Assembly (NCBI RefSeq): GCF_963675165.1
Contig: NC_087381.1
Coordinates: 7,533,149 to 7,597,148, forward strand
Length of the DNA stretch: 64,000 nt
Direction: 5' to 3'
Source of the DNA: Halichondria panicea
Lineage: Eukaryota; Porifera; Demospongiae; Suberitida; Halichondriidae
The position numbers and the translations under genes were made by a program. Shown here one piece after another: positions 1-64,000 of the stretch. The notes below the pieces were generated by a model that saw only the letters and a program-made list of their open reading frames with translations, searched no databases and was not told the DNA's origin. Numbering within the stretch: the first letter of the stretch is position 1; each line of letters opens with the position of its first letter.

Positions 1-2196
1 GACCTGTCTCCCAGAGCCGTGGGAACAGTTGCCACTCATATATGTAACCCTGGGTTCTTATTGGAGGGTGTGGTCAACAGGACTTGTGCAGAGAGTACAG
101 AGTTCACAGACTCTCCACCCATATGTCAACGTGGGTTGAAATCATTTTACAAATTAATTGACTTCACGTTACAACTGAAATATTTATTGCAGCTATTGTG
201 TGCAATGAGTTAGAAGCCATTGAAAATGGAACCATCTCGTATGCTCCCGACAATCAAGGGTCAGAGTACGACCTTGGAACAGTGGCCACCTACAGCTGTA
301 ATGATGGATTTGTACTAGTCGGACCTAACGAAACAAGAAGTTGCATGGAAGTTGAAACATTGGGAGAATTCAATGGAGTTGCTCCAACTTGTCAACGTAA
401 GTTTTGTGATACAGTTTCGTAAATTCTATAGCTATTATTATTTCTTTCCTACAGCTATTGTGTGCAATGAGTTAGAAGCCATTGCGAATGGAACCATCTC
501 ATATGCTCCCGACAATCAAGGGTCAGAGTACGACCTTGGAACAGTGGCCACCTACAGCTGTAACAATGGATTTGTACTAGTCGGACCTAACGAAACAAGA
601 AGTTGTGTGGAAGTTGAAACATTGGGAGAATTCAGTGGAGTTGCTCCAACTTGTGAACGTAAGTTTGTTGTATAGTTTCGAAATTCTATAGCTATTATTA
701 TTTCTTTCCTACAGCTATTGTGTGCAATGAGTTAGAAGCCATTGCGAATGGAACCATCTCGTATGCTCCAGACGATCAAGGGTCAGAGTACGACCTTGGA
801 ACAGTGGCCACCTACAGCTGTAACAATGGATTTGTACTAGTCGGGCCTAACGAAACAAGAAGTTGTATGGAAGTTGAAACATTGGGAGAATTCAGTGGAG
901 TTGCTCCAACTTGTGAACGTAAGTTTGTTGTATAGTAAATTCTATAGCTATTATTATTTCTTTCCTACAGCTATTGTGTGCAATGAGTTAGAAGCCATTG
1001 CGAATGGAACCATCTCGTATGCTCCTGACAATCAAGGGTCAGAGTACAACCTTGGAACAGTGGCCACCTACAGCTGTAACAATGGATTTGTACTAGTCGG
1101 ACCTAACGAAACAAGAAGTTGTGTGGAAGTTGAAACATTGGGAGAATTCAGTGGAGTTGCTCCAACTTGTGAACGTAAGTTTGTTGTATAGTTTCGAAAT
1201 TCTATAGCTATTATTATTTCTTTCCTACAGCTATTGTGTGCAATGAGTTAGAAGCCATTGCGAATGGAACCATCTCGTATGCTCCAGACGATCAAGGGTC
1301 AGAGTACGACCTTGGAACAGTGGCCACCTACAGCTGTGACAATGGATTTGTACTAGTCGGACCTAACGAAACAAGAAGTTGTATGGAAGTTGAAACATTG
1401 GGAGAATTCAGTGGAGTTGCTCCAACTTGTGAACGTAAGTTTGTTGTATAGTAAATTCTATAGCTATTATTATTTCTTTCCTACAGCTATTGTGTGCAAT
1501 GAGTTAGAAGCCATTGCGAATGGAACCATCTCGTATGCTCCCGACGATCAAGGGTCAGAGTACGACCTTGGAACAGTGGCCACCTACAGCTGTAACAATG
1601 GATTTGTACTAGTCGGGCCTAACGAAACAAGAAGTTGTATGGAAGTTGAAACATTGGGAGAATTCAGTGGAGTTGCTCCAACTTGTGAACGTAAGTTTGT
1701 TGTATAGTAAATTCTATAGCTATTATTATTTCTTTCCTATAGCTATTGTGTGCAATGAGTTAGAAGCCATTGCGAATGGAACCATCTCGTATGCTCCTGA
1801 CAATCAAGGGTCAGAGTACGACCTTGGAACAGTGGCCACCTACAGCTGTAACGATGGATTTGTACTAGTCGGACCTAACGAAACAAGAAGTTGTGTGGAA
1901 GTTGAAACATTGGGAGAATTCAGTGGAGTTGCTCCAACTTGTGAACGTAAGTTTGTACGTTGTATAGTTTCGTAAATTCTATTATTTCTTTCCTACAGCT
2001 ATTGTGTGCAATGAGTTAGAAGCCATTGCGAATGGAACCATCTCGTATGCTCCTGACAATCAAGGGTCAGAGTACGACCTTGGAACAGTGGCCATCTACA
2101 GCTGTGACGATGTGTTCATGCTCATTGGGTCTCCTGAGAGGACTTGTGTGTCGAGTGGAAACTTCTCTGGAATGCCACCTGTGTGCTCACTCACAC
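1..2196 (+). CDS. Gene A CCP block 1 (9 CCP exons)
   Basis: Exons 1-130 (partial G-type, 'GTVATHICNPGF'), seven N-type ('CNELEAIANGTISYAPD') at 193-396, 455-658, 715-918, 971-1174, 1231-1434, 1487-1690 and 1743-1946, and a V-type at 1999-2196. Each N exon is 204 bp and has the four CCP cysteines (VCNE, YSCN, RSC, PTC). Exons 715-1690 look like repeats of a roughly 516-bp two-exon unit, so this block has three more N exons than the later blocks. The first donor is gtgggt instead of gtgagt in the later copies. The 1743 exon is preceded by TATAG rather than TACAG. Confidence 0.85.
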
Positions 2197-5100
2197 GTAA
2201 GCTAACTTCTGTCTCCATTGACAATGGCCCTATCAAGGTTGCCATCACTTTGTCACAGTTCAAAATATCCTTTAGAACTGAAAAGCTCCAACCAGCTAAA
2301 CTTCCATTCAGAAGATAATTATAATCAATTATTATTGTTTGTGTACAGCTGTGTGTGGTGACCTTCCTGCCCTGGAGAACGGGGAGATCCTGTACAGTAG
2401 TGACCTGTCTCCCAGAGCCGTGGGAACAGTTGCCACTCATATATGTAACCCTGGGTTCTTATTGGAGGGTGTGGTCAACAGGACTTGTGCAGAGAGTACA
2501 GAGTTCACAGACTCTCCACCCATATGTCAACGTGAGTTGAAATCATTTTACAAATTAATTGACTTCACGTTACAACTGAAATATTTATTGCAGCTATTGT
2601 GTGCAATGAGTTAGAAGCCATTGAAAATGGAACCATCTCGTATGCTCCCGACAATCAAGGGTCAGAGTACGACCTTGGAACAGTGGCCACCTACAGCTGT
2701 AACGATGGATTTGTTCTAGTCGGAGTTAACGAAACAAGAAGTTGTGTGGAAGTTGAAACATTGGGAGAATTCAGTGGAGTTGCTCCAACTTGTGAACGTA
2801 AGTTTGTTGTATAGTTTCGTAAATTCTATAGCTATTATTATTTCTTTCCTACAGCTATTGTGTGCAATGAGTTAGAAGCCATTGCGAATGGAACCATCTC
2901 GTATGCTCCCGACGATCAAGGGTCAGAGTACGACCTTGGAACAGTGGCCACCTACAGCTGTGATGATGGATTTGTACTAGTCGGACCTAATGAAACAAGA
3001 AGTTGTATGGAAGTTGAAACATTGGGAGAATTCAGTGGAGTTGCTCCAACTTGTGAACGTAAGTTTGTTGTATAGTTTTGTAAATTCTATAGCTATTATT
3101 ATTTCTTTCCTACAGCTATTGTGTGCAATGAGTTAGAAGCCATTGCGAATGGATCCATTTCGTATGCTCCCGATAATCAAGGGTCAGAGTACGACCTTGG
3201 AACAGTGGCCACCTACAGCTGTAACGATGGATTTGTACTAGTCGGACCTAACGAAACAAGAAGTTGTATGGAAGTTGAAACATTGGGAGAATTCAGTGGA
3301 GTTGCTCCAACTTGTGAACGTAAGTTTGTTGTATAGTTTCGTAAATTCTATAGCTATTATTATTTCTTTCCTACAGCTATTGTGTGCAATGAGTTAGAAG
3401 CCATTGCGAATGGAACCATCTCGTATGCTCCCGACAATCAAGGGTCAGAGTACGACCTTGGAACAGTGGCCACCTACAGCTGTAACGATGGATTTGTACT
3501 AGTCGGACCTAACGAAACAAGAAGTTGTATGGAAGTTGAAACATTGGGAGAATTCAGTGGAGTTGCTCCAATTTGTGAACGTAAGTTTGTACGTTGTATA
3601 GTTTCATAAATTCTATTATTTTTTCCTACAGCTATTGTGTGCAATGAGTTACAAGCCATTGCGAATGGAACCATCTCGTATGCTCCCGACAATCAAGGGT
3701 CAGAGTACGACCTTGGAACAGTGGCCACCTACAGCTGTGACGATGTATTCATGCTCATTGGGTCTCCTGAGAGGACTTGTGTGTCGAGTGGAAACTTCTC
3801 TGGAATGCCACCTGTGTGCTCACTCACACGTAAGCTAACTTCTGTCTCCATTGACAATGGCCCTATCAAGGTTGCCATCACTTTGTCACAGTTCAAAATA
3901 TCCTTTAGAACTGAAAAGCTCCAACCAGCTAAACTTCCATTCAGAAGATAATTATAATCAATTATTATTGTTTGTGTACAGCTGTGTGTGGTGACCTTCC
4001 TGCCCTGGAGAACGGGGAGATCCTGTACAGTAGTGACCTGTCTCCCAGAGCCGTGGGAACAGTTGCCACTCATATATGTAACCCTGGGTTCTTATTGGAG
4101 GGTGTGGTCAACAGGACTTGTGCAGAGAGTACAGAGTTCACAGACTCTCCACCCATATGTCAACGTGAGTTGAAATCATTTTACAAATTAATTGACTTCA
4201 TGTTACAACTGAAATATTTATTGCAGCTATTGTGTGCAATGAGCTAGAAGCCATTGAGAATGGGACCATCTCGTATGCTCCCGACAACCAAGGGTCAGAG
4301 TACAACCTTGGAACAGTGGCCACCTACATCTGTGACGATGGATTTGTACTAGTCGGACCTAACCAAACAAGAAGTTGTGTGGAAGTTGAAACATTGGGAG
4401 AATTCAATGGAGTTGCTCCAATTTGTGAACGTAAGTTTTGTGATACAGTTTCGTAAATTCTATAGCTATTATTATTTCTTTCCTACAGCTATTGTGTGCA
4501 ATGAGTTAGAAGCCATTGCAAATGGAACCATCTCGTATGCTCCCGACAACCAAGGGTCAGAGTACAACCTTGGAACAGTGACCACCTACAGCTGTAACGA
4601 TGGATTTGTACTAGTCGGACCTAACGAAACAAGAAGTTGTGTGGAAGTTGAAACATTTGGAGAATTCAATGGAGTTGCTCCAATTTGTGAACGTAAGTTT
4701 GTTGTATAGTTTTGTAAATTCTATAGCTATTATTATTTCTTTCCTACAGCTATTGTGTGCAATGAGTTAGAAGCCATTGCAAATGGAACCATCTCATATG
4801 CTCTCGACAATCAAGGGTCAGAGTACGACCTTGGAACAGTGGCCACCTACAGCTGTGACGATGGATTTGTACTAGTCGGACCTAACGAAACAAGAAGTTG
4901 TGTGGAAATTGAAACATTGGGAGAATTCAATGGAGTTGCTCCAATTTGTGAACGTAAGTTTTGTAATACAGTTTCGTAAATTCTATAGCCATTATTATTT
5001 TTTTCCTACAGCTATTGTGTGCAATGAGTTAGAAGCCATTGCGAATGGAATCATCTCGTATGCTCCCGACAACCAAGGGTCAGAGTACAACCTTGAAACA

Positions 5101-8100
5101 GTGGCCACCTACAGCTGTAACGATGGATTTGTACTAGTCGGACCTAACGAAACAAGAAATTGTGTGGAAGTTGAAACATTTGGAGAATTCAATGGAGTTG
5201 CTCCAATTTGTGAACGTAAGTTTGTTGTATAGTTTCGTAAATTCTATAGCTATTATTATTTCTTTCTTACAGCTATTGTGTGCAATGAGTTAGAAGCCAT
5301 TGCGAATGGAACCATCTCGTATGCTCCCGACAATCAAGGGTCAGAGTACGACCTTGGAACAGTGGCCACCTACAGCTGTGACGATGTGTTCATGCTCATT
5401 GGGTCTCCTGAGAGGACTTGTGTGTCGAGTGGAAACTTCTCTGGAATGCCACCTGTGTGCTCACTCACACGTAAGCTAACTATTGAGAATGGCCTCATCA
5501 CTTTGTCATCATTCAAAATATCCTTTAAGCTCCCAACCAACTAAACCTCCATTAAGAAGTCTATATAATTGTTACAATAATTAGTTATTGTTTGTGTGTA
5601 CAGCTGTGTGTGGTGACCTTCCTGCCCTGGAGAACGGGGAGATCCTGTACAGTAGTGACCTGTCTCCCAGAGCCGTGGGAACAGTTGCCACTCATATATG
5701 TAACCCTGGGTTCTTATTGGAGGGTGTAGTCAACAGGACTTGTGCAGAAAGTACAGAGTTCACAGACTCTCCACCCATATGTCAACGTGAGTTGAAATCA
5801 TTTTACAAATTAATTTGACTTCACGTTACAACTGAAATATTTATTGCAGCTATTGTGTGCAATGAGTTAGAAGCCATTGAGAATGGAGCCATCTCGTATG
5901 CTCCCGACAACCAAGGGTCAGAGTACAACCTTGGAACAGTGGCCACCTACATCTGTAACGATGGATTTGTACTAGTCGGACCTAACGAAACAAGAAGTTG
6001 TGTGGAAGTTGAAACATTAGGAGAATTCAATGGAGTTGCTCCAACTTGTGAACGTAAGTTTGTTGCATAGTTTCGTAATTCTATAGCTATTATTATTTCT
6101 TTCCTACAGCTATTGTGTGCAATGAGTTAGAAGCCATTGCGAATGGAACCATCTCGTATGCTCCCGACAATCAAGGGTCAGAATACGACCTTGGAACAGT
6201 GGCCACCTACAGCTGTGACGATGGATTTGTACTAGTCGGACCTAACGAAACAAGAAGTTGTATGGAAGTTGAAACATTGGGAGAATTCAGTGGAGCTGCT
6301 CCAATTTGTGAACGTAAGTTTTGTGATACAGTTTCGTAAATTCTATAGCTATTATTATTTCTTTCCTACAGCTATTGTGTGCAATGAGTTAGAAGTCATT
6401 GCAAATGGAACCATCTCGTATGCTCCCGACAACCAAGGGTCAGAGTACAACCTTGGAACAGTGGCCACCTACAGCTGTAACGATGGATTTGTACTAGTCG
6501 GACCTAACGAAACAAGAAGTTGTGTGGAAGTTGAAACATTGGGAGAATTCAGTGGAGCTGCTCCAATTTGTGAACGTAAATTTGTTGTATAGTTTCGTAA
6601 ATTCTATAGCTATTATTATTTCTTTCCTACAGCTATTGTGTGCAATGAGTTAGAAGCCATTGCGAATGGAACCATCTCATATGCTCCCGACAATCAAGGG
6701 TCAGAGTACGACCTTGGAACAGTGGCCACCTACAGCTGTGACGATGGATTTATACTAGTCGGACCTAACGAAACAAGAAGTTGTGTGGAAATTGAAACAT
6801 TTGGAGAATTCAATGGAGTTGCTCCAATTTGTGAACGTAAGTTTGTTGTATAGTTTCGTAAATTCTATAGCTATTATTATTTCTTTCCTACAGCTATTGT
6901 GTGCAATGAGTTAGAAGCCATTGCGAATGGAACCATCTCGTATGCTCCCGACAATCAAGGGTCAGAGTACGACCTTGGAACAGTGGCCACCTACAGCTGT
7001 GACGATGTGTTCATGCTCATTGGGTCTCCTGAGAGGACTTGTGTGTCGAGTGGAAACTTCTCTGGAATGCCACCTGTGTGCTCACTCACACGTAAGCTAA
7101 CTATTGAGAATGGCCCCATCACTTTGTCATCATTCAAAATATCCTTTAAGCTCCCAACCAACTAAACCTCCAATAAGAAGTCTATATAATTGTTACAATA
7201 ATTAATTATTGTTTGTGTGTACAGCTGTGTGTGGTGACCTTCCTGCCCTGGAGAACGGGGAGATCCTGTACAGTAGTGACCTGTCTCCCAGAGCCGTGGG
7301 AACAATTGCCACTCATACATGTAACCCTGGGTTCTTATTGGAGGGTGTAGTCAACAGGACTTGTGCAGAAAGTACAGAGTTCACAGACTCTCCACCCATA
7401 TGTCAACGTGAGTTGAAATCATTTTACAAATTAATTTGACTTCACGTTACAACTGAAATGTTTATTGCAGCTATTGTGTGCAATGAGTTAGAAGCCATTG
7501 AGAATGGAGCCATCTCGTATGCTCCCGACAACCAAGGGTCAGAGTACAACCTTGGAACAGTGGCCACCTACATCTGTAACGATGGATTTGTACTAGTCGG
7601 ACCTAACGAAACAAGAAGTTGTGTGGAAGTTGAAACATTGGGAGAATTCAGTGGAGTTGCTCCAACTTGTGAACGTAAGTTTGTTGCATAGTTTCGTAAT
7701 TCTATAGCTATTATTATTTCTTTCCTACAGCTATTGTGTGCAATGAGTTAGAAGCCATTGCGAATGGAACCATCTCGTATGCTCCCGACAATCAAGGGTC
7801 AGAATACGACCTTGGAACAGTGGCCACCTACAGCTGTGATGATGGATTTGTACTAGTCGGACCTAACGAAACAAGAAGTTGTATGGAAGTTGAAACATTG
7901 GGAGAATTCAGTGGAGCTGCTCCAACTTGTGAACGTAAGTTTTGTGATAATTATAGTTTCGTAAATTCTATAGCTATTATTATTTCTTTCCTACAGCTAT
8001 TGTGTGCAATGAGTTAGAAGCCATTGCGAATGGAATCATCTCGTATGCTCCCGACAATCAAGGGCCAGAGTACGACCTTGGAACAGTGGCCACCTACAGC

Positions 8101-11100
8101 TGTGACGATGGCTTCATACTCATTGGGTCTTCCAATAGAGTCTGTGAAGATGATGGAGACATTCTTGGAACCTTTGCTGGAATTGCTCCGTCATGCGAGC
8201 GAGTTGCCATAGAGATCATGTTTGTCGAGCCAGAATACACAGCTTTCGAAGATGACATGACTGTCGTGGTGATGGTCATTACTGACAGACCAGTGGAGAC
8301 TCCATTATCATTCTACGTTGTTGGAGGTAATCTTATCATGCATACACATTCGGGGTTGTATAATTATAAGAGTTATAATTATATTTTTAATTGCTGCGTT
8401 CGGATCCATTCTGTAATTAGTATAATCATGTGCTGTATAGTGCAATGTAAATGGAATAATAAATTATTATGACTGTCTTTCTCACTACTATCATTTCTCC
8501 TCTGATTTATGTAGACGCTTATTTCCTATTTATCACGAGTATAGTCACCTCCTCTCACACACACACACACACACCCACTCACACCCACCCACTCCACACA
8601 GGTCCCACCGATCAACCCAATGTTATCCCATCTTTGCCAGCTCTTAACCGCAGTTTTGTACTTCCTATTAACTCCTCACTTATTGTTATTGAGCTGACAC
8701 TGGTCGACGATGACGTGAGCCTTGAACCCAATGAGAGGGTGCAGTATCGTCTCGTGCTCCCTGGGGGGTCTATGGGGGTGGAGCTTGGAAACCCTAATGT
8801 CACCTACGTCAACATCATTGATGATGATGGTACAAATTACATAAATATATTTACGTATGAGTGTGCATTTAAATCAATAATAATAATTATTAAGAGAACT
8901 TTCTAATTGTTTTCGTCATGATACGTGTTGTCACAGATCTTTTATCTAAGCAATGCATGTGATAGGTAGCTATTTCCTAGAGCTACTGGAATGCATTTCA
9001 AAGATACCTGCCGAAACACTACATTTTGAGGAAAACACACAATGCATTATAATAATAATTATAATTGTTTTTGCCCCCCTCCCCCGCCCACTCATACAGT
9101 AACGGTGGTTGAACTTGAAGATCAAGTGTTGACAATGTCAGAGGGTGACATCACCTACACCACCTGTATTGTCAAGAGCTCTGTGACGGCAGTACCAGTT
9201 ACCGTGGAGATAGTTGACGCAGCTGGATCAGCTGAATCTAATACTGGTAAACAAGACTATAATTATACTAATTGTGTGCCTTCAGTACATTTGTAAAAGA
9301 TAGAGGGAACTACTAAGAATGATGTATCGCACTAAAAACAAATAATTTTGATATTGCTGGGTTAATAATTATATGAAGTAACTCATATTTATACTCTCCC
9401 CTCATCACACGAACACACCACAGATTACCGTTCATTTTCTCCGGCCCTCATCGTGACCCTTGACCCTGAAAACAACCGAAGCTGTTTCTCTGGTGATATC
9501 ATAGATGACCTCATTGCTCTAGAGATTGATGAGAACTTTGACCTCTTGCTCCGAGATCCGTTGTTAGTGAGTGGAGTCTTGATTGGACAGGGGAACAGAA
9601 CCATGGTGATCATTATTGACAATGATGGTGCGTAAGATTCACTAATTAAAACAATTTATTACGAGAATTCTGTAATATTTCACAATAAGCCGTATAGCGT
9701 ATGTTCGAAATTTTCCGATATTTCGTATTAATTGTAGAGCATCATACGATAAATTATTTTGGACTACCACATTATACGTTAAACGTAACTACGTATCTGT
9801 GCAAATATAAAAAATTTGGCAATTCATATACAAAAATTTGCTCCAACAAAAATTACCCGCTACCTTTATCTACACCCACACACACACACACACCCCACAC
9901 AGTCGTGACCACCACCCACACACACGCACACACCCCACACAGTTGTGACCACCACCCTCAACCAACCAGACTTCAGAGTGTCAGAGAACGCTGGTGCCGT
10001 CACATTGTGTGTCACTAAGGATCTAGAAACTGCCAATCCGTTCAACGTTACCTTGACAACTATTGACGGCAGTGCAACAAGTATGTATGCCATATTAACT
10101 GTTTGAACAAAAAATTTCTTCTCAAAAAATCGATGCTACTATTAATTTTAGTCACTATAATATAACTTATTAATTTTACAGTCACTAATAATTATAACTT
10201 TTTTACACAGGGGGTGTGGACTTTTTTCTGGAGGAGGTGCTCTTAGTTACCCTGGAAACGGAGGCAGGGGCCATCACCTGCGTGGATATTGACATCATGG
10301 ATGATACTACTTTCGAAGATGTTGAAAATTTCCGAGTTGCTCTTTCAACTGGTTCAAATGATACGAATATCCAAACTGGAGAAATCGTAGAGTCAACTGT
10401 TCTTATTGACGACAGGGGTAAGAGAGGGCGTGGCATGCATGGGCGTAGCTATGTACATAAATACCGTATGGCTAGAAATGTCTGCGGCCCAAAAATTCTG
10501 CGAATAGCTGTATTTCTGCGGATAATATTTCTGCAAATTATGTTACATTAGGTGTGGTTAATAAGCATTTGTGGATAGTATTTCTGCGTTTACTCATTCA
10601 TTCGCAGAATTCGCAGAATTTTTGGGCCAGAGAAATTTCTAGCTATACGGTATGCTGTGTTAGGGGTAAGCAATGGAGAGAGGTTTCATTACAGCATTGT
10701 GTTCATTATTATCAGCAAAATTAATTATTTATTCCATGTTCTTCATCTGGTTCCCTCCTGCCCACACACAGCTCCAGAGGCACCGTTCGTCAACGACACT
10801 ATTGTGGGGGATCCCCTACTGACGGTACCTCTAACAAACCTCAACCTGAACGGCCTAGACCTCGGGATCGAAGGTCAACCCTCCCTCTGTTTCGAGATCC
10901 ATGGAGACTCTAACACTTACTTCAACTTAGTCACTGATAACTGTGTCACAGTCAATGCCCGCTATCATCCACTGAACGATTATTGGAACGTTATTAATCA
11001 AATCGGAGTTAGAGCTGTCAACGAAATGGGACAGTGTAAAAATATTGCAGTTGATCTTGATCGCTGCACCGCGTCTGTTGATGGTGTAGCCTTGACAACC

Positions 11101-11888
11101 AACTATCGATCGGCTGGTATATACGTGAGGCCATACCGAAATCAAGTTCGAATCAGTGTGCCAAATTGTAATGTGTCTAGTCATTTGGTAATGTACGTTT
11201 TCTGTCAGCAAAACTTGACAGTCTGGGACCCATTCACTGACGAACCTTTCACTGCTAGTATGATCAAGTATGTGATTGCTCACGGCCTTAATTTGAACGA
11301 GAACTCCCACGGACTTATCGGTGAGTGTGAGATGTGTATAGTACTGCACAATGCGTGTGATATTGCGATATACGATATACGATAGCTAGTTAGTCCGTAT
11401 ATACGCGGTTAATCATTAATTTTAACAAGTGAATAATTGTTACATGGCTAATTAAATGAGCCATTTGATATCTAACAAATTATTTTGTAGATCGAGAATT
11501 TCTGTTGCATCAAAAATAGAATCTATCATCATAATTGTTATGCTCTCTCTCATGCAACCATACAGGTCAATTCTGGAATGTGCCTATTGAGATTACTAAC
11601 TACACTGGCCCAATCTTCAACGATCCGGAGACAGCTCGCTACCAGATCACCGTCACACACCCGGATTTCTCCGGTACAAGAAGCTTCACCGGTCTCCTCT
11701 CGGACGTAAACTGGGAGTTCCAGAGGACCCCTTGTTTCTACGCCGGGAACCAACAGGGAGGACCTATATACGAGGTCGAGGAGCCGAATGATTCCGTGAT
11801 TGAGGGAGAGTACGATTCGTACCGTGTGAATGGACCTTTTGAAACTGACTATGTATTTAGTAGATTTGATAGCAATCAGTGCCGATAA
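1..11888 (+). CDS. Gene A: secreted multi-CCP / Calx-beta / ITIH-C-like protein (3' part, 5' end outside window)
   Basis: The visible part has 38 exons encoding about 2687 residues in one continuous frame, ending at TAA 11886-11888. Order: 31 CCP/sushi modules (the first cut by the window edge), three Calx-beta domains, then a two-exon C-terminal domain like the inter-alpha-trypsin-inhibitor heavy-chain C-terminus. All internal exons are phase 1-1; CCP introns are only 52-64 bp, or 133-152 bp before each 'CGDLPALENG' exon. No membrane segment is visible, so it is probably secreted. CCPs are protein- or glycan-binding modules of complement-type and adhesion proteins; Calx-beta arrays build extracellular rods. 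Every common CCP carries two N-glycosylation sequons (NGT and NET). The gene is followed after 421 bp by gene B, with the same C-terminal domain. The start codon and signal peptide are not in the window. Confidence 0.85.
2349..3829 (+). CDS. Gene A CCP block 2 (G-N4-V)
   Basis: Exons 2349-2531 (G-type, VCGDLPALENGEILYSSD, 183 bp), N-type at 2594-2797, 2855-3058, 3116-3319 and 3377-3580, and V-type at 3632-3829. The G exon encodes a full CCP ending SPPIC. The V exon matches N exons up to YSCDD and then changes to VFMLIGSPERTCVSSGNFSG, still with the expected cysteines. This six-CCP unit recurs downstream with nearly the same introns. Confidence 0.87.
3982..5470 (+). CDS. Gene A CCP block 3 (G-N4-V)
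   Basis: Exons 3982-4164 (G), N-type at 4227-4430, 4489-4692, 4750-4953 and 5012-5215, and V at 5273-5470. The N exons here alternate between DNQGSEYN and DNQGSEYD versions, showing a two-exon sub-period. Small substitutions such as NQT for NET in the first N exon keep the glycosylation sequon. Confidence 0.87.
5604..7091 (+). CDS. Gene A CCP block 4 (G-N4-V)
   Basis: Exons 5604-5786 (G), N-type at 5850-6053, 6110-6313, 6372-6575 and 6633-6836, and V at 6894-7091. The V-to-G introns here and in block 3 share a shorter 133-bp form, against 152 bp in blocks 1 and 2, so blocks 3-4 are the closer pair. The donor after 6575 is gtaaat, slightly weaker than the usual gtaagt. Confidence 0.87.
7225..8199 (+). 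CDS. Gene A CCP block 5 (last four CCPs)
   Basis: Exons 7225-7407 (G), 7471-7674 and 7731-7934 (N), and the CCP part of exon 7997-8326. In that last exon the CCP starts as N-type (CNELEAIANGIISYAPD) and ends in a V-related half (FILIGSSNRVCEDD...PSCER). It then runs without an intron into the first Calx-beta domain. This is the 3' border of the CCP array. Confidence 0.85.
8200..8829 (+). CDS. Gene A Calx-beta domain 1
   Basis: Encoded by the end of exon 7997-8326 and exon 8602-8829. It begins AIEIMFVEPEYTAFED and ends with the acidic signature YVNIIDDDG. The phase 1 intron in the middle of the domain is standard for Calx-beta units here. The acceptor at 8601 follows a CA/CACCC repeat. Confidence 0.8.
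9100..9627 (+). CDS. Gene A Calx-beta domain 2
   Basis: Exons 9100-9246 and 9424-9627. The first half has VTVVELEDQVLTMSEGD; the second ends MVIIIDNDG. Both introns are phase 1. The donor after 9627 is gtgcgt. Confidence 0.78.
9943..10417 (+). CDS. Gene A Calx-beta domain 3
   Basis: Exons 9943-10080 and 10211-10417. Text runs DFRVSENAGAVTLCV through TVLIDDRG. A second possible acceptor at 9901-9902, in a duplicated CA-rich stretch, would add about 13 residues in frame. Confidence 0.75.
10461..10653. mobile_element. Small inverted-repeat element with ATACCGTAT ends (MITE-like)
   Basis: Lies in the intron before the last domain of gene A. The left end ATACCGTATGGCTAGAAAT mirrors the right end ATTTCTAGCTATACGGTAT, followed inwards by mirrored GGCCCAAAAATTCTGCGAA and its complement. 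At 193 bp with no coding capacity it is a typical non-autonomous DNA element. Others with TACCGTA ends occur elsewhere in the window. Confidence 0.75.
10772..11888 (+). CDS. Gene A C-terminal ITIH-C / vWD-like domain
   Basis: Exons 10772-11320 and 11566-11888. Motifs in order: NDTIVGDPLLTVPL, LCFEIHGD, YFNLVTDNC, SVPNC, MIKYVIAHGLNLNENSHGLIG, GQFWNVP, CFYAGNQQGG and VIEGEYDSY. The order GDP...LCF-I-G...VSD...HGLIGQF...C-Y/F...IDGEYxDY is that of the C-terminal domain of inter-alpha-trypsin-inhibitor heavy chains, itself vWD-like. That assignment comes from memory of the family and could not be searched. The exon break falls exactly at HGLIG/QFWN, as in genes B and D. Confidence 0.72.
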
Positions 11889-12309
11889 TAACGAATAATT
11901 ACTACAGCTAGTTTTGTAGTTGCTAGTGAATGACTTAATTGACTTATATTTTTTTAGCTTTTTATGACCTTATGAATGACAAAAAAGTGTTTTACTCAAT
12001 GCAAATTACTGCAAACGTAGAGATGTGGGTGTCTTTGTATGCGCATGCGCACTAAGCATGAATGCAATACCGATTTATATCAAATTTAACGTAAAACAAG
12101 TGTTTCATTAGAGAAGAATCGGTCTGGAAAATCTTTGGAAGTAGGGGAAAGATCGTCACTAGAACAAACTGTTCAGTACAAAAGGGGGGTGTGTGTGCTG
12201 AAAGCTATGAATACCATCAGGAGCACATTTACGTACTCTGGTTGGTGGTATCATCTTTCCAAAGAAGAACCACGTGGAGCAGAGAACTCTGAAGTTAGTT
12301 CAGATCAAC
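11889..12309. other. A-B intergenic spacer
   Basis: Only 421 bp separate the gene A stop from the gene B start. It must hold the gene A 3' UTR and the gene B promoter and leader. No convincing AATAAA or TATA box was seen at the expected distances. Confidence 0.5.
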
Positions 12310-12379
12310 ATGGATGTTGGTCTACTTTTAGCTGCTTTGCTGGGAGCTGTGCTGCTGCATTCTAATTCGCTAGCTGGAG
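12310..12379 (+). CDS. Gene B exon 1: start codon and signal peptide
   Basis: ATG in the context aacATGG starts MDVGLLLAALLGAVLLHSNS followed by LAG, a classic hydrophobic secretion signal with likely cleavage near LA|GG. The exon ends in phase 1 at gtatat, matching the phase of every downstream CCP exon. Confidence 0.8.
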
Positions 12380-15300
12380 GTATATATATTTATAATGTAG
12401 CAGTGGTTATGCAGCTTACTTGCTGTGTCCTATGCATATACAATATACTGAGCACTGCATGCATGAGTGGGTCTATTACATGTAGATTTACAAATGTATA
12501 GTCTAGATCTATAATCGTTAGTCGAACTAGTTGAATGAATTTAAGAGGTGAGGTGTCGATGTCATGACTGTATTCTGTCTAAATAAAATTAATGTGAGAA
12601 CTGGTAAATTATCCATAGCTACCTGGTAAATAATTATAATGACTGTATATAATTGTGTTATACTAATTGTGTTATTACTATAGTCCTTGTACATCTGGGT
12701 CACTAATGATATTAGCAATCCCTTATAGTACATGAACTGTGGTCAGCTCACTAATCCATCACAGCTGGTCCAGATGGTACCTTCTTATTGTGTTGCATTG
12801 TGTGGCTGCACATGCATGGGCATATAGGACTATTGTGTGTGTTATGATAATGTTGCATACCTACGTCCAGAGCAGGGACAGTTGTCAGCTATGAATATCA
12901 CCTGGTATACGCTACTATAGCTCCTAGACCGTAATTGAGTTAACTGTGGTTTGCTATCTCTGTCCTTGCAACTATATAGCCAACCACTGTATAGTATATC
13001 TGCAGCAATGCCTGTCATCAAGTTGATGCATTTACTTTTTAGTGTGTTTCATACTCGTGCCATGCATGCAGTGTATATAAGTATTATGCAATTGAAGCCA
13101 CCAAGAATACGTCTTCTCTTTATATGCCCTTGATACTATAGTCTATAGTCTTGCTGGCCATAATTATAATCATTTGATGTTTGCATTGCGTGTAAATGCT
13201 ATTATAGGAAACCTTTTAATATGGAAAGTTGTGGTGAAGAGAAGGTGTTTGATGGAAGGTCTGTTTGTGTTGTGGTCTACCACAACAGTTGTTAGGGCGA
13301 ATGTGTACAGTATTGTGATATCCTGAGTAATAATTATGCTGGTTAAATTGGTCCTTTCAACTTTTCCTACCCTCCCTCCCACACCCACACACACCCACAC
13401 GCACACACTCATTCTCACACACACACACACACACGTTGTGCAGCTCAACAGAGTCAGTGTCCTCCTCTACCGGATATTACCAATGGATTCGTCACCTACG
13501 CTCCTGACACCACACCTAACTATGATCTGGACACTGTGGCCACTTATGTCTGTCACTCTGGGTTTGTTCTGGACCTCTCCCTAGGGGGATCTGAGATGAG
13601 AACTTGTGTGGACGGGATCTGGAATAATCTAGAACCTTCTTGTATCAGTAAGAGTAACAACACATATCATTATTTTTATTGTAGTTCAGTGCATGGTGGG
13701 TAATCCAAATGGCAGTTCATACATACACGCCTCTACCTCATAATGCATCCCCAATAGGTCCTTCCCTCCTCCGTCCAATCACATCATCCTTCTGTCAGTA
13801 GCAACCCTCACATACATACACACCAGATTCACACACAGGCACACTATTATACCCCCCACATAGATGCTCCGTCAGTGCTATGCTTTGCGGCTGTGGACTC
13901 CTCATGTGGTGGTAGGTTCCTGGGAGGTAACGACAGCCAAAGTTGTTGTCTCCCGCCAGAAGCCCAAGGACTAGGAGGCGGTGGTTATCTGGTCAATGGG
14001 TTTGGAGACTGTATCAGTTGCACTGTTGGTATGTCTGTGCACTGTTTTCTTTACCTATTAATTTTGTGTGTTATTTGTAATTTCAAATGATGCTGGGGTT
14101 TTCATTTTGTCCCTATCCAGGATTGGTGGTCACCTTTGACCCTCCGGTGTACATGGTGGAGGAAGGGGGTGTGGTCAACTTGAGAGTGGTGGTCTCTGGT
14201 GAGGCGGATGTGAGCATCAGCGTTCAATTCACCACTGAAGAGGACTCGGCAAGCAATGGTAGGCGGAGCTTTCTAATTAAACAGAAACATTTTATATATT
14301 TTGGTATCCTCTATAGATGATTTTGTGCCAATTCAAACTACGTTGACCTTGAATCCCGGGATCACGGTGCTAATGGTTGCCGTGGAAACAGTAGGGGACG
14401 AACTAGCCGAGGGAGATGAGATTCTGATTGGACGCCTGACATCAGAGCACCCCCTCATTACTCTGGGAGTCAGTCAAGCCACTATCATTATATTAGACGA
14501 TGATGGTAAGAAGAATTATTATAATTATAATTAAAAACGCAATAACCATTATTATTATTATATAATTATAGGACCTAAATAACAATAAGAATGGACAATA
14601 GTCGTTAATAATTATGTAGTCTGTAGCTAAGCACGCTGCATGGTGTAGCAATTTCTGTTCAAAACCCTCAGGATTATAGTATGCATGTGTTGTTGTATAC
14701 TTTCTGCTTAGTTTTATGCTGTATAATACCAGGGGCGTAGCCAGACTTTTGAGACAGGGGTTTCTTCAGAAAAATCAGTGGCGCGATAGCGCCGCGAAAT
14801 TTTTGTGGCCACGCCCACTTCCGGTACCACACCCTCTTGATTGGGGCACACCTACTGCTTATTGACTATTGTTCATGACTTTTTTACATGTTTGTGAGAA
14901 GCTAGCTAGCTACAGACGTAACATACTAGGCATGCAGGTGCCAATTGTGTATTGCTAGTCTAGCTGAGCAACAATTAAATGTCATTTACCTGAGAGATTT
15001 CATGTGGCTGAGATTTTTCTAAACTTGTACACTTCCTGAATAAAGTTGTGCTTAGAGCTGAGTCTGAGAATACTGGAGCATTCAGGATTGATACTAGATC
15101 TAGAACTTAAGTCTTGGTCTTCTTTGTTTGAGGTAGCTAGCTGAGACTAACTAGCTGAGACAAAGCCAAGTGTGAAAAGATGGGCAGGGCTGCATGATTT
15201 CAATTATAGGGAGCCCTGCCCAATTTTCTCAGCAGCTCCTGGGGGGGTTTCTGGGCAACCAGGAAACAATGGTAGCTACGCCCCTGAATACCCCTGTTTG

Positions 15301-18300
15301 CACAAATTTTGCTGTACACTCTCCTGTACTCTGTGTAAGGTATCTTTGTGCTGTACCCCACCCTCACACCATTAGACAGTCTCGGCAAAAGTTAAAGTTG
15401 TACCGGAGCATTTCCAATGTACAGCTAAATTAAAATGCAGTCGAGTCTACCAATGTGCATCGCCATTGATGATTTAATCAGTCCTTACCCCCCTCCCCAT
15501 CTAGCGGTATGTAGCGAGGTGCCCTCCCTTGATAACGGACTAGTCTCCTACGATACGAGTGATTTCCCCCTACCCCTGGACACGGTTGTTACTTATTCCT
15601 GTAACCTTGGTTACGCCCTCAACGGATCTGTGAACAGAACCTGCATGTTTGTGAACGACTCAGCAACCTTTGAACCTGAACCACCGCTCTGTGATCGTAC
15701 GTTAATTAATATAATTATGCAGCAACTTAATTTTTGCATGTACATGTACTTCTTCATTATCTAAGAGTTTTGCTATTTCGAAATTACGAAAGATCTAGCT
15801 GCATAGCGTTAAATAGAGCATCTCTGAATGGCCATAAATGTTAATTTAGTTTCGTTGGTCCAATAACTTTCCTGGAAGCTTAGAGTAGAGAGGGGAGGCT
15901 TTTCAGATGAAATATTTTGGTCTGTTTTTGTCCCGTAATTATGGCTGTTCTAAATTGGTTCCTTTCTAAGCTTTCAGAAAATCGTTGAATTTGGGCCCTC
16001 AGAACTCTAGTCAGAGCCGATTCTAACCTAAGGGGAATGTAACTATAGCAACTCTGCTGTATTGGCTCAAGCTCTTATTTATTTGTTCTCCATAATTATG
16101 TTTAGCTGTTTGTGATGACCTCCCGGCGGTGGCTAATGGTTTCATTACCTACTCTGAGGTGTCAATAGCTCCATACAATATCGGAACTGTGGCCACCTAC
16201 AGCTGTCTCCAAGGTTACGAGCTTCGGCTGGGAGACGAGACTAGAACCTGTGTGGATCTAGGTTTCGGTGGGATATTTATTGGAGTGACACCTACCTGTG
16301 AGAACACACCACCCCCTGGTACGTTAGTACAAATGCTACATGGTGTACTAGCAGTACTGTTATAATGATACCATATTACTAGACTATTAATTTTGCCTGT
16401 GAAAATCAGCAGAAAAATTAATCTTTTGCGATAATTATTACTATTGCGTTCTGGTACAATGTTGTACAAGTACCAGTATTGGTTGTTGCTATTTTAGATT
16501 TTTGAACTGATAAACACTCGAACATTTCATCTCTTGAAAAAACAATACGGTAGTGCTATTATGTAGTATCCCTCCATCCCTATGCCTACACACAGTTTGC
16601 CCCACCTCCACATACCTTGATGGCTCTGACTGCTCAGTGCAGTGTCCACCTGGTGCTATTGGCAACCATCGATCAGGACTGTGCGAAGCATGTACGTTAA
16701 ATTATGCATAGGGATCGACCGTTATTATTATAGAAGGTGACCGACCAACTCGTCCATCTATAGTGGTTCCCTTGGGCAGACCAACACAGTGGCTGTATTA
16801 TAGAAGGTGGCCTATAGCTACTAACACAGGTCCAAACACATGCTTTGGAGTCTTTGGAGCCCATTAACCTGGCTGTATATATTATAGAGGGTGGCCTGCT
16901 TTCGTATAATAATTATGCATAGCTATAATAATGTTAGCTATGGGTGACCACAATAGGAGGCTCTAGGTTTCAACGCAACAGGTACTGTATAGCTAGGTTT
17001 TCAATTGAAATAATTTGCAACTGTAATCTTTTGTATAGTGCCTACTGAATTTGAAATCCTCACCAATGCTACTGCCTACTTTGTCAACATGGCTACCACG
17101 ACGCAACTCAACAGTGTCGTACTAAACTACTCTGTTTTTCTCAACCAGTCTGGCATTAACGCACCAATCATATCGCTGTCTCTTCAAAGCCCGCTATATT
17201 CCCAGGAAATTCTAACCTTTGATAATGGAGAACAAAGCAAGTCGTATATTCCGCCATTCCTACCCGAAGACTACAGTGTGGATGACAACGATATTGCCAC
17301 TTTTAAAGAGAGCATTCTGTACCGAGGGGAAGTGCCTCAGGCGTTCTACAGTGAGGGGCAGGCTAGCTTGCAGCTAGACCTCACATCTCTTGTATCACCG
17401 TCTGAAATATTGTTGGGAGAAACGGCCACCACTCCAATGTTTGTCACTATCATGCAGCAGGAACAAGGTATTATTTTCTAACTAAAATATAGCTATGCTA
17501 CTATAGTAGATGGTAAAGCAACGCTGGTACTGCTTCAATTCAAGTATTTCTATGAGATAATAATTATTGTAACTAGAGATAACTGTAGTTCCTTTAATCA
17601 CAGAAATCACATGTGATGATCTACCAGCTTTGGCCAATGCAGTCATTAGCTACAGTAGTGCCATCTCCCCACGACCGATAGACACTGTAGCCACTTACCA
17701 ATGTGTGGATAGATATACTTTGGAGGGTTCCGTCACAAGGACTTGTGGGGAAGATGGGATGTTCGATGGAGAGGAACCTCGCTGTGTCTTGATACGTAAG
17801 TAGACTAAATGTGGTAGCCCCGCTCAGGACATCACAACGCTACGTAGTTATTTTTGTTTGCTTCCCTTGCAGATCCGGTTGTGATCATGTTCAGTAGGGC
17901 CACATTCTCATTTGGTGAGAGTGATAGACAAGGCTTCGTGGAACTAGTGGCAAACGTGGCTCCCGCTCAAGACCTTGACTTCATAGTCACCGGAGGTAAG
18001 TAGCTCATACTAATTATTGTGTCAGTGCACAGTGTCAGTGCACATGCAAATATTGTAATGAGCATTTTCATGATATAATTTGTTTCCTCTTGCACATTCA
18101 TTACTCATCGTTATTGCAGGTCCCAGCATTCAAGACTTTGTGGTGGTGTCGGCAGCTGGTCTTCCTGGTCAGATCACACTCTCTGCCGGCCAGACGTCTG
18201 TCCGAGTGCCGTTTACCATCAATAACGATGAGGTTGGTCTGGAGGATCTGGAGACGTATTTGGCATCTCTTTCCCTCACCTCTGAGGCTATTGCCGCTGG

Positions 18301-21300
18301 ACACTCTTTGGGAGCTCTAACTCAAGCCACTGTGTCAGTCACGGACGATGACGGTATATCTATATACTTATATACATTGTCTTTGGCCACTCTATGATGT
18401 TGTTTTAATGGAATGTCAACATGCCCTCACAGCTGTCGATGTGAGTGTGGGTCAGACAACATACAGTGCTCAAGAATCTGACGGCTCAGTCACTCTCTCC
18501 TATGTGCTCAACCGAGAGGCTGTCAGAGACGTGTCATTTGATGTCATCAACACTGACAGAACAGCCACCGGTGGTGGTGTCGGTACGTATGTCTGCAATA
18601 CTTAGTGATGACGTTGTTAAGATTAGGGTCAGTGCCAAACTATTTTACTCAATCTCTGCAGTGCCAAAACTAATTTTCTCGATCCCTTTGTAGATTATGT
18701 CTCTGCTGGCTACTCTCTGAACATTCCTGCCGGTCAAACTGGTGTGACCAGAAGTGTTTCCATAACGATGGACAATCTAGGATTTGAAGGAGACAAGAAC
18801 TTTGTCAACAGCATATCTAGCATTAGCACTGTTGGTGTGGGGGCGGGTGAACCTGATGCCACAGTTACCATTCAAGACTCAGATGGTATGTTACTTTCAT
18901 CTTGTATATAGCTAGGAAAAAATCACAGTCAAAATTGATTGGATGATCACAGATTAATCTATATAAGCAAACCACCCTGTAACATAATCTCTAGCTTGGT
19001 TTATCTTGAACTCAATTTTATAATATTGATTGTGTTATTTTTTGCAGCTATTCAGATTATGTTTAGCATGGCGATATTCTCGTTTGCTGAGAATGTTGAG
19101 GGTGTTCAAGGCTTTGTGGATATCGTGAGCAACATACCAGCTGCACAAAGCTTCACATTCAACATTAATGGAGGTCCCAGCACTCAAGACTTCGTGGTTG
19201 TGTCGGCAGCTGGTCTTCCTGGTCAGGTGACATTCCCTGCTGGCCAGACGACTGTCCGAGTGCCGTTCAACATCAATAACGATGAGGTTGGTTTGGAGGA
19301 TCTGGAGAGCTATTTGGCATCTCTCTCCCTCACCTCTGAGGCTATTGCTGGTGGAGTATCTCTGGGAGCTATCTCTCAAGCCGATGTACAAGTGGTGGAT
19401 GATGATGGTATGTGGAGCTTGTACGTAGTTGCTAATGGCAACACAGCTGTACTGATTCTAAAGTGCATGATATTAATTTTACACACTGTCCATTTATATG
19501 ATTTATTGCATTATTGCAGTCACAATGTCTATCGTAATTATAGTACTTATAATTATGACATTGTGCAAGTGCTATCCGGCCTACACTGTCAGTAAGGTTC
19601 ACTCAAATTGCATTGTTTATTGTTCTAGCACTACAATAATTATATGTGTATAATTTATGCAGAGGTCAGTGTGAGTGTGGGTCAGACAACATACAGTGCT
19701 CAAGAATCTGACGGCTCAGTCACTCTCTCCTATGTGCTCAACCGAGAGGCTGTCAGAGACGTCTCATTTGATGTCATCAACACTGACGGAACAGCCACTG
19801 GTGGTGGTATCGGTACATATGTCTGCAATACTTATTATGAATGTTTTTAAGATTACTAGCAGTGCCAAAACTAATTTTCTCAATCCATTTGTAGATTACG
19901 ATTCTGCTGGCTACTCTCTGAATATTCCAGCCGGTCAAACTAGTGTGTCCAGAACCGTTTCCATAACGATGGATGGTGTAGCAGGAGAGACACCCCCTGA
20001 AACCTTCAGTAATTCTATCAGTTCGATCAACACAGTTAGTGTAGTCGCTGGTCCAGCCGAGGCAACTGTCCAGATCCTGGATTCAGATGGTAAAGATCAC
20101 TAAAAGTATTTTCTTGCATAGCATAATTATCGTAAAGCAGATAGTATTCAAAGGTCTAAATGTGGGCTATATATTATACCAACTGTATGTGGTGTATAAT
20201 AATATATACAAACCCACATTTTTACAACGCGTTGCACTTCCATAAAATTATAATAATGGTGCTAGATTGGCCTCTTGCATGGTCATAGCTTTGCTTAGCT
20301 ATAATCCCTTTATTTTGAGCTAGTGTGCTCGCACTTCAATTAATGTATCTCCTCCCACCACCAGTACCAGTTACCGTGTCATTCGGAGAAATTGAATACA
20401 ACTTTGTTGAGAACGGGGTTACAGGCACTATTCGAGTGGTGACCTCAAGACCCTCTCCTGTTGACTTCTCATTTACCGTTACTGCACGTACGTTGTCATA
20501 GCTACTGTCGTTTTAGAGTATATAGAGTGCAGCAACAAAATTTAATTACCACTCACACACCCACTCACACACACACACACAGCTCTCAGTGATACCCAGT
20601 TCATAGCCCCATCCGGTGGATCCATTGACGTCACTGCAACCTTCCCAGCCGGTGCCAGTTCGTTTGACATCACATTTCCCATTTATGATAATGTCGTTGC
20701 CCTTGAGGCGGTAGAGGAACTAATTGCCTCGCTGAGCCTTAACAATGTACCCACTGGAGTGGAACTCGGCACGCCCAGTGTGACTGTTATCAGGATACAA
20801 GATGATGATGGTGAGTGTGATCATGAGTGCATGTGTGTGGGTGTGGGTGAAGACACTCACCTTGTTTGTAATGACATGAGAGTTAGCCATGGGATAATGT
20901 AAAAGTGTACATGTATGTATTTTGGTGTATGCATGATTGCATGGTCTCATTCCCCGTATGGTTAGCGTCATTAGTTATAGCAGAGGTATTATTTTAACAA
21001 TTTAACTAATGCTATGACAAATTTATTGGCTTATTTTCTCTGTTTCATACAACTCATTTTTATTGACCTCCCCAGACTTTTCTGTTGGTTTTGTCAATGA
21101 CCAAGTTCCTGTTTCTGAAAGCGATGGTAGTGTTACCCTCAACATTGTGAGCACTCAAGCAGCTCGTCCAGTGCAAATCACTGTTATCACTCAAGACATT
21201 ATTGGCGGAGTAAGACCAGCAACGGCTGATGTTGGTAAGATATTTATTACACAGTGAAGTCTGTCTATTTTGGTCACACTATAAAGCAAGTACTCTACAT

Positions 21301-24300
21301 GGTAATCATATAATACAGCCAGCTGGTTATGCTCGGAGGCCAAAGTTTCCATAATTATAGCTTACAATAATTATTCAGCATGGCCCCAAGTGAATAATAA
21401 TTATTCAGTGTACTAGTTGTATGTGCATGACTCAGATGATTGGAGCTAAGTGTTTGTTGTATCAGCGTTGGTACAGGCGTCACTGTTCTACCATGCAAGG
21501 GTGACCGTTATAGACAGGTTTCAATGCTATACTGAGTCGGTGTGTAGATTAGCAAGCAAGCATTTGTGTTTCTCTTTCAAATCATTTTGATTTCTCCCTA
21601 CTGTGTACAAGTACGGTTGTTGCATGCAATATTTAGCCACTTACAATGCTTTTCCACTGCATACACAGACTACAACATTACTATGGCAGAGATAACCATC
21701 CCAGCGTTTACTACATCCACTGACTTCACCGTGGGGATTATCACCGATAACGTTGTTGAAGTTGATGAAGTCTTTCGAGCTGTAATAGTTGGAGCTGCAG
21801 CTGACGAGGAACCATTACCCGTTAGTCAGCCCCAGAGTGAGGTCACCATTGTAGACGATGATGGTGAGTGATGAGTCATTTCAATAGCAATGTTTACCTA
21901 GTTAGGATTGTTCAATTTTTGAAGTACATACGTATATTCCGTAAAGTCTCTGAAAGCCCTTTCAAGTGTTACAATGTTTTGCGGTGATCCATTATAATTG
22001 GTTTATGCAGCTTTATTCTCCCCACAGCACAATGCCCCCCTCTGCCAGAGATAGCCAATGGAATGATCACTTATCTTCCTGATAACACTCCTGATTACGA
22101 CGTCGGAACTACGGCCAGTTACGTTTGTGAAGATGGATTTACTCTCAGTGGAGATGTAACTAGAGATTGTCAATCTGACAGAACATTTTCTGGCATGGAA
22201 CCTGTATGCTCTATGATTCGTGAGTGGACTATTTCAATATTACTATTCTATTTGTAGTATATAAATATTCATGGTGAATGTTCGTATATAATTCACACAC
22301 TTTCTAAATAAATAATCACTTTCTTGTCTTCTCTCACACAGCTCTTTGCGTTGAACTGGAAGTCATTGAAAATGGACGCGTTGAATACAACGATGATCCC
22401 TTCTCAGTGGGCACTGTGGCCACTTACTTCTGCAACACTGGCTACGCTCTTGTTGATGGACCTGATAACAAAATTTGTATAGAATCAGAAGGGGGGAATG
22501 TAGTGTTTGACCCACCTCAAACACCAGTCTGCGACCGTGAGTAAACTGATTATTTAAGTAGACGGAGATATTAGTATTAGCTATCAGTAACTATCAATAA
22601 TTTTTTCTTCAGCTGAATGTGATCAGATCTTTGTTCCACCGAATGCAATTGTGACCTACAACACTGAACCTGTCCCACCATTTCCTGCTGGAGCTTTAGC
22701 TATGTTTGAATGTGTTGATGGATTCAGTCCAGTAACTACTAGCCCTGGACAACCCACTACATTCCCACTACCCGGTGAGCTGATCTTCCTCGAGTGTGGC
22801 GAGATAATACAGGGAGGAGGCGGAGTCTTTGTGAGGAACGGAACATCTTCCCAAGTTGAACTCAACTGTACACGTAAGTATACTACCGGTACAACTAGTT
22901 TTGTAAAACCTTCTAGTACCTCCATAATATTATACATATACGTACGTATACGAACGGTTTTCTTTTCTATATTGTCAATATTTAGCTATAGAATGTATAG
23001 TAACCCAGACACAACACACCCACATCACAGGGGATTGTGTAGAGCTCCCAGCTATAACCAATGGGATGATCTCGTACTCTCCTGACATGACGGCTAACTA
23101 CTCTGCTGGAACAGTGGCCACTTACACGTGTGACGATGGATTTGGACTGGTACCAGGAGTGGGCAACTCAATGAGGACTTGCCTACCACAGATGTCGGGT
23201 GATGATCCTAGGTCAGAATTTGATGGAGCAGAACCAAGATGTGAACGTAAGTTCATGCAGCGATGAAATCAGCAATCAATTTTGTTATTATATAATAATC
23301 GATTCATGAGAATGTTTTTTCTCCATAGCCGTATGCATGGAGCTAGCGATGATACCCAATGGAATGATCTCGTACTCTCCTGACATGACTGCTCTGTACT
23401 CTGTGGACACTGTGGCCACTTACACTTGTAACAGTGGTTTCCGATTCGTGGCTGGAGTGGGTGATCAGATGAGAACTTGCACAGAAACCACAGAGAGTGA
23501 CAGCACCGTGGTTTCAGGGGCAGAATTCAGTGGCATGGCTCCAAGCTGTGAACCAGTTGGTGAGTTCAACTGCACACATCAGCATACTCGTATCACAGCG
23601 ATGATATCAGCAATCAATATAGTTAATAATAGCATGCTTTGCAATTGTTTGTGAGAAACGGATATCCCCAGTAAGTCAAACTTGACTGCACACGTAAGCA
23701 TGTTTTATAGTTATACTGTACAGCCGTGGGCATTTCTATTTATCATGTACGTAAATACATATACGTAAAGAAACAATCTGTATTTCCCTCTGTAGTTTTT
23801 TGTGCTGAGCTTGCAATGATAACCAATGGAGGGATTGTCTACACCGATGATATGACTGCTCCTTACGACGTTGGAACTGTGGCCATCTACAGCTGCAATC
23901 CAGATTTTGTGCTCAGGGGAGGAAATGTGGTGCGGTTTTGTGTGGATGCTGGTGATGGTAGCGGTGTCAGATTTGATGGGGAGGCTCCAACTTGCCAACT
24001 ATTGGTTATCCCTCCCGACGGTAAGTAATAATAAGTGAATATGTATAGTGTAAGAGTTTAAGTAATAATTGTTCAACTCACATACACCACCCTCTACACA
24101 GCTGTGACGGTGGGGATAGAATCCGCTCGTGTTACAGTGTCAGAGAGCCAAAATGTGGTGGGTGTGGTTATTGTTAAAGACCCCACCCCAAGAGACCTCC
24201 TGGTGACAGTACGACTGGACAGCATCACGGCTACAGGTGGAGTCAATTAGCCCATTTAAATGTAATACAAGTACTTATTAATTAAGTACGCTATTCTATT

Positions 24301-27300
24301 CTGCCTATCCTATTGTGATATTTTCTTTCTCTATCACATACATTTTTGCATGCTACACAATGTTATTATCAGCAGGCATACGTACATACTATTAGTGCAG
24401 TTCATAGTGGTTCCTTTGGCAGATCAAGAGTAGTCCAAACACATGCTATGGAGACCTTGGGGTCCATTACTCTGGCTGTATTATAGAGGGTTAGAGACAG
24501 GCTTCAGTGTACACAATTGATACGTACATAACTGAATCCAAGGTCTTTATGGGATTATGAGACCCCAAGGGCCCGAGGCTGTAGCGCCCCCGAGCGCAGC
24601 GAGGGTGCTACTAAGGGCCTGAGGGTCTCATAATCCCATAGTGACCGTTGGACGAGGCCTATAACTGATTTAGAATAGTGCTAAGCAAGTTAGGCTATAT
24701 TAACACAAAGAAGACTCCGCAACCAAGAGTTTCTACAAACCTCAAGCAACGTTAAAGCTTCGCTCTGGCTAAGTCTACATAAAAAAACTCACATTGAAGG
24801 TCGTTTCCATCTCTTGAGAATCATGCATAGCAAAAACTGCTAATAGAAAGTTGCTATTCTACTTAGTAATTAGCTCTGCACTAGAGCACTAGCTATTGGT
24901 AGCTGCAAGAGTGAGATAAAAGCTGCAAAGCTGCACTGTAGAACACAAATACTTTTTAAAAAATTAATTTTTAATGATGCTGCACTGGCATCATGGTTAC
25001 TATGACTTCAACATAAATTTCCATATGCAAGTACGTACATATAATTAACCTCTGTAGAAGACCTCTACTGAGGTATCTAAGTGAAATAAGGGACTTCTCA
25101 GTAACCAATCAGATTGCACCATTTGTGACAAGCATTTTCTAAATGTAAGTATACACGTCTCTATTCCATACGCACAGGTGGTGTTGACTACGGCCCATTC
25201 TCAAACCCCATTATCCGACTCCCAGCCCTCCTTCCAGCCAACGACACTCGAGTCCCATTCTTTATTCCCCTCATGGACGATAATATTGTGGAAAACACGG
25301 AAACATTTCGTGTGGGCCTGGAATCACGTGACAGTAGTGTGATTGTCGTGGGGATTGATAGTACTATTGTGTCTATTGAGGACGACGATGGTACGTTTAG
25401 ACACTATACTTAATTATAATTATAATAATTATGTGTCTGAAATTTCTTAAGTGGTATTTTCAATCCTCACTCTCAATTCACATTTCCTCTTTTATGAAGT
25501 AATTATATACGCCTAAGAGGTGATTATTTTTGTCTAGATGTACCAACCACTGCACCGACATGTAATAGTTGTACCATGGATATCAAGGGTGTATTGGATT
25601 TGTACTACCGAGGGCAGTTGTATGTATTCCCCGAAGGGACACATGTACAGTATAAATAATTATGATGATAATTATTAATATAATGTGTTTGGTAGACATT
25701 TTTGGCTGCCTGTAACCTGATCATGAGTTAGCATTCTCCAATTCTGAAATATACATTATTCTGTAGTTTTGTGATACCGTATATAGCGGGTAATTTTCGT
25801 GGGGCAAAAAATATTTACCATCCTTAACCCTTTAACCGTCACGGGCCACGATCGTGGCCCGCAATAGTGACTTTTTTTGCGAAATTCTAATTCTGCGATA
25901 CTTAGGAAGTAGCTCGAACTACGCACATCCCTGTATAGAGGAAGAGCTGTAGAATCACGTGCAATTTAGTCTAGAATTTTCCAAGCCACGTTGCTATATT
26001 AAAATTTCATTAGCATCTTACCGCACGAAGTTTATAGCTATGGCTAGATTGTTTACTTGTTCCGATGTGCCTAAACAGCTTGAGGACAGCAATGGCGATG
26101 TCTCCTCTGGTGATGACAGTGCCTATGAAGGAGAGGGGATAGTAGGATACCTCCCAAAGGCTACCAGCTTTATGCCAGACGCTGATGAACTGTCTGGGAC
26201 TGAGGACATGCATGACATGGACCAAGACGGTGAAAGACCAGGAGAGGGCTCACTGTGTGACTCTGGCAAGTAGTATAGTATAGCTAGAATATCAGTAGTG
26301 AGTATAGTATAGCTAAAATAGAATTAGCAGTAATGAACAGTCTTTATGTGAGCTTGTAAATTTCATAGATCGTTCACCGATATAGTAATACATGTACGTA
26401 TTGTACTTCAAATTGATATATCTTAGCACTGTTACATTCATATGATGTGAAAATCAAGCTTAGTCAAGCCTTTATACCATATGATAGGCTGATCCATAAA
26501 AAAAAATTTTTGGATTTTATCTCACCGCTGGCCGAGCATTTAAAATGATAAAAACGGGTGAGCGTAATAACCATGGTTGTTATGGCAACACATGTTGCAC
26601 CATTTTATTCCTTGTTGTATGGGCATTCTATTGGTATATGGTTGCTAGGCATTTTATTGCTCTGGAAACCCGATAGAGAATTTACAGACATTTCACTTCA
26701 CTGTTAATTAAGAATCCGACGGTTAAAGGGTTAAATATATTTTGCAGTTGTGGAGTTTACTCTTAGTTTGAGGGATGGATCACCAATCGTCACCGAGGGC
26801 AACCTGCAGTTGACCTTTAACCTCAATAAAGAGGGTGTGGCCGTTCGTAATGTCGACATTGTTGTACGGACTCAAGACGGCAGCACTACAGGTTAGACAG
26901 GTTGCATTGTGGCAGCTGTTGCAGTAATTATTTATCCATACACTTTGTGTCAATAGCATTTCTTCACTTTCACACATATTAATTTGATTAACGTTAACAC
27001 TAATTAATTTTTAACACTGTTAATTGACCAGAAAAAGGTTTCTATATAATTATTAGTTCGTTGTTATATAATTATTGTTTAATGGCTAGTATAATATTAA
27101 TAGGTGGATGTGATATACACTTTGAAATTTACGGTTACATAATTATACGTTAGGTGGCGGCGATTATACAATTCTGGAGCTCCCGTTAACCTTTGCACCC
27201 TCCGAGTCCCTTATGGAATTCACCGTGGATATCCGTGATGACTCTATTGTGGAAACCATGGAAATGTTCTCTGTGACCTTTGAACCTGCCGTCGGAGAGA

Positions 27301-30300
27301 CGGGGGTAGCTCCGATCACCACGGAAACTGTCATCACGATTGTGGATGATAATGATTGTGAGTATTATTTACAGTAGCCCTCTGAATTATTGCTTTCAAT
27401 AATTTCAGCCTATAATTGTATTACTCAGAAGATTTTTGGAGCTGGTGTTTTCTATAATTTAGCCTACAATTGTCTTACTCAGAAGTTCTTTGGAGCTGGT
27501 GTTTTCTATAGTTACCGGGAACTCAACCCTCGCACTTTGGTACTCATGCCCATGATCTAACTATTGCATAACAATTGTTTTACCACTATATTATGTACTT
27601 CATCCCTCCAGTTGTTAGCGTGGGCTTGGTTCCACCCTCTCCTCGTCTAGGAGAAGGGGCCACTGGACTAGTGCAACTGGAGAGCTCTGGAAACAATGAA
27701 ATACCTGTCACCGTGGCAATAGATGTGGCTAACTTTGGCACTGCAACTGGTAATTTAATTCATTAATGTTGATTATCTGCTATAAAGAGTATAAGTATGT
27801 AAGTACCGTTAGGGTTGACTATGACATTGTATTAGTGTCCCAAATCTCGAGGGCTGAGAGACACTACGTGTGATAGTGTGTGTACGTGTGTGTGTGTGTA
27901 CGTGTGTGTGTGTACGTGTGTGTGTGTGTGTGTGTGCGTGTGTGTGTGTGTGTGCGTGCGTGTGTTTTATCTAGCTGTTCCATTTTGTCCCCTTTTAGTT
28001 GGACTAGACTTTTACCTCAACGTCTCTAACATAACCTTTGAACCTGGAGTTGCATCTCTTTTCATCCCCGTGGTTGCCGTTAGCGATGGCCTGTACGAGG
28101 GAGAAGATGAATCGGTGATTCTGATTGGTCGACCAGGAGACGGAGAGACGAGAGTACGGGTAATTCCTGGGTCAGAGCAAGCAACCTTCGTACTGACTGA
28201 CACAGATAGTAAGTTTAGTAGTTGTACGTACATGTTATAATCAAGGGTGTATAAAAGAAGAGAGGGCATGCAACTCCTATAATTATGAGCAGAGTTCAAA
28301 CGTGGGTGGATGAATGTGTATGACTGTGCATGAAATGCTAAAAATAGAAATTTCTATTTTTAGCACTTCATGCAAATGCACACATTCCTCCGCCCACGTT
28401 TGAACTCTGCTAGCTACGTGTACTGATAGTGGAGTTGCATGCCCTCTCTTCTTTTATACGCCCTTGTTATAATTATAATTATTATAACACTAATTATATA
28501 TCGGGTTAATTATTTTCGTATGATGGAAATTTTTGTGGTAATATACAGGAGGTCCTACGTCACCATTATGAGCTGTACGAACATTTAGAATATGAAGTAT
28601 GAAATTTGGTAGTTCAAACGAACATTTGCACCAAACATTAAATTGCAAGTGTTTAACGGCATCTCAAACATAACCCTATACTATAGTACTTGTATTCCTC
28701 CCTTGTGTAAGGTTTCAAGTATTTTACTTTGTGCTATACCACCTCGCAAAAATAAAGTTGTTAAAATGTTCTGCTGATTTTGCTCATTCGCAGCAAAGGT
28801 TTTCACACCCAAGACATTTTTAAGCATAATTATAATTATTGATTGTTCATACATGCGTAACTATCTCCCCTCCCCCTTCTACTGAATTTAGACGTTACTA
28901 ACCTAGCCTCGGTAAAGTTAGCTTTGAAAAGAGGCTTGATTCTGAAAAGCATCCACTTATATATTGCGAACGTCACTGTAGGTGTGAGCGTGGGGTTCCT
29001 AATGTCAGTGATGACTGTGAGCGAATCATCTGGACCTGTTGACGTTGCCATAGGGCTGGTAAATGGTCGCCTAGCAACAGATGTGGTCCTCAGAGTGGAC
29101 GCTACAGGAGATCTAGCAGGTTTGAATTATAATAATTATTCATAACACAAGAACATTAAATTACAACTTTGATTTCCCACAGAAATGGATGACTTTGATT
29201 TTCAGAGCGTTGAATTAACCTTTGGACCTGGACAACCCAATGTTTCCGTAGTGACAATTGGTATTAGGGACGACAGTGTGTTCGAGGGGAGAGAAGGGTT
29301 TTCCCTCTCGTTAACGAGCGACAGCCCCCGAGTGGACTTTGACCCCCAGATACTCCAAGTACTCATTGTTGACAATGAAGGTGATAATTATAATTTATTG
29401 CTAGATATTAAAGTGACTGCTTTCTGATTGAAATGTTCTGTTGATTTTTTGATTTTTTCAAATTGAGCTGTTTTGATAGCTTGCATAAATCAATTTTACA
29501 ATTATTATAGCCCTTTTAAAAGCCGATCGAGCCAGCCTATCTAATTATGTGATTTTGTAATGTTTTGAATGCTTAGAAAAATCTTTGATCAACATACGCA
29601 ATATCCACTTTTATAGACCCCTCCCTCACCCACACCCACACCCACACACATGCACACACACCCACCCACACACATGCACACAGATCTTATTGTGCTGTTC
29701 TCCTCAACTGTCTACACTGCTCAAGAAACTGACCCATCGGTCGAGGTCAGAGTTCAACTAGGTCCAGGCATACAGCTGCAGCGAGACATCACCCTTGATC
29801 TTCGAACCTCAGATGGAGTTCCGCCCACTGGAGCAACGAGTGAGCACATTATTTTAATTATCAATAATCTTTTTGCATTTTTGCAACAGCCAACCATGCA
29901 TATAAGTTCTTAATTTATTGTTATTTTCTTATTAGGTGGATTGGACTTTGAACCAGTGAATACCACACTGACCTTTGGACCTGGTGTCACCACGGCAAAT
30001 CGTACTATAATGCTATTGGACGATGAGATCAGTGAAGGCCTTGAAAACTTTGAGGTCCAGGTGGTACTAGTCAACGAGGAGCTTGGTGATCCCGGCGTGA
30101 TAGTGTCTGCAAGAGTGCTCGTGTTCGACAACGAGGGTACGTTATAGAGGGCGTGGCATGTGTGGAAAGGGGTGTGGTGTGTGTTGATGGGGCTGGTGTG
30201 AGCAAAGGTTTGTCTGATTAGAGTTTTTTTAGACGTATGTGCATAATTATAACTATTCCTATAGTGCATGGTCCAGTGCATGTACAGTTGTTAATTCGGT

Positions 30301-32219
30301 CTGTTTCCCGTGATAATAATTATTATCCATTACTGCCTTACAACAGAGTATAACTATATACAATTGTACGCTTGTGCAATCATACACACATTAAATGCGA
30401 TACTTTTTAGTGCAGTCAAGAATTTTCTAACGATTATCTATAATTATAATTCTTACACTATTCTGTGCACTCTAACTTTTCCCACAGATATATTTGTGAG
30501 CTTGTCTAGTATGGAGTATATTGTCGAAGAGGGGCGTGGTCTGGTTGTCATAGCAATCGACAAATCCGGCATCACCCCTGGCAACCAAGATACCTTAGTA
30601 CTGCTCACACTTTCAGACGGGACAGCTATAGGTGTGAATACCTACATAACTAATGACCCCACACACACACACCCCCACACACACATACACACAAAATAAC
30701 CCTATGCACACACACCCACACCCCCACACACACACACACACACAGGGGGTACCGTAGACTATGGACCATTCCCGGTAGCCACACCCACCACACTCCCTGC
30801 ACTCCTATTGGCTAACGACACTCGGACGTTGTTTGGAATCCCTGTAACCAACGACAACCTGGTGGAAGGGGACGAGTCGTTCTTTGTTGCCTTGAGTATC
30901 GCTAACGAGCTGAGTAGAGAAAACGGGGGCATCGTGTTCCTAGGAAACCTCACCATGGCAACTGTTGTGATAACTGATAACGATGGTAAGATACGTTAAA
31001 AAAGTTGATTTTAATTAATTGTGCGGTATTTTTTTGCAGTGATAAATGTGTTGCTAGTAGTTAGTGGACAGGAAATGGGTGTGGTCACTGTAGAGGAAGG
31101 GGGTGTGGCAATTTCCCTCTCGGCAGTGAGAAACGATAACGTGAGATTGGCACGGAACGTGACCATGGTTGCCAGGACGACTGCAGGCACGGCTCAAGGT
31201 AACCAATCAGATCAACAATAGCTGTCGTTCATGTTATTAATTTGCAGGTTTCACTGATTTTTCGCCGGCTACAATTGCGTTGGAATTTTTGGCTGGAGTG
31301 CAAATGATGGCTTTTTCTGTGTTCCTATTGGAGGATACTGTTGCCGAGGGTAACGAGAGCTTCACGGTCACACTAGACAGTTCAGATCCTGGGGTGGTCA
31401 TATCTAGTGGCACTGTGGAGATCATCATTGTAGACAATGACGGTAAGAAATTTAATGATCGGTTCCACTTGAGTGTGTTTTAGGGTCTAAAGTTTTTTCC
31501 CACTATTTACCGTATTACTGGAATGTTTTGCAAATCAACATCAGCATAATTATCAAAACCATAATTCACAACAATAAAATTGTAAATCTTGCCAGAACGA
31601 AATAGTTAGATAGCAAATTAATGAGTCAAATTTTCTGCTGATTTGGCCCATTTGCAAAGGTTTTTCACCAGCAAAGTATATAGTTCCCGCGGTAATCACA
31701 GATTGCTTGAGGGAACGAGGTTACAAATGATTTATCTTTCTCTCCAGTTGCTTTAGTAAATTTTGCTCAAGAGATTTACGATGCGTTTGAATTGGATCGT
31801 TCAGTGGAGGTGTGTCTTACTAAGAGTGCTGATACAGCAATTCCCGTCATCATATCACTGGTTCCCATGGAAACAGTCAATCCACCTGATGACGCAGTAC
31901 CAGCTCTCGGTATGTGTTTATATGTTCATATTGCACGTTGCATGCTAGAAATAGTTTGTTGTTTTGCTATAATTATAATTATTATACTATTTTACATAAT
32001 TATCTCCAGCGACTATCGATTTTGATGCCACGCCCATCAATGTGACCTTTGCCCCCACGGCTACTCAAGCGTGTGTCCGTGTGAGTGTGTTTCAGGATAA
32101 TCTAAGGGGAGAAGGCTTAGAGGTGTTCTCACTGACACTGGCTGGTCTGGAGGGACAGGCCGCCATTATTGGGAGAGGAGATCGAAGCATCGTCAACGTG
32201 TTACTCAATGATGTGCCTG

Positions 32220-32258
<39 letters not shown>

Positions 32259-35200
32259 TGTGTGTGTGTGTGTGGGCGTGTGTGTTGTAGTGGTTGAAAT
32301 TAGCTGTTCCAATGTCCCCGTTTCCGTCAGTAGTATATACATTTGCTATCCTTATATCCATTCAATAAACAAAACAAAAAATCAGAGCAAAAATAACACT
32401 GATACTGAAAATGAATATGGTACACTGTAATAATGATCACCGTTTCTTGCAGATGTGATTGTTGGTATTGCTACTCTCTCCCCGGTGGCAGTAGTGGAGG
32501 GGGCGGGACGTGTGGAGGTGTGTGTGACTGTCTTTAACCCCGCCCCCAGCGAACCACTCAACACCACTCTCACTGTCACCATAGAAACCATCTCTGGCAC
32601 TGCCGGTAAGCAATACTTGGGCTCTGAATGTCCATTCACAATTGCAGGATTTCGACAAAAGAAAAGCGTTTTGGTAGCTACGTACCTTTGAGAGCCTGTA
32701 ATTTGTGTTCAGATTTCAATTGATAGATCATTTAGATCATTGATGCATTCAATAGCTCTCAGAATTTGGTTTCCGATGATATAATTACAACTGTGACTCC
32801 ACGATGCAAGGCTATAATAATTATAGTTTTTTCAAAATTCAGCCGTTTTGGCAGCTACCTTTGAGAGACTGGATTTTGTGTTCCGATCAAAACTATAATA
32901 GCTCTCAGAATTACCTTTCCGATGGTCTACCTGTTCTGTGAGAAATGTTTATAATACACACACACACACACGCCCACACACACACAGATGACACTGACTA
33001 CACTCCAGTTACTGCTGTCCTTGTTCTCGACAATGGACTACGATCAGATTGTTTCCAGGTTCGTATCCTTGACGATGACCTTTTTGAGGACCCAGTACTT
33101 GAAGAATTCAATCTAAACATTCTAAGTGTCGAATCTACGAACCTTGACTTTCGTGTTCTTACATCACCCGCTAACGTTACCGTGGTGATAGGGGATGATG
33201 ATCGAAGTGTGACAATTGGATTCAGTGACGTATTTTATTCTGTCAACGAAAGCGATAGTGTCCGAGTGTGTGTTGCCGTGACGATACCTCCACCAATGGA
33301 ACGATTCACCCAACAAGAAATTGTTCTCCTGGTATCAACTTTACCGGGAACTGCAAGTAAGCACATGTACATAGTCGTGTGTTTCAGTTTAAAGTAACAG
33401 GTATAGGACTGGAGCACTGAAGCCTCGGCTGAACCAGAAGAGTGTTATTCAATGAATGCAGTACATATAGTATAATTATGTATGAGCATGAATTAAAAAT
33501 TAAAGCTGTCTAGACAGCAAGCAGTAAAAGTAGACTAGAGGCATAATTATGCTGAGAACTTAACAATTGACCATAATCATTACACTCAGTAAATAAACCA
33601 ATAGTTGTGTGTCTGCACGTCACTATATATATACTCTGTATAAGTACATCAATTAATGTACTAGTGCTATAAGAGTATGTACTAGTGCTATAAGAGTATG
33701 TACTAGTGCTATAAGAGTATGTACTAGTGCTATAAGAGTGTGTACTAGTGCTATAAGAGTGTGTACTAGTGCTATAAGAGTGTGTACTAGTGCTATAAGA
33801 GTATGTACTAGTGCTATAAGAGTATGTACTAGTGCTATAAGAGTATGTACTAGTGCTATAAGAGTGTGTACTAGTGCTATAAGAGTATGTACTAGTGCTA
33901 TAAGAGTATGTACTAGTGCTATAAGAGTGTGTACTAGTGCTATAAGAGTATGTACTAGTGCTATAAGAGTATGTACTAGTGCTATAAGAGTGTGTACTAG
34001 TGCTATAAGAGCATGGCACTTTTGTCAGTGTGCTTGCTGTGTTGTACATTTTAGACAGAGCTTTATAATTATAATGAAATGAAATTGTATACACTACTAT
34101 TTACTACAACCACACCTATTTTTGTCCCTACAGATGAATCTGATTATATGTCATTTTCTGATCGTGTTGTTGGAACCGTGAGCAACAACAATCGAGAGAC
34201 GTGCTTCGTAGTGGAGGTAATAAACGACGAGATAATCGAGCAGTCGGAGGAAACGTTCAGTCTCGTATTATCAGTTGAGGTGAGAGTGTTCAACAACATA
34301 ATCATTACTGCGAGTAAAAAACCTTTACAAAGCACACGAGACAAAATTGATCAGTGCAAAATGTTATCTAATTTTTGTGTGACAAATAATTTATGGCACA
34401 CGCATGGAACGTGATTTCATACAAATACCGTACAAATCTTTGCAATCTGGTTTTTGTGAAGCCATTAGGACTGGCAAGGTTTGCATAATTATGTTCGATA
34501 CTCTCAAAACATTGTACGATACAGTGGAACCCAGCTGTCTATTGTGGTCAGCGGTTACTTTACAATACAGCAGGTGAAGACCCTAAAGGTCTCTCCATAT
34601 ATCACCAGACCACATCTTTAGTACATTATTATTGTACACGCTACCTAGCTACCTATGGAAGCTAATAAAAATTGTTTTCGAAGTAAATGTGTAATTACAC
34701 ATGGTTGCATTTGCAATGTGCTTAGTGACCAATATACACTTACAACCTCTATTAAGATTACGTACATATGTACTGGTACGCTTTTATTGGTAGTCACCAT
34801 CGTCATGATAACTACGTAACTCTTGTTCTCTGTAGGTTCCAATGGATAGTGACCTCTCTGTGTCACTTGACCCTTCAGTGGCAATTGTTATTATAACAGA
34901 TGATGATGAGCCACCTCCTCCGCCCACACCCACCATCACAACACCCACGCCCACACTGGGCACAACACCCACCCCCACAGTCACACTGGGCACAACACCG
35001 ACACCCACAGTCATAGTGGGCACAACACCTACACCCACGCCCATCCCAACGACCACACCCACACCTGTTGTCCGTGGGAACGATACGATTGTGGGCGACC
35101 CACTCTTCTCAGTACCTCTCAATTTAGTCGATGGTTCGGAGCTATTGGAACTAAAAACACTCCTGCACCTATGCTACGAAATCCATGGCCGCCCGGACAC

Positions 35201-36885
35201 GTACTTTAACCTTGTATCTGATGAGTGTACCAATATCAATGCTTACTATACTGGCGTTGTCCCGGATACCACTGACAGCCTTGGACTTAATATCATCACG
35301 CAAATCGGTGTACGTGCAATCGATTCGCAGGGAAATTGTGTGCGTGTGCGCATCGACTCGGCTAGTAACTGTACGCCGGTTGTCATGACATCGGGAGGGG
35401 GTGTGGTCAGCGAAATTCGATACGATCGTGATGGTGTGATAGTGTCAAAAGTTCGAAACCGAGTGAGAGTTTCTGTTCCAAACTGTGGCGGTAATCGTCT
35501 TGTCATGTGGGTCACCTGTGAAGCCCCAGGGGGTATGATGCGATTTGACATCACAAGGGGAGTAGGGCTAACCCCCACGTCCCACGGGCTTCTCGGTAAG
35601 TGGGGGGCCATGTGTCTTGCTATCGTTTGACTTTTTAATTATACATGTGTGTTAATTATGCCTCGAGGCGTAGCCGCACGAGGGATACGGTAAAGCTGAC
35701 TGTGTGTGTGTCTGTCTGTCGTCTGTCCGTGTGTCTGTTCCAGCTGTAACTGCTCAACGGTTGCAATGTGACGAAAACTAACAGCTTCTAGGCTTCTAGC
35801 CACGTTCTTTTGGATTTTGATTCGTGGATTAGCAAACTAAAGCTTCTTTCTCGAGTTGTTATGGCTAGTTTGACTCACTTTAATGTAAAATTCATTATAG
35901 AAATTACTATAACGCTAATACCTTTTGAGCAAAAGCATAACATGGCGAGAGGCATTAGCAAGCGCACGCTTGCAACACTCGTTATTATGGTAATAATTGT
36001 AGCGATACTCCATGGATATACAAATAGTGTTTGTTTGTGTACTTGTAAGGGTAATTTTTTGAATACATCCCATGGTAAGATTGTTGCCCTACTACCTTAC
36101 TGTGGCTGTCTGTGGTTTGCTAGCAATTGCTGTGGTCTGCTTATCTCTAGTACATGTAGTAGCATCCAGTTTGCCTATGGCATAATTAGTGAGTAAAAGA
36201 TCAAAGCCTGCATGCATGGTAACCATGTGCACTGTGCAATATTGCAGTGGTTCCACAACATAGCAGTTATCACTGTTTTTACATAACGAAGTAGGTACCG
36301 CTAATGATTATGAATTGAAGCATCTGCAGATCTATAGCGCCCACTTTTTTGAGAAATCTGAACACATTGACAGTAAACGTTCCGACTATAGTATAGTAAT
36401 GGTCGTTACAATTATAACTTGTTGTCTCTGACAAGACTCACTACATGCAGCTGGAGCAGATGTTGCACTAATGCTCTTGCTAATAATCGTAGATATGCAA
36501 CTTTGACTCTATTATCATACTGCTTACTCACTCACGCACATACACAGGTCAATTCTGGAATGTTCCGGTGACCATACGCAAGTACACGTACACAGGTGGC
36601 GAAGAACTCTATCTTGACGTAGACCAGTTATACGTTGTTACGGTTACACATCCGAATACCGGGAGCACTCGCCGATTTATTGCTGAATTCGGACGACAAA
36701 TCTGGGACCTCTCTAATAAAGATTGTTTGTATGCAGGAAACATTCAAGGTGGTCGCCTTGGTGATATTGATGACGCTAGCGTTAGTGACTCCGTTGTCGA
36801 GGGGAGATACTCACAGTATGTTGTAGACGGACTTTTTGATCATGATTTTGACTATTTTCACTTTAACGCAGACAGTTGTATCTAG
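12310..36885 (+). CDS. Gene B: secreted CCP / TB-like / Calx-beta array / ITIH-C-like protein
   Basis: Proposed 49 exons: 12310-12379, 13444-13647, 13864-14028, 14121-14258, 14317-14505, 15505-15696, 16106-16318, 16596-16691, 17039-17467, 17604-17795, 17873-17995, 18120-18353, 18433-18582, 18694-18885, 19048-19407, 19663-19812, 19895-20089, 20365-20487, 20583-20810, 21076-21234, 21669-21863, 22028-22219, 22342-22536, 22613-22873, 23031-23246, 23329-23559, 23796-24020, 24102-24236, 25178-25390, 25538-25588 (tentative), 26748-26891, 27154-27357, 27612-27749, 27999-28208, 28892-29119, 29183-29380, 29684-29839, 29936-30136, 30488-30631, 30746-30985, 31040-31198, 31248-31442, 31748-31909, 32010-32219, 32453-32605, 32988-33356, 34134-34279, 34836-35595, 36548-36885. 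The total, 10071 bp, is divisible by three (about 3356 residues). It has a signal peptide, 10 CCPs, 17 Calx-beta domains and the ITIH-C-like end; no membrane segment was seen. It is probably an extracellular adhesion or recognition protein. Weakest joints are exons 30 and 35. Confidence 0.82.
12380..13443 (+). other. Gene B intron 1
   Basis: 1064 bp with no recognisable coding exon. It ends in a CA/CACCC-rich stretch (about 13377-13439) directly before the acceptor. First introns often hold regulatory sites, but none is identifiable here. Confidence 0.55.
13444..13647 (+). CDS. Gene B CCP 1
   Basis: Encodes QCPPLPDITNGFVTYAPDTT, then TVATYVCHSGF, MRTCVDG and EPSC: four cysteines and the conserved Gly/Tyr/Trp positions of a sushi module. 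204 bp, phase 1-1. Confidence 0.88.
13864..14028 (+). CDS. Gene B TB-like Cys-rich module (properdin N-terminal type)
   Basis: A 55-codon exon with VLCFAAVDSSCGGRFLGGND, SCCLPP, GGGGYL and DCISC: cysteines in the pattern C-C-CC-C-C with a CC doublet. From family knowledge this resembles TGF-beta-binding-protein (TB) folds and in particular the N-terminal domain of properdin, which also starts VLCF, has a Leu-Gly-Gly stretch, a CC pair and a final CxxC. The match is by eye; an unrelated Cys-rich module is possible. It sits between a CCP and the first Calx-beta. Confidence 0.5.
14121..14505 (+). CDS. Gene B Calx-beta 1
   Basis: Exons 14121-14258 (VTFDPPVYMVEEGGVVNLRV) and 14317-14505 (ending ATIIILDDDG). 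Typical two-exon Calx-beta with the E-x-G motif in the first half and the acidic IxDDDG end. Confidence 0.88.
14730..15286. mobile_element. hAT-type non-autonomous element in gene B intron
   Basis: Starts CAGGGGCGTAGCCAG and ends GTAGCTACGCCCCTG, an inverted terminal pair of the CAGGG...CCCTG type common in hAT elements. 557 bp with no transposase. Flanks show only a partial AATAC match, so target-site duplication is not established. Confidence 0.65.
15505..15696 (+). CDS. Gene B CCP 2
   Basis: AVCSEVPSLDNGLVSYDTSD, VVTYSCNLGYAL, VNRTCMF and PPLCD give a full sushi module in one phase 1-1 exon. The text GSVNRTC resembles the G-type CCPs of gene A. Confidence 0.87.
16106..16318 (+). CDS. Gene B CCP 3
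   Basis: VCDDLPAVANGFITYSEVS, TVATYSCLQGYEL, TRTCVDL and TPTCENTPPPG. The short proline tail probably acts as a hinge to the next Cys-rich exon. Confidence 0.87.
16369..16553. mobile_element. Degenerate TACCGTATTACTAGA-type MITE
   Basis: Left end ATACCATATTACTAGAC and right end AACAATACGGTA, with internal CAGCAGAAAAATTAATC and TATTGCGTTCTGG matching the better-preserved copies at 40988-41213 and 52759-52962. An old intronic copy. Confidence 0.5.
16596..16691 (+). CDS. Gene B short Cys-rich exon (GCC2/GCC3-like)
   Basis: A 32-codon exon: VCPTSTYLDGSDCSVQCPPG then AIGNHRSGLCEA. The CPxG...C pattern recalls the short ephrin-receptor-like (GCC2/GCC3) Cys repeats that accompany CCPs in other proteins. 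The unit is shorter than usual, so the name is tentative. Confidence 0.55.
17039..17467 (+). CDS. Gene B unrecognised 143-residue extracellular domain
   Basis: A single 429-bp phase 1-1 exon, LPTEFEILTNATAYFVNMAT through VTIMQQEQG. It has no cysteine and three sequons (NAT, NYS, NQS); alternating hydrophobic residues suggest beta structure. I do not recognise the family. It is bracketed by the Cys-rich exon and a CCP, and no copy was seen in genes A or D. Confidence 0.6.
17604..17795 (+). CDS. Gene B CCP 4
   Basis: ITCDDLPALANAVISYSSAI, VATYQCVDRYTLEGS, RTCGEDGMF and EPRC form a standard sushi module in one phase 1-1 exon. Confidence 0.87.
17873..18353 (+). CDS. Gene B Calx-beta 2
   Basis: Exons 17873-17995 (VVIMFSRATFSFGESDRQGF) and 18120-18353 (GPSIQDFVVVSAAGLPG ... 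SVTDDDG). Its second half is nearly the same as the matching part of exon 19048-19407. Confidence 0.88.
18433..18885 (+). CDS. Gene B Calx-beta 3
   Basis: Exons 18433-18582 (VSVGQTTYSAQESDGSVTLS) and 18694-18885 (YVSAGYSLNIPAGQT ... TIQDSDG). Nearly identical in its first exon to 19663-19812. Confidence 0.88.
19048..19407 (+). CDS. Gene B Calx-beta 4 (single fused exon)
   Basis: One 360-bp exon holds both halves: IQIMFSMAIFSFAENVEGVQ then NGGPSTQDFVVVSAAGLPG, ending VQVVDDDG. Its paralogue at 17873-18353 has a 124-bp intron between GG and PS. The junction here is seamless and in frame. Confidence 0.87.
19663..20089 (+). CDS. Gene B Calx-beta 5
   Basis: Exons 19663-19812 and 19895-20089. Copy of Calx-beta 3 from a two-domain duplication (17873-18885 against 19048-20089); the first exon differs at few positions, while the second is more diverged (PPETFSNSISSINTVSVV). 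Confidence 0.88.
20365..20810 (+). CDS. Gene B Calx-beta 6
   Basis: Exons 20365-20487 (VTVSFGEIEYNFVENGVTGT) and 20583-20810 (ending VIRIQDDDG). A nearby alternative acceptor at 20370 would break the frame, so 20365 is preferred. Confidence 0.83.
21076..21863 (+). CDS. Gene B Calx-beta 7
   Basis: Exons 21076-21234 (FSVGFVNDQVPVSESDGSVT) and 21669-21863 (ending SEVTIVDDDG). The 434-bp middle intron contains a diverged copy of the 'GGAACC/TATAGAGG' dispersed repeat seen at 43213-43395. Confidence 0.82.
22028..24020 (+). CDS. Gene B CCPs 5-10 (six consecutive CCP exons)
   Basis: Exons 22028-22219 (QCPPLPEIANGMITYLPDNT), 22342-22536 (LCVELEVIENGRVEYNDD), 22613-22873 (ECDQIFVPPNAIVTYNTE, with a long Pro/Gly insert), 23031-23246 (DCVELPAITNGMISYSPDM), 23329-23559 (VCMELAMIPNGMISYSPDM) and 23796-24020 (FCAELAMITNGGIVYTDDM). 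Each has the CCP cysteine pattern and phase 1-1 borders. Exons four to six are close paralogues, showing local duplication. The last exon ends LLVIPPDG, a short linker to the next Calx-beta. Confidence 0.87.
24102..25390 (+). CDS. Gene B Calx-beta 8
   Basis: Exons 24102-24236 (VTVGIESARVTVSESQNVVG) and 25178-25390 (GGVDYGPFSNPIIRLPALLP ... SIEDDDG). The middle intron is expanded to 941 bp by repeats, including a foldback at 24542-24646. Confidence 0.83.
24542..24646. repeat. Inverted repeat (hairpin) in gene B intron
   Basis: TATGGGATTATGAGACCC on the left is mirrored by GGGTCTCATAATCCCATA on the right, with a GC-rich loop. The same intron carries, around 24860-24920, a dispersed repeat ('ctagctattggtagctgcaa') also found near 49045-49065. 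Confidence 0.65.
25538..25588 (+). CDS. Gene B tentative micro-exon (linker)
   Basis: After the acceptor TGTCTAG the frame reads DVPTTAPTCNSCTMDIK. A phase-correct but weak donor (gtgtat) at 25589 lets it join exon 26748. Without that donor the frame continues for 23 more codons to TAA 25657-25659, giving a truncated protein. The exon could also be skipped: exon 25390 joins 26748 in frame without it. Confidence 0.4.
25777..25822. mobile_element. Solo end of a TACCGTATATAGCGGG-type MITE
   Basis: ACCGTATATAGCGGGTAATTTTCG followed by GGGGCAAAAAATATTT matches the ends of the elements at 53143-53354. Only one end is present, cut by the neighbouring piggyBac-like element. Confidence 0.5.
25828..26730. 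mobile_element. piggyBac-like deleted element with TTAA target duplication
   Basis: Perfect 13-bp inverted ends CCCTTTAACCGTC (25828-25840) and GACGGTTAAAGGG (26718-26730), each flanked by TTAA (25824-25827 and 26731-26734). TTAA duplications with ends starting CCC are diagnostic of the piggyBac superfamily. The 903-bp element is far too short for a full transposase. A 20-bp palindrome lies just inside the left end at 25842-25861. Its right edge is only 14 bp upstream of the next exon's acceptor AG. Confidence 0.85.
26041..26273 (+). pseudogene. Remnant N-terminal ORF of the piggyBac-like transposase
   Basis: Begins MARLFTCSDVPKQLEDSNGD and runs 77 codons to TAG. It is strongly acidic (SSGDDSAYEGEG, DADELSGTEDMHDMDQDGE), as are the disordered N-termini of many piggyBac-type transposases. 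It stops before any catalytic region. The assignment rests mainly on its position inside the TTAA-flanked element. Confidence 0.5.
26748..27357 (+). CDS. Gene B Calx-beta 9
   Basis: Exons 26748-26891 (VEFTLSLRDGSPIVTEGNLQ) and 27154-27357 (GGGDYTILELPLTFAPSE ... TIVDDND). The acceptor of the first exon is almost abutted by the piggyBac-like insertion. Confidence 0.83.
27612..28208 (+). CDS. Gene B Calx-beta 10
   Basis: Exons 27612-27749 (VSVGLVPPSPRLGEGATGLV) and 27999-28208 (VGLDFYLNVSNITFEPGVAS ... FVLTDTD). The intervening intron has a (TG)n tract at about 27877-27965. Confidence 0.83.
28239..28468. mobile_element. Long foldback (inverted-repeat) element in gene B intron
   Basis: The left arm AAGGGTGTATAAAAGAAGAG followed by AGGGCATGCAACTCC is mirrored by GGAGTTGCATGCCCTCTCTT then CTTTTATACGCCCTTG. 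Inner arms also pair around AAAAATAGAAATTTCTATTTTT. About 230 bp with no coding capacity. Confidence 0.75.
28892..29380 (+). CDS. Gene B Calx-beta 11 (start of first exon uncertain)
   Basis: Exons 28892-29119 and 29183-29380 (MDDFDFQSVELTFGPGQPN ... VLIVDNEG). An acceptor after a pyrimidine-rich stretch at 28891 adds about 30 unusual residues (NLASVKLALKRGLILKS). A second acceptor at 28981 starts directly at VSVGFLMSVMTVSESSG, the normal domain start. Both keep phase 1. The donor after 29119 is weak (gtttga). Confidence 0.68.
29684..30136 (+). CDS. Gene B Calx-beta 12
   Basis: Exons 29684-29839 (LIVLFSSTVYTAQETDPSVE) and 29936-30136 (GLDFEPVNTTLTFGPGVTT ... VLVFDNEG). The first acceptor is immediately preceded by CACACCCA repeats (about 29625-29680). 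Confidence 0.85.
30488..30985 (+). CDS. Gene B Calx-beta 13
   Basis: Exons 30488-30631 (IFVSLSSMEYIVEEGRGLVV) and 30746-30985 (GGTVDYGPFPVATPTTLPAL ... TVVITDNDG). The 114-bp intron is largely CA repeat. Confidence 0.86.
31040..31442 (+). CDS. Gene B Calx-beta 14
   Basis: Exons 31040-31198 (LLVVSGQEMGVVTVEEGGVA) and 31248-31442 (GFTDFSPATIALEFLAGVQ ... IIIVDNDG), separated by a 49-bp intron, one of the shortest in the window. Confidence 0.85.
31748..32219 (+). CDS. Gene B Calx-beta 15
   Basis: Exons 31748-31909 (VALVNFAQEIYDAFELDRS) and 32010-32219 (TIDFDATPINVTFAPTATQ ... IVNVLLNDVPG). The acidic end is degenerate (NDVPG instead of DDDG). The donor flows straight into a (GT)n tract. Confidence 0.84.
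32453..33202 (+). CDS. Gene B Calx-beta 16
   Basis: Exon 32453-32605 (VIVGIATLSPVAVVEGAGRV) and the first part of exon 32988-33356 (DDTDYTPVTAVLVLDNGLRS ... TVVIGDDD). The second exon continues with no intron into the next domain. Confidence 0.83.
33203..34910 (+). CDS. Gene B Calx-beta 17
   Basis: The end of exon 32988-33356 (RSVTIGFSDVFYSVNESDSV), exon 34134-34279 (NESDYMSFSDRVVG ... FSLVLSVE) and the start of exon 34836-35595 (VPMDSDLSVSLDPSVAIVII then TDDDE). The intron after 34279 is phase 0, the only non-phase-1 intron proposed in gene B. Confidence 0.8.
33658..34012. repeat. 21-bp minisatellite (~17 copies)
   Basis: Unit GTACTAGTGCTATAAGAGTAT repeated about 17 times head to tail with G/A variation at the 19th base. 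It fills the middle of the intron between exons 33356 and 34134. Because 21 is divisible by three, it gives long open frames on both strands that are not genes. Confidence 0.95.
34911..35077 (+). CDS. Gene B Thr/Pro-rich linker
   Basis: PPPPPTPTITTPTPTLGTTP and further TTPTPT repeats form a mucin-like stalk between the last Calx-beta and the C-terminal domain. Such stretches are usually O-glycosylated. The DNA is a CACCCACA-type repeat, so copy number may vary between alleles. Confidence 0.85.
35078..36885 (+). CDS. Gene B C-terminal ITIH-C / vWD-like domain
   Basis: The rest of exon 34836-35595 and exon 36548-36885, ending in TAG. Motifs: NDTIVGDPLFSVPL, LCYEIHGRPDTYFNLVSDEC, SVPNCGG, SHGLLG|QFWNVPV, CLYAGNIQGG and VVEGRYSQYVVDG. 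Same order and same intron position (HGLLG/QFWN) as in genes A and D. The 952-bp intron contains repeat-derived sequence with no supported gene. Confidence 0.75.
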
Positions 36886-38897
36886 TTAATCAGAGGTATG
36901 TAATTACGTTGCCAATAACTGTACACAGGTTAGATAATTAATACTGTAATTATTGTGCTTCTTTCTCATTTTCATTTCTCAAAACATAAATATGATGATT
37001 CTACGCATAATTGTGTATATGTGATTGTAAATAATTATATTAGCAGCAGGATAATTATTGGAAAGCTTGTTAAGCGTTGCTGCATTGTGATCATTATAAG
37101 GTTACTGTACTATTAAGCCTCGTTAGACACGCCATTGGATGAAAAAGGGCAAGCTTGCTTAGCATACTCTCAAACGAAAATGAGATTCATAATTTTACGA
37201 ATAATTTTTGCGTTAATTACAAATTCACTAAAATTATAGTATATATATCCGTATATAATAGTACCATTAAGGTAAAAATTATGTGTCATGTGACCAAATC
37301 ACGTGCATGACCATCTGATGGGTAGAGTTGGCCGAAAAACGATATCTGAAAAATGCACTACCAAAACGCACATCTGTATAAAAAACAGTAGCATCAACTT
37401 TTTCAAAATGCACCTCTGTTGTCAAATCCTGAGATCACTTGTACTGTGCTCCAATTTCTGGGAATCACTTGTAGCAATGCTGGCATATGATTATACCTGC
37501 CGATTACCTGGAATCACTGATAAGATTGCTGGTGTACATACATTTCCTAGAAACTGAATAACTAACTCTGCATGTATCCAATTCCTGGAAGCACTGATTG
37601 CTTGTACATGCATGCAGTGGAACCCCTCTTAATGGCCAGGAACGCAGGTCCCAAATGTACAAAACAATCCCTCAATAAAGGCCATCCTTATATAACGGCC
37701 AAAATGTTGTTCCCCAAGGGTGGCTACTATAGAGTGGTTCACTGCATATATATACGTTACACAAATAAACTATGGCAGTGCACCACTGTATATACGTTAG
37801 TGCTGTGCTTTGCAGCTCACTTGGGGCACACAAAGAAACCATGGCAGGACGTGCACCACTGTATAATTATATCAAAGGTTTTACATGTACACTTATCTAT
37901 TTTACAGTTTGCCCTAAACTTCCTATAGCTAGTGCATGATCATAAGCTGCAAATTACTGACTGGTATTTCATGTTTTGTGGCCATGCATGTTACTATGTA
38001 TAGTAGACCATTTGGAAACCGTCTGTGTGAATATAATAATATGCACATTAAAAATAAGCGTGTGTTCGGTCAACTTGCCTATATAGCATTGACGGGAAAT
38101 GGGTACGGAATTGATAGTAAAGAACTCTTATATAAAATTAGCCTCGATCCCAGGCCGAGTTTTTGCTTTTATAACGGTTAGGCAAACAACCAGTTGTTTG
38201 CCTAACCGTTATAAAAGCGAAAACTCGGCCTGGGATCGAGGCTAATATAAAATCAGATTTGGTGTCTCCATCGAGGCATCACGCGGTACTTTCATTGCAT
38301 CAATGCCCACATGCACAGTGACACACACACCACCATCAGTCACAGGCCGATTTTTTTAAATGAAAATAGCCTAAGCTAGCTAGACTAGACTAGACAACTC
38401 AGCTGGAAACAAGGCTACACCATCTGCTGTGGTAGTGAGGTTCACCCATGCATGCACTGGAAGCTTGCCATCTTCTTAGAGCATGCATGCGGTGACACTA
38501 TAATTATAATGACCGCTATCTACTGGAAGCTATAGGTTTTAAAGTACAAATCATAGTACAAACGTAATTTGTAGGCCTGATGGTTATGATAGAAGTAGAT
38601 CTATACTAGCTGATGGTGAAGATGGCCATTAATTTGATGTTACTTGTGCAAATACATGCATGGGGTCTATGTTGTGCTTTGGAGGGAGTAATAGGCGATT
38701 TGAAAACTGTATGTGAACTTGAGCATAAAAGGATAGCATAATAGGTACTATCTCAAGTAACCTACCAACCCCTATCAGTAAAACAAGTGTCCTCTGTGCA
38801 GCTTTTTCTACGTACCATCAAAACTTAGTATGCAGCCAGGGCTTTTATGCTTTTGCAAAACTGCTATTAATTGTGATTTTTTTCTCTCTCCCTGCAC
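36886..38897. other. Spacer between gene B and pseudogene C
   Basis: Two kb without a supported gene. It holds the gene B 3' end, fragments of the dispersed 'GTGGAACCCCTCTTAATGGCC' repeat near 37616-37640, and the palindrome at 38138-38245. No signal-peptide exon for pseudogene C was found. Confidence 0.5.
38138..38245. repeat. Near-perfect 108-bp palindrome
   Basis: Two 53-bp arms around a 2-bp centre, with one mismatch. Arms start TTAGCCTCGATCCCAGGCCG and end GGTTAGGCAAACAAC. A related palindrome with the same outer arms lies at 63439-63527, so it is a mobile or dispersed foldback family. Confidence 0.92.
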
Positions 38898-41769
38898 ATC
38901 CTAATGCTCCAAAAACCAGAGGAAGTAAATTTGCTCTTGCCTTCATGCAGAACCACGCACAAACTGCAGGAGCCACTAAACAGCAAATTGGTCTTTCATC
39001 ACTACTGAACAGGAGAGCTCACATTTCACCCTAGAGACACGATGGCCGGGAGTGAATGGAGCAGGATTCACTGAGACCTCTCCTGGATCTGGGCTATGGT
39101 CTCGCACGGAAATCGCTCGACGAGGAGAATTCGCTTTTATTGATCTGCCGGCAGGACAGAGTAGCCAAGGAGACATAGCCGTGCAAAGTAATGGAGATAC
39201 CGATGAAGCTGACAGACATAAAGGACTCTTTATAACAGCAGAAAATGCAAACGATGAGCTCACTATGTGCTTAGTGATGAATTGGTCTCCACTGATGCGT
39301 ACATGGCTATCAACTGTGTCAAGTTTCCAGGTGCTAGAGATTACAAGTACTTTATCTTTTCAGCTAGTGAGGACGGAGGAGTATTTGAGAGTCGATTTCT
39401 CTTTACTCCTTGTCAAGATGACACTACTGTCAGTGTACAAGCCTCCCAAACCCAAACTCATCCCGCTTGCATGGGTGCTGCTGAGTTCTGGCAACACACC
39501 TGATCGAGTCAAAGCAACTTATGGGAGGGCTTTCAATCGTTTTGACACTGTGATGAATAGCAATCTTGACGATCTTACCGGCTCTATCATCACTTCTGAC
39601 AAGCCATTGGCTGTATTTTCTGGACATCAATGTGGAACTCCTACTGCTGATGGAACTTGCGACTATCTTGTAGAACAATTGCCACCTCATCCAACATACG
39701 GTGACCTGTTTTTCATGGCTCCCTTTGCTGTCAGACAAAGTGGTGAACTGTACAGAATTGGCTCCCTTGGGGCTGGAGCACAAGTAACAATCAATTGTGA
39801 GTGTTTACCAAGTTCAGCTGATGGTAATAATCGAGTTGGACTGGTTAGCGCTGGAAATGGTGTTTACACGGCCACAGTGGGTGCAGGACAATACGCTGAG
39901 TGCCTGACACCTCAGGATTCTCAGACCTATTGTTGTGTTACGTCCTCTCAACCCGTTACTATGGCTGCTTACACACTTGGAAACTTGATTGACAACCTTC
40001 AAAACATTCAGAATCCACCACTTCCTTTTAATCCGATTGGAGATCCAGCTCTCGTTTATATACCACCAGCTAACTCCTATTTGAATAGTTATAGTCTCAG
40101 TACAGCCAAAAATTTGACTACTCAGTTCCAGGGATTTCTAAGCTACATCTTGCCCACTCGCATCTTCGATAATTCTCCACGAGATCGGCAGAGGTTTCGT
40201 ATAAATGGAGAAACATACATTTCCGACCAATACGCAGCCATCAACTGTTTAGTAGGTGGTTCAAATTAGAGATGTGTGCTTACGAAGCTACCAGGTTTAT
40301 GGGGGTAGGTAATTTTGACCTTTCTTACGACAACATTGAAGGTGGAGCATTTTGGGGATTTGCATATGGCTACGCTCAAGAGTTTGCATTTGCTTATCCT
40401 TTGGCTTTTGAAATGGAGCCAGTTGTATGTAAGTTTTCAGAAAATTCTTGTGATATTTTTATGCATTTTTCTCTTTGTTTGTTTATTCAGTGGCCTGGAT
40501 TCGAGCAGTGGATCAAGTTGTACTGGAAACTGTTGGAACGGTTGATCTCATGTTTAGTATCACCCGTGGTGATCGATCAGACTGTAGTAGAGCATTTGCT
40601 GACACTCAAGACCTCTCAGCCATAGAAGGTATTTATTATATATACAGTATATGCAGTCATTGACAAGTCTATTGGCTATAAATTTATACACCTATATATA
40701 TATACGTACAATACATGACTTCCATGCATGCAGGTTCTGATTATACACCTCCTCCGCCACTAATTAACGGTGGGCCCGATCAACATGGCAACCTGCGATG
40801 GGGAAGAGGCGCTATGACCCCTAACAAAAAATACGTAGTCACTATTTTGGACGATGCATGATATTCCAGAGCCAGTGGAAGTGGTGGGGAGGTGATGGTG
40901 CAGGGTGTTGCAGGAGAGAACTGCTACCTGCCCAGAACTCGGTACACCATAACCATTATTGATGATCAAGGTGAGCGTGCAAATGCTATACCGTATTACT
41001 AGAATATTTTGCGGATGAAAAGCATTTGCAAATGAGCCAAATCAGCAGAAAAGTTGACCCTTTGCGATCTAACTATTGCGTTCTGGCAAGTATCGTGTGT
41101 ATTTACTAGTAATAATTTAGGTTTTGCGGATTTTATTGTTGTGAATTGATCAACCCTCGCAAAGTTCGCAAATGTTTGATGCATGCTCACAAAACATTCT
41201 AGTAATACGGTATTATTGAGGCCAATAACATTTTATGAATGCTTGCATGCATGAAGAGCTCCATGTCAAGAACATTGTTGTCATGTGGAGAGAGAGGACA
41301 ATTTTATATAGTTTGACTAGAAACACAAAATGCATGCAGTTGATTGCATGCAGACGTCACTATAATATATTAGGGACATCCCAGGATGATGGTACAATCT
41401 AGAGTGTATCATATAATTATAGGTTATATTATTACCCTGGTGGGGATTTGTGCACACTTAAAAATAATACTGGCTAACTAGGCTTGCATGCATTCAGTTG
41501 CTTTCGTTCAATTATATAGTTATCTGTATAAGCATTGTTTAATACTGTATTTCCCACGTCACTCCCCTTAGGTGCCTGTCCTGACCTACCTGCTTTCTCT
41601 GGTGGCTCTATCTCATACGACTTTGAGTTTTTCCCAGAGATTATAATGGTCGACCATACGGAACAGTTGCCACGTACAAGTGTGATGTTGAAACTTTAGC
41701 AGGAGACCGAAGAAGGATTTGTGAGAATGGAGTGTGGTCTGGAATTAGAAGTGTACCAACGTGCAGGGG
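38898..41769 (+). pseudogene. Pseudogene C: decayed copy of the 5' half of gene D
   Basis: Homologous exons: 38898-40428 (IgGFc-binding-type), 40491-40628 and 40734-40970 (Calx-beta), and 41572-41768 (CCP). The acceptor of the first is broken (CAC at 38895-38897 where gene D has CAG). Near 38990 a base is lost. A 4-bp loss near 39262 and a 4-bp gain near 39467 shift about 70 codons out of frame and back. A stop lies at 40267-40269 with a further shift; another 4-bp gain near 40855 gives TGA in the Calx-beta exon; the CCP exon has a 2-bp gain near 41642. No signal-peptide exon precedes it. The long intact stretch DDLTGSIITSDKPLAVFSGH shows the copy is fairly recent. Confidence 0.85.
40988..41213. 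mobile_element. TACCGTATTACTAGA-type MITE
   Basis: Left end ATACCGTATTACTAGAATA with TTTTGC, right end CAAAACATTCTAGTAATACG then GTAT: inverted ends of about 22 bp. About 226 bp, non-coding, inside pseudogene C. Related copies lie at 16369-16553 and 52759-52962. Confidence 0.8.
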
Positions 41770-43010
41770 TTAGCGTTTCTAAGTGGTTAGCATATAAATT
41801 AATACCTGCGCGAAGATAATTATGTCATTATAGTTAAGGTAGATCTATTATATAGAAACCAAAGGAGTGTTATACAACTATGCATGAGCATCGATGCATG
41901 CTGGCTAAGCAGCAAGTAACAGGAGCAATAATCCATTATAGACTAGAGGCATGCTACTGAACGGAGTTTTCTATAGGGACTGGACTATATAGGATCACAA
42001 TGTCATGCAGCAAAGTCAGCAAAGAAGCTAGCCTGCATGGAGTCTTAAATAATTATGGCTCCTGATAATTATGTTCTGGGGCTATAAGAATAATTATAAG
42101 CAAAGAAGCAACAACCACAATCATAATTCTATATATATAGCGGCTTTCTATTTTAGTGCAGAGGTACTTTTTTCATCATTACTTAATTTGAGTGCTAATA
42201 AACGTGATTCATTGTTCAATTTCAAAACGCACTTTGAAAGTGCAGCGGCCGTAGACCTGTGCCAAATATTCTGGAATAATTTTTTGAATAATAGGCAGTA
42301 TTTTTTACAATTTGAACTGTGAAAATAGTTCATTAATTTGCACAGTAGATCAGAACACGCCTACATTATTTTCACAGGGCCAGTAAATTTAATTGTTAGT
42401 TCATTTTAAACGTTATTTCGCTGCTGAAATTAAAATATGACTTACTTATTGGTGCTATATAATTTATAGGTGTTTCATTTCGCTGCTGTTAATGTCATCA
42501 CTTTGAGTAATAGGCTGATGAAGTTGAGTAAGTTGAGTAATAGGCTGATCAAGTCAGAATAAATAATTTGAATAATAAGGGAACAAATTTGAATATTTGG
42601 CATAGGCCTAGCCCAGCCCGCGGTTGCTATAATGCCTCAGTGGAGGCGCCAAAGCTATAAGCTACAGTACTAATAGCAGACTTACAAATGCATAATTATA
42701 GTGACACCTATTATTGATTGTGTCATGTACAGTTCGCATTTAATACACGTACAGTACATGCAGATCGAGAATAATGAAAAGAGAGAGTGCATGATGGGAA
42801 ATCTAGAAACCATAGATTAAGATTTTTTTCAGAGGACAAACCTAGCTGGGACCTCTCTATAATAATAAGGATTGTAGATTATCTGTATTGTATGCCACGA
42901 CTTACAGATTAATTAATTATAGGCTTGATTAAGCACTTTCATTACATTCCGTTTACGCCTATAAGTTATTAATGCTGAGTCAGCTAGACAATAATTATTG
43001 ATCCTGCACA

Positions 43011-43147
43011 GAGGACTGGAGGTCCGACACGCGTGCATGAATCACTACAAGTTCAGTGCATTGATGTCATTGCGGTCACGTGATAACATCCAGGCCACAA
43101 TGCACTGAACTTGTAGTGATTCGTGCACGTATGTTGGACCTCCTCTG
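43011..43147. repeat. Foldback element
   Basis: CACTACAAGTTCAGTGCATTG on the left is mirrored by CAATGCACTGAACTTGTAGTG on the right, extending outwards through GAGGTCC/GGACCTC. About 137 bp with a short loop. Confidence 0.8.
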
Positions 43148-43212
43148 GATCATGCATGTACCTCCTCTGAGTCGCGTGCATGGCTTGCTCGCAATAATTT
43201 GTCACATAACTA

Positions 43213-43395
43213 CAGTGGAACCCCTCTATAACGGACACCTTTGGGGAACAATTAATGTTTTGGTCTTTATATACGGAGGTGGCCTTTGTTGAGAGGTTGT
43301 TTTGTACACAAACTGTTCATTTGGGACCTATAGGTGCCTGGCCGTTATATAGCAGCTGGCCCTTATTCAGAGGTGGTATAACAGAGGTTCCACTG
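43213..43395. mobile_element. CAGTGGAACC MITE with TA target duplication
   Basis: Begins CAGTGGAACCCCTCTATAAC and ends AGAGGTTCCACTG, flanked on both sides by TA. 183 bp, no coding capacity. Fragments of the same family occur around 37616, 16735-16900, 21250-21530 and 24405-24490. Confidence 0.8.
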
Positions 43396-44724
43396 TATTG
43401 TCATAATCCTGAGATCATTAACTGATTGCTGCATGGATAGATTTCTCAGAATCAATTTCCTGGAATTTGATTGCTGACAGTCAGCCCAATCCATTTCCTG
43501 GTATGCTTGTGAGGCTTCCCGCCCACAAGCTGGGATGTGGGTAAACCAGGAAATGAGTGAGGTGGAAGCTTACAGGTTAATTGGTAACTTCGTTCCCAGG
43601 CCGATCTGTTTGTAAAATAACGCTAGGTCGTCGGACAACTATAGTTGTCGAGGCTACTTTATAAAGTTTTGTCGTACTTCACTGAAATTCAATTATACGG
43701 TTAAAAAGCGCTTCTATCTAACATTTTCCGTGATGGCATACTTGTCAACCACATAAAGCCATAAATGAAGCCATAATTGACCACATAACTTCGGGGTGGG
43801 GGTGGCACTAAAATAGAATAGTAGATTTTAGTTAAAATTTGAGTGCATGCACTCAAATTTAGAGTAAACCATGACACACTGTGCGTTTCCTTACTAATGC
43901 TGCAATGCACGACGGTTGACTGCACTTTAACCAACCTAAAATTCTCTGTACAGTGCTCTTATGGGGTGCATTCCAACAAGCCACTGCATGTGTATACAAC
44001 ATCCCTTCACATGGCCAGAACAATGCAAACCATGTCGGACAATAGTGCATGCAAAAATACATACAGTCATGGGGTGGAGTTGGAGAGTCCCTCGGTCACT
44101 GGTGAAGATCCAGTGAGGGTAAGTCCCACACACATACACCTGCACACCAGACAAACCATAATTACCACTGTATAGTCACATGCATAGTTGGACTGTCTTA
44201 GATATCTGTATAATAGAGCTACAGACTTCCAATTTTAAAAATAGATGCTTTAGGCACATGCAAGTTACGACTATCGGGTTGCATTTCGAATGCAAGGTTT
44301 GAATTGTTAGTTTTCGCAAACGAAATAGCATCCCTTTGCTGCTGCAAACGCTTGTACAGTGCCATTCGAAAGCCCATTATTTACGATATTATGTTTGCAA
44401 CAAGATACATGTGCATGCATGTGTACAATAATGTACATGCATGCACATAATATAGTGCCTGTACAGGTGATAGTCTCAGTGCATGAGCAATGAATAGATC
44501 TATACACGTTTAATCTCTTGGTCGCTAAACGTTGAATATCTCCAAGAGCAGATAATTAATTATAGCTGCAATGCTGGTATAAAAGAAATTAAGGGCTACA
44601 AAGCGGCTGCACTAGATATGGTTTCAGATTATGAGAGTATTAATTATGCATGCACTCACATTCATACACAGTTGGTCAAGTTACACAGTCATTGTGCCAG
44701 CTGTCTGCTATCACCCACATGCAT

Positions 44725-44973
44725 AGTTAATTGGTCATTGTGCATGTAGCCTCCATGCAGTTCACAGTTAATTGGTCATTGTGGCATCTAGCCTCCAGTT
44801 CACAGTTAATTGGTCATTGTGGCATCTAGCCTCCAGTTCACAGTTAATTGGTCATTGTGGCATGTAGCCTCCAGTTCACAGTTAATTGGTCATTGTGGCA
44901 TGTAGCCTCCAGTTCACAGTTAATTGGTCATTGTGGCATGTAGCCTCCAGTTCACAGTTAATTGGTCATTGTG
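44725..44973. repeat. 38-bp tandem repeat (~7 copies)
   Basis: The unit starts AGTTAATTGGTCATTGTGGC and continues ATGTAGCCTCCAGTTCAC; the last copy is partial. It lies about 0.85 kb upstream of gene D and is non-coding. Confidence 0.92.
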
Positions 44974-45763
44974 TTGACCAGTACAGACTATCTGTGGTAG
45001 TGAGTGTGAATGCACCAGGAAGCTACCTGACCACTACTGAAGCATAAATCTCGAGACTCAGTCTCATTAGTGGTCATGCAGTGTCACTCAGTGTCCCAAT
45101 TCACACTGACTGCTGGAAGCCATCAAGTATTTTTATCAGTGACCCGGCTGCTGAGGAAGTGGCTAGCTATAGAAGCTGTTAGTGCAACCGTTGAGCAGTT
45201 ATACAGCTGGCACAGTGACACACACAGTCTACGCGCAGGGGCGGATCCAGGAATTTTGAAAAGGGGGGGAAATTAGAAGAAAAATGTTTACTAGGTCAAC
45301 TGTTCTTTCAGAGCTTCTATAGGCTTCGGTAACTTCACTGTGCTGATGGTGTAACTACTAAAAGTCTCAGCTGGTATAATTATAATGTTAATTTCGTTCG
45401 TAAAAGTGATGGCATTTAAAATTCAGATATATCAGGTGTAGCACACAGCTCAGTCACCAGCAATTGTATGCTGGTTTCCTGTGGAACAGTATAAATGCCC
45501 TTATCAACACAGTCAGCAGCTGAAAATACGAGCAGTACATGTATAGGGAAATTAGTAGGGAGTTATCGCTCAAATCCCCCCCCCCCCAATACAGGGGATT
45601 TTGAATCTTCATGTCAAAATTCCAGGTATCTATATGCATTGTGATTCAATTTAAGAAGCATTGTGATTCTGGTTAACCGTGATTCTGCAAGCCCAAATTA
45701 GATGGTTTCAGCAATGCACATGTGCATTACCCAGGGGGTGGGGTAACGCCGGATAGCGCTGGG

Positions 45764-45770
45764 TATATAA
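45764..45770 (+). promoter_or_regulatory. Putative TATA box of gene D
   Basis: TATATAA lies 57 bp upstream of the gene D start codon, leaving room for a transcription start near 45795 and a short leader. Spacing fits a TATA promoter, but no transcript evidence is available. Confidence 0.45.
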
Positions 45771-45826
45771 GACCAAAACAATTGCCATTCACCTCAGGAT
45801 AACATAGCTGGTTGAGTCTTCCAACC

Positions 45827-45920
45827 ATGGCTAACTCGCAAAGCTTGTGTTCTGTGCTAATATTGTCTGTCCTCCTTCATACTGCAATTGGAGCTAGTGA
45901 TGACCCCACCCTGGATGTCA
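45827..45920 (+). CDS. Gene D exon 1: start codon and signal peptide
   Basis: ATG in a good context (ccaaccATGG). It encodes MANSQSLCSVLILSVLLHTA then IGASDDPTLDV, a hydrophobic signal with likely cleavage near IGA|SDD. Donor gtaagt. Confidence 0.83.
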
Positions 45921-48900
45921 GTAAGTGTCCTAGCTCCCAGTCTGTGCAATCAATGTATCAGTAGACTCTATAATGCTTCTGCAAGCAAAAGAGTTCATGG
46001 AACTTAATTGTATAGCAGATCATAATTGTGATTTTTTTTCTCCCTGCAGATCCTAATGCTCCAAAAACGAGAGGAAGCAGATTTACTCTTGCCTTCATGC
46101 AGAATAACAATCAAGATTCAATGACCACTGAACAACAAATCGGAATTTTCATCACCACTGAACAGGAGAGCTCAAGTTTCACCCTAGAGACACGATGGCC
46201 GGGAGTGAATGGATCAGGATTCGCTGAGACCTCTCCTGGATCTGGGCTGTGGTCTCGCACGGAAATCGCTCGACGAGGAGAATTCACTTTTATTAATCTG
46301 CCAGCAGGAAGGGGTGGCCAACAAGACATAGCCGTGCAAAACAATGGAAATACCGATGAAGCTGAAAGACAAAAGGGAATCTTTATAACAGCAGAGGATC
46401 CAAACGATGAGCTCACTGTATATGTGCTCAATGATGAAACTACAACAACTGATGCGTACATGGCTATCAACTGTGTTGAGTTTCCAGGTGCTAGAGATTA
46501 CAAGTACTTTATCTTTTCATCTTCAGAACTTGCTGGCACTACATTTCAGAGTCGATTTCTCTTTACTCCTTGTCAAGATGACACTACTGTCAGTGTACAA
46601 GCCTCCCAAACTCAAACCCATCCCGATTGGGTGCTACCAAGTTCTGGCACCTCAAGTCCTCGAGTCGAAGCAACTTATGGGAGGGCTTTCAATCGTTTTG
46701 ACACTGTGATGATTAGCAATCTTGACGATCTTACCGGCTCTATCATCACTTCTGACAAGCCATTAGCTGTATTTTCTGGGCATCAATGTGGAGCTCCAAC
46801 CAGTGAAGGAACTTGCGACTATCTTGTAGAACAATTGCCACCTCATCCAACATATGGTGACCTGTTTTTCATGGCTCCCTTTGCTGTCAGACAAAGCGGT
46901 GAACTGTACAGAATTGGCTCAGTTTCTGCTGGAGCACAAGTAACAATCAATTGTGAGTGTGCAGCAAGTTCAGCTGATAATCGAACAGCAGTTGCACTGG
47001 TTAGCGTTGGAGATGGTGTTTACACGGCCACAGTGGGTGCAGGAGAATACGCTGAGTGCCGAACACCTCAGAGTGCTCAGACCTATTGTAGTGTTACGTC
47101 CACTCAACCCGTTACTATGGCTGGATATACACTCGGCCGTTTAGCTGAACCGGTTGAAGGTCGCACTGAAAATTATGATCCTTCCCTATATTACATACCA
47201 GCAGCTAACTCCTATTTGAACAGCTACAGCTTCACTACAGCCAAGGATTTGACCACTCAGTTCAACGGATATCTGAGCTACATCTTTCCCACTCGCATCT
47301 TCGATAATTCCACAGCAGATCAACAAAGGTTTCTTGTAAATGGAGAAACTAGAATTCCTGATGATCAATATCAAGCCATCAACTGTAGTGTGGATGGTAT
47401 TGATCAGGTGTGTGCTTATGGAGGTACCAGCAACATAGGCCAAGGAAATTTCAACCTTACTTATGACAACATTCAAAATGGAGCATTCTGGGGATTTGCA
47501 TACGGCTTCGCTCAACAGGTTTCATTTGCTTATCCTTTGCCTTTTGAACTGGAGCCAATTGGACGTAAGTTTCTAAAAAACTTTTTGGAATTTTATGTTA
47601 TTATTTCTCCTTGTATATGTAGTGGCCTGGATTCGAGCAGTGGATCAAGTTGTACTGGAAACTGTTGGAACGGTTGATCTCATGTTTAGTATTACCCGTG
47701 GTGATCGATCAGAGCGTAGTAGAGCATTTGCTGACACTCAAGACCTCTCAGCCATAGAAGGTATTTAGTTCATACCATTACGCAGTCAATTCTTGCTATT
47801 GTCTATATTGTGCTGTAATTATAATTATATTTTGTTGACATGACTTCGAATTCCATGCATGCAGGTTCTGATTATGCTGATCCTCCACCACAAAATAATG
47901 GTGGTCTTGATGATCAAGGCAACCTGCGATGGAGGATAATAAATAGCCCTACACTCCCCAACGTTCCATACGTAGTCACTATTTTGGATGATGACATTCC
48001 AGAGCCAGTGGAAGTGGTGGAGGTGATTGTGCAGTGTGTTGCAAGAGAGAACTGCTACCTGCCCAGAACTCGGTACACCATAACCATTATTGATGATCAA
48101 GGTGAGTGGGTGTAGTATTGGGACGAGATCATTCAAAAACTAGAGCCCCCCACCCCCATTGAGAAATTACTTCCTACGCCACTGTCCAGGGTGTATTATT
48201 GGGGCGAGTGTAGCGAGTATCTAACGTAAGTGTAACGATGAGGTTTTGTCTGTGTACGTGTCACGATATATTTGTTTTTTGTGCTCATGACCTTTATCAA
48301 ATTTTACGTGAATTATTACGCATGGGCACAACTAGCTAGTTATACAGTGGCATAGGAAGTGGGGTGGCTCCAGGGGCTGGAGCCCCCCCTTGTTGGAGAG
48401 CAATGTTTAGCTTGAACTGTTGAGCTAGCTTAGCTACAGCATGCTAGCTATTAAACTGTAAATTGCATGATTATTTCAATGATGCATGGGCTAGGTTTTA
48501 AAAGTCTAAAGTGCAAAGTGATAGATCTACCACAGAGATAATGATGGATCTGTGAGCCTAGTCTCGAATTCCAGCCTCTTTCAGTCTTTGCAAGAATACA
48601 AAGTTGGGGAGGGCGTGGCCAGACTACTATAAGCCCCCCCTTGCAAAAAATCTTCCTACGCCACTGTTATATATATATATACACTCGGCTTAGACAGGGT
48701 TCGTACAAACTATGCACCCTTTGCCTTTGACAAAGGTTGCTGCCACTGTTTAGCTACAGGCCATGCAGTTGCTTCTTAAGTTATCCTTGAAGATATTCAT
48801 CAAGCCATCAGATAAGCTTCTGTTGCCATTCCTATACATGTATATTAAACGACTGTGTGGAATTCAATTCATTATTGTCAGCAATTGCAATCAACATTAC

Positions 48901-51900
48901 ATAATATACAACATAATAACGTAACATTATAAAATAAACAAACTATTACCTCTTCACCTCTTCTAATAGTTTTTGAGCAAAAACAAAGAATGGCGAGAGG
49001 AATTAGCGCAACTTGCAGCACTCGTTAGCTCTGCACTAGAAAGCTAGCTATTGGTAGCTGCAAGACTGAGCATGCACTGTTATTACTGCCATTAATATTA
49101 TAATGAACTTTCGATATCATTTTTGGCAACAATCATAGTAACTGTTGATCATTTTTTCCCACTCCTTTTCACCATTCTGTGAAATGTATGTACATGTATA
49201 GTGTACATTTTAACTGACATGTGTGTATTTAATAATAAATAATGTATATAATTTAATAATAGTCTATGGAAGAGAGTGGACAATAGAAACATAATTTAAT
49301 TGGCTTACAGGAGGTGATGTCGCTATTATTATAGAATAATCCCATGCACCATGCAGGATGATGCGCTCTAGTTACTTGGCAGCAGTAATTACCTTGATAG
49401 AAATGCACACACATCGATCAGAGTACTGGCAATCCTGGTGTGCATGCATTCAGTTGCTTTCATTCCATTATAGTTACCTGTATATAAGCACATTGTGTGA
49501 TACTGTATTGCCCACCCCTTATTACAGGTGCCTGTCTTGACCTACCTGCTTTCTTGCTTGGTTCCATCTCATACGACTTCAGGATTTTCCCAGAGATTGG
49601 TGGTCGACCATACGGAACAGTTGCCACGTACATGTGTGATGTTGGAACTATAATGGGAGAACCTACAAGAACTTGTGAGAATGGAGTGTGGTCAGGAAGT
49701 GTACCAAGCTGCGGGACGCCTCCAGGTAAGTAGACCCACTGTCTGTATTTTGGCATATAAATGATCAATCTCTCTCAGTCTTTACATGGTCAGAGTTATC
49801 TCCTTTACAGCGCCATGTCCAGAACTGGAACCTATTCCAAACGGAGCTATTACATATGGTCCTGATATGACTGCTCCTTTTAATTTGGGTACAAATGCTA
49901 CTCATACCTGTAATGATGGTTTCATTCTGACGGTCGGATCTGAGACTCGAGAGTGTTTACCCGGAGGGATATGGTCTGGCAGGATTCCTGTGTGCCAACG
50001 TATACGTAAGATTATTATCATGTGCTAAACTTCCTTTGGATCAATCGCAACTTATAGAGTTTTTATGTTCTCTTTGCCTGTAAATAGTTTGCGATGTGCC
50101 ATTCTCGCCACAGCACATGTTATCAGCTCGTGATGCAAAGTCTTTTATGTTCATTCTCCCTTACAGCTGGATGTCCAGAACTGGAACCTATTCCAAACGG
50201 AGCTATTACATATGGTCCAGATATGACTGCTGACTTTGATGTGGGTACAAATGCTACTCATACCTGTAATGATGGTTTCATTCTGACGATCGGATCTGAG
50301 ACTCGAGAGTGTTTACCCGGAGGGATATGGTCTGGCAGGATTCCTGTGTGCCAACGTATACGTAAGATTTGTTCTTATTATCATGTGCTAAACTTTCTTT
50401 GGATCAATTGCAACTTATAGAGTTTTTATGTTCTCTTTGCCTGTAAATAGTTTGCGATGTGCCATTCTCGCCACAGCACATGTTATCAGCTCGTGATGCA
50501 AAGTCTTTTGTGTTCATTCTCCCTTACAGCTGAATGTCCAGAACTGGCACCCATTCCAAACGGAGCTATTACATATGGTCCAGATATGACAGCAGATTTT
50601 GATGTGGGTACAAATGCTACTCATACTTGTAATGATGGTTTCATTCTGACGGTCGGATCTGAGACTCGAGAGTGTTTACCCGGAGGGATGTGGTCTGGCA
50701 GGGTTCCTGTGTGCCAACGTATACGTAAGATTTAGAAAGAGAATTTCTTATTGAATATGTGCTACAACTTCATTTTGATCGAATAAGTCTGAGAAAGCAA
50801 ATAATTACATCATTATTTCAGTATGTCATTAATTTTTTTTGTTTCTTTGTAAATGCCCTGGGAGCCATAGTCTGTGTATTTGCAGGATAATTATAAATTT
50901 AACCCAAATGTATAGCCTTGATTGTTTTCTCAACTACATTTTCTCCATTACATTTGTCTATAGGCTACATTACAATGTGTTTATGTTATCAGCTAATGTT
51001 GCAGTCAATCATTCTAATTATTCTCCTCTACAGCTGAATGTCCAGAACTGGCACCCATTCCAAACGGAGCTATTACATATGGTCCGGATATGACAGCAGA
51101 TTTTGATGTGGGTACAAATGCTACTCATACCTGTAATGATGGTTTCATTCTGACGATCGGATCTGAGACTCGAGAATGTTTACCAGGAGGGATATGGTCT
51201 GGCAGGATTCCTGTGTGCCAACGTATACGTAAGATTTGTTCTTATTATCATGTGCTACAACTTCTTTTGGATCAATCGCAGTTTTTATGTTCTCTTTGCC
51301 TGTAAATAGTTTGCGATGTGCCATTCTCGCCACAGCACATGTTATCAGCTCGTGTCTTTTGTGTTCATTCTCCCTTACAGCTGAATGTCCAGAACTGGCA
51401 CCCATTCCAAACGGAGCTATTACATATGGTCCAGATATGACAGCAGATTTTGATGTGGGTACAAATGCTACTCATACCTGTAATGATGGTTTCATTCTGA
51501 CGGTCGGATCTGAGACTCGAGAGTGTTTACCCGGAGGGATATGGTCTGGCAGGATTCCTGTGTGCCAACGTATACGTAAGATTTAGAAAGAACATTTCTT
51601 ATTGAATATGTGCTACAACTTCATTTTGATCGAATAAGTCTGAGAAAGCAAATAATTAGATCAATATTTATTTGATCATTATTTCAGTATGTCATTAATT
51701 TTTTTGTTTCTTTGTAAATGCCCTGGGAGCCATAGTCTGTGGATTTGCAGGATAATTATAAGTTTAACCCAAATGTATAGCCTTGATTGTTTTCTCAACT
51801 ACATTTTCCCCATTGCATTTTCCTATATTATAGGCTACATTACAATGTGTTTATGTTATCAGCTCGTATTGCAGTCAATTATTCTCCCTTACAGCTGAAT

Positions 51901-54900
51901 GTCCAGAACTGGCATCTATTCCAAACGGAGCTATTACATATGGTCCGGATATGACTGCTGACTTTGATGTGGGTACAAATGCTACTCATACCTGTAATGA
52001 AGGTTTCATTCTGACGGTCGGATCTGAGACTCGAGAGTGTTTACCCGGAGGGATATGGTCTGGCAGGATCCCTGTGTGCCAACGTATACGTAAGTTTTGT
52101 TAGTCTCTGTGAGAAAATAATTATAGTTCATAAAATTAATTGAATGAGCTACAACTTCATTTTGATCGAACATAAGAATCATTTGTGACCCATATTATAT
52201 AGGCTCTGAGAAAGCAAGTAATTACCTGCGTGCATAACATCATTGTGCATCAGTATGTACTTGATCTTTAAACCATTTTTTCTTATTGGTCTGTAAATGC
52301 CCTATAATATTTTATAGGAGCCATAATTATTCTGTGTATTTGCAGGATAATCATGTGTTTAACCCAAATGTATAGCCTTGATTGTTTTCTCAACTGCATT
52401 TTTTTTATAGGCTACAGGCCTATACTGAGCTATGTATGATACTGTGTATATCTGGTACTTCAGTATTGTCTCCCCAACAGCTGACCAGTGTCCCCCGCTG
52501 TCCACGTTTCCAAATGGAATGATCACATACTCTTCGGGGCCTCTCTTAACTTTCCCTGTGGGTACCGAGGCTGTTTATGAGTGTAATGCACCCGAGGGCT
52601 ATTGTCTCCCGGTTGACGCTACATTGAGGGAGTGTCAGCCTTCGGGCACATGGTCTGGAGTTGAACCAGTCTGTGAAAGTAAGAAACAACATTGAATGGA
52701 TAATAAATGATATATGGGACATTTTTGGCGGAGTATGAATTGTGCGCATGACATGTTATCTAGAATATTTTGCGGGTGAAAGCAAATGAGCCAAATCAGC
52801 AGAAAAGTTTACCCTTTGTGATCTAACTATTGCGTTCTGGCAAGGATCGTGTTTACTTACTAGTAATAATTTAGGTTTTGCGGATTTTATTGTTGCGAAT
52901 TGATCAACCATCTCTAAGTTCGCAAATGTTTGATGCTCGCAAAACATTCTAGTAATACGGTATGTTTTCTTTGCTGGAGAGCTGCATGTTCCTTATTTCA
53001 GAGCTATAGGGTATAAAGTATATGAGACAAAACTAGGTGAATATACAGAACTGTCTATTTGACGATCATCTGAATGAATCAGCATCTCAGCATTAAATAA
53101 TTATACAGTTTATGCATGTCATTGATTGATGACAATAACATTTACATATAGCGGGTAATTTTCGCGGGGACAAAATATTCGTGGTTCAGCAATATTGAGA
53201 CACTTCATAGGTAATATTTTCGTGGTTGGAGCTTGCACTGCAGGTAAAGGTAGGCAAGGTCGCTTCATTTGTGGGTAAAATATTCGTGGTCAGACCTCCA
53301 ACCACGAAAACCACGAATATTTTGCCCCACGAAAATTACACGCTATACGGTATATCTGTATTGACTCTTATACGTTTCTTATTTATTTATAGGAATTACC
53401 TGTGAGATCATTGTGCTCGTAAATGGAAGAGTAGAGTATTCTGGGCCATTACAAGTCGGCGCTACGGCAACCCAATCGTGCACAGGGGCAGGTGTACTCA
53501 CAGGAGGAAGAGTTCGGATATGTACCAGTCCTCAGTTATCCGTGTCGTGTGACACACCGGGAGAATGGGAGGAAGAAGCGTCACAGTGCGGTTAGTGACA
53601 CTATAATATACTTGAGTGTTAGTGTAGTGAAGCCATGTAGCCAATAACAGGCAGACTAACAGTGTAATAAAGAAAGTGGCCTGTTAACACACATGCAGGT
53701 CCTAACACTGAATATAAATTATACATACCGTATATAGTCACTATATAGCTGGTAATTTCAGGGCGGATGTTTTTTTCGTTTGAAGCAAATACTTTACCCA
53801 CGAATGAAGCCTAACATTTACCTGCAGTGCAAGCAACCACGAAAATATTATCCACTAAGTGACTAAAACAAATGTTTTGCCCCTCCCCCCCCCCAGAAAA
53901 TTACTGGCTATACGGTATATACCATGCATGTTGATCGTTGCTATAATTATATATAAGTACACTGTTAAAAATGGGTAGTTACAATAGCACCCAAAGTGCT
54001 ATGCCAACACTCACCTAATGGTGCTATCACAACACTAAGAGTGCAGTCGTAACTGCTACGTGTTACTAGAACAATAAAGGGTGCTATTATACACTTATAA
54101 GTGCTTGTGGAACACTTTAAACAGTGTTGTGCATGCACTTACCTAGTTGTTAAAATCATATTACTCTAACTATACACCAGATGGTGTTACTCAAATAAGA
54201 ATTGTGTGATTGTAGCACTATACATGGTGCAATGTAAGCACCTCTACAAATCACCTGCATGCAAATCAAGGCCAGTCTATAATGATTCGTGTAGTTGCAT
54301 GTGTAAATAAATAGTTGCTTATATAGTAACAAACCCGTTCCATTAAAATAGTTGAATCTGGTATAATTATTATACCTTTATATTCAAGCATGCAAGTAGA
54401 TTATAATTATAGTCACCTTATTTATTATACTTATTCAGTATAAATTCTAATCACATGCGTAATTATGTATACAGGGGTGAAGCAGCACACTTGTACTGAT
54501 GACGGAACAATTGGCCCTGTGAGGAACTTTCCAAGAAAAAATTAGTGCACTTTTCAAGTGTACCGGCAATATTTTAGCTATTCAGTATTTATAACTTATG
54601 TGATGAACCAGTACTAGTTATCATTATTAGTTACTGTAAAACTATGTGTTTGAAGTTGCAACATCTATTGAGGTCTAGACTATGTGCATGTCACGCTAAC
54701 GGACAAATTAATGCCCAACAATAATTATTATTAACAATTCAATCGTCTGAAAAATCATACATCCTGTATTTAGCAAAGTAGCTGGCTTATAGTGTGTTCT
54801 TTCTACTCGTACAGTTGCCCTGCAAATTTAACTCTTACTTTGCTCCCACCCCTCCCCTCTTCCATGCAAGGGCATACACTGATGATGTGATCATAATTAA

Positions 54901-57900
54901 TTGATGAGCACAGACTCAAATGCGTGGTGGGTAGCCAAGACTACATAAACAAAACAAAATCGTGGGTGGTAGACGTGCAGCACTGATCTCACGTGAACCT
55001 TGTGATAGACAGCTGCCTGCATGAGAGTCTCTGCACACAGCTGCGTGCACCTTAACTGTACAAAGGCGCCAGGCCTACTCTAGCTCTGTACTGTGCTCTG
55101 GTACTACATGGACTAAGTTGCTAGATGTACTACACTGCAAGATGGCACACTGCTTTGACTCGGAACTATAGAGTAAGTTGCTGCAAAACCATTGTTGTGC
55201 TAAAAAGCTTGACATAGACAGACTGCAAGTCTACTACTCACTACTATAATTGTAACTATATAATAATTCTTGTTGGGCTTTGTGGGCAGCTGTCCGTCAG
55301 TCTGATATGTTGGGCTTTGTGGGCAGCTGTCCGTCCGTCTGATATGCTGGGCTTTGTGGGCAGCTGTCCGTCAGTCTGATATGTTGGGCTTTGTGGGCAG
55401 CTGTCCGTCAGTCTGATATGTTGGGCTTTGTGGGCACTTGTCTGTCAGTCTGATATGTTGGGCTTTGTGGGCACGTGTCCGTCAGTTAGATGTATGTTGA
55501 GCGTTAGGAACACTTTCCTGTCAGACTGGTTTTTCGCACGTATCTACATTTGCATACAAATCATCATAATTATAATTTTTGTCTTCCGATTATTGTTAAA
55601 TTAATTTCCAATGACAACAAGATAATGGTTGTTTCTTACAAAATTATCGCATCGTAAGAGCTATAGGTACTCTTTTCATGCAGGGTTCATGGAGTCGAGC
55701 TATTTAAACGAGGTTAAAGAATATGCGTCGCAAATTGAGATTCAATATCTGTCCAAAGATAAACCACTGCTCTTTAAAAGGAATAGTCCAAAAACAAAGC
55801 GTAACAAAGGTGCTATCAGGAGTGATATGATCGACCAGCAGTTACAGATGTGCGTATATACTTACCTTCTATCCACCACTGACCGATTATGTCTATGTAA
55901 GTTCACTATTAATCATTATTGTGTTCAAGCATATAGCTGTAAATGTTTGCAGTAGTAATAGAATTTTTTGAAATTACAGGAAAAGATACCTATAGATTTA
56001 CTTTTGAGGTAAATTGGAAAGAATTCGAACAAAGGAGAACAATGTTAAGCTACAGGAGCTGGTCGAAGACTATGCAGTCACTGGTGCAGTCACAATCTAA
56101 TGGTAAATAGAAACCCATATCTTCAAACATACATTTTTTTTTATTCAGTTCTGAAGATAATACTGTAAGAAGAAGGATGCAGTACAAATGATATTTGTCA
56201 AGCTGCTGCTCCACGTATGTAATGCATAAACAGTTACAAATACTTGATACTTGAGAACAGATTCTTCTGTTGCCCTTGAATTCATCCTGTGTGGGGGGGT
56301 ATATGCTTATTATAACGAGAATAACCCTGTCATCATACATATATAATTATACACAGTAATGCATGCACACTGGATATTTGGAAGAGGTGACAACAGTTGT
56401 TAAAGTGTTAGGCTTTCGGCTTATTTGAATAATTGTCTCCTACTCACTTATATCACTGCCTACTGTTTTTGTGAGCCCCATCCTTATCCCATCATAATAT
56501 ATACATGCAGGTGGATGACATGCAACGTTCGTTCAAGGTAGAAAAAGTGCTATTGAATCTGGATCAATGAACTACTTCGTCATCGTAGAGAAAGAAGTGT
56601 ATGAAGTAGATTCATTCTATGAAACTCTTGTACTATGTTTTTGACATTTTAGTACCCACGTGCATGTCTGCATGGCATCCTTTTATTTTTTATTTTTAAG
56701 GTCCCGAACTGCCTAAGTGTATTGTGGTCGTAGTTATTAAACACTTTATGAGGTTATAGGTATACATATCTTCATACTTTTATTGTATGCTATCGTGATG
56801 CATATCATTATACACATGCTATAATTATGTTACGTCATTTAAGTCAAGTGCATGAGCTTATCGAGAAGTGCAATAAGCATGCATGCAATATTTTATGCTT
56901 TGCATGAAGAGTAGCAATGACAACTGTACCTGTAGTAACAGCAGCACCCATCCCCAGTGCTTTAATAACACCATTGTAGGTGTAGTTGTAAAAGTTACAC
57001 ACAGTTTGGAGTTGCAGTAACTCCAAGAAAGTGCAAGTACAGCACATTTTCATGCTGTTACAACTCCAAAATGAGTGTTTTAATAACACTAAAATCTGGT
57101 GCTGTAATAACTCCATATATGAGTGCCATATTTGGTACAATGGTTTTACCCCACTTTTGGGTGTTACAATAGCACCACATTTTTAACAGTGTAATTTCAC
57201 AAGTGTGACTAGTTCAAGTACAATGGTTTAGAGAATGCAAAATGCAGCCATTTGATTGATGTCCATTGTATTTGTTATAGTCAATTATGTAATCATGTGA
57301 TCATTTTGTTTTACAGTTACTGTTGTGAATGATACGGCTATTGGAGATCCCCTTATGACTGTACCTCTCAACATTCTCAACAAGACATCTTTCTTTGAAG
57401 CCAGCATTAACAATAATATAGGCCCCAACGATATCATAAATCTATGCTATGAGCTTCACGGTCGCAGAGATGCTTTCGTTAACCTTGTGAGTGATGAATG
57501 CATTGGCGTGAATGCACATTACGAGCTAGTACAACCCAGCGAACCACGAGAAGACATAAACATCATTGATAATATTTACGTGCGAGCCACGGATAATGTA
57601 GGAATGTGTCAGAATATTCGAGTTGCCCTGAACGAAGGTGGTGTGTGCACTGCAAGTGTTAATGGAGCAGATATTGCTGATATGTATCAGGCAAACAGGA
57701 TCAGCATTCGAAGGTATACTAATCGCGTTCGTATCATGGTCCCAAATTGCGAAAATGTCAATCTGGTGATGTGGGTATTCTGTCGTCAGAGTACATTCTG
57801 GAGCACATTTCGTACTGACAACAATGGAGCAGAGCTGACGTTTCAAGCTCACATGATCAAGTTCGTGATAGCAAGAGGTTTTAATCTCCGAGAAACATCA

Positions 57901-58432
57901 CACGGAATAATTGGTGAGTCCTACACTTTATTCTCAATTGTGTGTGTAACAACTCCTTTATAATGACCCTATAATTATAGCTTCTATCTTATTTTATAAA
58001 GAAGGTGTATTGGCTGCTTTTATATATACAACAGTCATGTTTAGTGTTAATTGCCATTACCCAAATTGACTCTTCTACTATTTTTACACCACTACAGGTC
58101 AGTTCTGGAACATCCCAATCCTTGTGGAGCCATTCACAGGTTCCATTCGATCATCCGCATCCACTGACAATCTTTACCAAGTTACGATTCAACATCCCAA
58201 TGAGAGGCGCGAATTTACTGCTTGGCTGTACCCTCTCACCTGGGAACACCGACGGGAATATTGCCTTTACGCTGGGAACCAACAAGCTGGGTCCGTGTAC
58301 GAGGTTGAGAGCCCTAACGACCCTGTGATTGAGGGCACGTATGCAGACTATATCGTGGACACAGCCTATGGTACTGATTTTACTTTTACTCAATTTGACG
58401 AGGGAAGATGCAGCTCCGTGGTTATTGGGTGA
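45827..58432 (+). CDS. Gene D: secreted IgGFc-binding-type / Calx-beta / CCP / ITIH-C-like protein
   Basis: Fifteen exons: 45827-45920, 46050-47564, 47623-47760, 47865-48101, 49528-49725, 49811-50005, 50167-50361, 50530-50724, 51034-51228, 51381-51575, 51895-52089, 52481-52678, 53393-53590, 57317-57913, 58098-58432. The total, 4680 bp, gives about 1559 residues in one frame. Order: signal peptide, IgGFc-binding-type N-terminal domain, one Calx-beta, nine CCPs, ITIH-C-like C-terminus. The first is known from mucus and secreted proteins such as FCGBP; with CCPs it suggests an extracellular binding protein. No membrane segment was seen. All introns are phase 1. A 3.2-kb transposon sits in the intron before the last domain. 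Confidence 0.85.
46050..47564 (+). CDS. Gene D IgGFc-binding-type N-terminal domain
   Basis: One 1515-bp exon (505 codons), by far the longest in the window. Key text: FITTEQESSSFTLETRWPG, VYVLNDETTTTDAYMAINC, GSIITSDKPLAVFSGHQCG, CDYLVEQLPPHPTYGDLFFM, QPVTMAGYTL and AFWGFAYGFAQQ. The order 'T-S-x-KP-x-AVFSGH-x-C ... C-D-x-LVEQLPP' is the hallmark of the IgGFc-binding domain family. It starts after a clean TTTTCTCCCTGCAG acceptor. Confidence 0.87.
47623..48101 (+). CDS. Gene D Calx-beta domain
   Basis: Exons 47623-47760 (WIRAVDQVVLETVGTVDLMF) and 47865-48101 (WRIINSPTLPNVPYVVTILD then DDIPEPVEVVEV, ending TIIDDQG). Two-exon structure with a mid-domain phase 1 intron, as in genes A and B. It includes two cysteines (QCVARENC), unusual for this domain. 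Confidence 0.8.
48345..48666. mobile_element. CAGTGGCATAGGAAG MITE in gene D intron
   Basis: Left CAGTGGCATAGGAAG and right CTTCCTACGCCACTG are inverted. 322 bp, no coding. A related single end (CTTCCTACGCCACTG) also occurs at about 48171-48185. No clear target duplication. Confidence 0.65.
49528..49725 (+). CDS. Gene D CCP 1
   Basis: ACLDLPAFLLGSISYDFRIF, TVATYMCDVGTIMG, TRTCENGVWSGSVPSCG: complete sushi module with the conserved Trp. The paralogous exon in pseudogene C (41572-41768) is frameshifted. Confidence 0.88.
49811..52089 (+). CDS. Gene D CCPs 2-7 (six near-identical CCP exons)
   Basis: Exons 49811-50005, 50167-50361, 50530-50724, 51034-51228, 51381-51575 and 51895-52089, each 195 bp and phase 1-1. 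Common text: CPELAPIPNGAITYGPDMTA, GTNATHTCNDGFIL, TRECLPGGIWSGRIPVCQRI. A sequon (NAT) is kept in each. Introns also repeat: long introns after the third, fifth and sixth exons share sequence, and the shorter introns (after the first, second and fourth) share another set. Confidence 0.9.
52481..52678 (+). CDS. Gene D CCP 8
   Basis: QCPPLSTFPNGMITYSSGPL, AVYECNAPEGYCLPVD, LRECQPSGTWSGVEPVCES. A standard sushi module with one extra cysteine in the GYC stretch. Confidence 0.87.
52759..52962. mobile_element. TACCGTATTACTAGA-type MITE (left end worn)
   Basis: TCTAGAATATTTTGCGGG through CAAAACATTCTAGTAATACG then GTA. Closely resembles 40988-41213, but the left TACCGTATTA tip is lost. Confidence 0.75.
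53143..53354. mobile_element. TATAGCGGGTAATTTTCG-type MITE
   Basis: Left ATATAGCGGGTAATTTTCGC and right GAAAATTACACGCTATACGG, with further inner mirrored 'ATATTCGTGGT'. About 210 bp, in the intron before CCP 9. Confidence 0.7.
53393..53590 (+). CDS. Gene D CCP 9 (divergent)
   Basis: ITCEIIVLVNGRVEYSGPLQ, ATQSCTGAGVLTGGRVRIC, GEWEEEASQC. CCP-like spacing with one extra cysteine (SVSCD) and a weaker donor, gttagt. The next coding exon is 3.7 kb away. Confidence 0.72.
53726..53917. mobile_element. TACCGTATATAG-type MITE, second copy
   Basis: Left TACCGTATATAGTCACTATA followed by GCTGGTAATTTC; right AAAATTACTGGCTATACGGT then A. About 192 bp, next to the larger transposon. Confidence 0.65.
53960..57191. 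mobile_element. 3.2-kb DNA transposon with CACTGTTAAAAATG inverted ends and TA duplication
   Basis: The left end CACTGTTAAAAATGGGTAGT continues into TTACAATAGCACCCAAAGTG; the right end, reverse-complemented, starts CACTGTTAAAAATGTGGTGC then TATTGTAACACCCAAAAGTG. TA is present on both outer sides (53958-53959 and 57192-57193). Both subterminal regions carry repeated 'GTGTTA/TAACACC'-like motifs. Its only sizeable frame (about 55680-55900) has no recognised transposase motif, so it is probably non-autonomous. It fills most of the last long intron of gene D. Confidence 0.75.
55273..55497. repeat. 37-bp tandem repeat (~6 copies) inside the transposon
   Basis: The unit begins TTGGGCTTTGTGGGCAGCTG and continues TCCGTCAGTCTGATATG. 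Non-coding; likely an internal expansion of the element. Confidence 0.9.
57317..58432 (+). CDS. Gene D C-terminal ITIH-C / vWD-like domain
   Basis: Exons 57317-57913 and 58098-58432, ending TGA. Motifs: NDTAIGDPLMTVPLNI, LCYELHGRRDAFVNLVSDEC, VPNCENVNLVMWVFC, SHGIIG|QFWNIPI, CLYAGNQQAGSVYEVE and VIEGTYADYIVD. The intron site and cysteine pattern match genes A and B. It lacks the Thr/Pro stalk of gene B. Confidence 0.75.
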
Positions 58433-59199
58433 GAGTGGGACAATTCAAGTTTGCTTATAATAATTATAACTAACAGTCAATGTAGACATCCTTGTGTAGA
58501 TATATATAAAGATACTTTATCTTATTATTATGTTTAGTAATTCCTTATCTTTTGTGTGTTTTGTAAAGAGAAATGTGACTATGTTATGTGAACTGTGTTT
58601 TTGCGCATTATATAATTATAATAGTTGGAAATTTCTCTGTGATTTAGAAGCCCGTATAACATGTGTATAAGGATTTACTTTTGTTTACACTTTTTGGTGT
58701 TTCCTCCGGCCATCTTAGCACAATGGAAATGTTTTTATGGGTCTTGCACTGTTAGCTTTGATCATGCTTCACTAGTGCAAAAGGGAGGGTGGGAAAACAC
58801 TTTATGTAGATTCAATTTTCATTCATTGAGCTCTGAGCTATAATGTATTTTGCGAGGCCGTAGCATGCAAGCAAGCGGTCCTGAGCAGCACGGGCCAGTG
58901 TATGGTAATGATTGTCACTGCATAAAAGTGAAATTGACTAGTAAAATTAGTTAGGGTTTGCTCTAAGGATATTTGTAGTAACCTATACCTGTTTTGATAC
59001 AAAGTACATCATTTGTTTGCCCACACAAGTCCATTTGACAGTACATTCTGAAGATTCCATTGCAAACCATTATCATGTGGAAGTTTTGATAACAGCTTAT
59101 GTGTGCACTTTTAGGATGTCTGTACTACTGTAATGTAAGTTAGCTAAATTTAAATACTTCAGAGTAGAAAAATAATAGTCAAAGAAAATGCCCATGTTC
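58433..59199. other. Spacer after gene D
   Basis: Holds the presumed 3' UTR of gene D; no canonical AATAAA was seen near the stop. No other gene is visible. Confidence 0.45.
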
Positions 59200-60650
59200 A
59201 CAATCGAGAGATGTGCTTCGTAATGGAGGTAATTAACAACGAGATAGTCGAGCAGTCCGAGGAAACGTAACGTCCAGTCTCGCATTATTACCAGTTGAGG
59301 TGAGAATGTTCCATTATTATTATACCATAATTATATTGCTGCAATGTTTTGCAAGTGAGAAAAACCTTTGCAAAGCATGAGGAACCAAATCATTGGATCA
59401 CATTTCTGTGACAATAATAATTGTTTTAAAATCTGTTTAGCAGGCCATGCACCTTCTTATTACATTGCACACCTATAGTGACCTCTCTGTGTCGCCTGAC
59501 CCTTCAGTTATTTATAACAGACAATGATGAGCCACCTCCTCCGCCCACACACACCATCACAACACCCCACCCCGCCCACGGTCATACTGGGCACAACACC
59601 CACACCCCCGCCCACGATCACACTGGGCACAATACCCAAACCCCCGTCCACGATCACAGTGGGTACAACACTCACGTGCACCCCCCAACGACCATATACA
59701 CACTGTAACTGGCGACCATATACACACTGTAACTGGCAACAATACGATTGTGGGCGACCCACTTTTTTCTGGATGCTACTATAGAGATAAGCAACCCACA
59801 GCAATCCACAGACAGCCACAGTAATGAGAGTATAGTGAAATGGCATCAACAGTCTACCATAACTTTATGTATGGTAAGTGTCATACTCTATTACTAGAAT
59901 GTTTGCAGCATACTTCACAGGGTTGATCAATTCTCAGCAATAAATCACAAAACCTAAATTAGTATATACTGTGACTGTCTGTGGAATTGCTGTGGGTTGC
60001 TTCTCTCTAGTATTGCATTCAGTTTTGCCTAAGGCATAATTTTTGTGATGGTAACCATGTGCACTGTGCAATATTGCGATGGCAGTCACACAACATAATC
60101 AGTTATCACTCTTGTAACATGACATGCAGCAGTAATGAATTGTGAAGCACCTGTAGATCTATAGCGCCCACTTTTTTAAGTGCTTGCATTGACAGTAAAC
60201 TTTTCGACTATATATGGTCGTTACAATCACTATTATTGTCTCATTATTATATTGAGGGCACTCACTACACACAGCTGGAGCAGGTGTTGCACTCGTGCTC
60301 TTGCAAATCGTATAGATACGCAAGTTTGGCTTTATTCTTACCACTTACTCACTCACACACTTACTCAGGTCAATTCTGGAATGTTCCGGTGACTATACGC
60401 AAGTACACGTACACAGGTGGCGAAGAACTCTATCTCGACGTAGACCAGCTATACGTTGTTACGATTACACATCCAAATACCGGGAGCACTCGCCGATTTA
60501 TTGCCGAATTCGGACACAACAAATCAGAATTGTTGTTAGTGACTCCGTTGTCGAGGGGAGATACTCACAGTACGTTGTAGACAGCCTTTTTGATTATGAT
60601 TTTGACTATTTTCCCTGCAATGCATGCAGACATTTGTATCTAACTAATTT
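59200..60650 (+). pseudogene. Pseudogene E: decayed copy of the 3' end of gene B
   Basis: Three fragments in gene B order. 59200-59300 matches the end of exon 34134-34279 (CAATCGAGAGATGTGCTTCG) with inserted bases. 59475-59770 matches the start of exon 34836-35595 through the Thr/Pro linker and breaks off at GTGGGCGACCCACTTTT. 60369-60640 matches the last exon (GQFWNVPVTIRKYTYTGGEE) with an internal loss after AEFG that shifts the frame. Intron sequence of gene B (about 36205-36540) is also recognisable near 60050-60360. Most of the C-terminal domain is missing, so this is a dead duplicate. Confidence 0.85.
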
Positions 60651-60737
60651 TGTGTCATCTTTTTTGAGAGCTTAACACAGTGGTCGATAATACTGCTTCT
60701 TTGTTCTTTTCTCAAAACGTTAATTTTTAGTGCTATT

Positions 60738-60793
60738 ATAATGATGCGATTATAATGATGCGATTATAATGATGCGATTATAATGATGCGATT
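60738..60793. repeat. 14-bp tandem repeat (4 copies)
   Basis: Unit ATAATGATGCGATT, four identical copies. Confidence 0.93.
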
Positions 60794-61679
60794 AATTATG
60801 CATGTGGAAATTATTATTAGGAAACTATAATTATTAATCTACTTTATCATGGTAGCTATAACTGTGTACTCACAGTAGAATAATTTATTTGCTCTTCTGG
60901 AAAGCTTGTTGTTGCATCTATTGTGATCAAATATTAGATTAGATACTGAGGGGGTAATTGTGTTACTTGTTCCCTCAGGGACTTGTGAGGCTTCCCCACA
61001 GCTGGGATGCATGTAGTTGATGTGTACATCATGTTATAGTGGGTAGTAGACCAGGAATTCCTGTGTAGACAAGCCCGAGTGATTGTGTTTTTATAGAGTA
61101 AAGCTTTTATGGCGATGGTGTGTATTGTAACAGCCATTATTTGCTACCATACGCCCCTTTCCCATGCATGGCTGAACAATGCTGTATATAAATATGTACG
61201 GTTCAGTTTAACGCAAGGTGGTTCAATTGCAAGTAGATCACAAAAGAAAGACATGCAAAAAATAAGCGTTGTACATCGCATCGTTTCGCATACAATTCGT
61301 AATAGTTAGAAATGCAGGGCTCTCTTGTACATGTACAGTATCATTCGCATTGATTAAATAAATAATACAGAGGAAATCAGATTGGTTGGTAGATGTTGAT
61401 GTGCAGTCAACCATGACCACTAATTGCATTAGTAGGAAAAAACACACAGTGTGTGGGCATGGTTGAGAGTGCACTTCACTTTGCCAACCAACCTGAAATC
61501 CTCTGTACCATAATTATGTTTGCAGCAGCAAGTTAAGATAATAATTATAGTAATAGAGTGCTTATACAACATGCAGCCTCAGTGATGACCAATGCTGATA
61601 TAATAATGTCATAATTATATCAGCATATAATTATAGTGAATTGTATTTTACAATTTACAAGTTTTTTCAGTGGATAATA

Positions 61680-62102
61680 TGTGACAGGGCCTAGGAAAAC
61701 AACCCTTATGGAGCAAACTAATAATGTTCAGTACACTACAAAGTAAAATATTTAGAGCTATTTTAGGATTTTGGTTTTCTTTCATAAGAAGTAACTTCAA
61801 TATCTCCTCTAACTAAAAAAAAAAATTTTTTTATCTGAAAATTTTTTTGTATAGCCGTTACAAGGCAGCCATTGAATTTTTTCATGCTGTTCTTGTATGC
61901 GGATAGAACTTGGAACATTCGTTTCTCAAAATGGTAGGTCAATACTTCCCCCCTTTCACCCGAAAATATTTTGGGGTAGGAAGGTGCAAAGTGAGTGTTA
62001 TTGTAATCAATTTGAAGCTTAAGCACTGCTTTATTTAATTAAGCAATAAAATACAATTAATTAGTTTGCTCCATAAGGGTTGTTTTCCTAGGCCCTGTCA
62101 CA
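61680..62102. mobile_element. MITE with 40-bp inverted ends and TA duplication
   Basis: Left TGTGACAGGGCCTAGGAAAA followed by CAACCCTTATGGAGCAAACT; the right end is its almost exact reverse complement. Flanking TA at 61678-61679 and 62103-62104. 423 bp with no coding. Confidence 0.88.
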
Positions 62103-63438
62103 TATAGTGTACTGCATGTGCTGCACTTGGGGCACTGAATAGTAAAATGCAAGTAACTACTTGAGATAAGTGTCACTGTTTACACAAGTAAACTATGGCA
62201 CATACTCTAACAAAGGTCTTATGTAAACCGTTACGATTTACCATTTGGACTGGTATATTTATAGTTCATGTTTTGTGCTCATGTTACTATTTAGTGACCG
62301 TTTGGTGATTACCTCCTCCCCTGGGCCTCTTGCAAATTGAGAAAGTGGCTGATGAGAAACAAGGAACGGAAATCAGCTGTACATGTGATGTGTGAATAGT
62401 TAAATGAGCATGCAGTGTTTAGTAGCAATGAAAGGAAATGGTATATAGAATTTATAGTACAGAACCGCTTTATAAATCTGTGTGTGTGAATGTGCAACGT
62501 ATACACTTGAGACAATTGAGGTGCTGGAGCATTCTTTGGTTGATTGTATCAGTGCCGACATGTTACACAGCCATTGTGTTGATCAGCACACAACGCCATC
62601 TGCTATACCCACATGCACAGTTGGTTACATAGTCATTGTCAGTCAACCGTACAGATCATCTGCTGTGGTAGTAAGTGGAAGCTGACCATCTGCTTGGGAC
62701 AGTACCACCACTGGAAGCTATAATAATATACAATCCCATGACAGCTGTTGTGGTATTATGCATTATCATAGTGTGTTACAGAGCCAGGTAAATAAGTTGG
62801 CTGTGCATGGTATGCAGGTTCCCAAGGCCCATGCACACTTATAGGCAAAAATAATTTAATGGCGTTGCATTATTGTGTGCATGTGTATATAACTACTATT
62901 ATATAATAATATAGCAATACCCAACCACTTAAACACCAATGGACACATGCAGCTGCATAGTGGATAGCTTGTGACTGTATATTATTATAGGCTATGTATG
63001 GTAGACTTCTCAGTCTCATATAAAGCTGAATATAGCTGAATATAGGTAGTGAACCGTCATTATTTTGGTTATAGTTAACATGCAGCAAAAATCTGTTTTT
63101 ATATTTTTAGATAAAGTGTGGCCACTGGATCAGCACTGGCATGGCAGGGTATCAGGCGTAAAAGCACACACGAGCAATCTTTCAGCTGTAGGCTGGTTTC
63201 AGAAACAGTAATAGCTAACCACAATCAGCTACCCATACGCTGTGATATAAGCTGAGAATTTTAAGAAGCTGCAATTGCACCACATAATATGATGCACTGG
63301 AGCCCATAATTAATTAATTAGCTATGCGCATGTAGGGCCACTAAACTGGAATTGAAGCCATTAAATGGGCGTGGCTATTGCGAGGTCATTATTATATGCG
63401 TGGGCTAATTATCTAACTTAGAATCAGTCATTTCCACA

Positions 63439-63527
63439 GGATCCCAGGCCGAGTTTTCGCTTTTATAACGGCTAGTTGGTCGCCTAACCGTTATAAAAGC
63501 AAAAACTCGGCCTGGGATCGAGGCTAA
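63439..63527. repeat. Palindromic foldback, second copy of the 38138 family
   Basis: GGATCCCAGGCCGAGTTTTC ... GAAAACTCGG-type mirrored arms with CCTAACCGTTATAAAAGC, matching the outer arms of 38138-38245 but with a different centre (GCTAGTTGGTCGCC). Confidence 0.85.
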
Positions 63528-64000
63528 CCACAAACCTGTTCTCAGTTTGATAATTAGCCCTAGCCTCCTTCACCGGCCTTTGAAAGAAGGCCTGCTATCG
63601 ACTGCTTGCGCATGCGCCAAATTATTGGATTTCCCCCCCGTAAATATTCCTATAATACTGGATACATCAGAGAAAATATCCTAAAAGTCATACGCAGAGC
63701 TATATAGCTAGCTAGCTAGAGACAGAGCTGTGTAGGTTTGTTGTACTGCTATTTTCTTCTGATAGAATCAGTAGCAGTAGTATAGTAGACTTTCACCAAA
63801 GTTAGTGTTAAATGGGCGTGGCCTGTCCATATAGGCTCTTATCAACCGTCACTCCTTTCAGACGATCGTCATCCACACTGTTGCAGGCTGTGAGTCTTTT
63901 GTTAACATAGCAGGCTAAGGGTAGCTATCAGAGAATGCTATCCAATGGGCTAGAAACCTTCAATCGAACTTTCTATCTACTTCCTTCAATCCACTTCCTT

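Follow-up and report, generated by a model that had tools for sequence, protein, structure and literature searches.

We found that a domain encoded by two exons (hereinafter CT, with the exons CT1 and CT2) forms the common C-terminus of genes A, B and D in a genomic segment of the sponge Halichondria panicea (the window, 64,000 nucleotides of contig NC_087381.1), and that it defines a real, expanded family of sponge secreted proteins. Taken as a whole, the data suggest, with about an even chance of this being correct, that CT is the constant tail of very large secreted sponge proteins that have exchangeable front ends and a role in adhesion or recognition. From the interpretation offered in the initial annotation of the window, this keeps the common tail closing different front ends, the genome-wide distribution, the secreted appearance of the proteins and the sponge origin.

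Table 1. Features of the window (positions are those of the window)
Feature	Position	Strand	Basis and remarks
Gene A, CCP (Sushi) exon array	1..8196	+	local HMM; Pfam Sushi E 5.4e-8 for 7700-8014
Gene A, Calx-beta half-exons 3' of the CCP array	8641..10417	+	local HMM; Pfam Calx-beta E 3.1e-5 (10198-10548), below cut-off
Gene A, CT1	10772..11320	+	domain from 10792, GDPL at domain start
Gene A, CT2 and stop	11566..11888	+	sequence match, splicing
Gene B, signal-peptide-like first exon	12310..12390 (end approximate)	+	no match to the GTRAG donor consensus
Gene B, CCP/Calx-beta exon mosaic	13444..34279	+	Pfam, local HMM
Gene B, exon within the mosaic, family unknown	17014-17478	+	
Gene B, open frame: Calx-beta-like tail, Pro/Thr linker, CT1	34836..35595	+	tail by eye
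Gene B, CT2 and stop	36548..36885	+	sequence match, splicing
Copy C, IgGFc-binding domain and CCP remnants, broken	38867..41764	+	IgGFc part (38867-40379) spans three frames
Gene D, signal-peptide-like exon	45827..45920	+	GTRAG donor at 45921
Gene D, IgGFc-binding exon	46016..47564	+	PF17517 E 7e-36; local HMM
Gene D, nine CCP exons	49528..53590	+	six are recent tandem copies; ninth weak (Pfam Sushi E 0.28)
Gene D, CT1	57317..57913	+	sequence match, splicing, fold model
Gene D, CT2 and stop	58098..58432	+	sequence match, splicing
Copy E, 3' end of B in truncated form: linker, CT1 start, damaged CT2	59491..60640	+	

The common C-terminal domain

The CT1 segments of the three genes (10792-11320 in A, 35079-35595 in B and 57328-57913 in D) are 44% identical between A and D (E 1.2e-45), 38% between A and B (E 1.7e-33) and 37% between B and D (E 4e-38), and the identity among the CT2 segments is 37-48%. 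The intron between the two exons is in phase 1 and lies in all three genes inside one Gly codon of the motif HG[LI][LI]G/QFW, with the donor G/GT and the acceptor AG/GT (slashes mark the junctions), in full agreement with the original proposal of a common two-exon end with a single intron position in A, B, D and the broken copy E. The latter is 81% identical to the start of the CT2 frame of B over 68 amino acids, has lost most of CT1 and carries a deletion and a frame change in CT2, so its designation as a pseudogene holds. The same phase-1 intron, together with a GDP motif, is present in all 29 spliced CT copies, and 8 Cys columns are invariant in the alignment of 10 CT members. All but one of the 29 spliced copies end at most 20 residues after the last Cys, and no membrane segment was detected in them by eye; the exception, L019, is itself truncated. 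This short distance and the signal-peptide-like first exons of B and D support the suggestion that the genes encode secreted proteins.

CT was found at approximately 37 places in the genome, partial ones included, with largely the same places recovered by three different queries; approximately 21 of these fall within 7.15-7.60 Mb of C5, a tandem cluster in a sponge. Searches of bacterial and archaeal genomes produced 22 pattern matches, a single one of which was confirmed, namely, L054, a sponge contig in the symbiont MAG of a Poecilosclerida sponge. Its CT is 60% identical, has the same intron and the GDPL motif, and is preceded by Calx-beta. This homologue, although catalogued as symbiont sequence, supports a sponge origin of the CT family. 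Among viral contigs, 22 pattern matches to CT were obtained and none was confirmed.

Different front ends before one tail

The front end of gene A had been described as a CCP array. Such an array is indeed present; it also runs past the start of the window, with 31 of its 38 exons lying wholly or partly inside the window and 7 farther upstream, and has Calx-beta both before and after it. The preceding Calx-beta array, the first recognised exon of which lies 21 kb upstream of the window, is probably part of gene A; the first exon of this gene was not located. The CCP array includes recent tandem blocks of approximately 1.6 kb that are 94% identical. For gene B, the proposed combination of CCP, TB-like and Calx-beta modules stands with respect to the CCP/Calx-beta mosaic, in which three exons match Pfam Calx-beta above the cut-off (E 7.4e-8, 3e-7 and 8e-7); the TB-like module (13758-14087) matched no Pfam family. 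The IgGFc-binding-type front end of gene D was correctly recognised, as shown by the match to PF17517, and comes with nine CCP exons. Another exon of this gene (47825-48112) looks Calx-beta-like by eye and yet matches no Pfam family. In the parts of genes A and B that were read, there was no IgGFc match, and no CT was found with copy C.

The front end of gene B is firmly joined to CT because a single open frame runs through the Calx-beta-like tail, the Pro/Thr linker and CT1. Given the 3.7 kb without a recognised exon between the last CCP exon of gene D and CT, the junction between these two parts is only presumed. The same gap would be compatible with an artefact of our reading, whereby the CT exons are separate genes located beside unrelated arrays. 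We regard this as highly improbable considering the single open frame in B and the phase-1 acceptor of CT1 in A and D; moreover, neither of the two ATG-initiated hydrophobic frames found in this gap is convincing as a signal-peptide exon. Phase 1 on both sides is characteristic of 57 of the 59 CCP exons, 50 of the 66 Calx-beta half-exons and all three CT1 exons, so that most of these exons can be spliced ahead of CT with the frame intact.

Across the genome-wide family, CCP, Calx-beta, IgGFc-binding or VWD modules precede CT, which supports the claim that the N-terminal modules differ before one tail. According to local profiles, the gene at 7193-7210 kb has a Calx-beta array ahead of CT; the locus at 7151-7167 kb combines IgGFc, Calx-beta, CCP and CT; and in one C1 locus, IgGFc-binding, VWD and CT occur together, with VWD of the PF00094 type adjoining CT in some C1 loci only. 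Different front ends also stand before related tails, as in the case of a CT at 7434 kb that is 92% identical to that of D and has CCP exons upstream, compared with IgGFc and CCP in D; no IgGFc was found in the 14.5 kb read upstream of it. Because introns change rapidly at these loci, the loss of a match upstream of CT does not, taken alone, prove that a front end was swapped.

Such combinations bring to mind immune proteins of the mucus or complement type directed against microbes, in which CT would cross-link FCGBP-like and CCP-like capture molecules. We consider this rather unlikely, even if the C1 locus with IgGFc-binding, VWD and CT and the mixed locus at 7151-7167 kb are what it would predict. 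It is further favoured by a figure legend on sponge pattern-recognition receptors that includes IgGFc-binding, Sushi and Calx-beta among their domains, and by the expression of 62% of these receptors in some individuals only (PMC8242945); however, these receptor classes were defined without CT.

Selection

In 23 of the 24 measurable CT pairs (26 pairs, 2 of them with saturated dS), dN/dS is below 0.40; CT is under purifying selection. For the CCP arrays, pN/pS is 0.58 in gene A (37 of the 38 exons; 345 of the 666 pairs, selected as equally long and little diverged) and 0.34 in gene D (6 of the 9 exons, 15 pairs). Both values are below 1, which counts against strong diversification, and positive selection was seen neither in the CT pairs nor in the CCP arrays of A and D.

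Predicted fold, GDP motif and possible distant relatives of CT

CT1 is predicted to adopt the von Willebrand D (VWD) fold. In the VIA-align comparison, 29 of the first 31 entries listed were VWF, mucin, RGMB or FCGBP (Z 6.9-12.4), followed in row 32 by an unrelated entry (Z 6.3); Foldseek with the CT1 model gave no match at E <=0.001, the best being RGMB at E 0.0041. Confidence in the model is moderate (mean pLDDT 61.5) and falls below 50 over residues 1-47, the stretch with the GDP motif, so the model does not establish the equivalence of GDPL and GDPH; the model of CT2 (mean pLDDT 41.7) was unusable and was set aside. The sequence of CT is not that of a generic VWD domain: PF00094 has 21 matches in the genome, all of them away from CT copies, and is absent from the families listed for the 10 CT members scanned. 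Alignment of the CT profile with seven VWD sequences of the same genome using hhalign returned a probability of 0.2%, and a PDB sequence search with this profile (10 rows) found nothing up to E 10. The possibility, raised at the outset, that the shared end is a generic vWD domain of a known family is thus half borne out, in the predicted fold and not in any match to PF00094.

All seven VWD sequences taken from the 21 PF00094 matches of the genome contain GDPH, in contrast to the GDPL and GDPV of CT, where the residue after GDP is Leu in 28 of the 29 spliced copies, Val in one and His in none. PMC10880436 reports that the His to Asn replacement in the GDPH of FCGBP D10 inhibited cleavage and, in section 2.7, that GDPH lies within a VWD-like predicted domain in ITIH3/5/6. 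The position of the His whose replacement inhibits Asp-Pro self-cleavage in FCGBP is occupied by Leu or Val in every one of these CT copies, so CT should not self-cleave.

ITI_HC_C (PF06668) matches 5 of the 10 CT members (best E 0.0021; no other Pfam family matches more than two), with observed scores (17.1 and 12 bits) below the 27-bit Pfam cut-off. It does not match the CT of gene D or L054, and PF06668 run against the six-frame translation of the genome had no match up to E 1. All eight VIT matches in the genome are on C9, C12, C13 and C16, chromosomes in which no CT copy was found. VIT genes were also rejected as a source of CT: there was no CT match in the two 6.5 kb VIT loci read, of the eight.

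Vertebrate ITIH stabilises the matrix, on hyaluronan. The CT proteins might, similarly, be plain matrix proteins that stabilise the sponge matrix, with the cluster having grown by neutral unequal crossing-over. The weak match to the ITIH C-terminus, the nearly identical tandem blocks in A and the lack of an excess of amino acid changes are compatible with this scenario, but we deem it unlikely because no VIT match is near a CT locus, neither of the VIT loci read contains CT, and several classes of front ends are combined with one tail.

A further comparison is with the aggregation factors. MAFp3 is a protein of approximately 35 kDa contained in one precursor with MAFp4, and the sponge aggregation factors of Grice 2017 reportedly are encoded in clusters, carry Calx-beta, VWD and Wreath domains and have undergone extensive domain shuffling. 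In view of these proteins, the initial remark that no described family was known with these exact combinations was probably too strong. Conceivably, although we are somewhat doubtful, the CT genes are aggregation factors proper, with CT being the Wreath domain, the C-terminal part of MAFp3 type that follows the Calx-beta arms. Calx-beta arrays do precede a C-terminal domain of approximately 290 residues in gene A, the gene at 7193-7210 kb and L054, and the tandem clustering, the VWD-like predicted fold, the size of MAFp3, its precursor and the reported domain set all fit, but the IgGFc and CCP front ends are outside the definition of aggregation factors as it is usually given. A text search of the literature retrieved no paper for 'Wreath domain' and only unrelated ones for MAFp3/MAFp4, and no description of CT was found in the excerpts of the aggregation factor literature searched. 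PMC8380372, which cites Grice 2017, treats aggregation factors as proteoglycans of allorecognition and cell adhesion.

Possible function and comparison with known systems

If CT is the constant tail of large secreted proteins, the front ends would be assembled from exchangeable exons (Calx-beta, CCP, IgGFc-binding and PF00094-type VWD) and would bind neighbouring cells, glycans or microbes. By analogy with the VWD domains of mucins and FCGBP, CT might hold the molecules to each other or to the matrix, staying attached without self-cutting, and the family would expand via tandem duplication. We infer a role of CT in assembly, the loss of self-cleavage and a role of the proteins in adhesion or recognition. 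Calx-beta repeats bind calcium elsewhere, and which genes underlie self/non-self recognition in sponges is a matter of ongoing debate. A bolder version of the scenario appears distinctly unlikely: the end of the chromosome contig would encode a combinatorial system of secreted recognition proteins, in which a constant VWD tail for assembly, with disabled self-cleavage, is coupled to rapidly exchanged, copy-number-variable front ends (CCP, Calx-beta, IgGFc-binding, VWD), so that individuals would differ in their repertoires for self/non-self or microbe binding.

The family provides a tail domain with 29 spliced copies for building a profile, a predicted fold and mapped loci, and the GDPL/GDPV motif translates into a testable chemical prediction, namely, no Asp-Pro cleavage. 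It also opens the questions of whether a shared C-terminal domain unites sponge aggregation factors, CCP proteins and FCGBP-like mucus proteins into one family, and whether individuals differ in their front ends.

Among the known systems, the ITIH heavy chains resemble CT in the C-terminal location of the domain, the Asp-Pro near its start, the VWD-like predicted fold and a weak PF06668 match below the cut-off, but differ in that VIT is absent near the CT loci and GDP is followed by Leu or Val, never His, in CT (29 of 29). The similarity to FCGBP and gel-forming mucins consists in the IgGFc-binding front end of D, the C1 locus with VWD, IgGFc and CT, and the predicted VWD fold of CT; by contrast, the sponge proteins contain Calx-beta and CCP arrays, and their CT would be a divergent VWD that PF00094 misses. 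The IgGFc-binding N-terminal domain of FCGBP is found in some CT members only (in D, and not in the parts of A and B that were read). With the aggregation factors, as these are reportedly organised, the CT proteins share the sponge origin, Calx-beta arrays, gene clustering and shuffled domains and, if the predicted fold of CT1 is correct, a VWD-type domain, whereas CCP, IgGFc-binding and PF00094-type VWD front ends combined with the same tail set them apart.

A conserved C-terminal domain shared by multiple genes

Genes A, B and D share a two-exon C-terminal domain (CT; exons CT1 and CT2). The window is the final 64 kb of C5, a 7.6 Mb contig of a 131 Mb genome in 39 contigs; a telomere-like repeat was not found at the contig end (window position 64000). 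In an all-vs-all comparison of open frames, the three genes were 37-44% identical in CT1 (E 1.7e-33 to 1.2e-45) and 37-48% identical in CT2, and the broken copy E contains a stretch 81% identical to the beginning of B exon 2. The DNA of each gene contains a single CT intron, with the donor G/GT and the acceptor AG/GT, within the glycine codon of HG[LI][LI]G/QFW (the slash marks the junction). The position and phase of this intron are identical in all 29 spliced CT copies, drawn from the window and the genome stretches extracted around CT loci, and each of these copies opens with GDP, the next residue being L in 28 and V in one.

Searches with the D copy, the B copy and a third, divergent copy recovered largely identical sets of places, about 37 genome-wide (21 in C5 7.15-7.60 Mb, six elsewhere on C5, eight on C1 and two on C14), a lower bound that includes partial and damaged copies and excludes seven short fragments. 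Unspliced were E and five partial loci (L006, L016, L025, L026 and L027), and in a pattern scan one of these five, L026, had the NDT..GDP motif, with GDPL. The L021 copy contains stop codons and the L019 copy is incomplete. Four loci in C5:7333-7420 kb carry a tandem pair of CT domains; the two domains of one locus are 53-54% identical (two loci measured), and each is 95-97% identical to its counterpart across loci.

A scan of bacterial and archaeal genomes yielded one confirmed CT locus; its record, LWTN01000179.1, is assigned to a Cycloclasticus symbiont of a Poecilosclerida sponge. CT was not found in a scan of viral contigs. Calx-beta exons lie upstream of the CT of this locus, which has the identical phase-1 intron and carries GDPL, and a second CT2, a partial one, is also present. 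Because these exons, Calx-beta and intron-containing CT, are of the sponge type, the record probably represents host sponge DNA in a bacterial bin or reference genome. Its CT groups with the 7209 kb copy (60% identity; support 87/73), so the CT subfamilies seem to predate the split of the two sponges.

Front ends and their possible exchange

The modules upstream of CT were mapped with local profiles (Table).

Table. Modules upstream of CT and other features of the gene region
Location	Content	Basis
Gene A	38 CCP exons followed by Calx-beta and CT	local profiles
Gene B	CCP/Calx-beta mosaic and Pro-Thr linker, then CT	local profiles
Gene D	IgGFc-binding and nine CCP exons, then CT	local profiles
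C5 7192-7210 kb	Calx-beta alone within the part read	local profiles
C5 7151-7167 kb	IgGFc, Calx-beta, CCP	local profiles
C5 7418 kb	Calx-beta, CCP, two CTs	local profiles
C1 4.03 Mb	IgGFc and one VWD; CCP and Calx-beta matches weak	local profiles
C1 9.12 Mb	VWD upstream of broken CT	local profiles
Window 17014-17478	gene B exon without Pfam family; two relatives (69-73% DNA identity) in C5:4.288-4.310 Mb	
Window 38867-40379	second copy of the IgGFc-binding domain (65% identity with the D domain), split over three frames, seemingly broken	
Window 33656-34015	minisatellite (21 bp)	
Window 44725-44973	minisatellite (38 bp)	
Window 55271-55486	minisatellite (37 bp)	

A Calx-beta array beginning 21 kb upstream of the window probably belongs to gene A. 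Pfam confirmed Sushi (E 3.4e-9, 5.4e-8 and 4.1e-4), Calx-beta (E 7.4e-8, 3e-7 and 8e-7) and IgGFc_binding (E 7e-36) in window exons; in other exons of the window, Calx-beta matches with E 3.1e-5 and 0.013 and Sushi matches with E 0.015 and 0.28 did not reach the Pfam cut-off. Genome-wide, there are 122 IgGFc-binding matches, many of them clustered (C1 14.6-17.7 Mb and others) where no CT was found. With splice sites assigned by a simple scoring rule rather than from RNA, 57 of the 59 CCP exons, 50 of the 66 Calx-beta half-exons and all three CT1 exons are in phase 1 on both sides, so that these exons are mostly suited to shuffling.

The CT of D shares 92% protein identity with those at 7434, 7450 and 7466 kb (dS 0.10-0.13). 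At the DNA level, D and the 7434 kb locus are alike throughout the CT block (88% over 1,242 bp); the similarity ends at 57304, right ahead of the CT1 acceptor, only CCP exons are alike farther upstream, and the 14.5 kb read upstream of the 7434 kb relative showed no IgGFc domain. Gene B has a relative at 4.289 Mb whose CT is 92% identical (dS 0.58). Similarity between the two covers the CT exons and is absent from the CT intron; at a greater distance upstream, some CCP exons and the exon of unknown family are alike, and the modules adjoining CT differ (Calx-beta in B, CCP in the relative). Both comparisons fit module exchange; lost upstream similarity alone is no proof of it because intron sequence decays quickly here.

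Across the 24 measurable of 26 CT pairs, dN/dS ranged from 0.07 to 0.74 and was below 0.40 in 23, and the CCP exons of A and D had a pN/pS of 0.58 and 0.34, respectively; positive selection was seen neither in the CT pairs nor in these CCP exons. The A array contains blocks of roughly 1.6 kb that share 94% identity, introns included, so copy number in this array probably changes fast.

Family, predicted fold and the GDP motif

The sole recurrent Pfam family was ITI_HC_C, matched by five of ten diverse CT members (best E 0.0021; next family, two of ten) and not by the CT of D or of LWTN01000179.1. The AlphaFold2 model of CT1, for which the input was the window exon 1 in three window sequences, has ten strands (pTM 0.65, pLDDT 61.5). 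Foldseek gave no match to this model at E <= 0.001; the top match was RGMB (E 0.0041), followed by VWF, MUC5AC, FCGBP and MUC2. A second-look structural alignment covered 992 of the Foldseek chains. Of its first 31 entries, 29 were VWF, mucin, RGMB or FCGBP, with Z 6.9-12.4 on a scale where models without a clear match usually top out at 7-8; the exceptions were a cricket green pigment protein and Cypridina luciferase, and Z fell to 6.3 for entry 32. Profile comparison of CT with VWD sequences of the same genome did not support a VWD relation, and neither the PDB sequence search with CT, the genome search with PF06668 nor the CT2 structure model lent support.

According to PMC10880436, ITIH3/5/6 contain a predicted VWD-like domain with GDPH that is unannotated as VWD in databases, and replacement of the His by Asn in FCGBP D10 inhibited cleavage. 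GDPH is present in all seven VWD sequences taken from 21 genome matches, and the His is absent from all 29 spliced CTs. Judging by these residues, we infer that CT would lack self-cleavage; the GDP end of the CT1 model is of low confidence.

Possible functions

In the favoured reading, CT would assemble or anchor the proteins, and binding would fall to the front ends. The main rival explanations are that these genes encode the sponge aggregation factor proper, matrix proteins, or microbe-binding mucus or complement-type proteins. For Amphimedon grafts, PMC5450542 reports no significant enrichment of aggregation-factor-mediated adhesion, which argues against a simple allorecognition role of such genes there. 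Two further sources, in the passages concerned, deal with the domains in question and not with CT: a figure legend on sponge receptors, of which 62% are expressed in some individuals only, names IgGFc-binding, Sushi and Calx-beta (PMC8242945), and the expression shifts that follow exposure of sponges to microbial molecules include Calx-beta and Sushi genes (PMC6208332).
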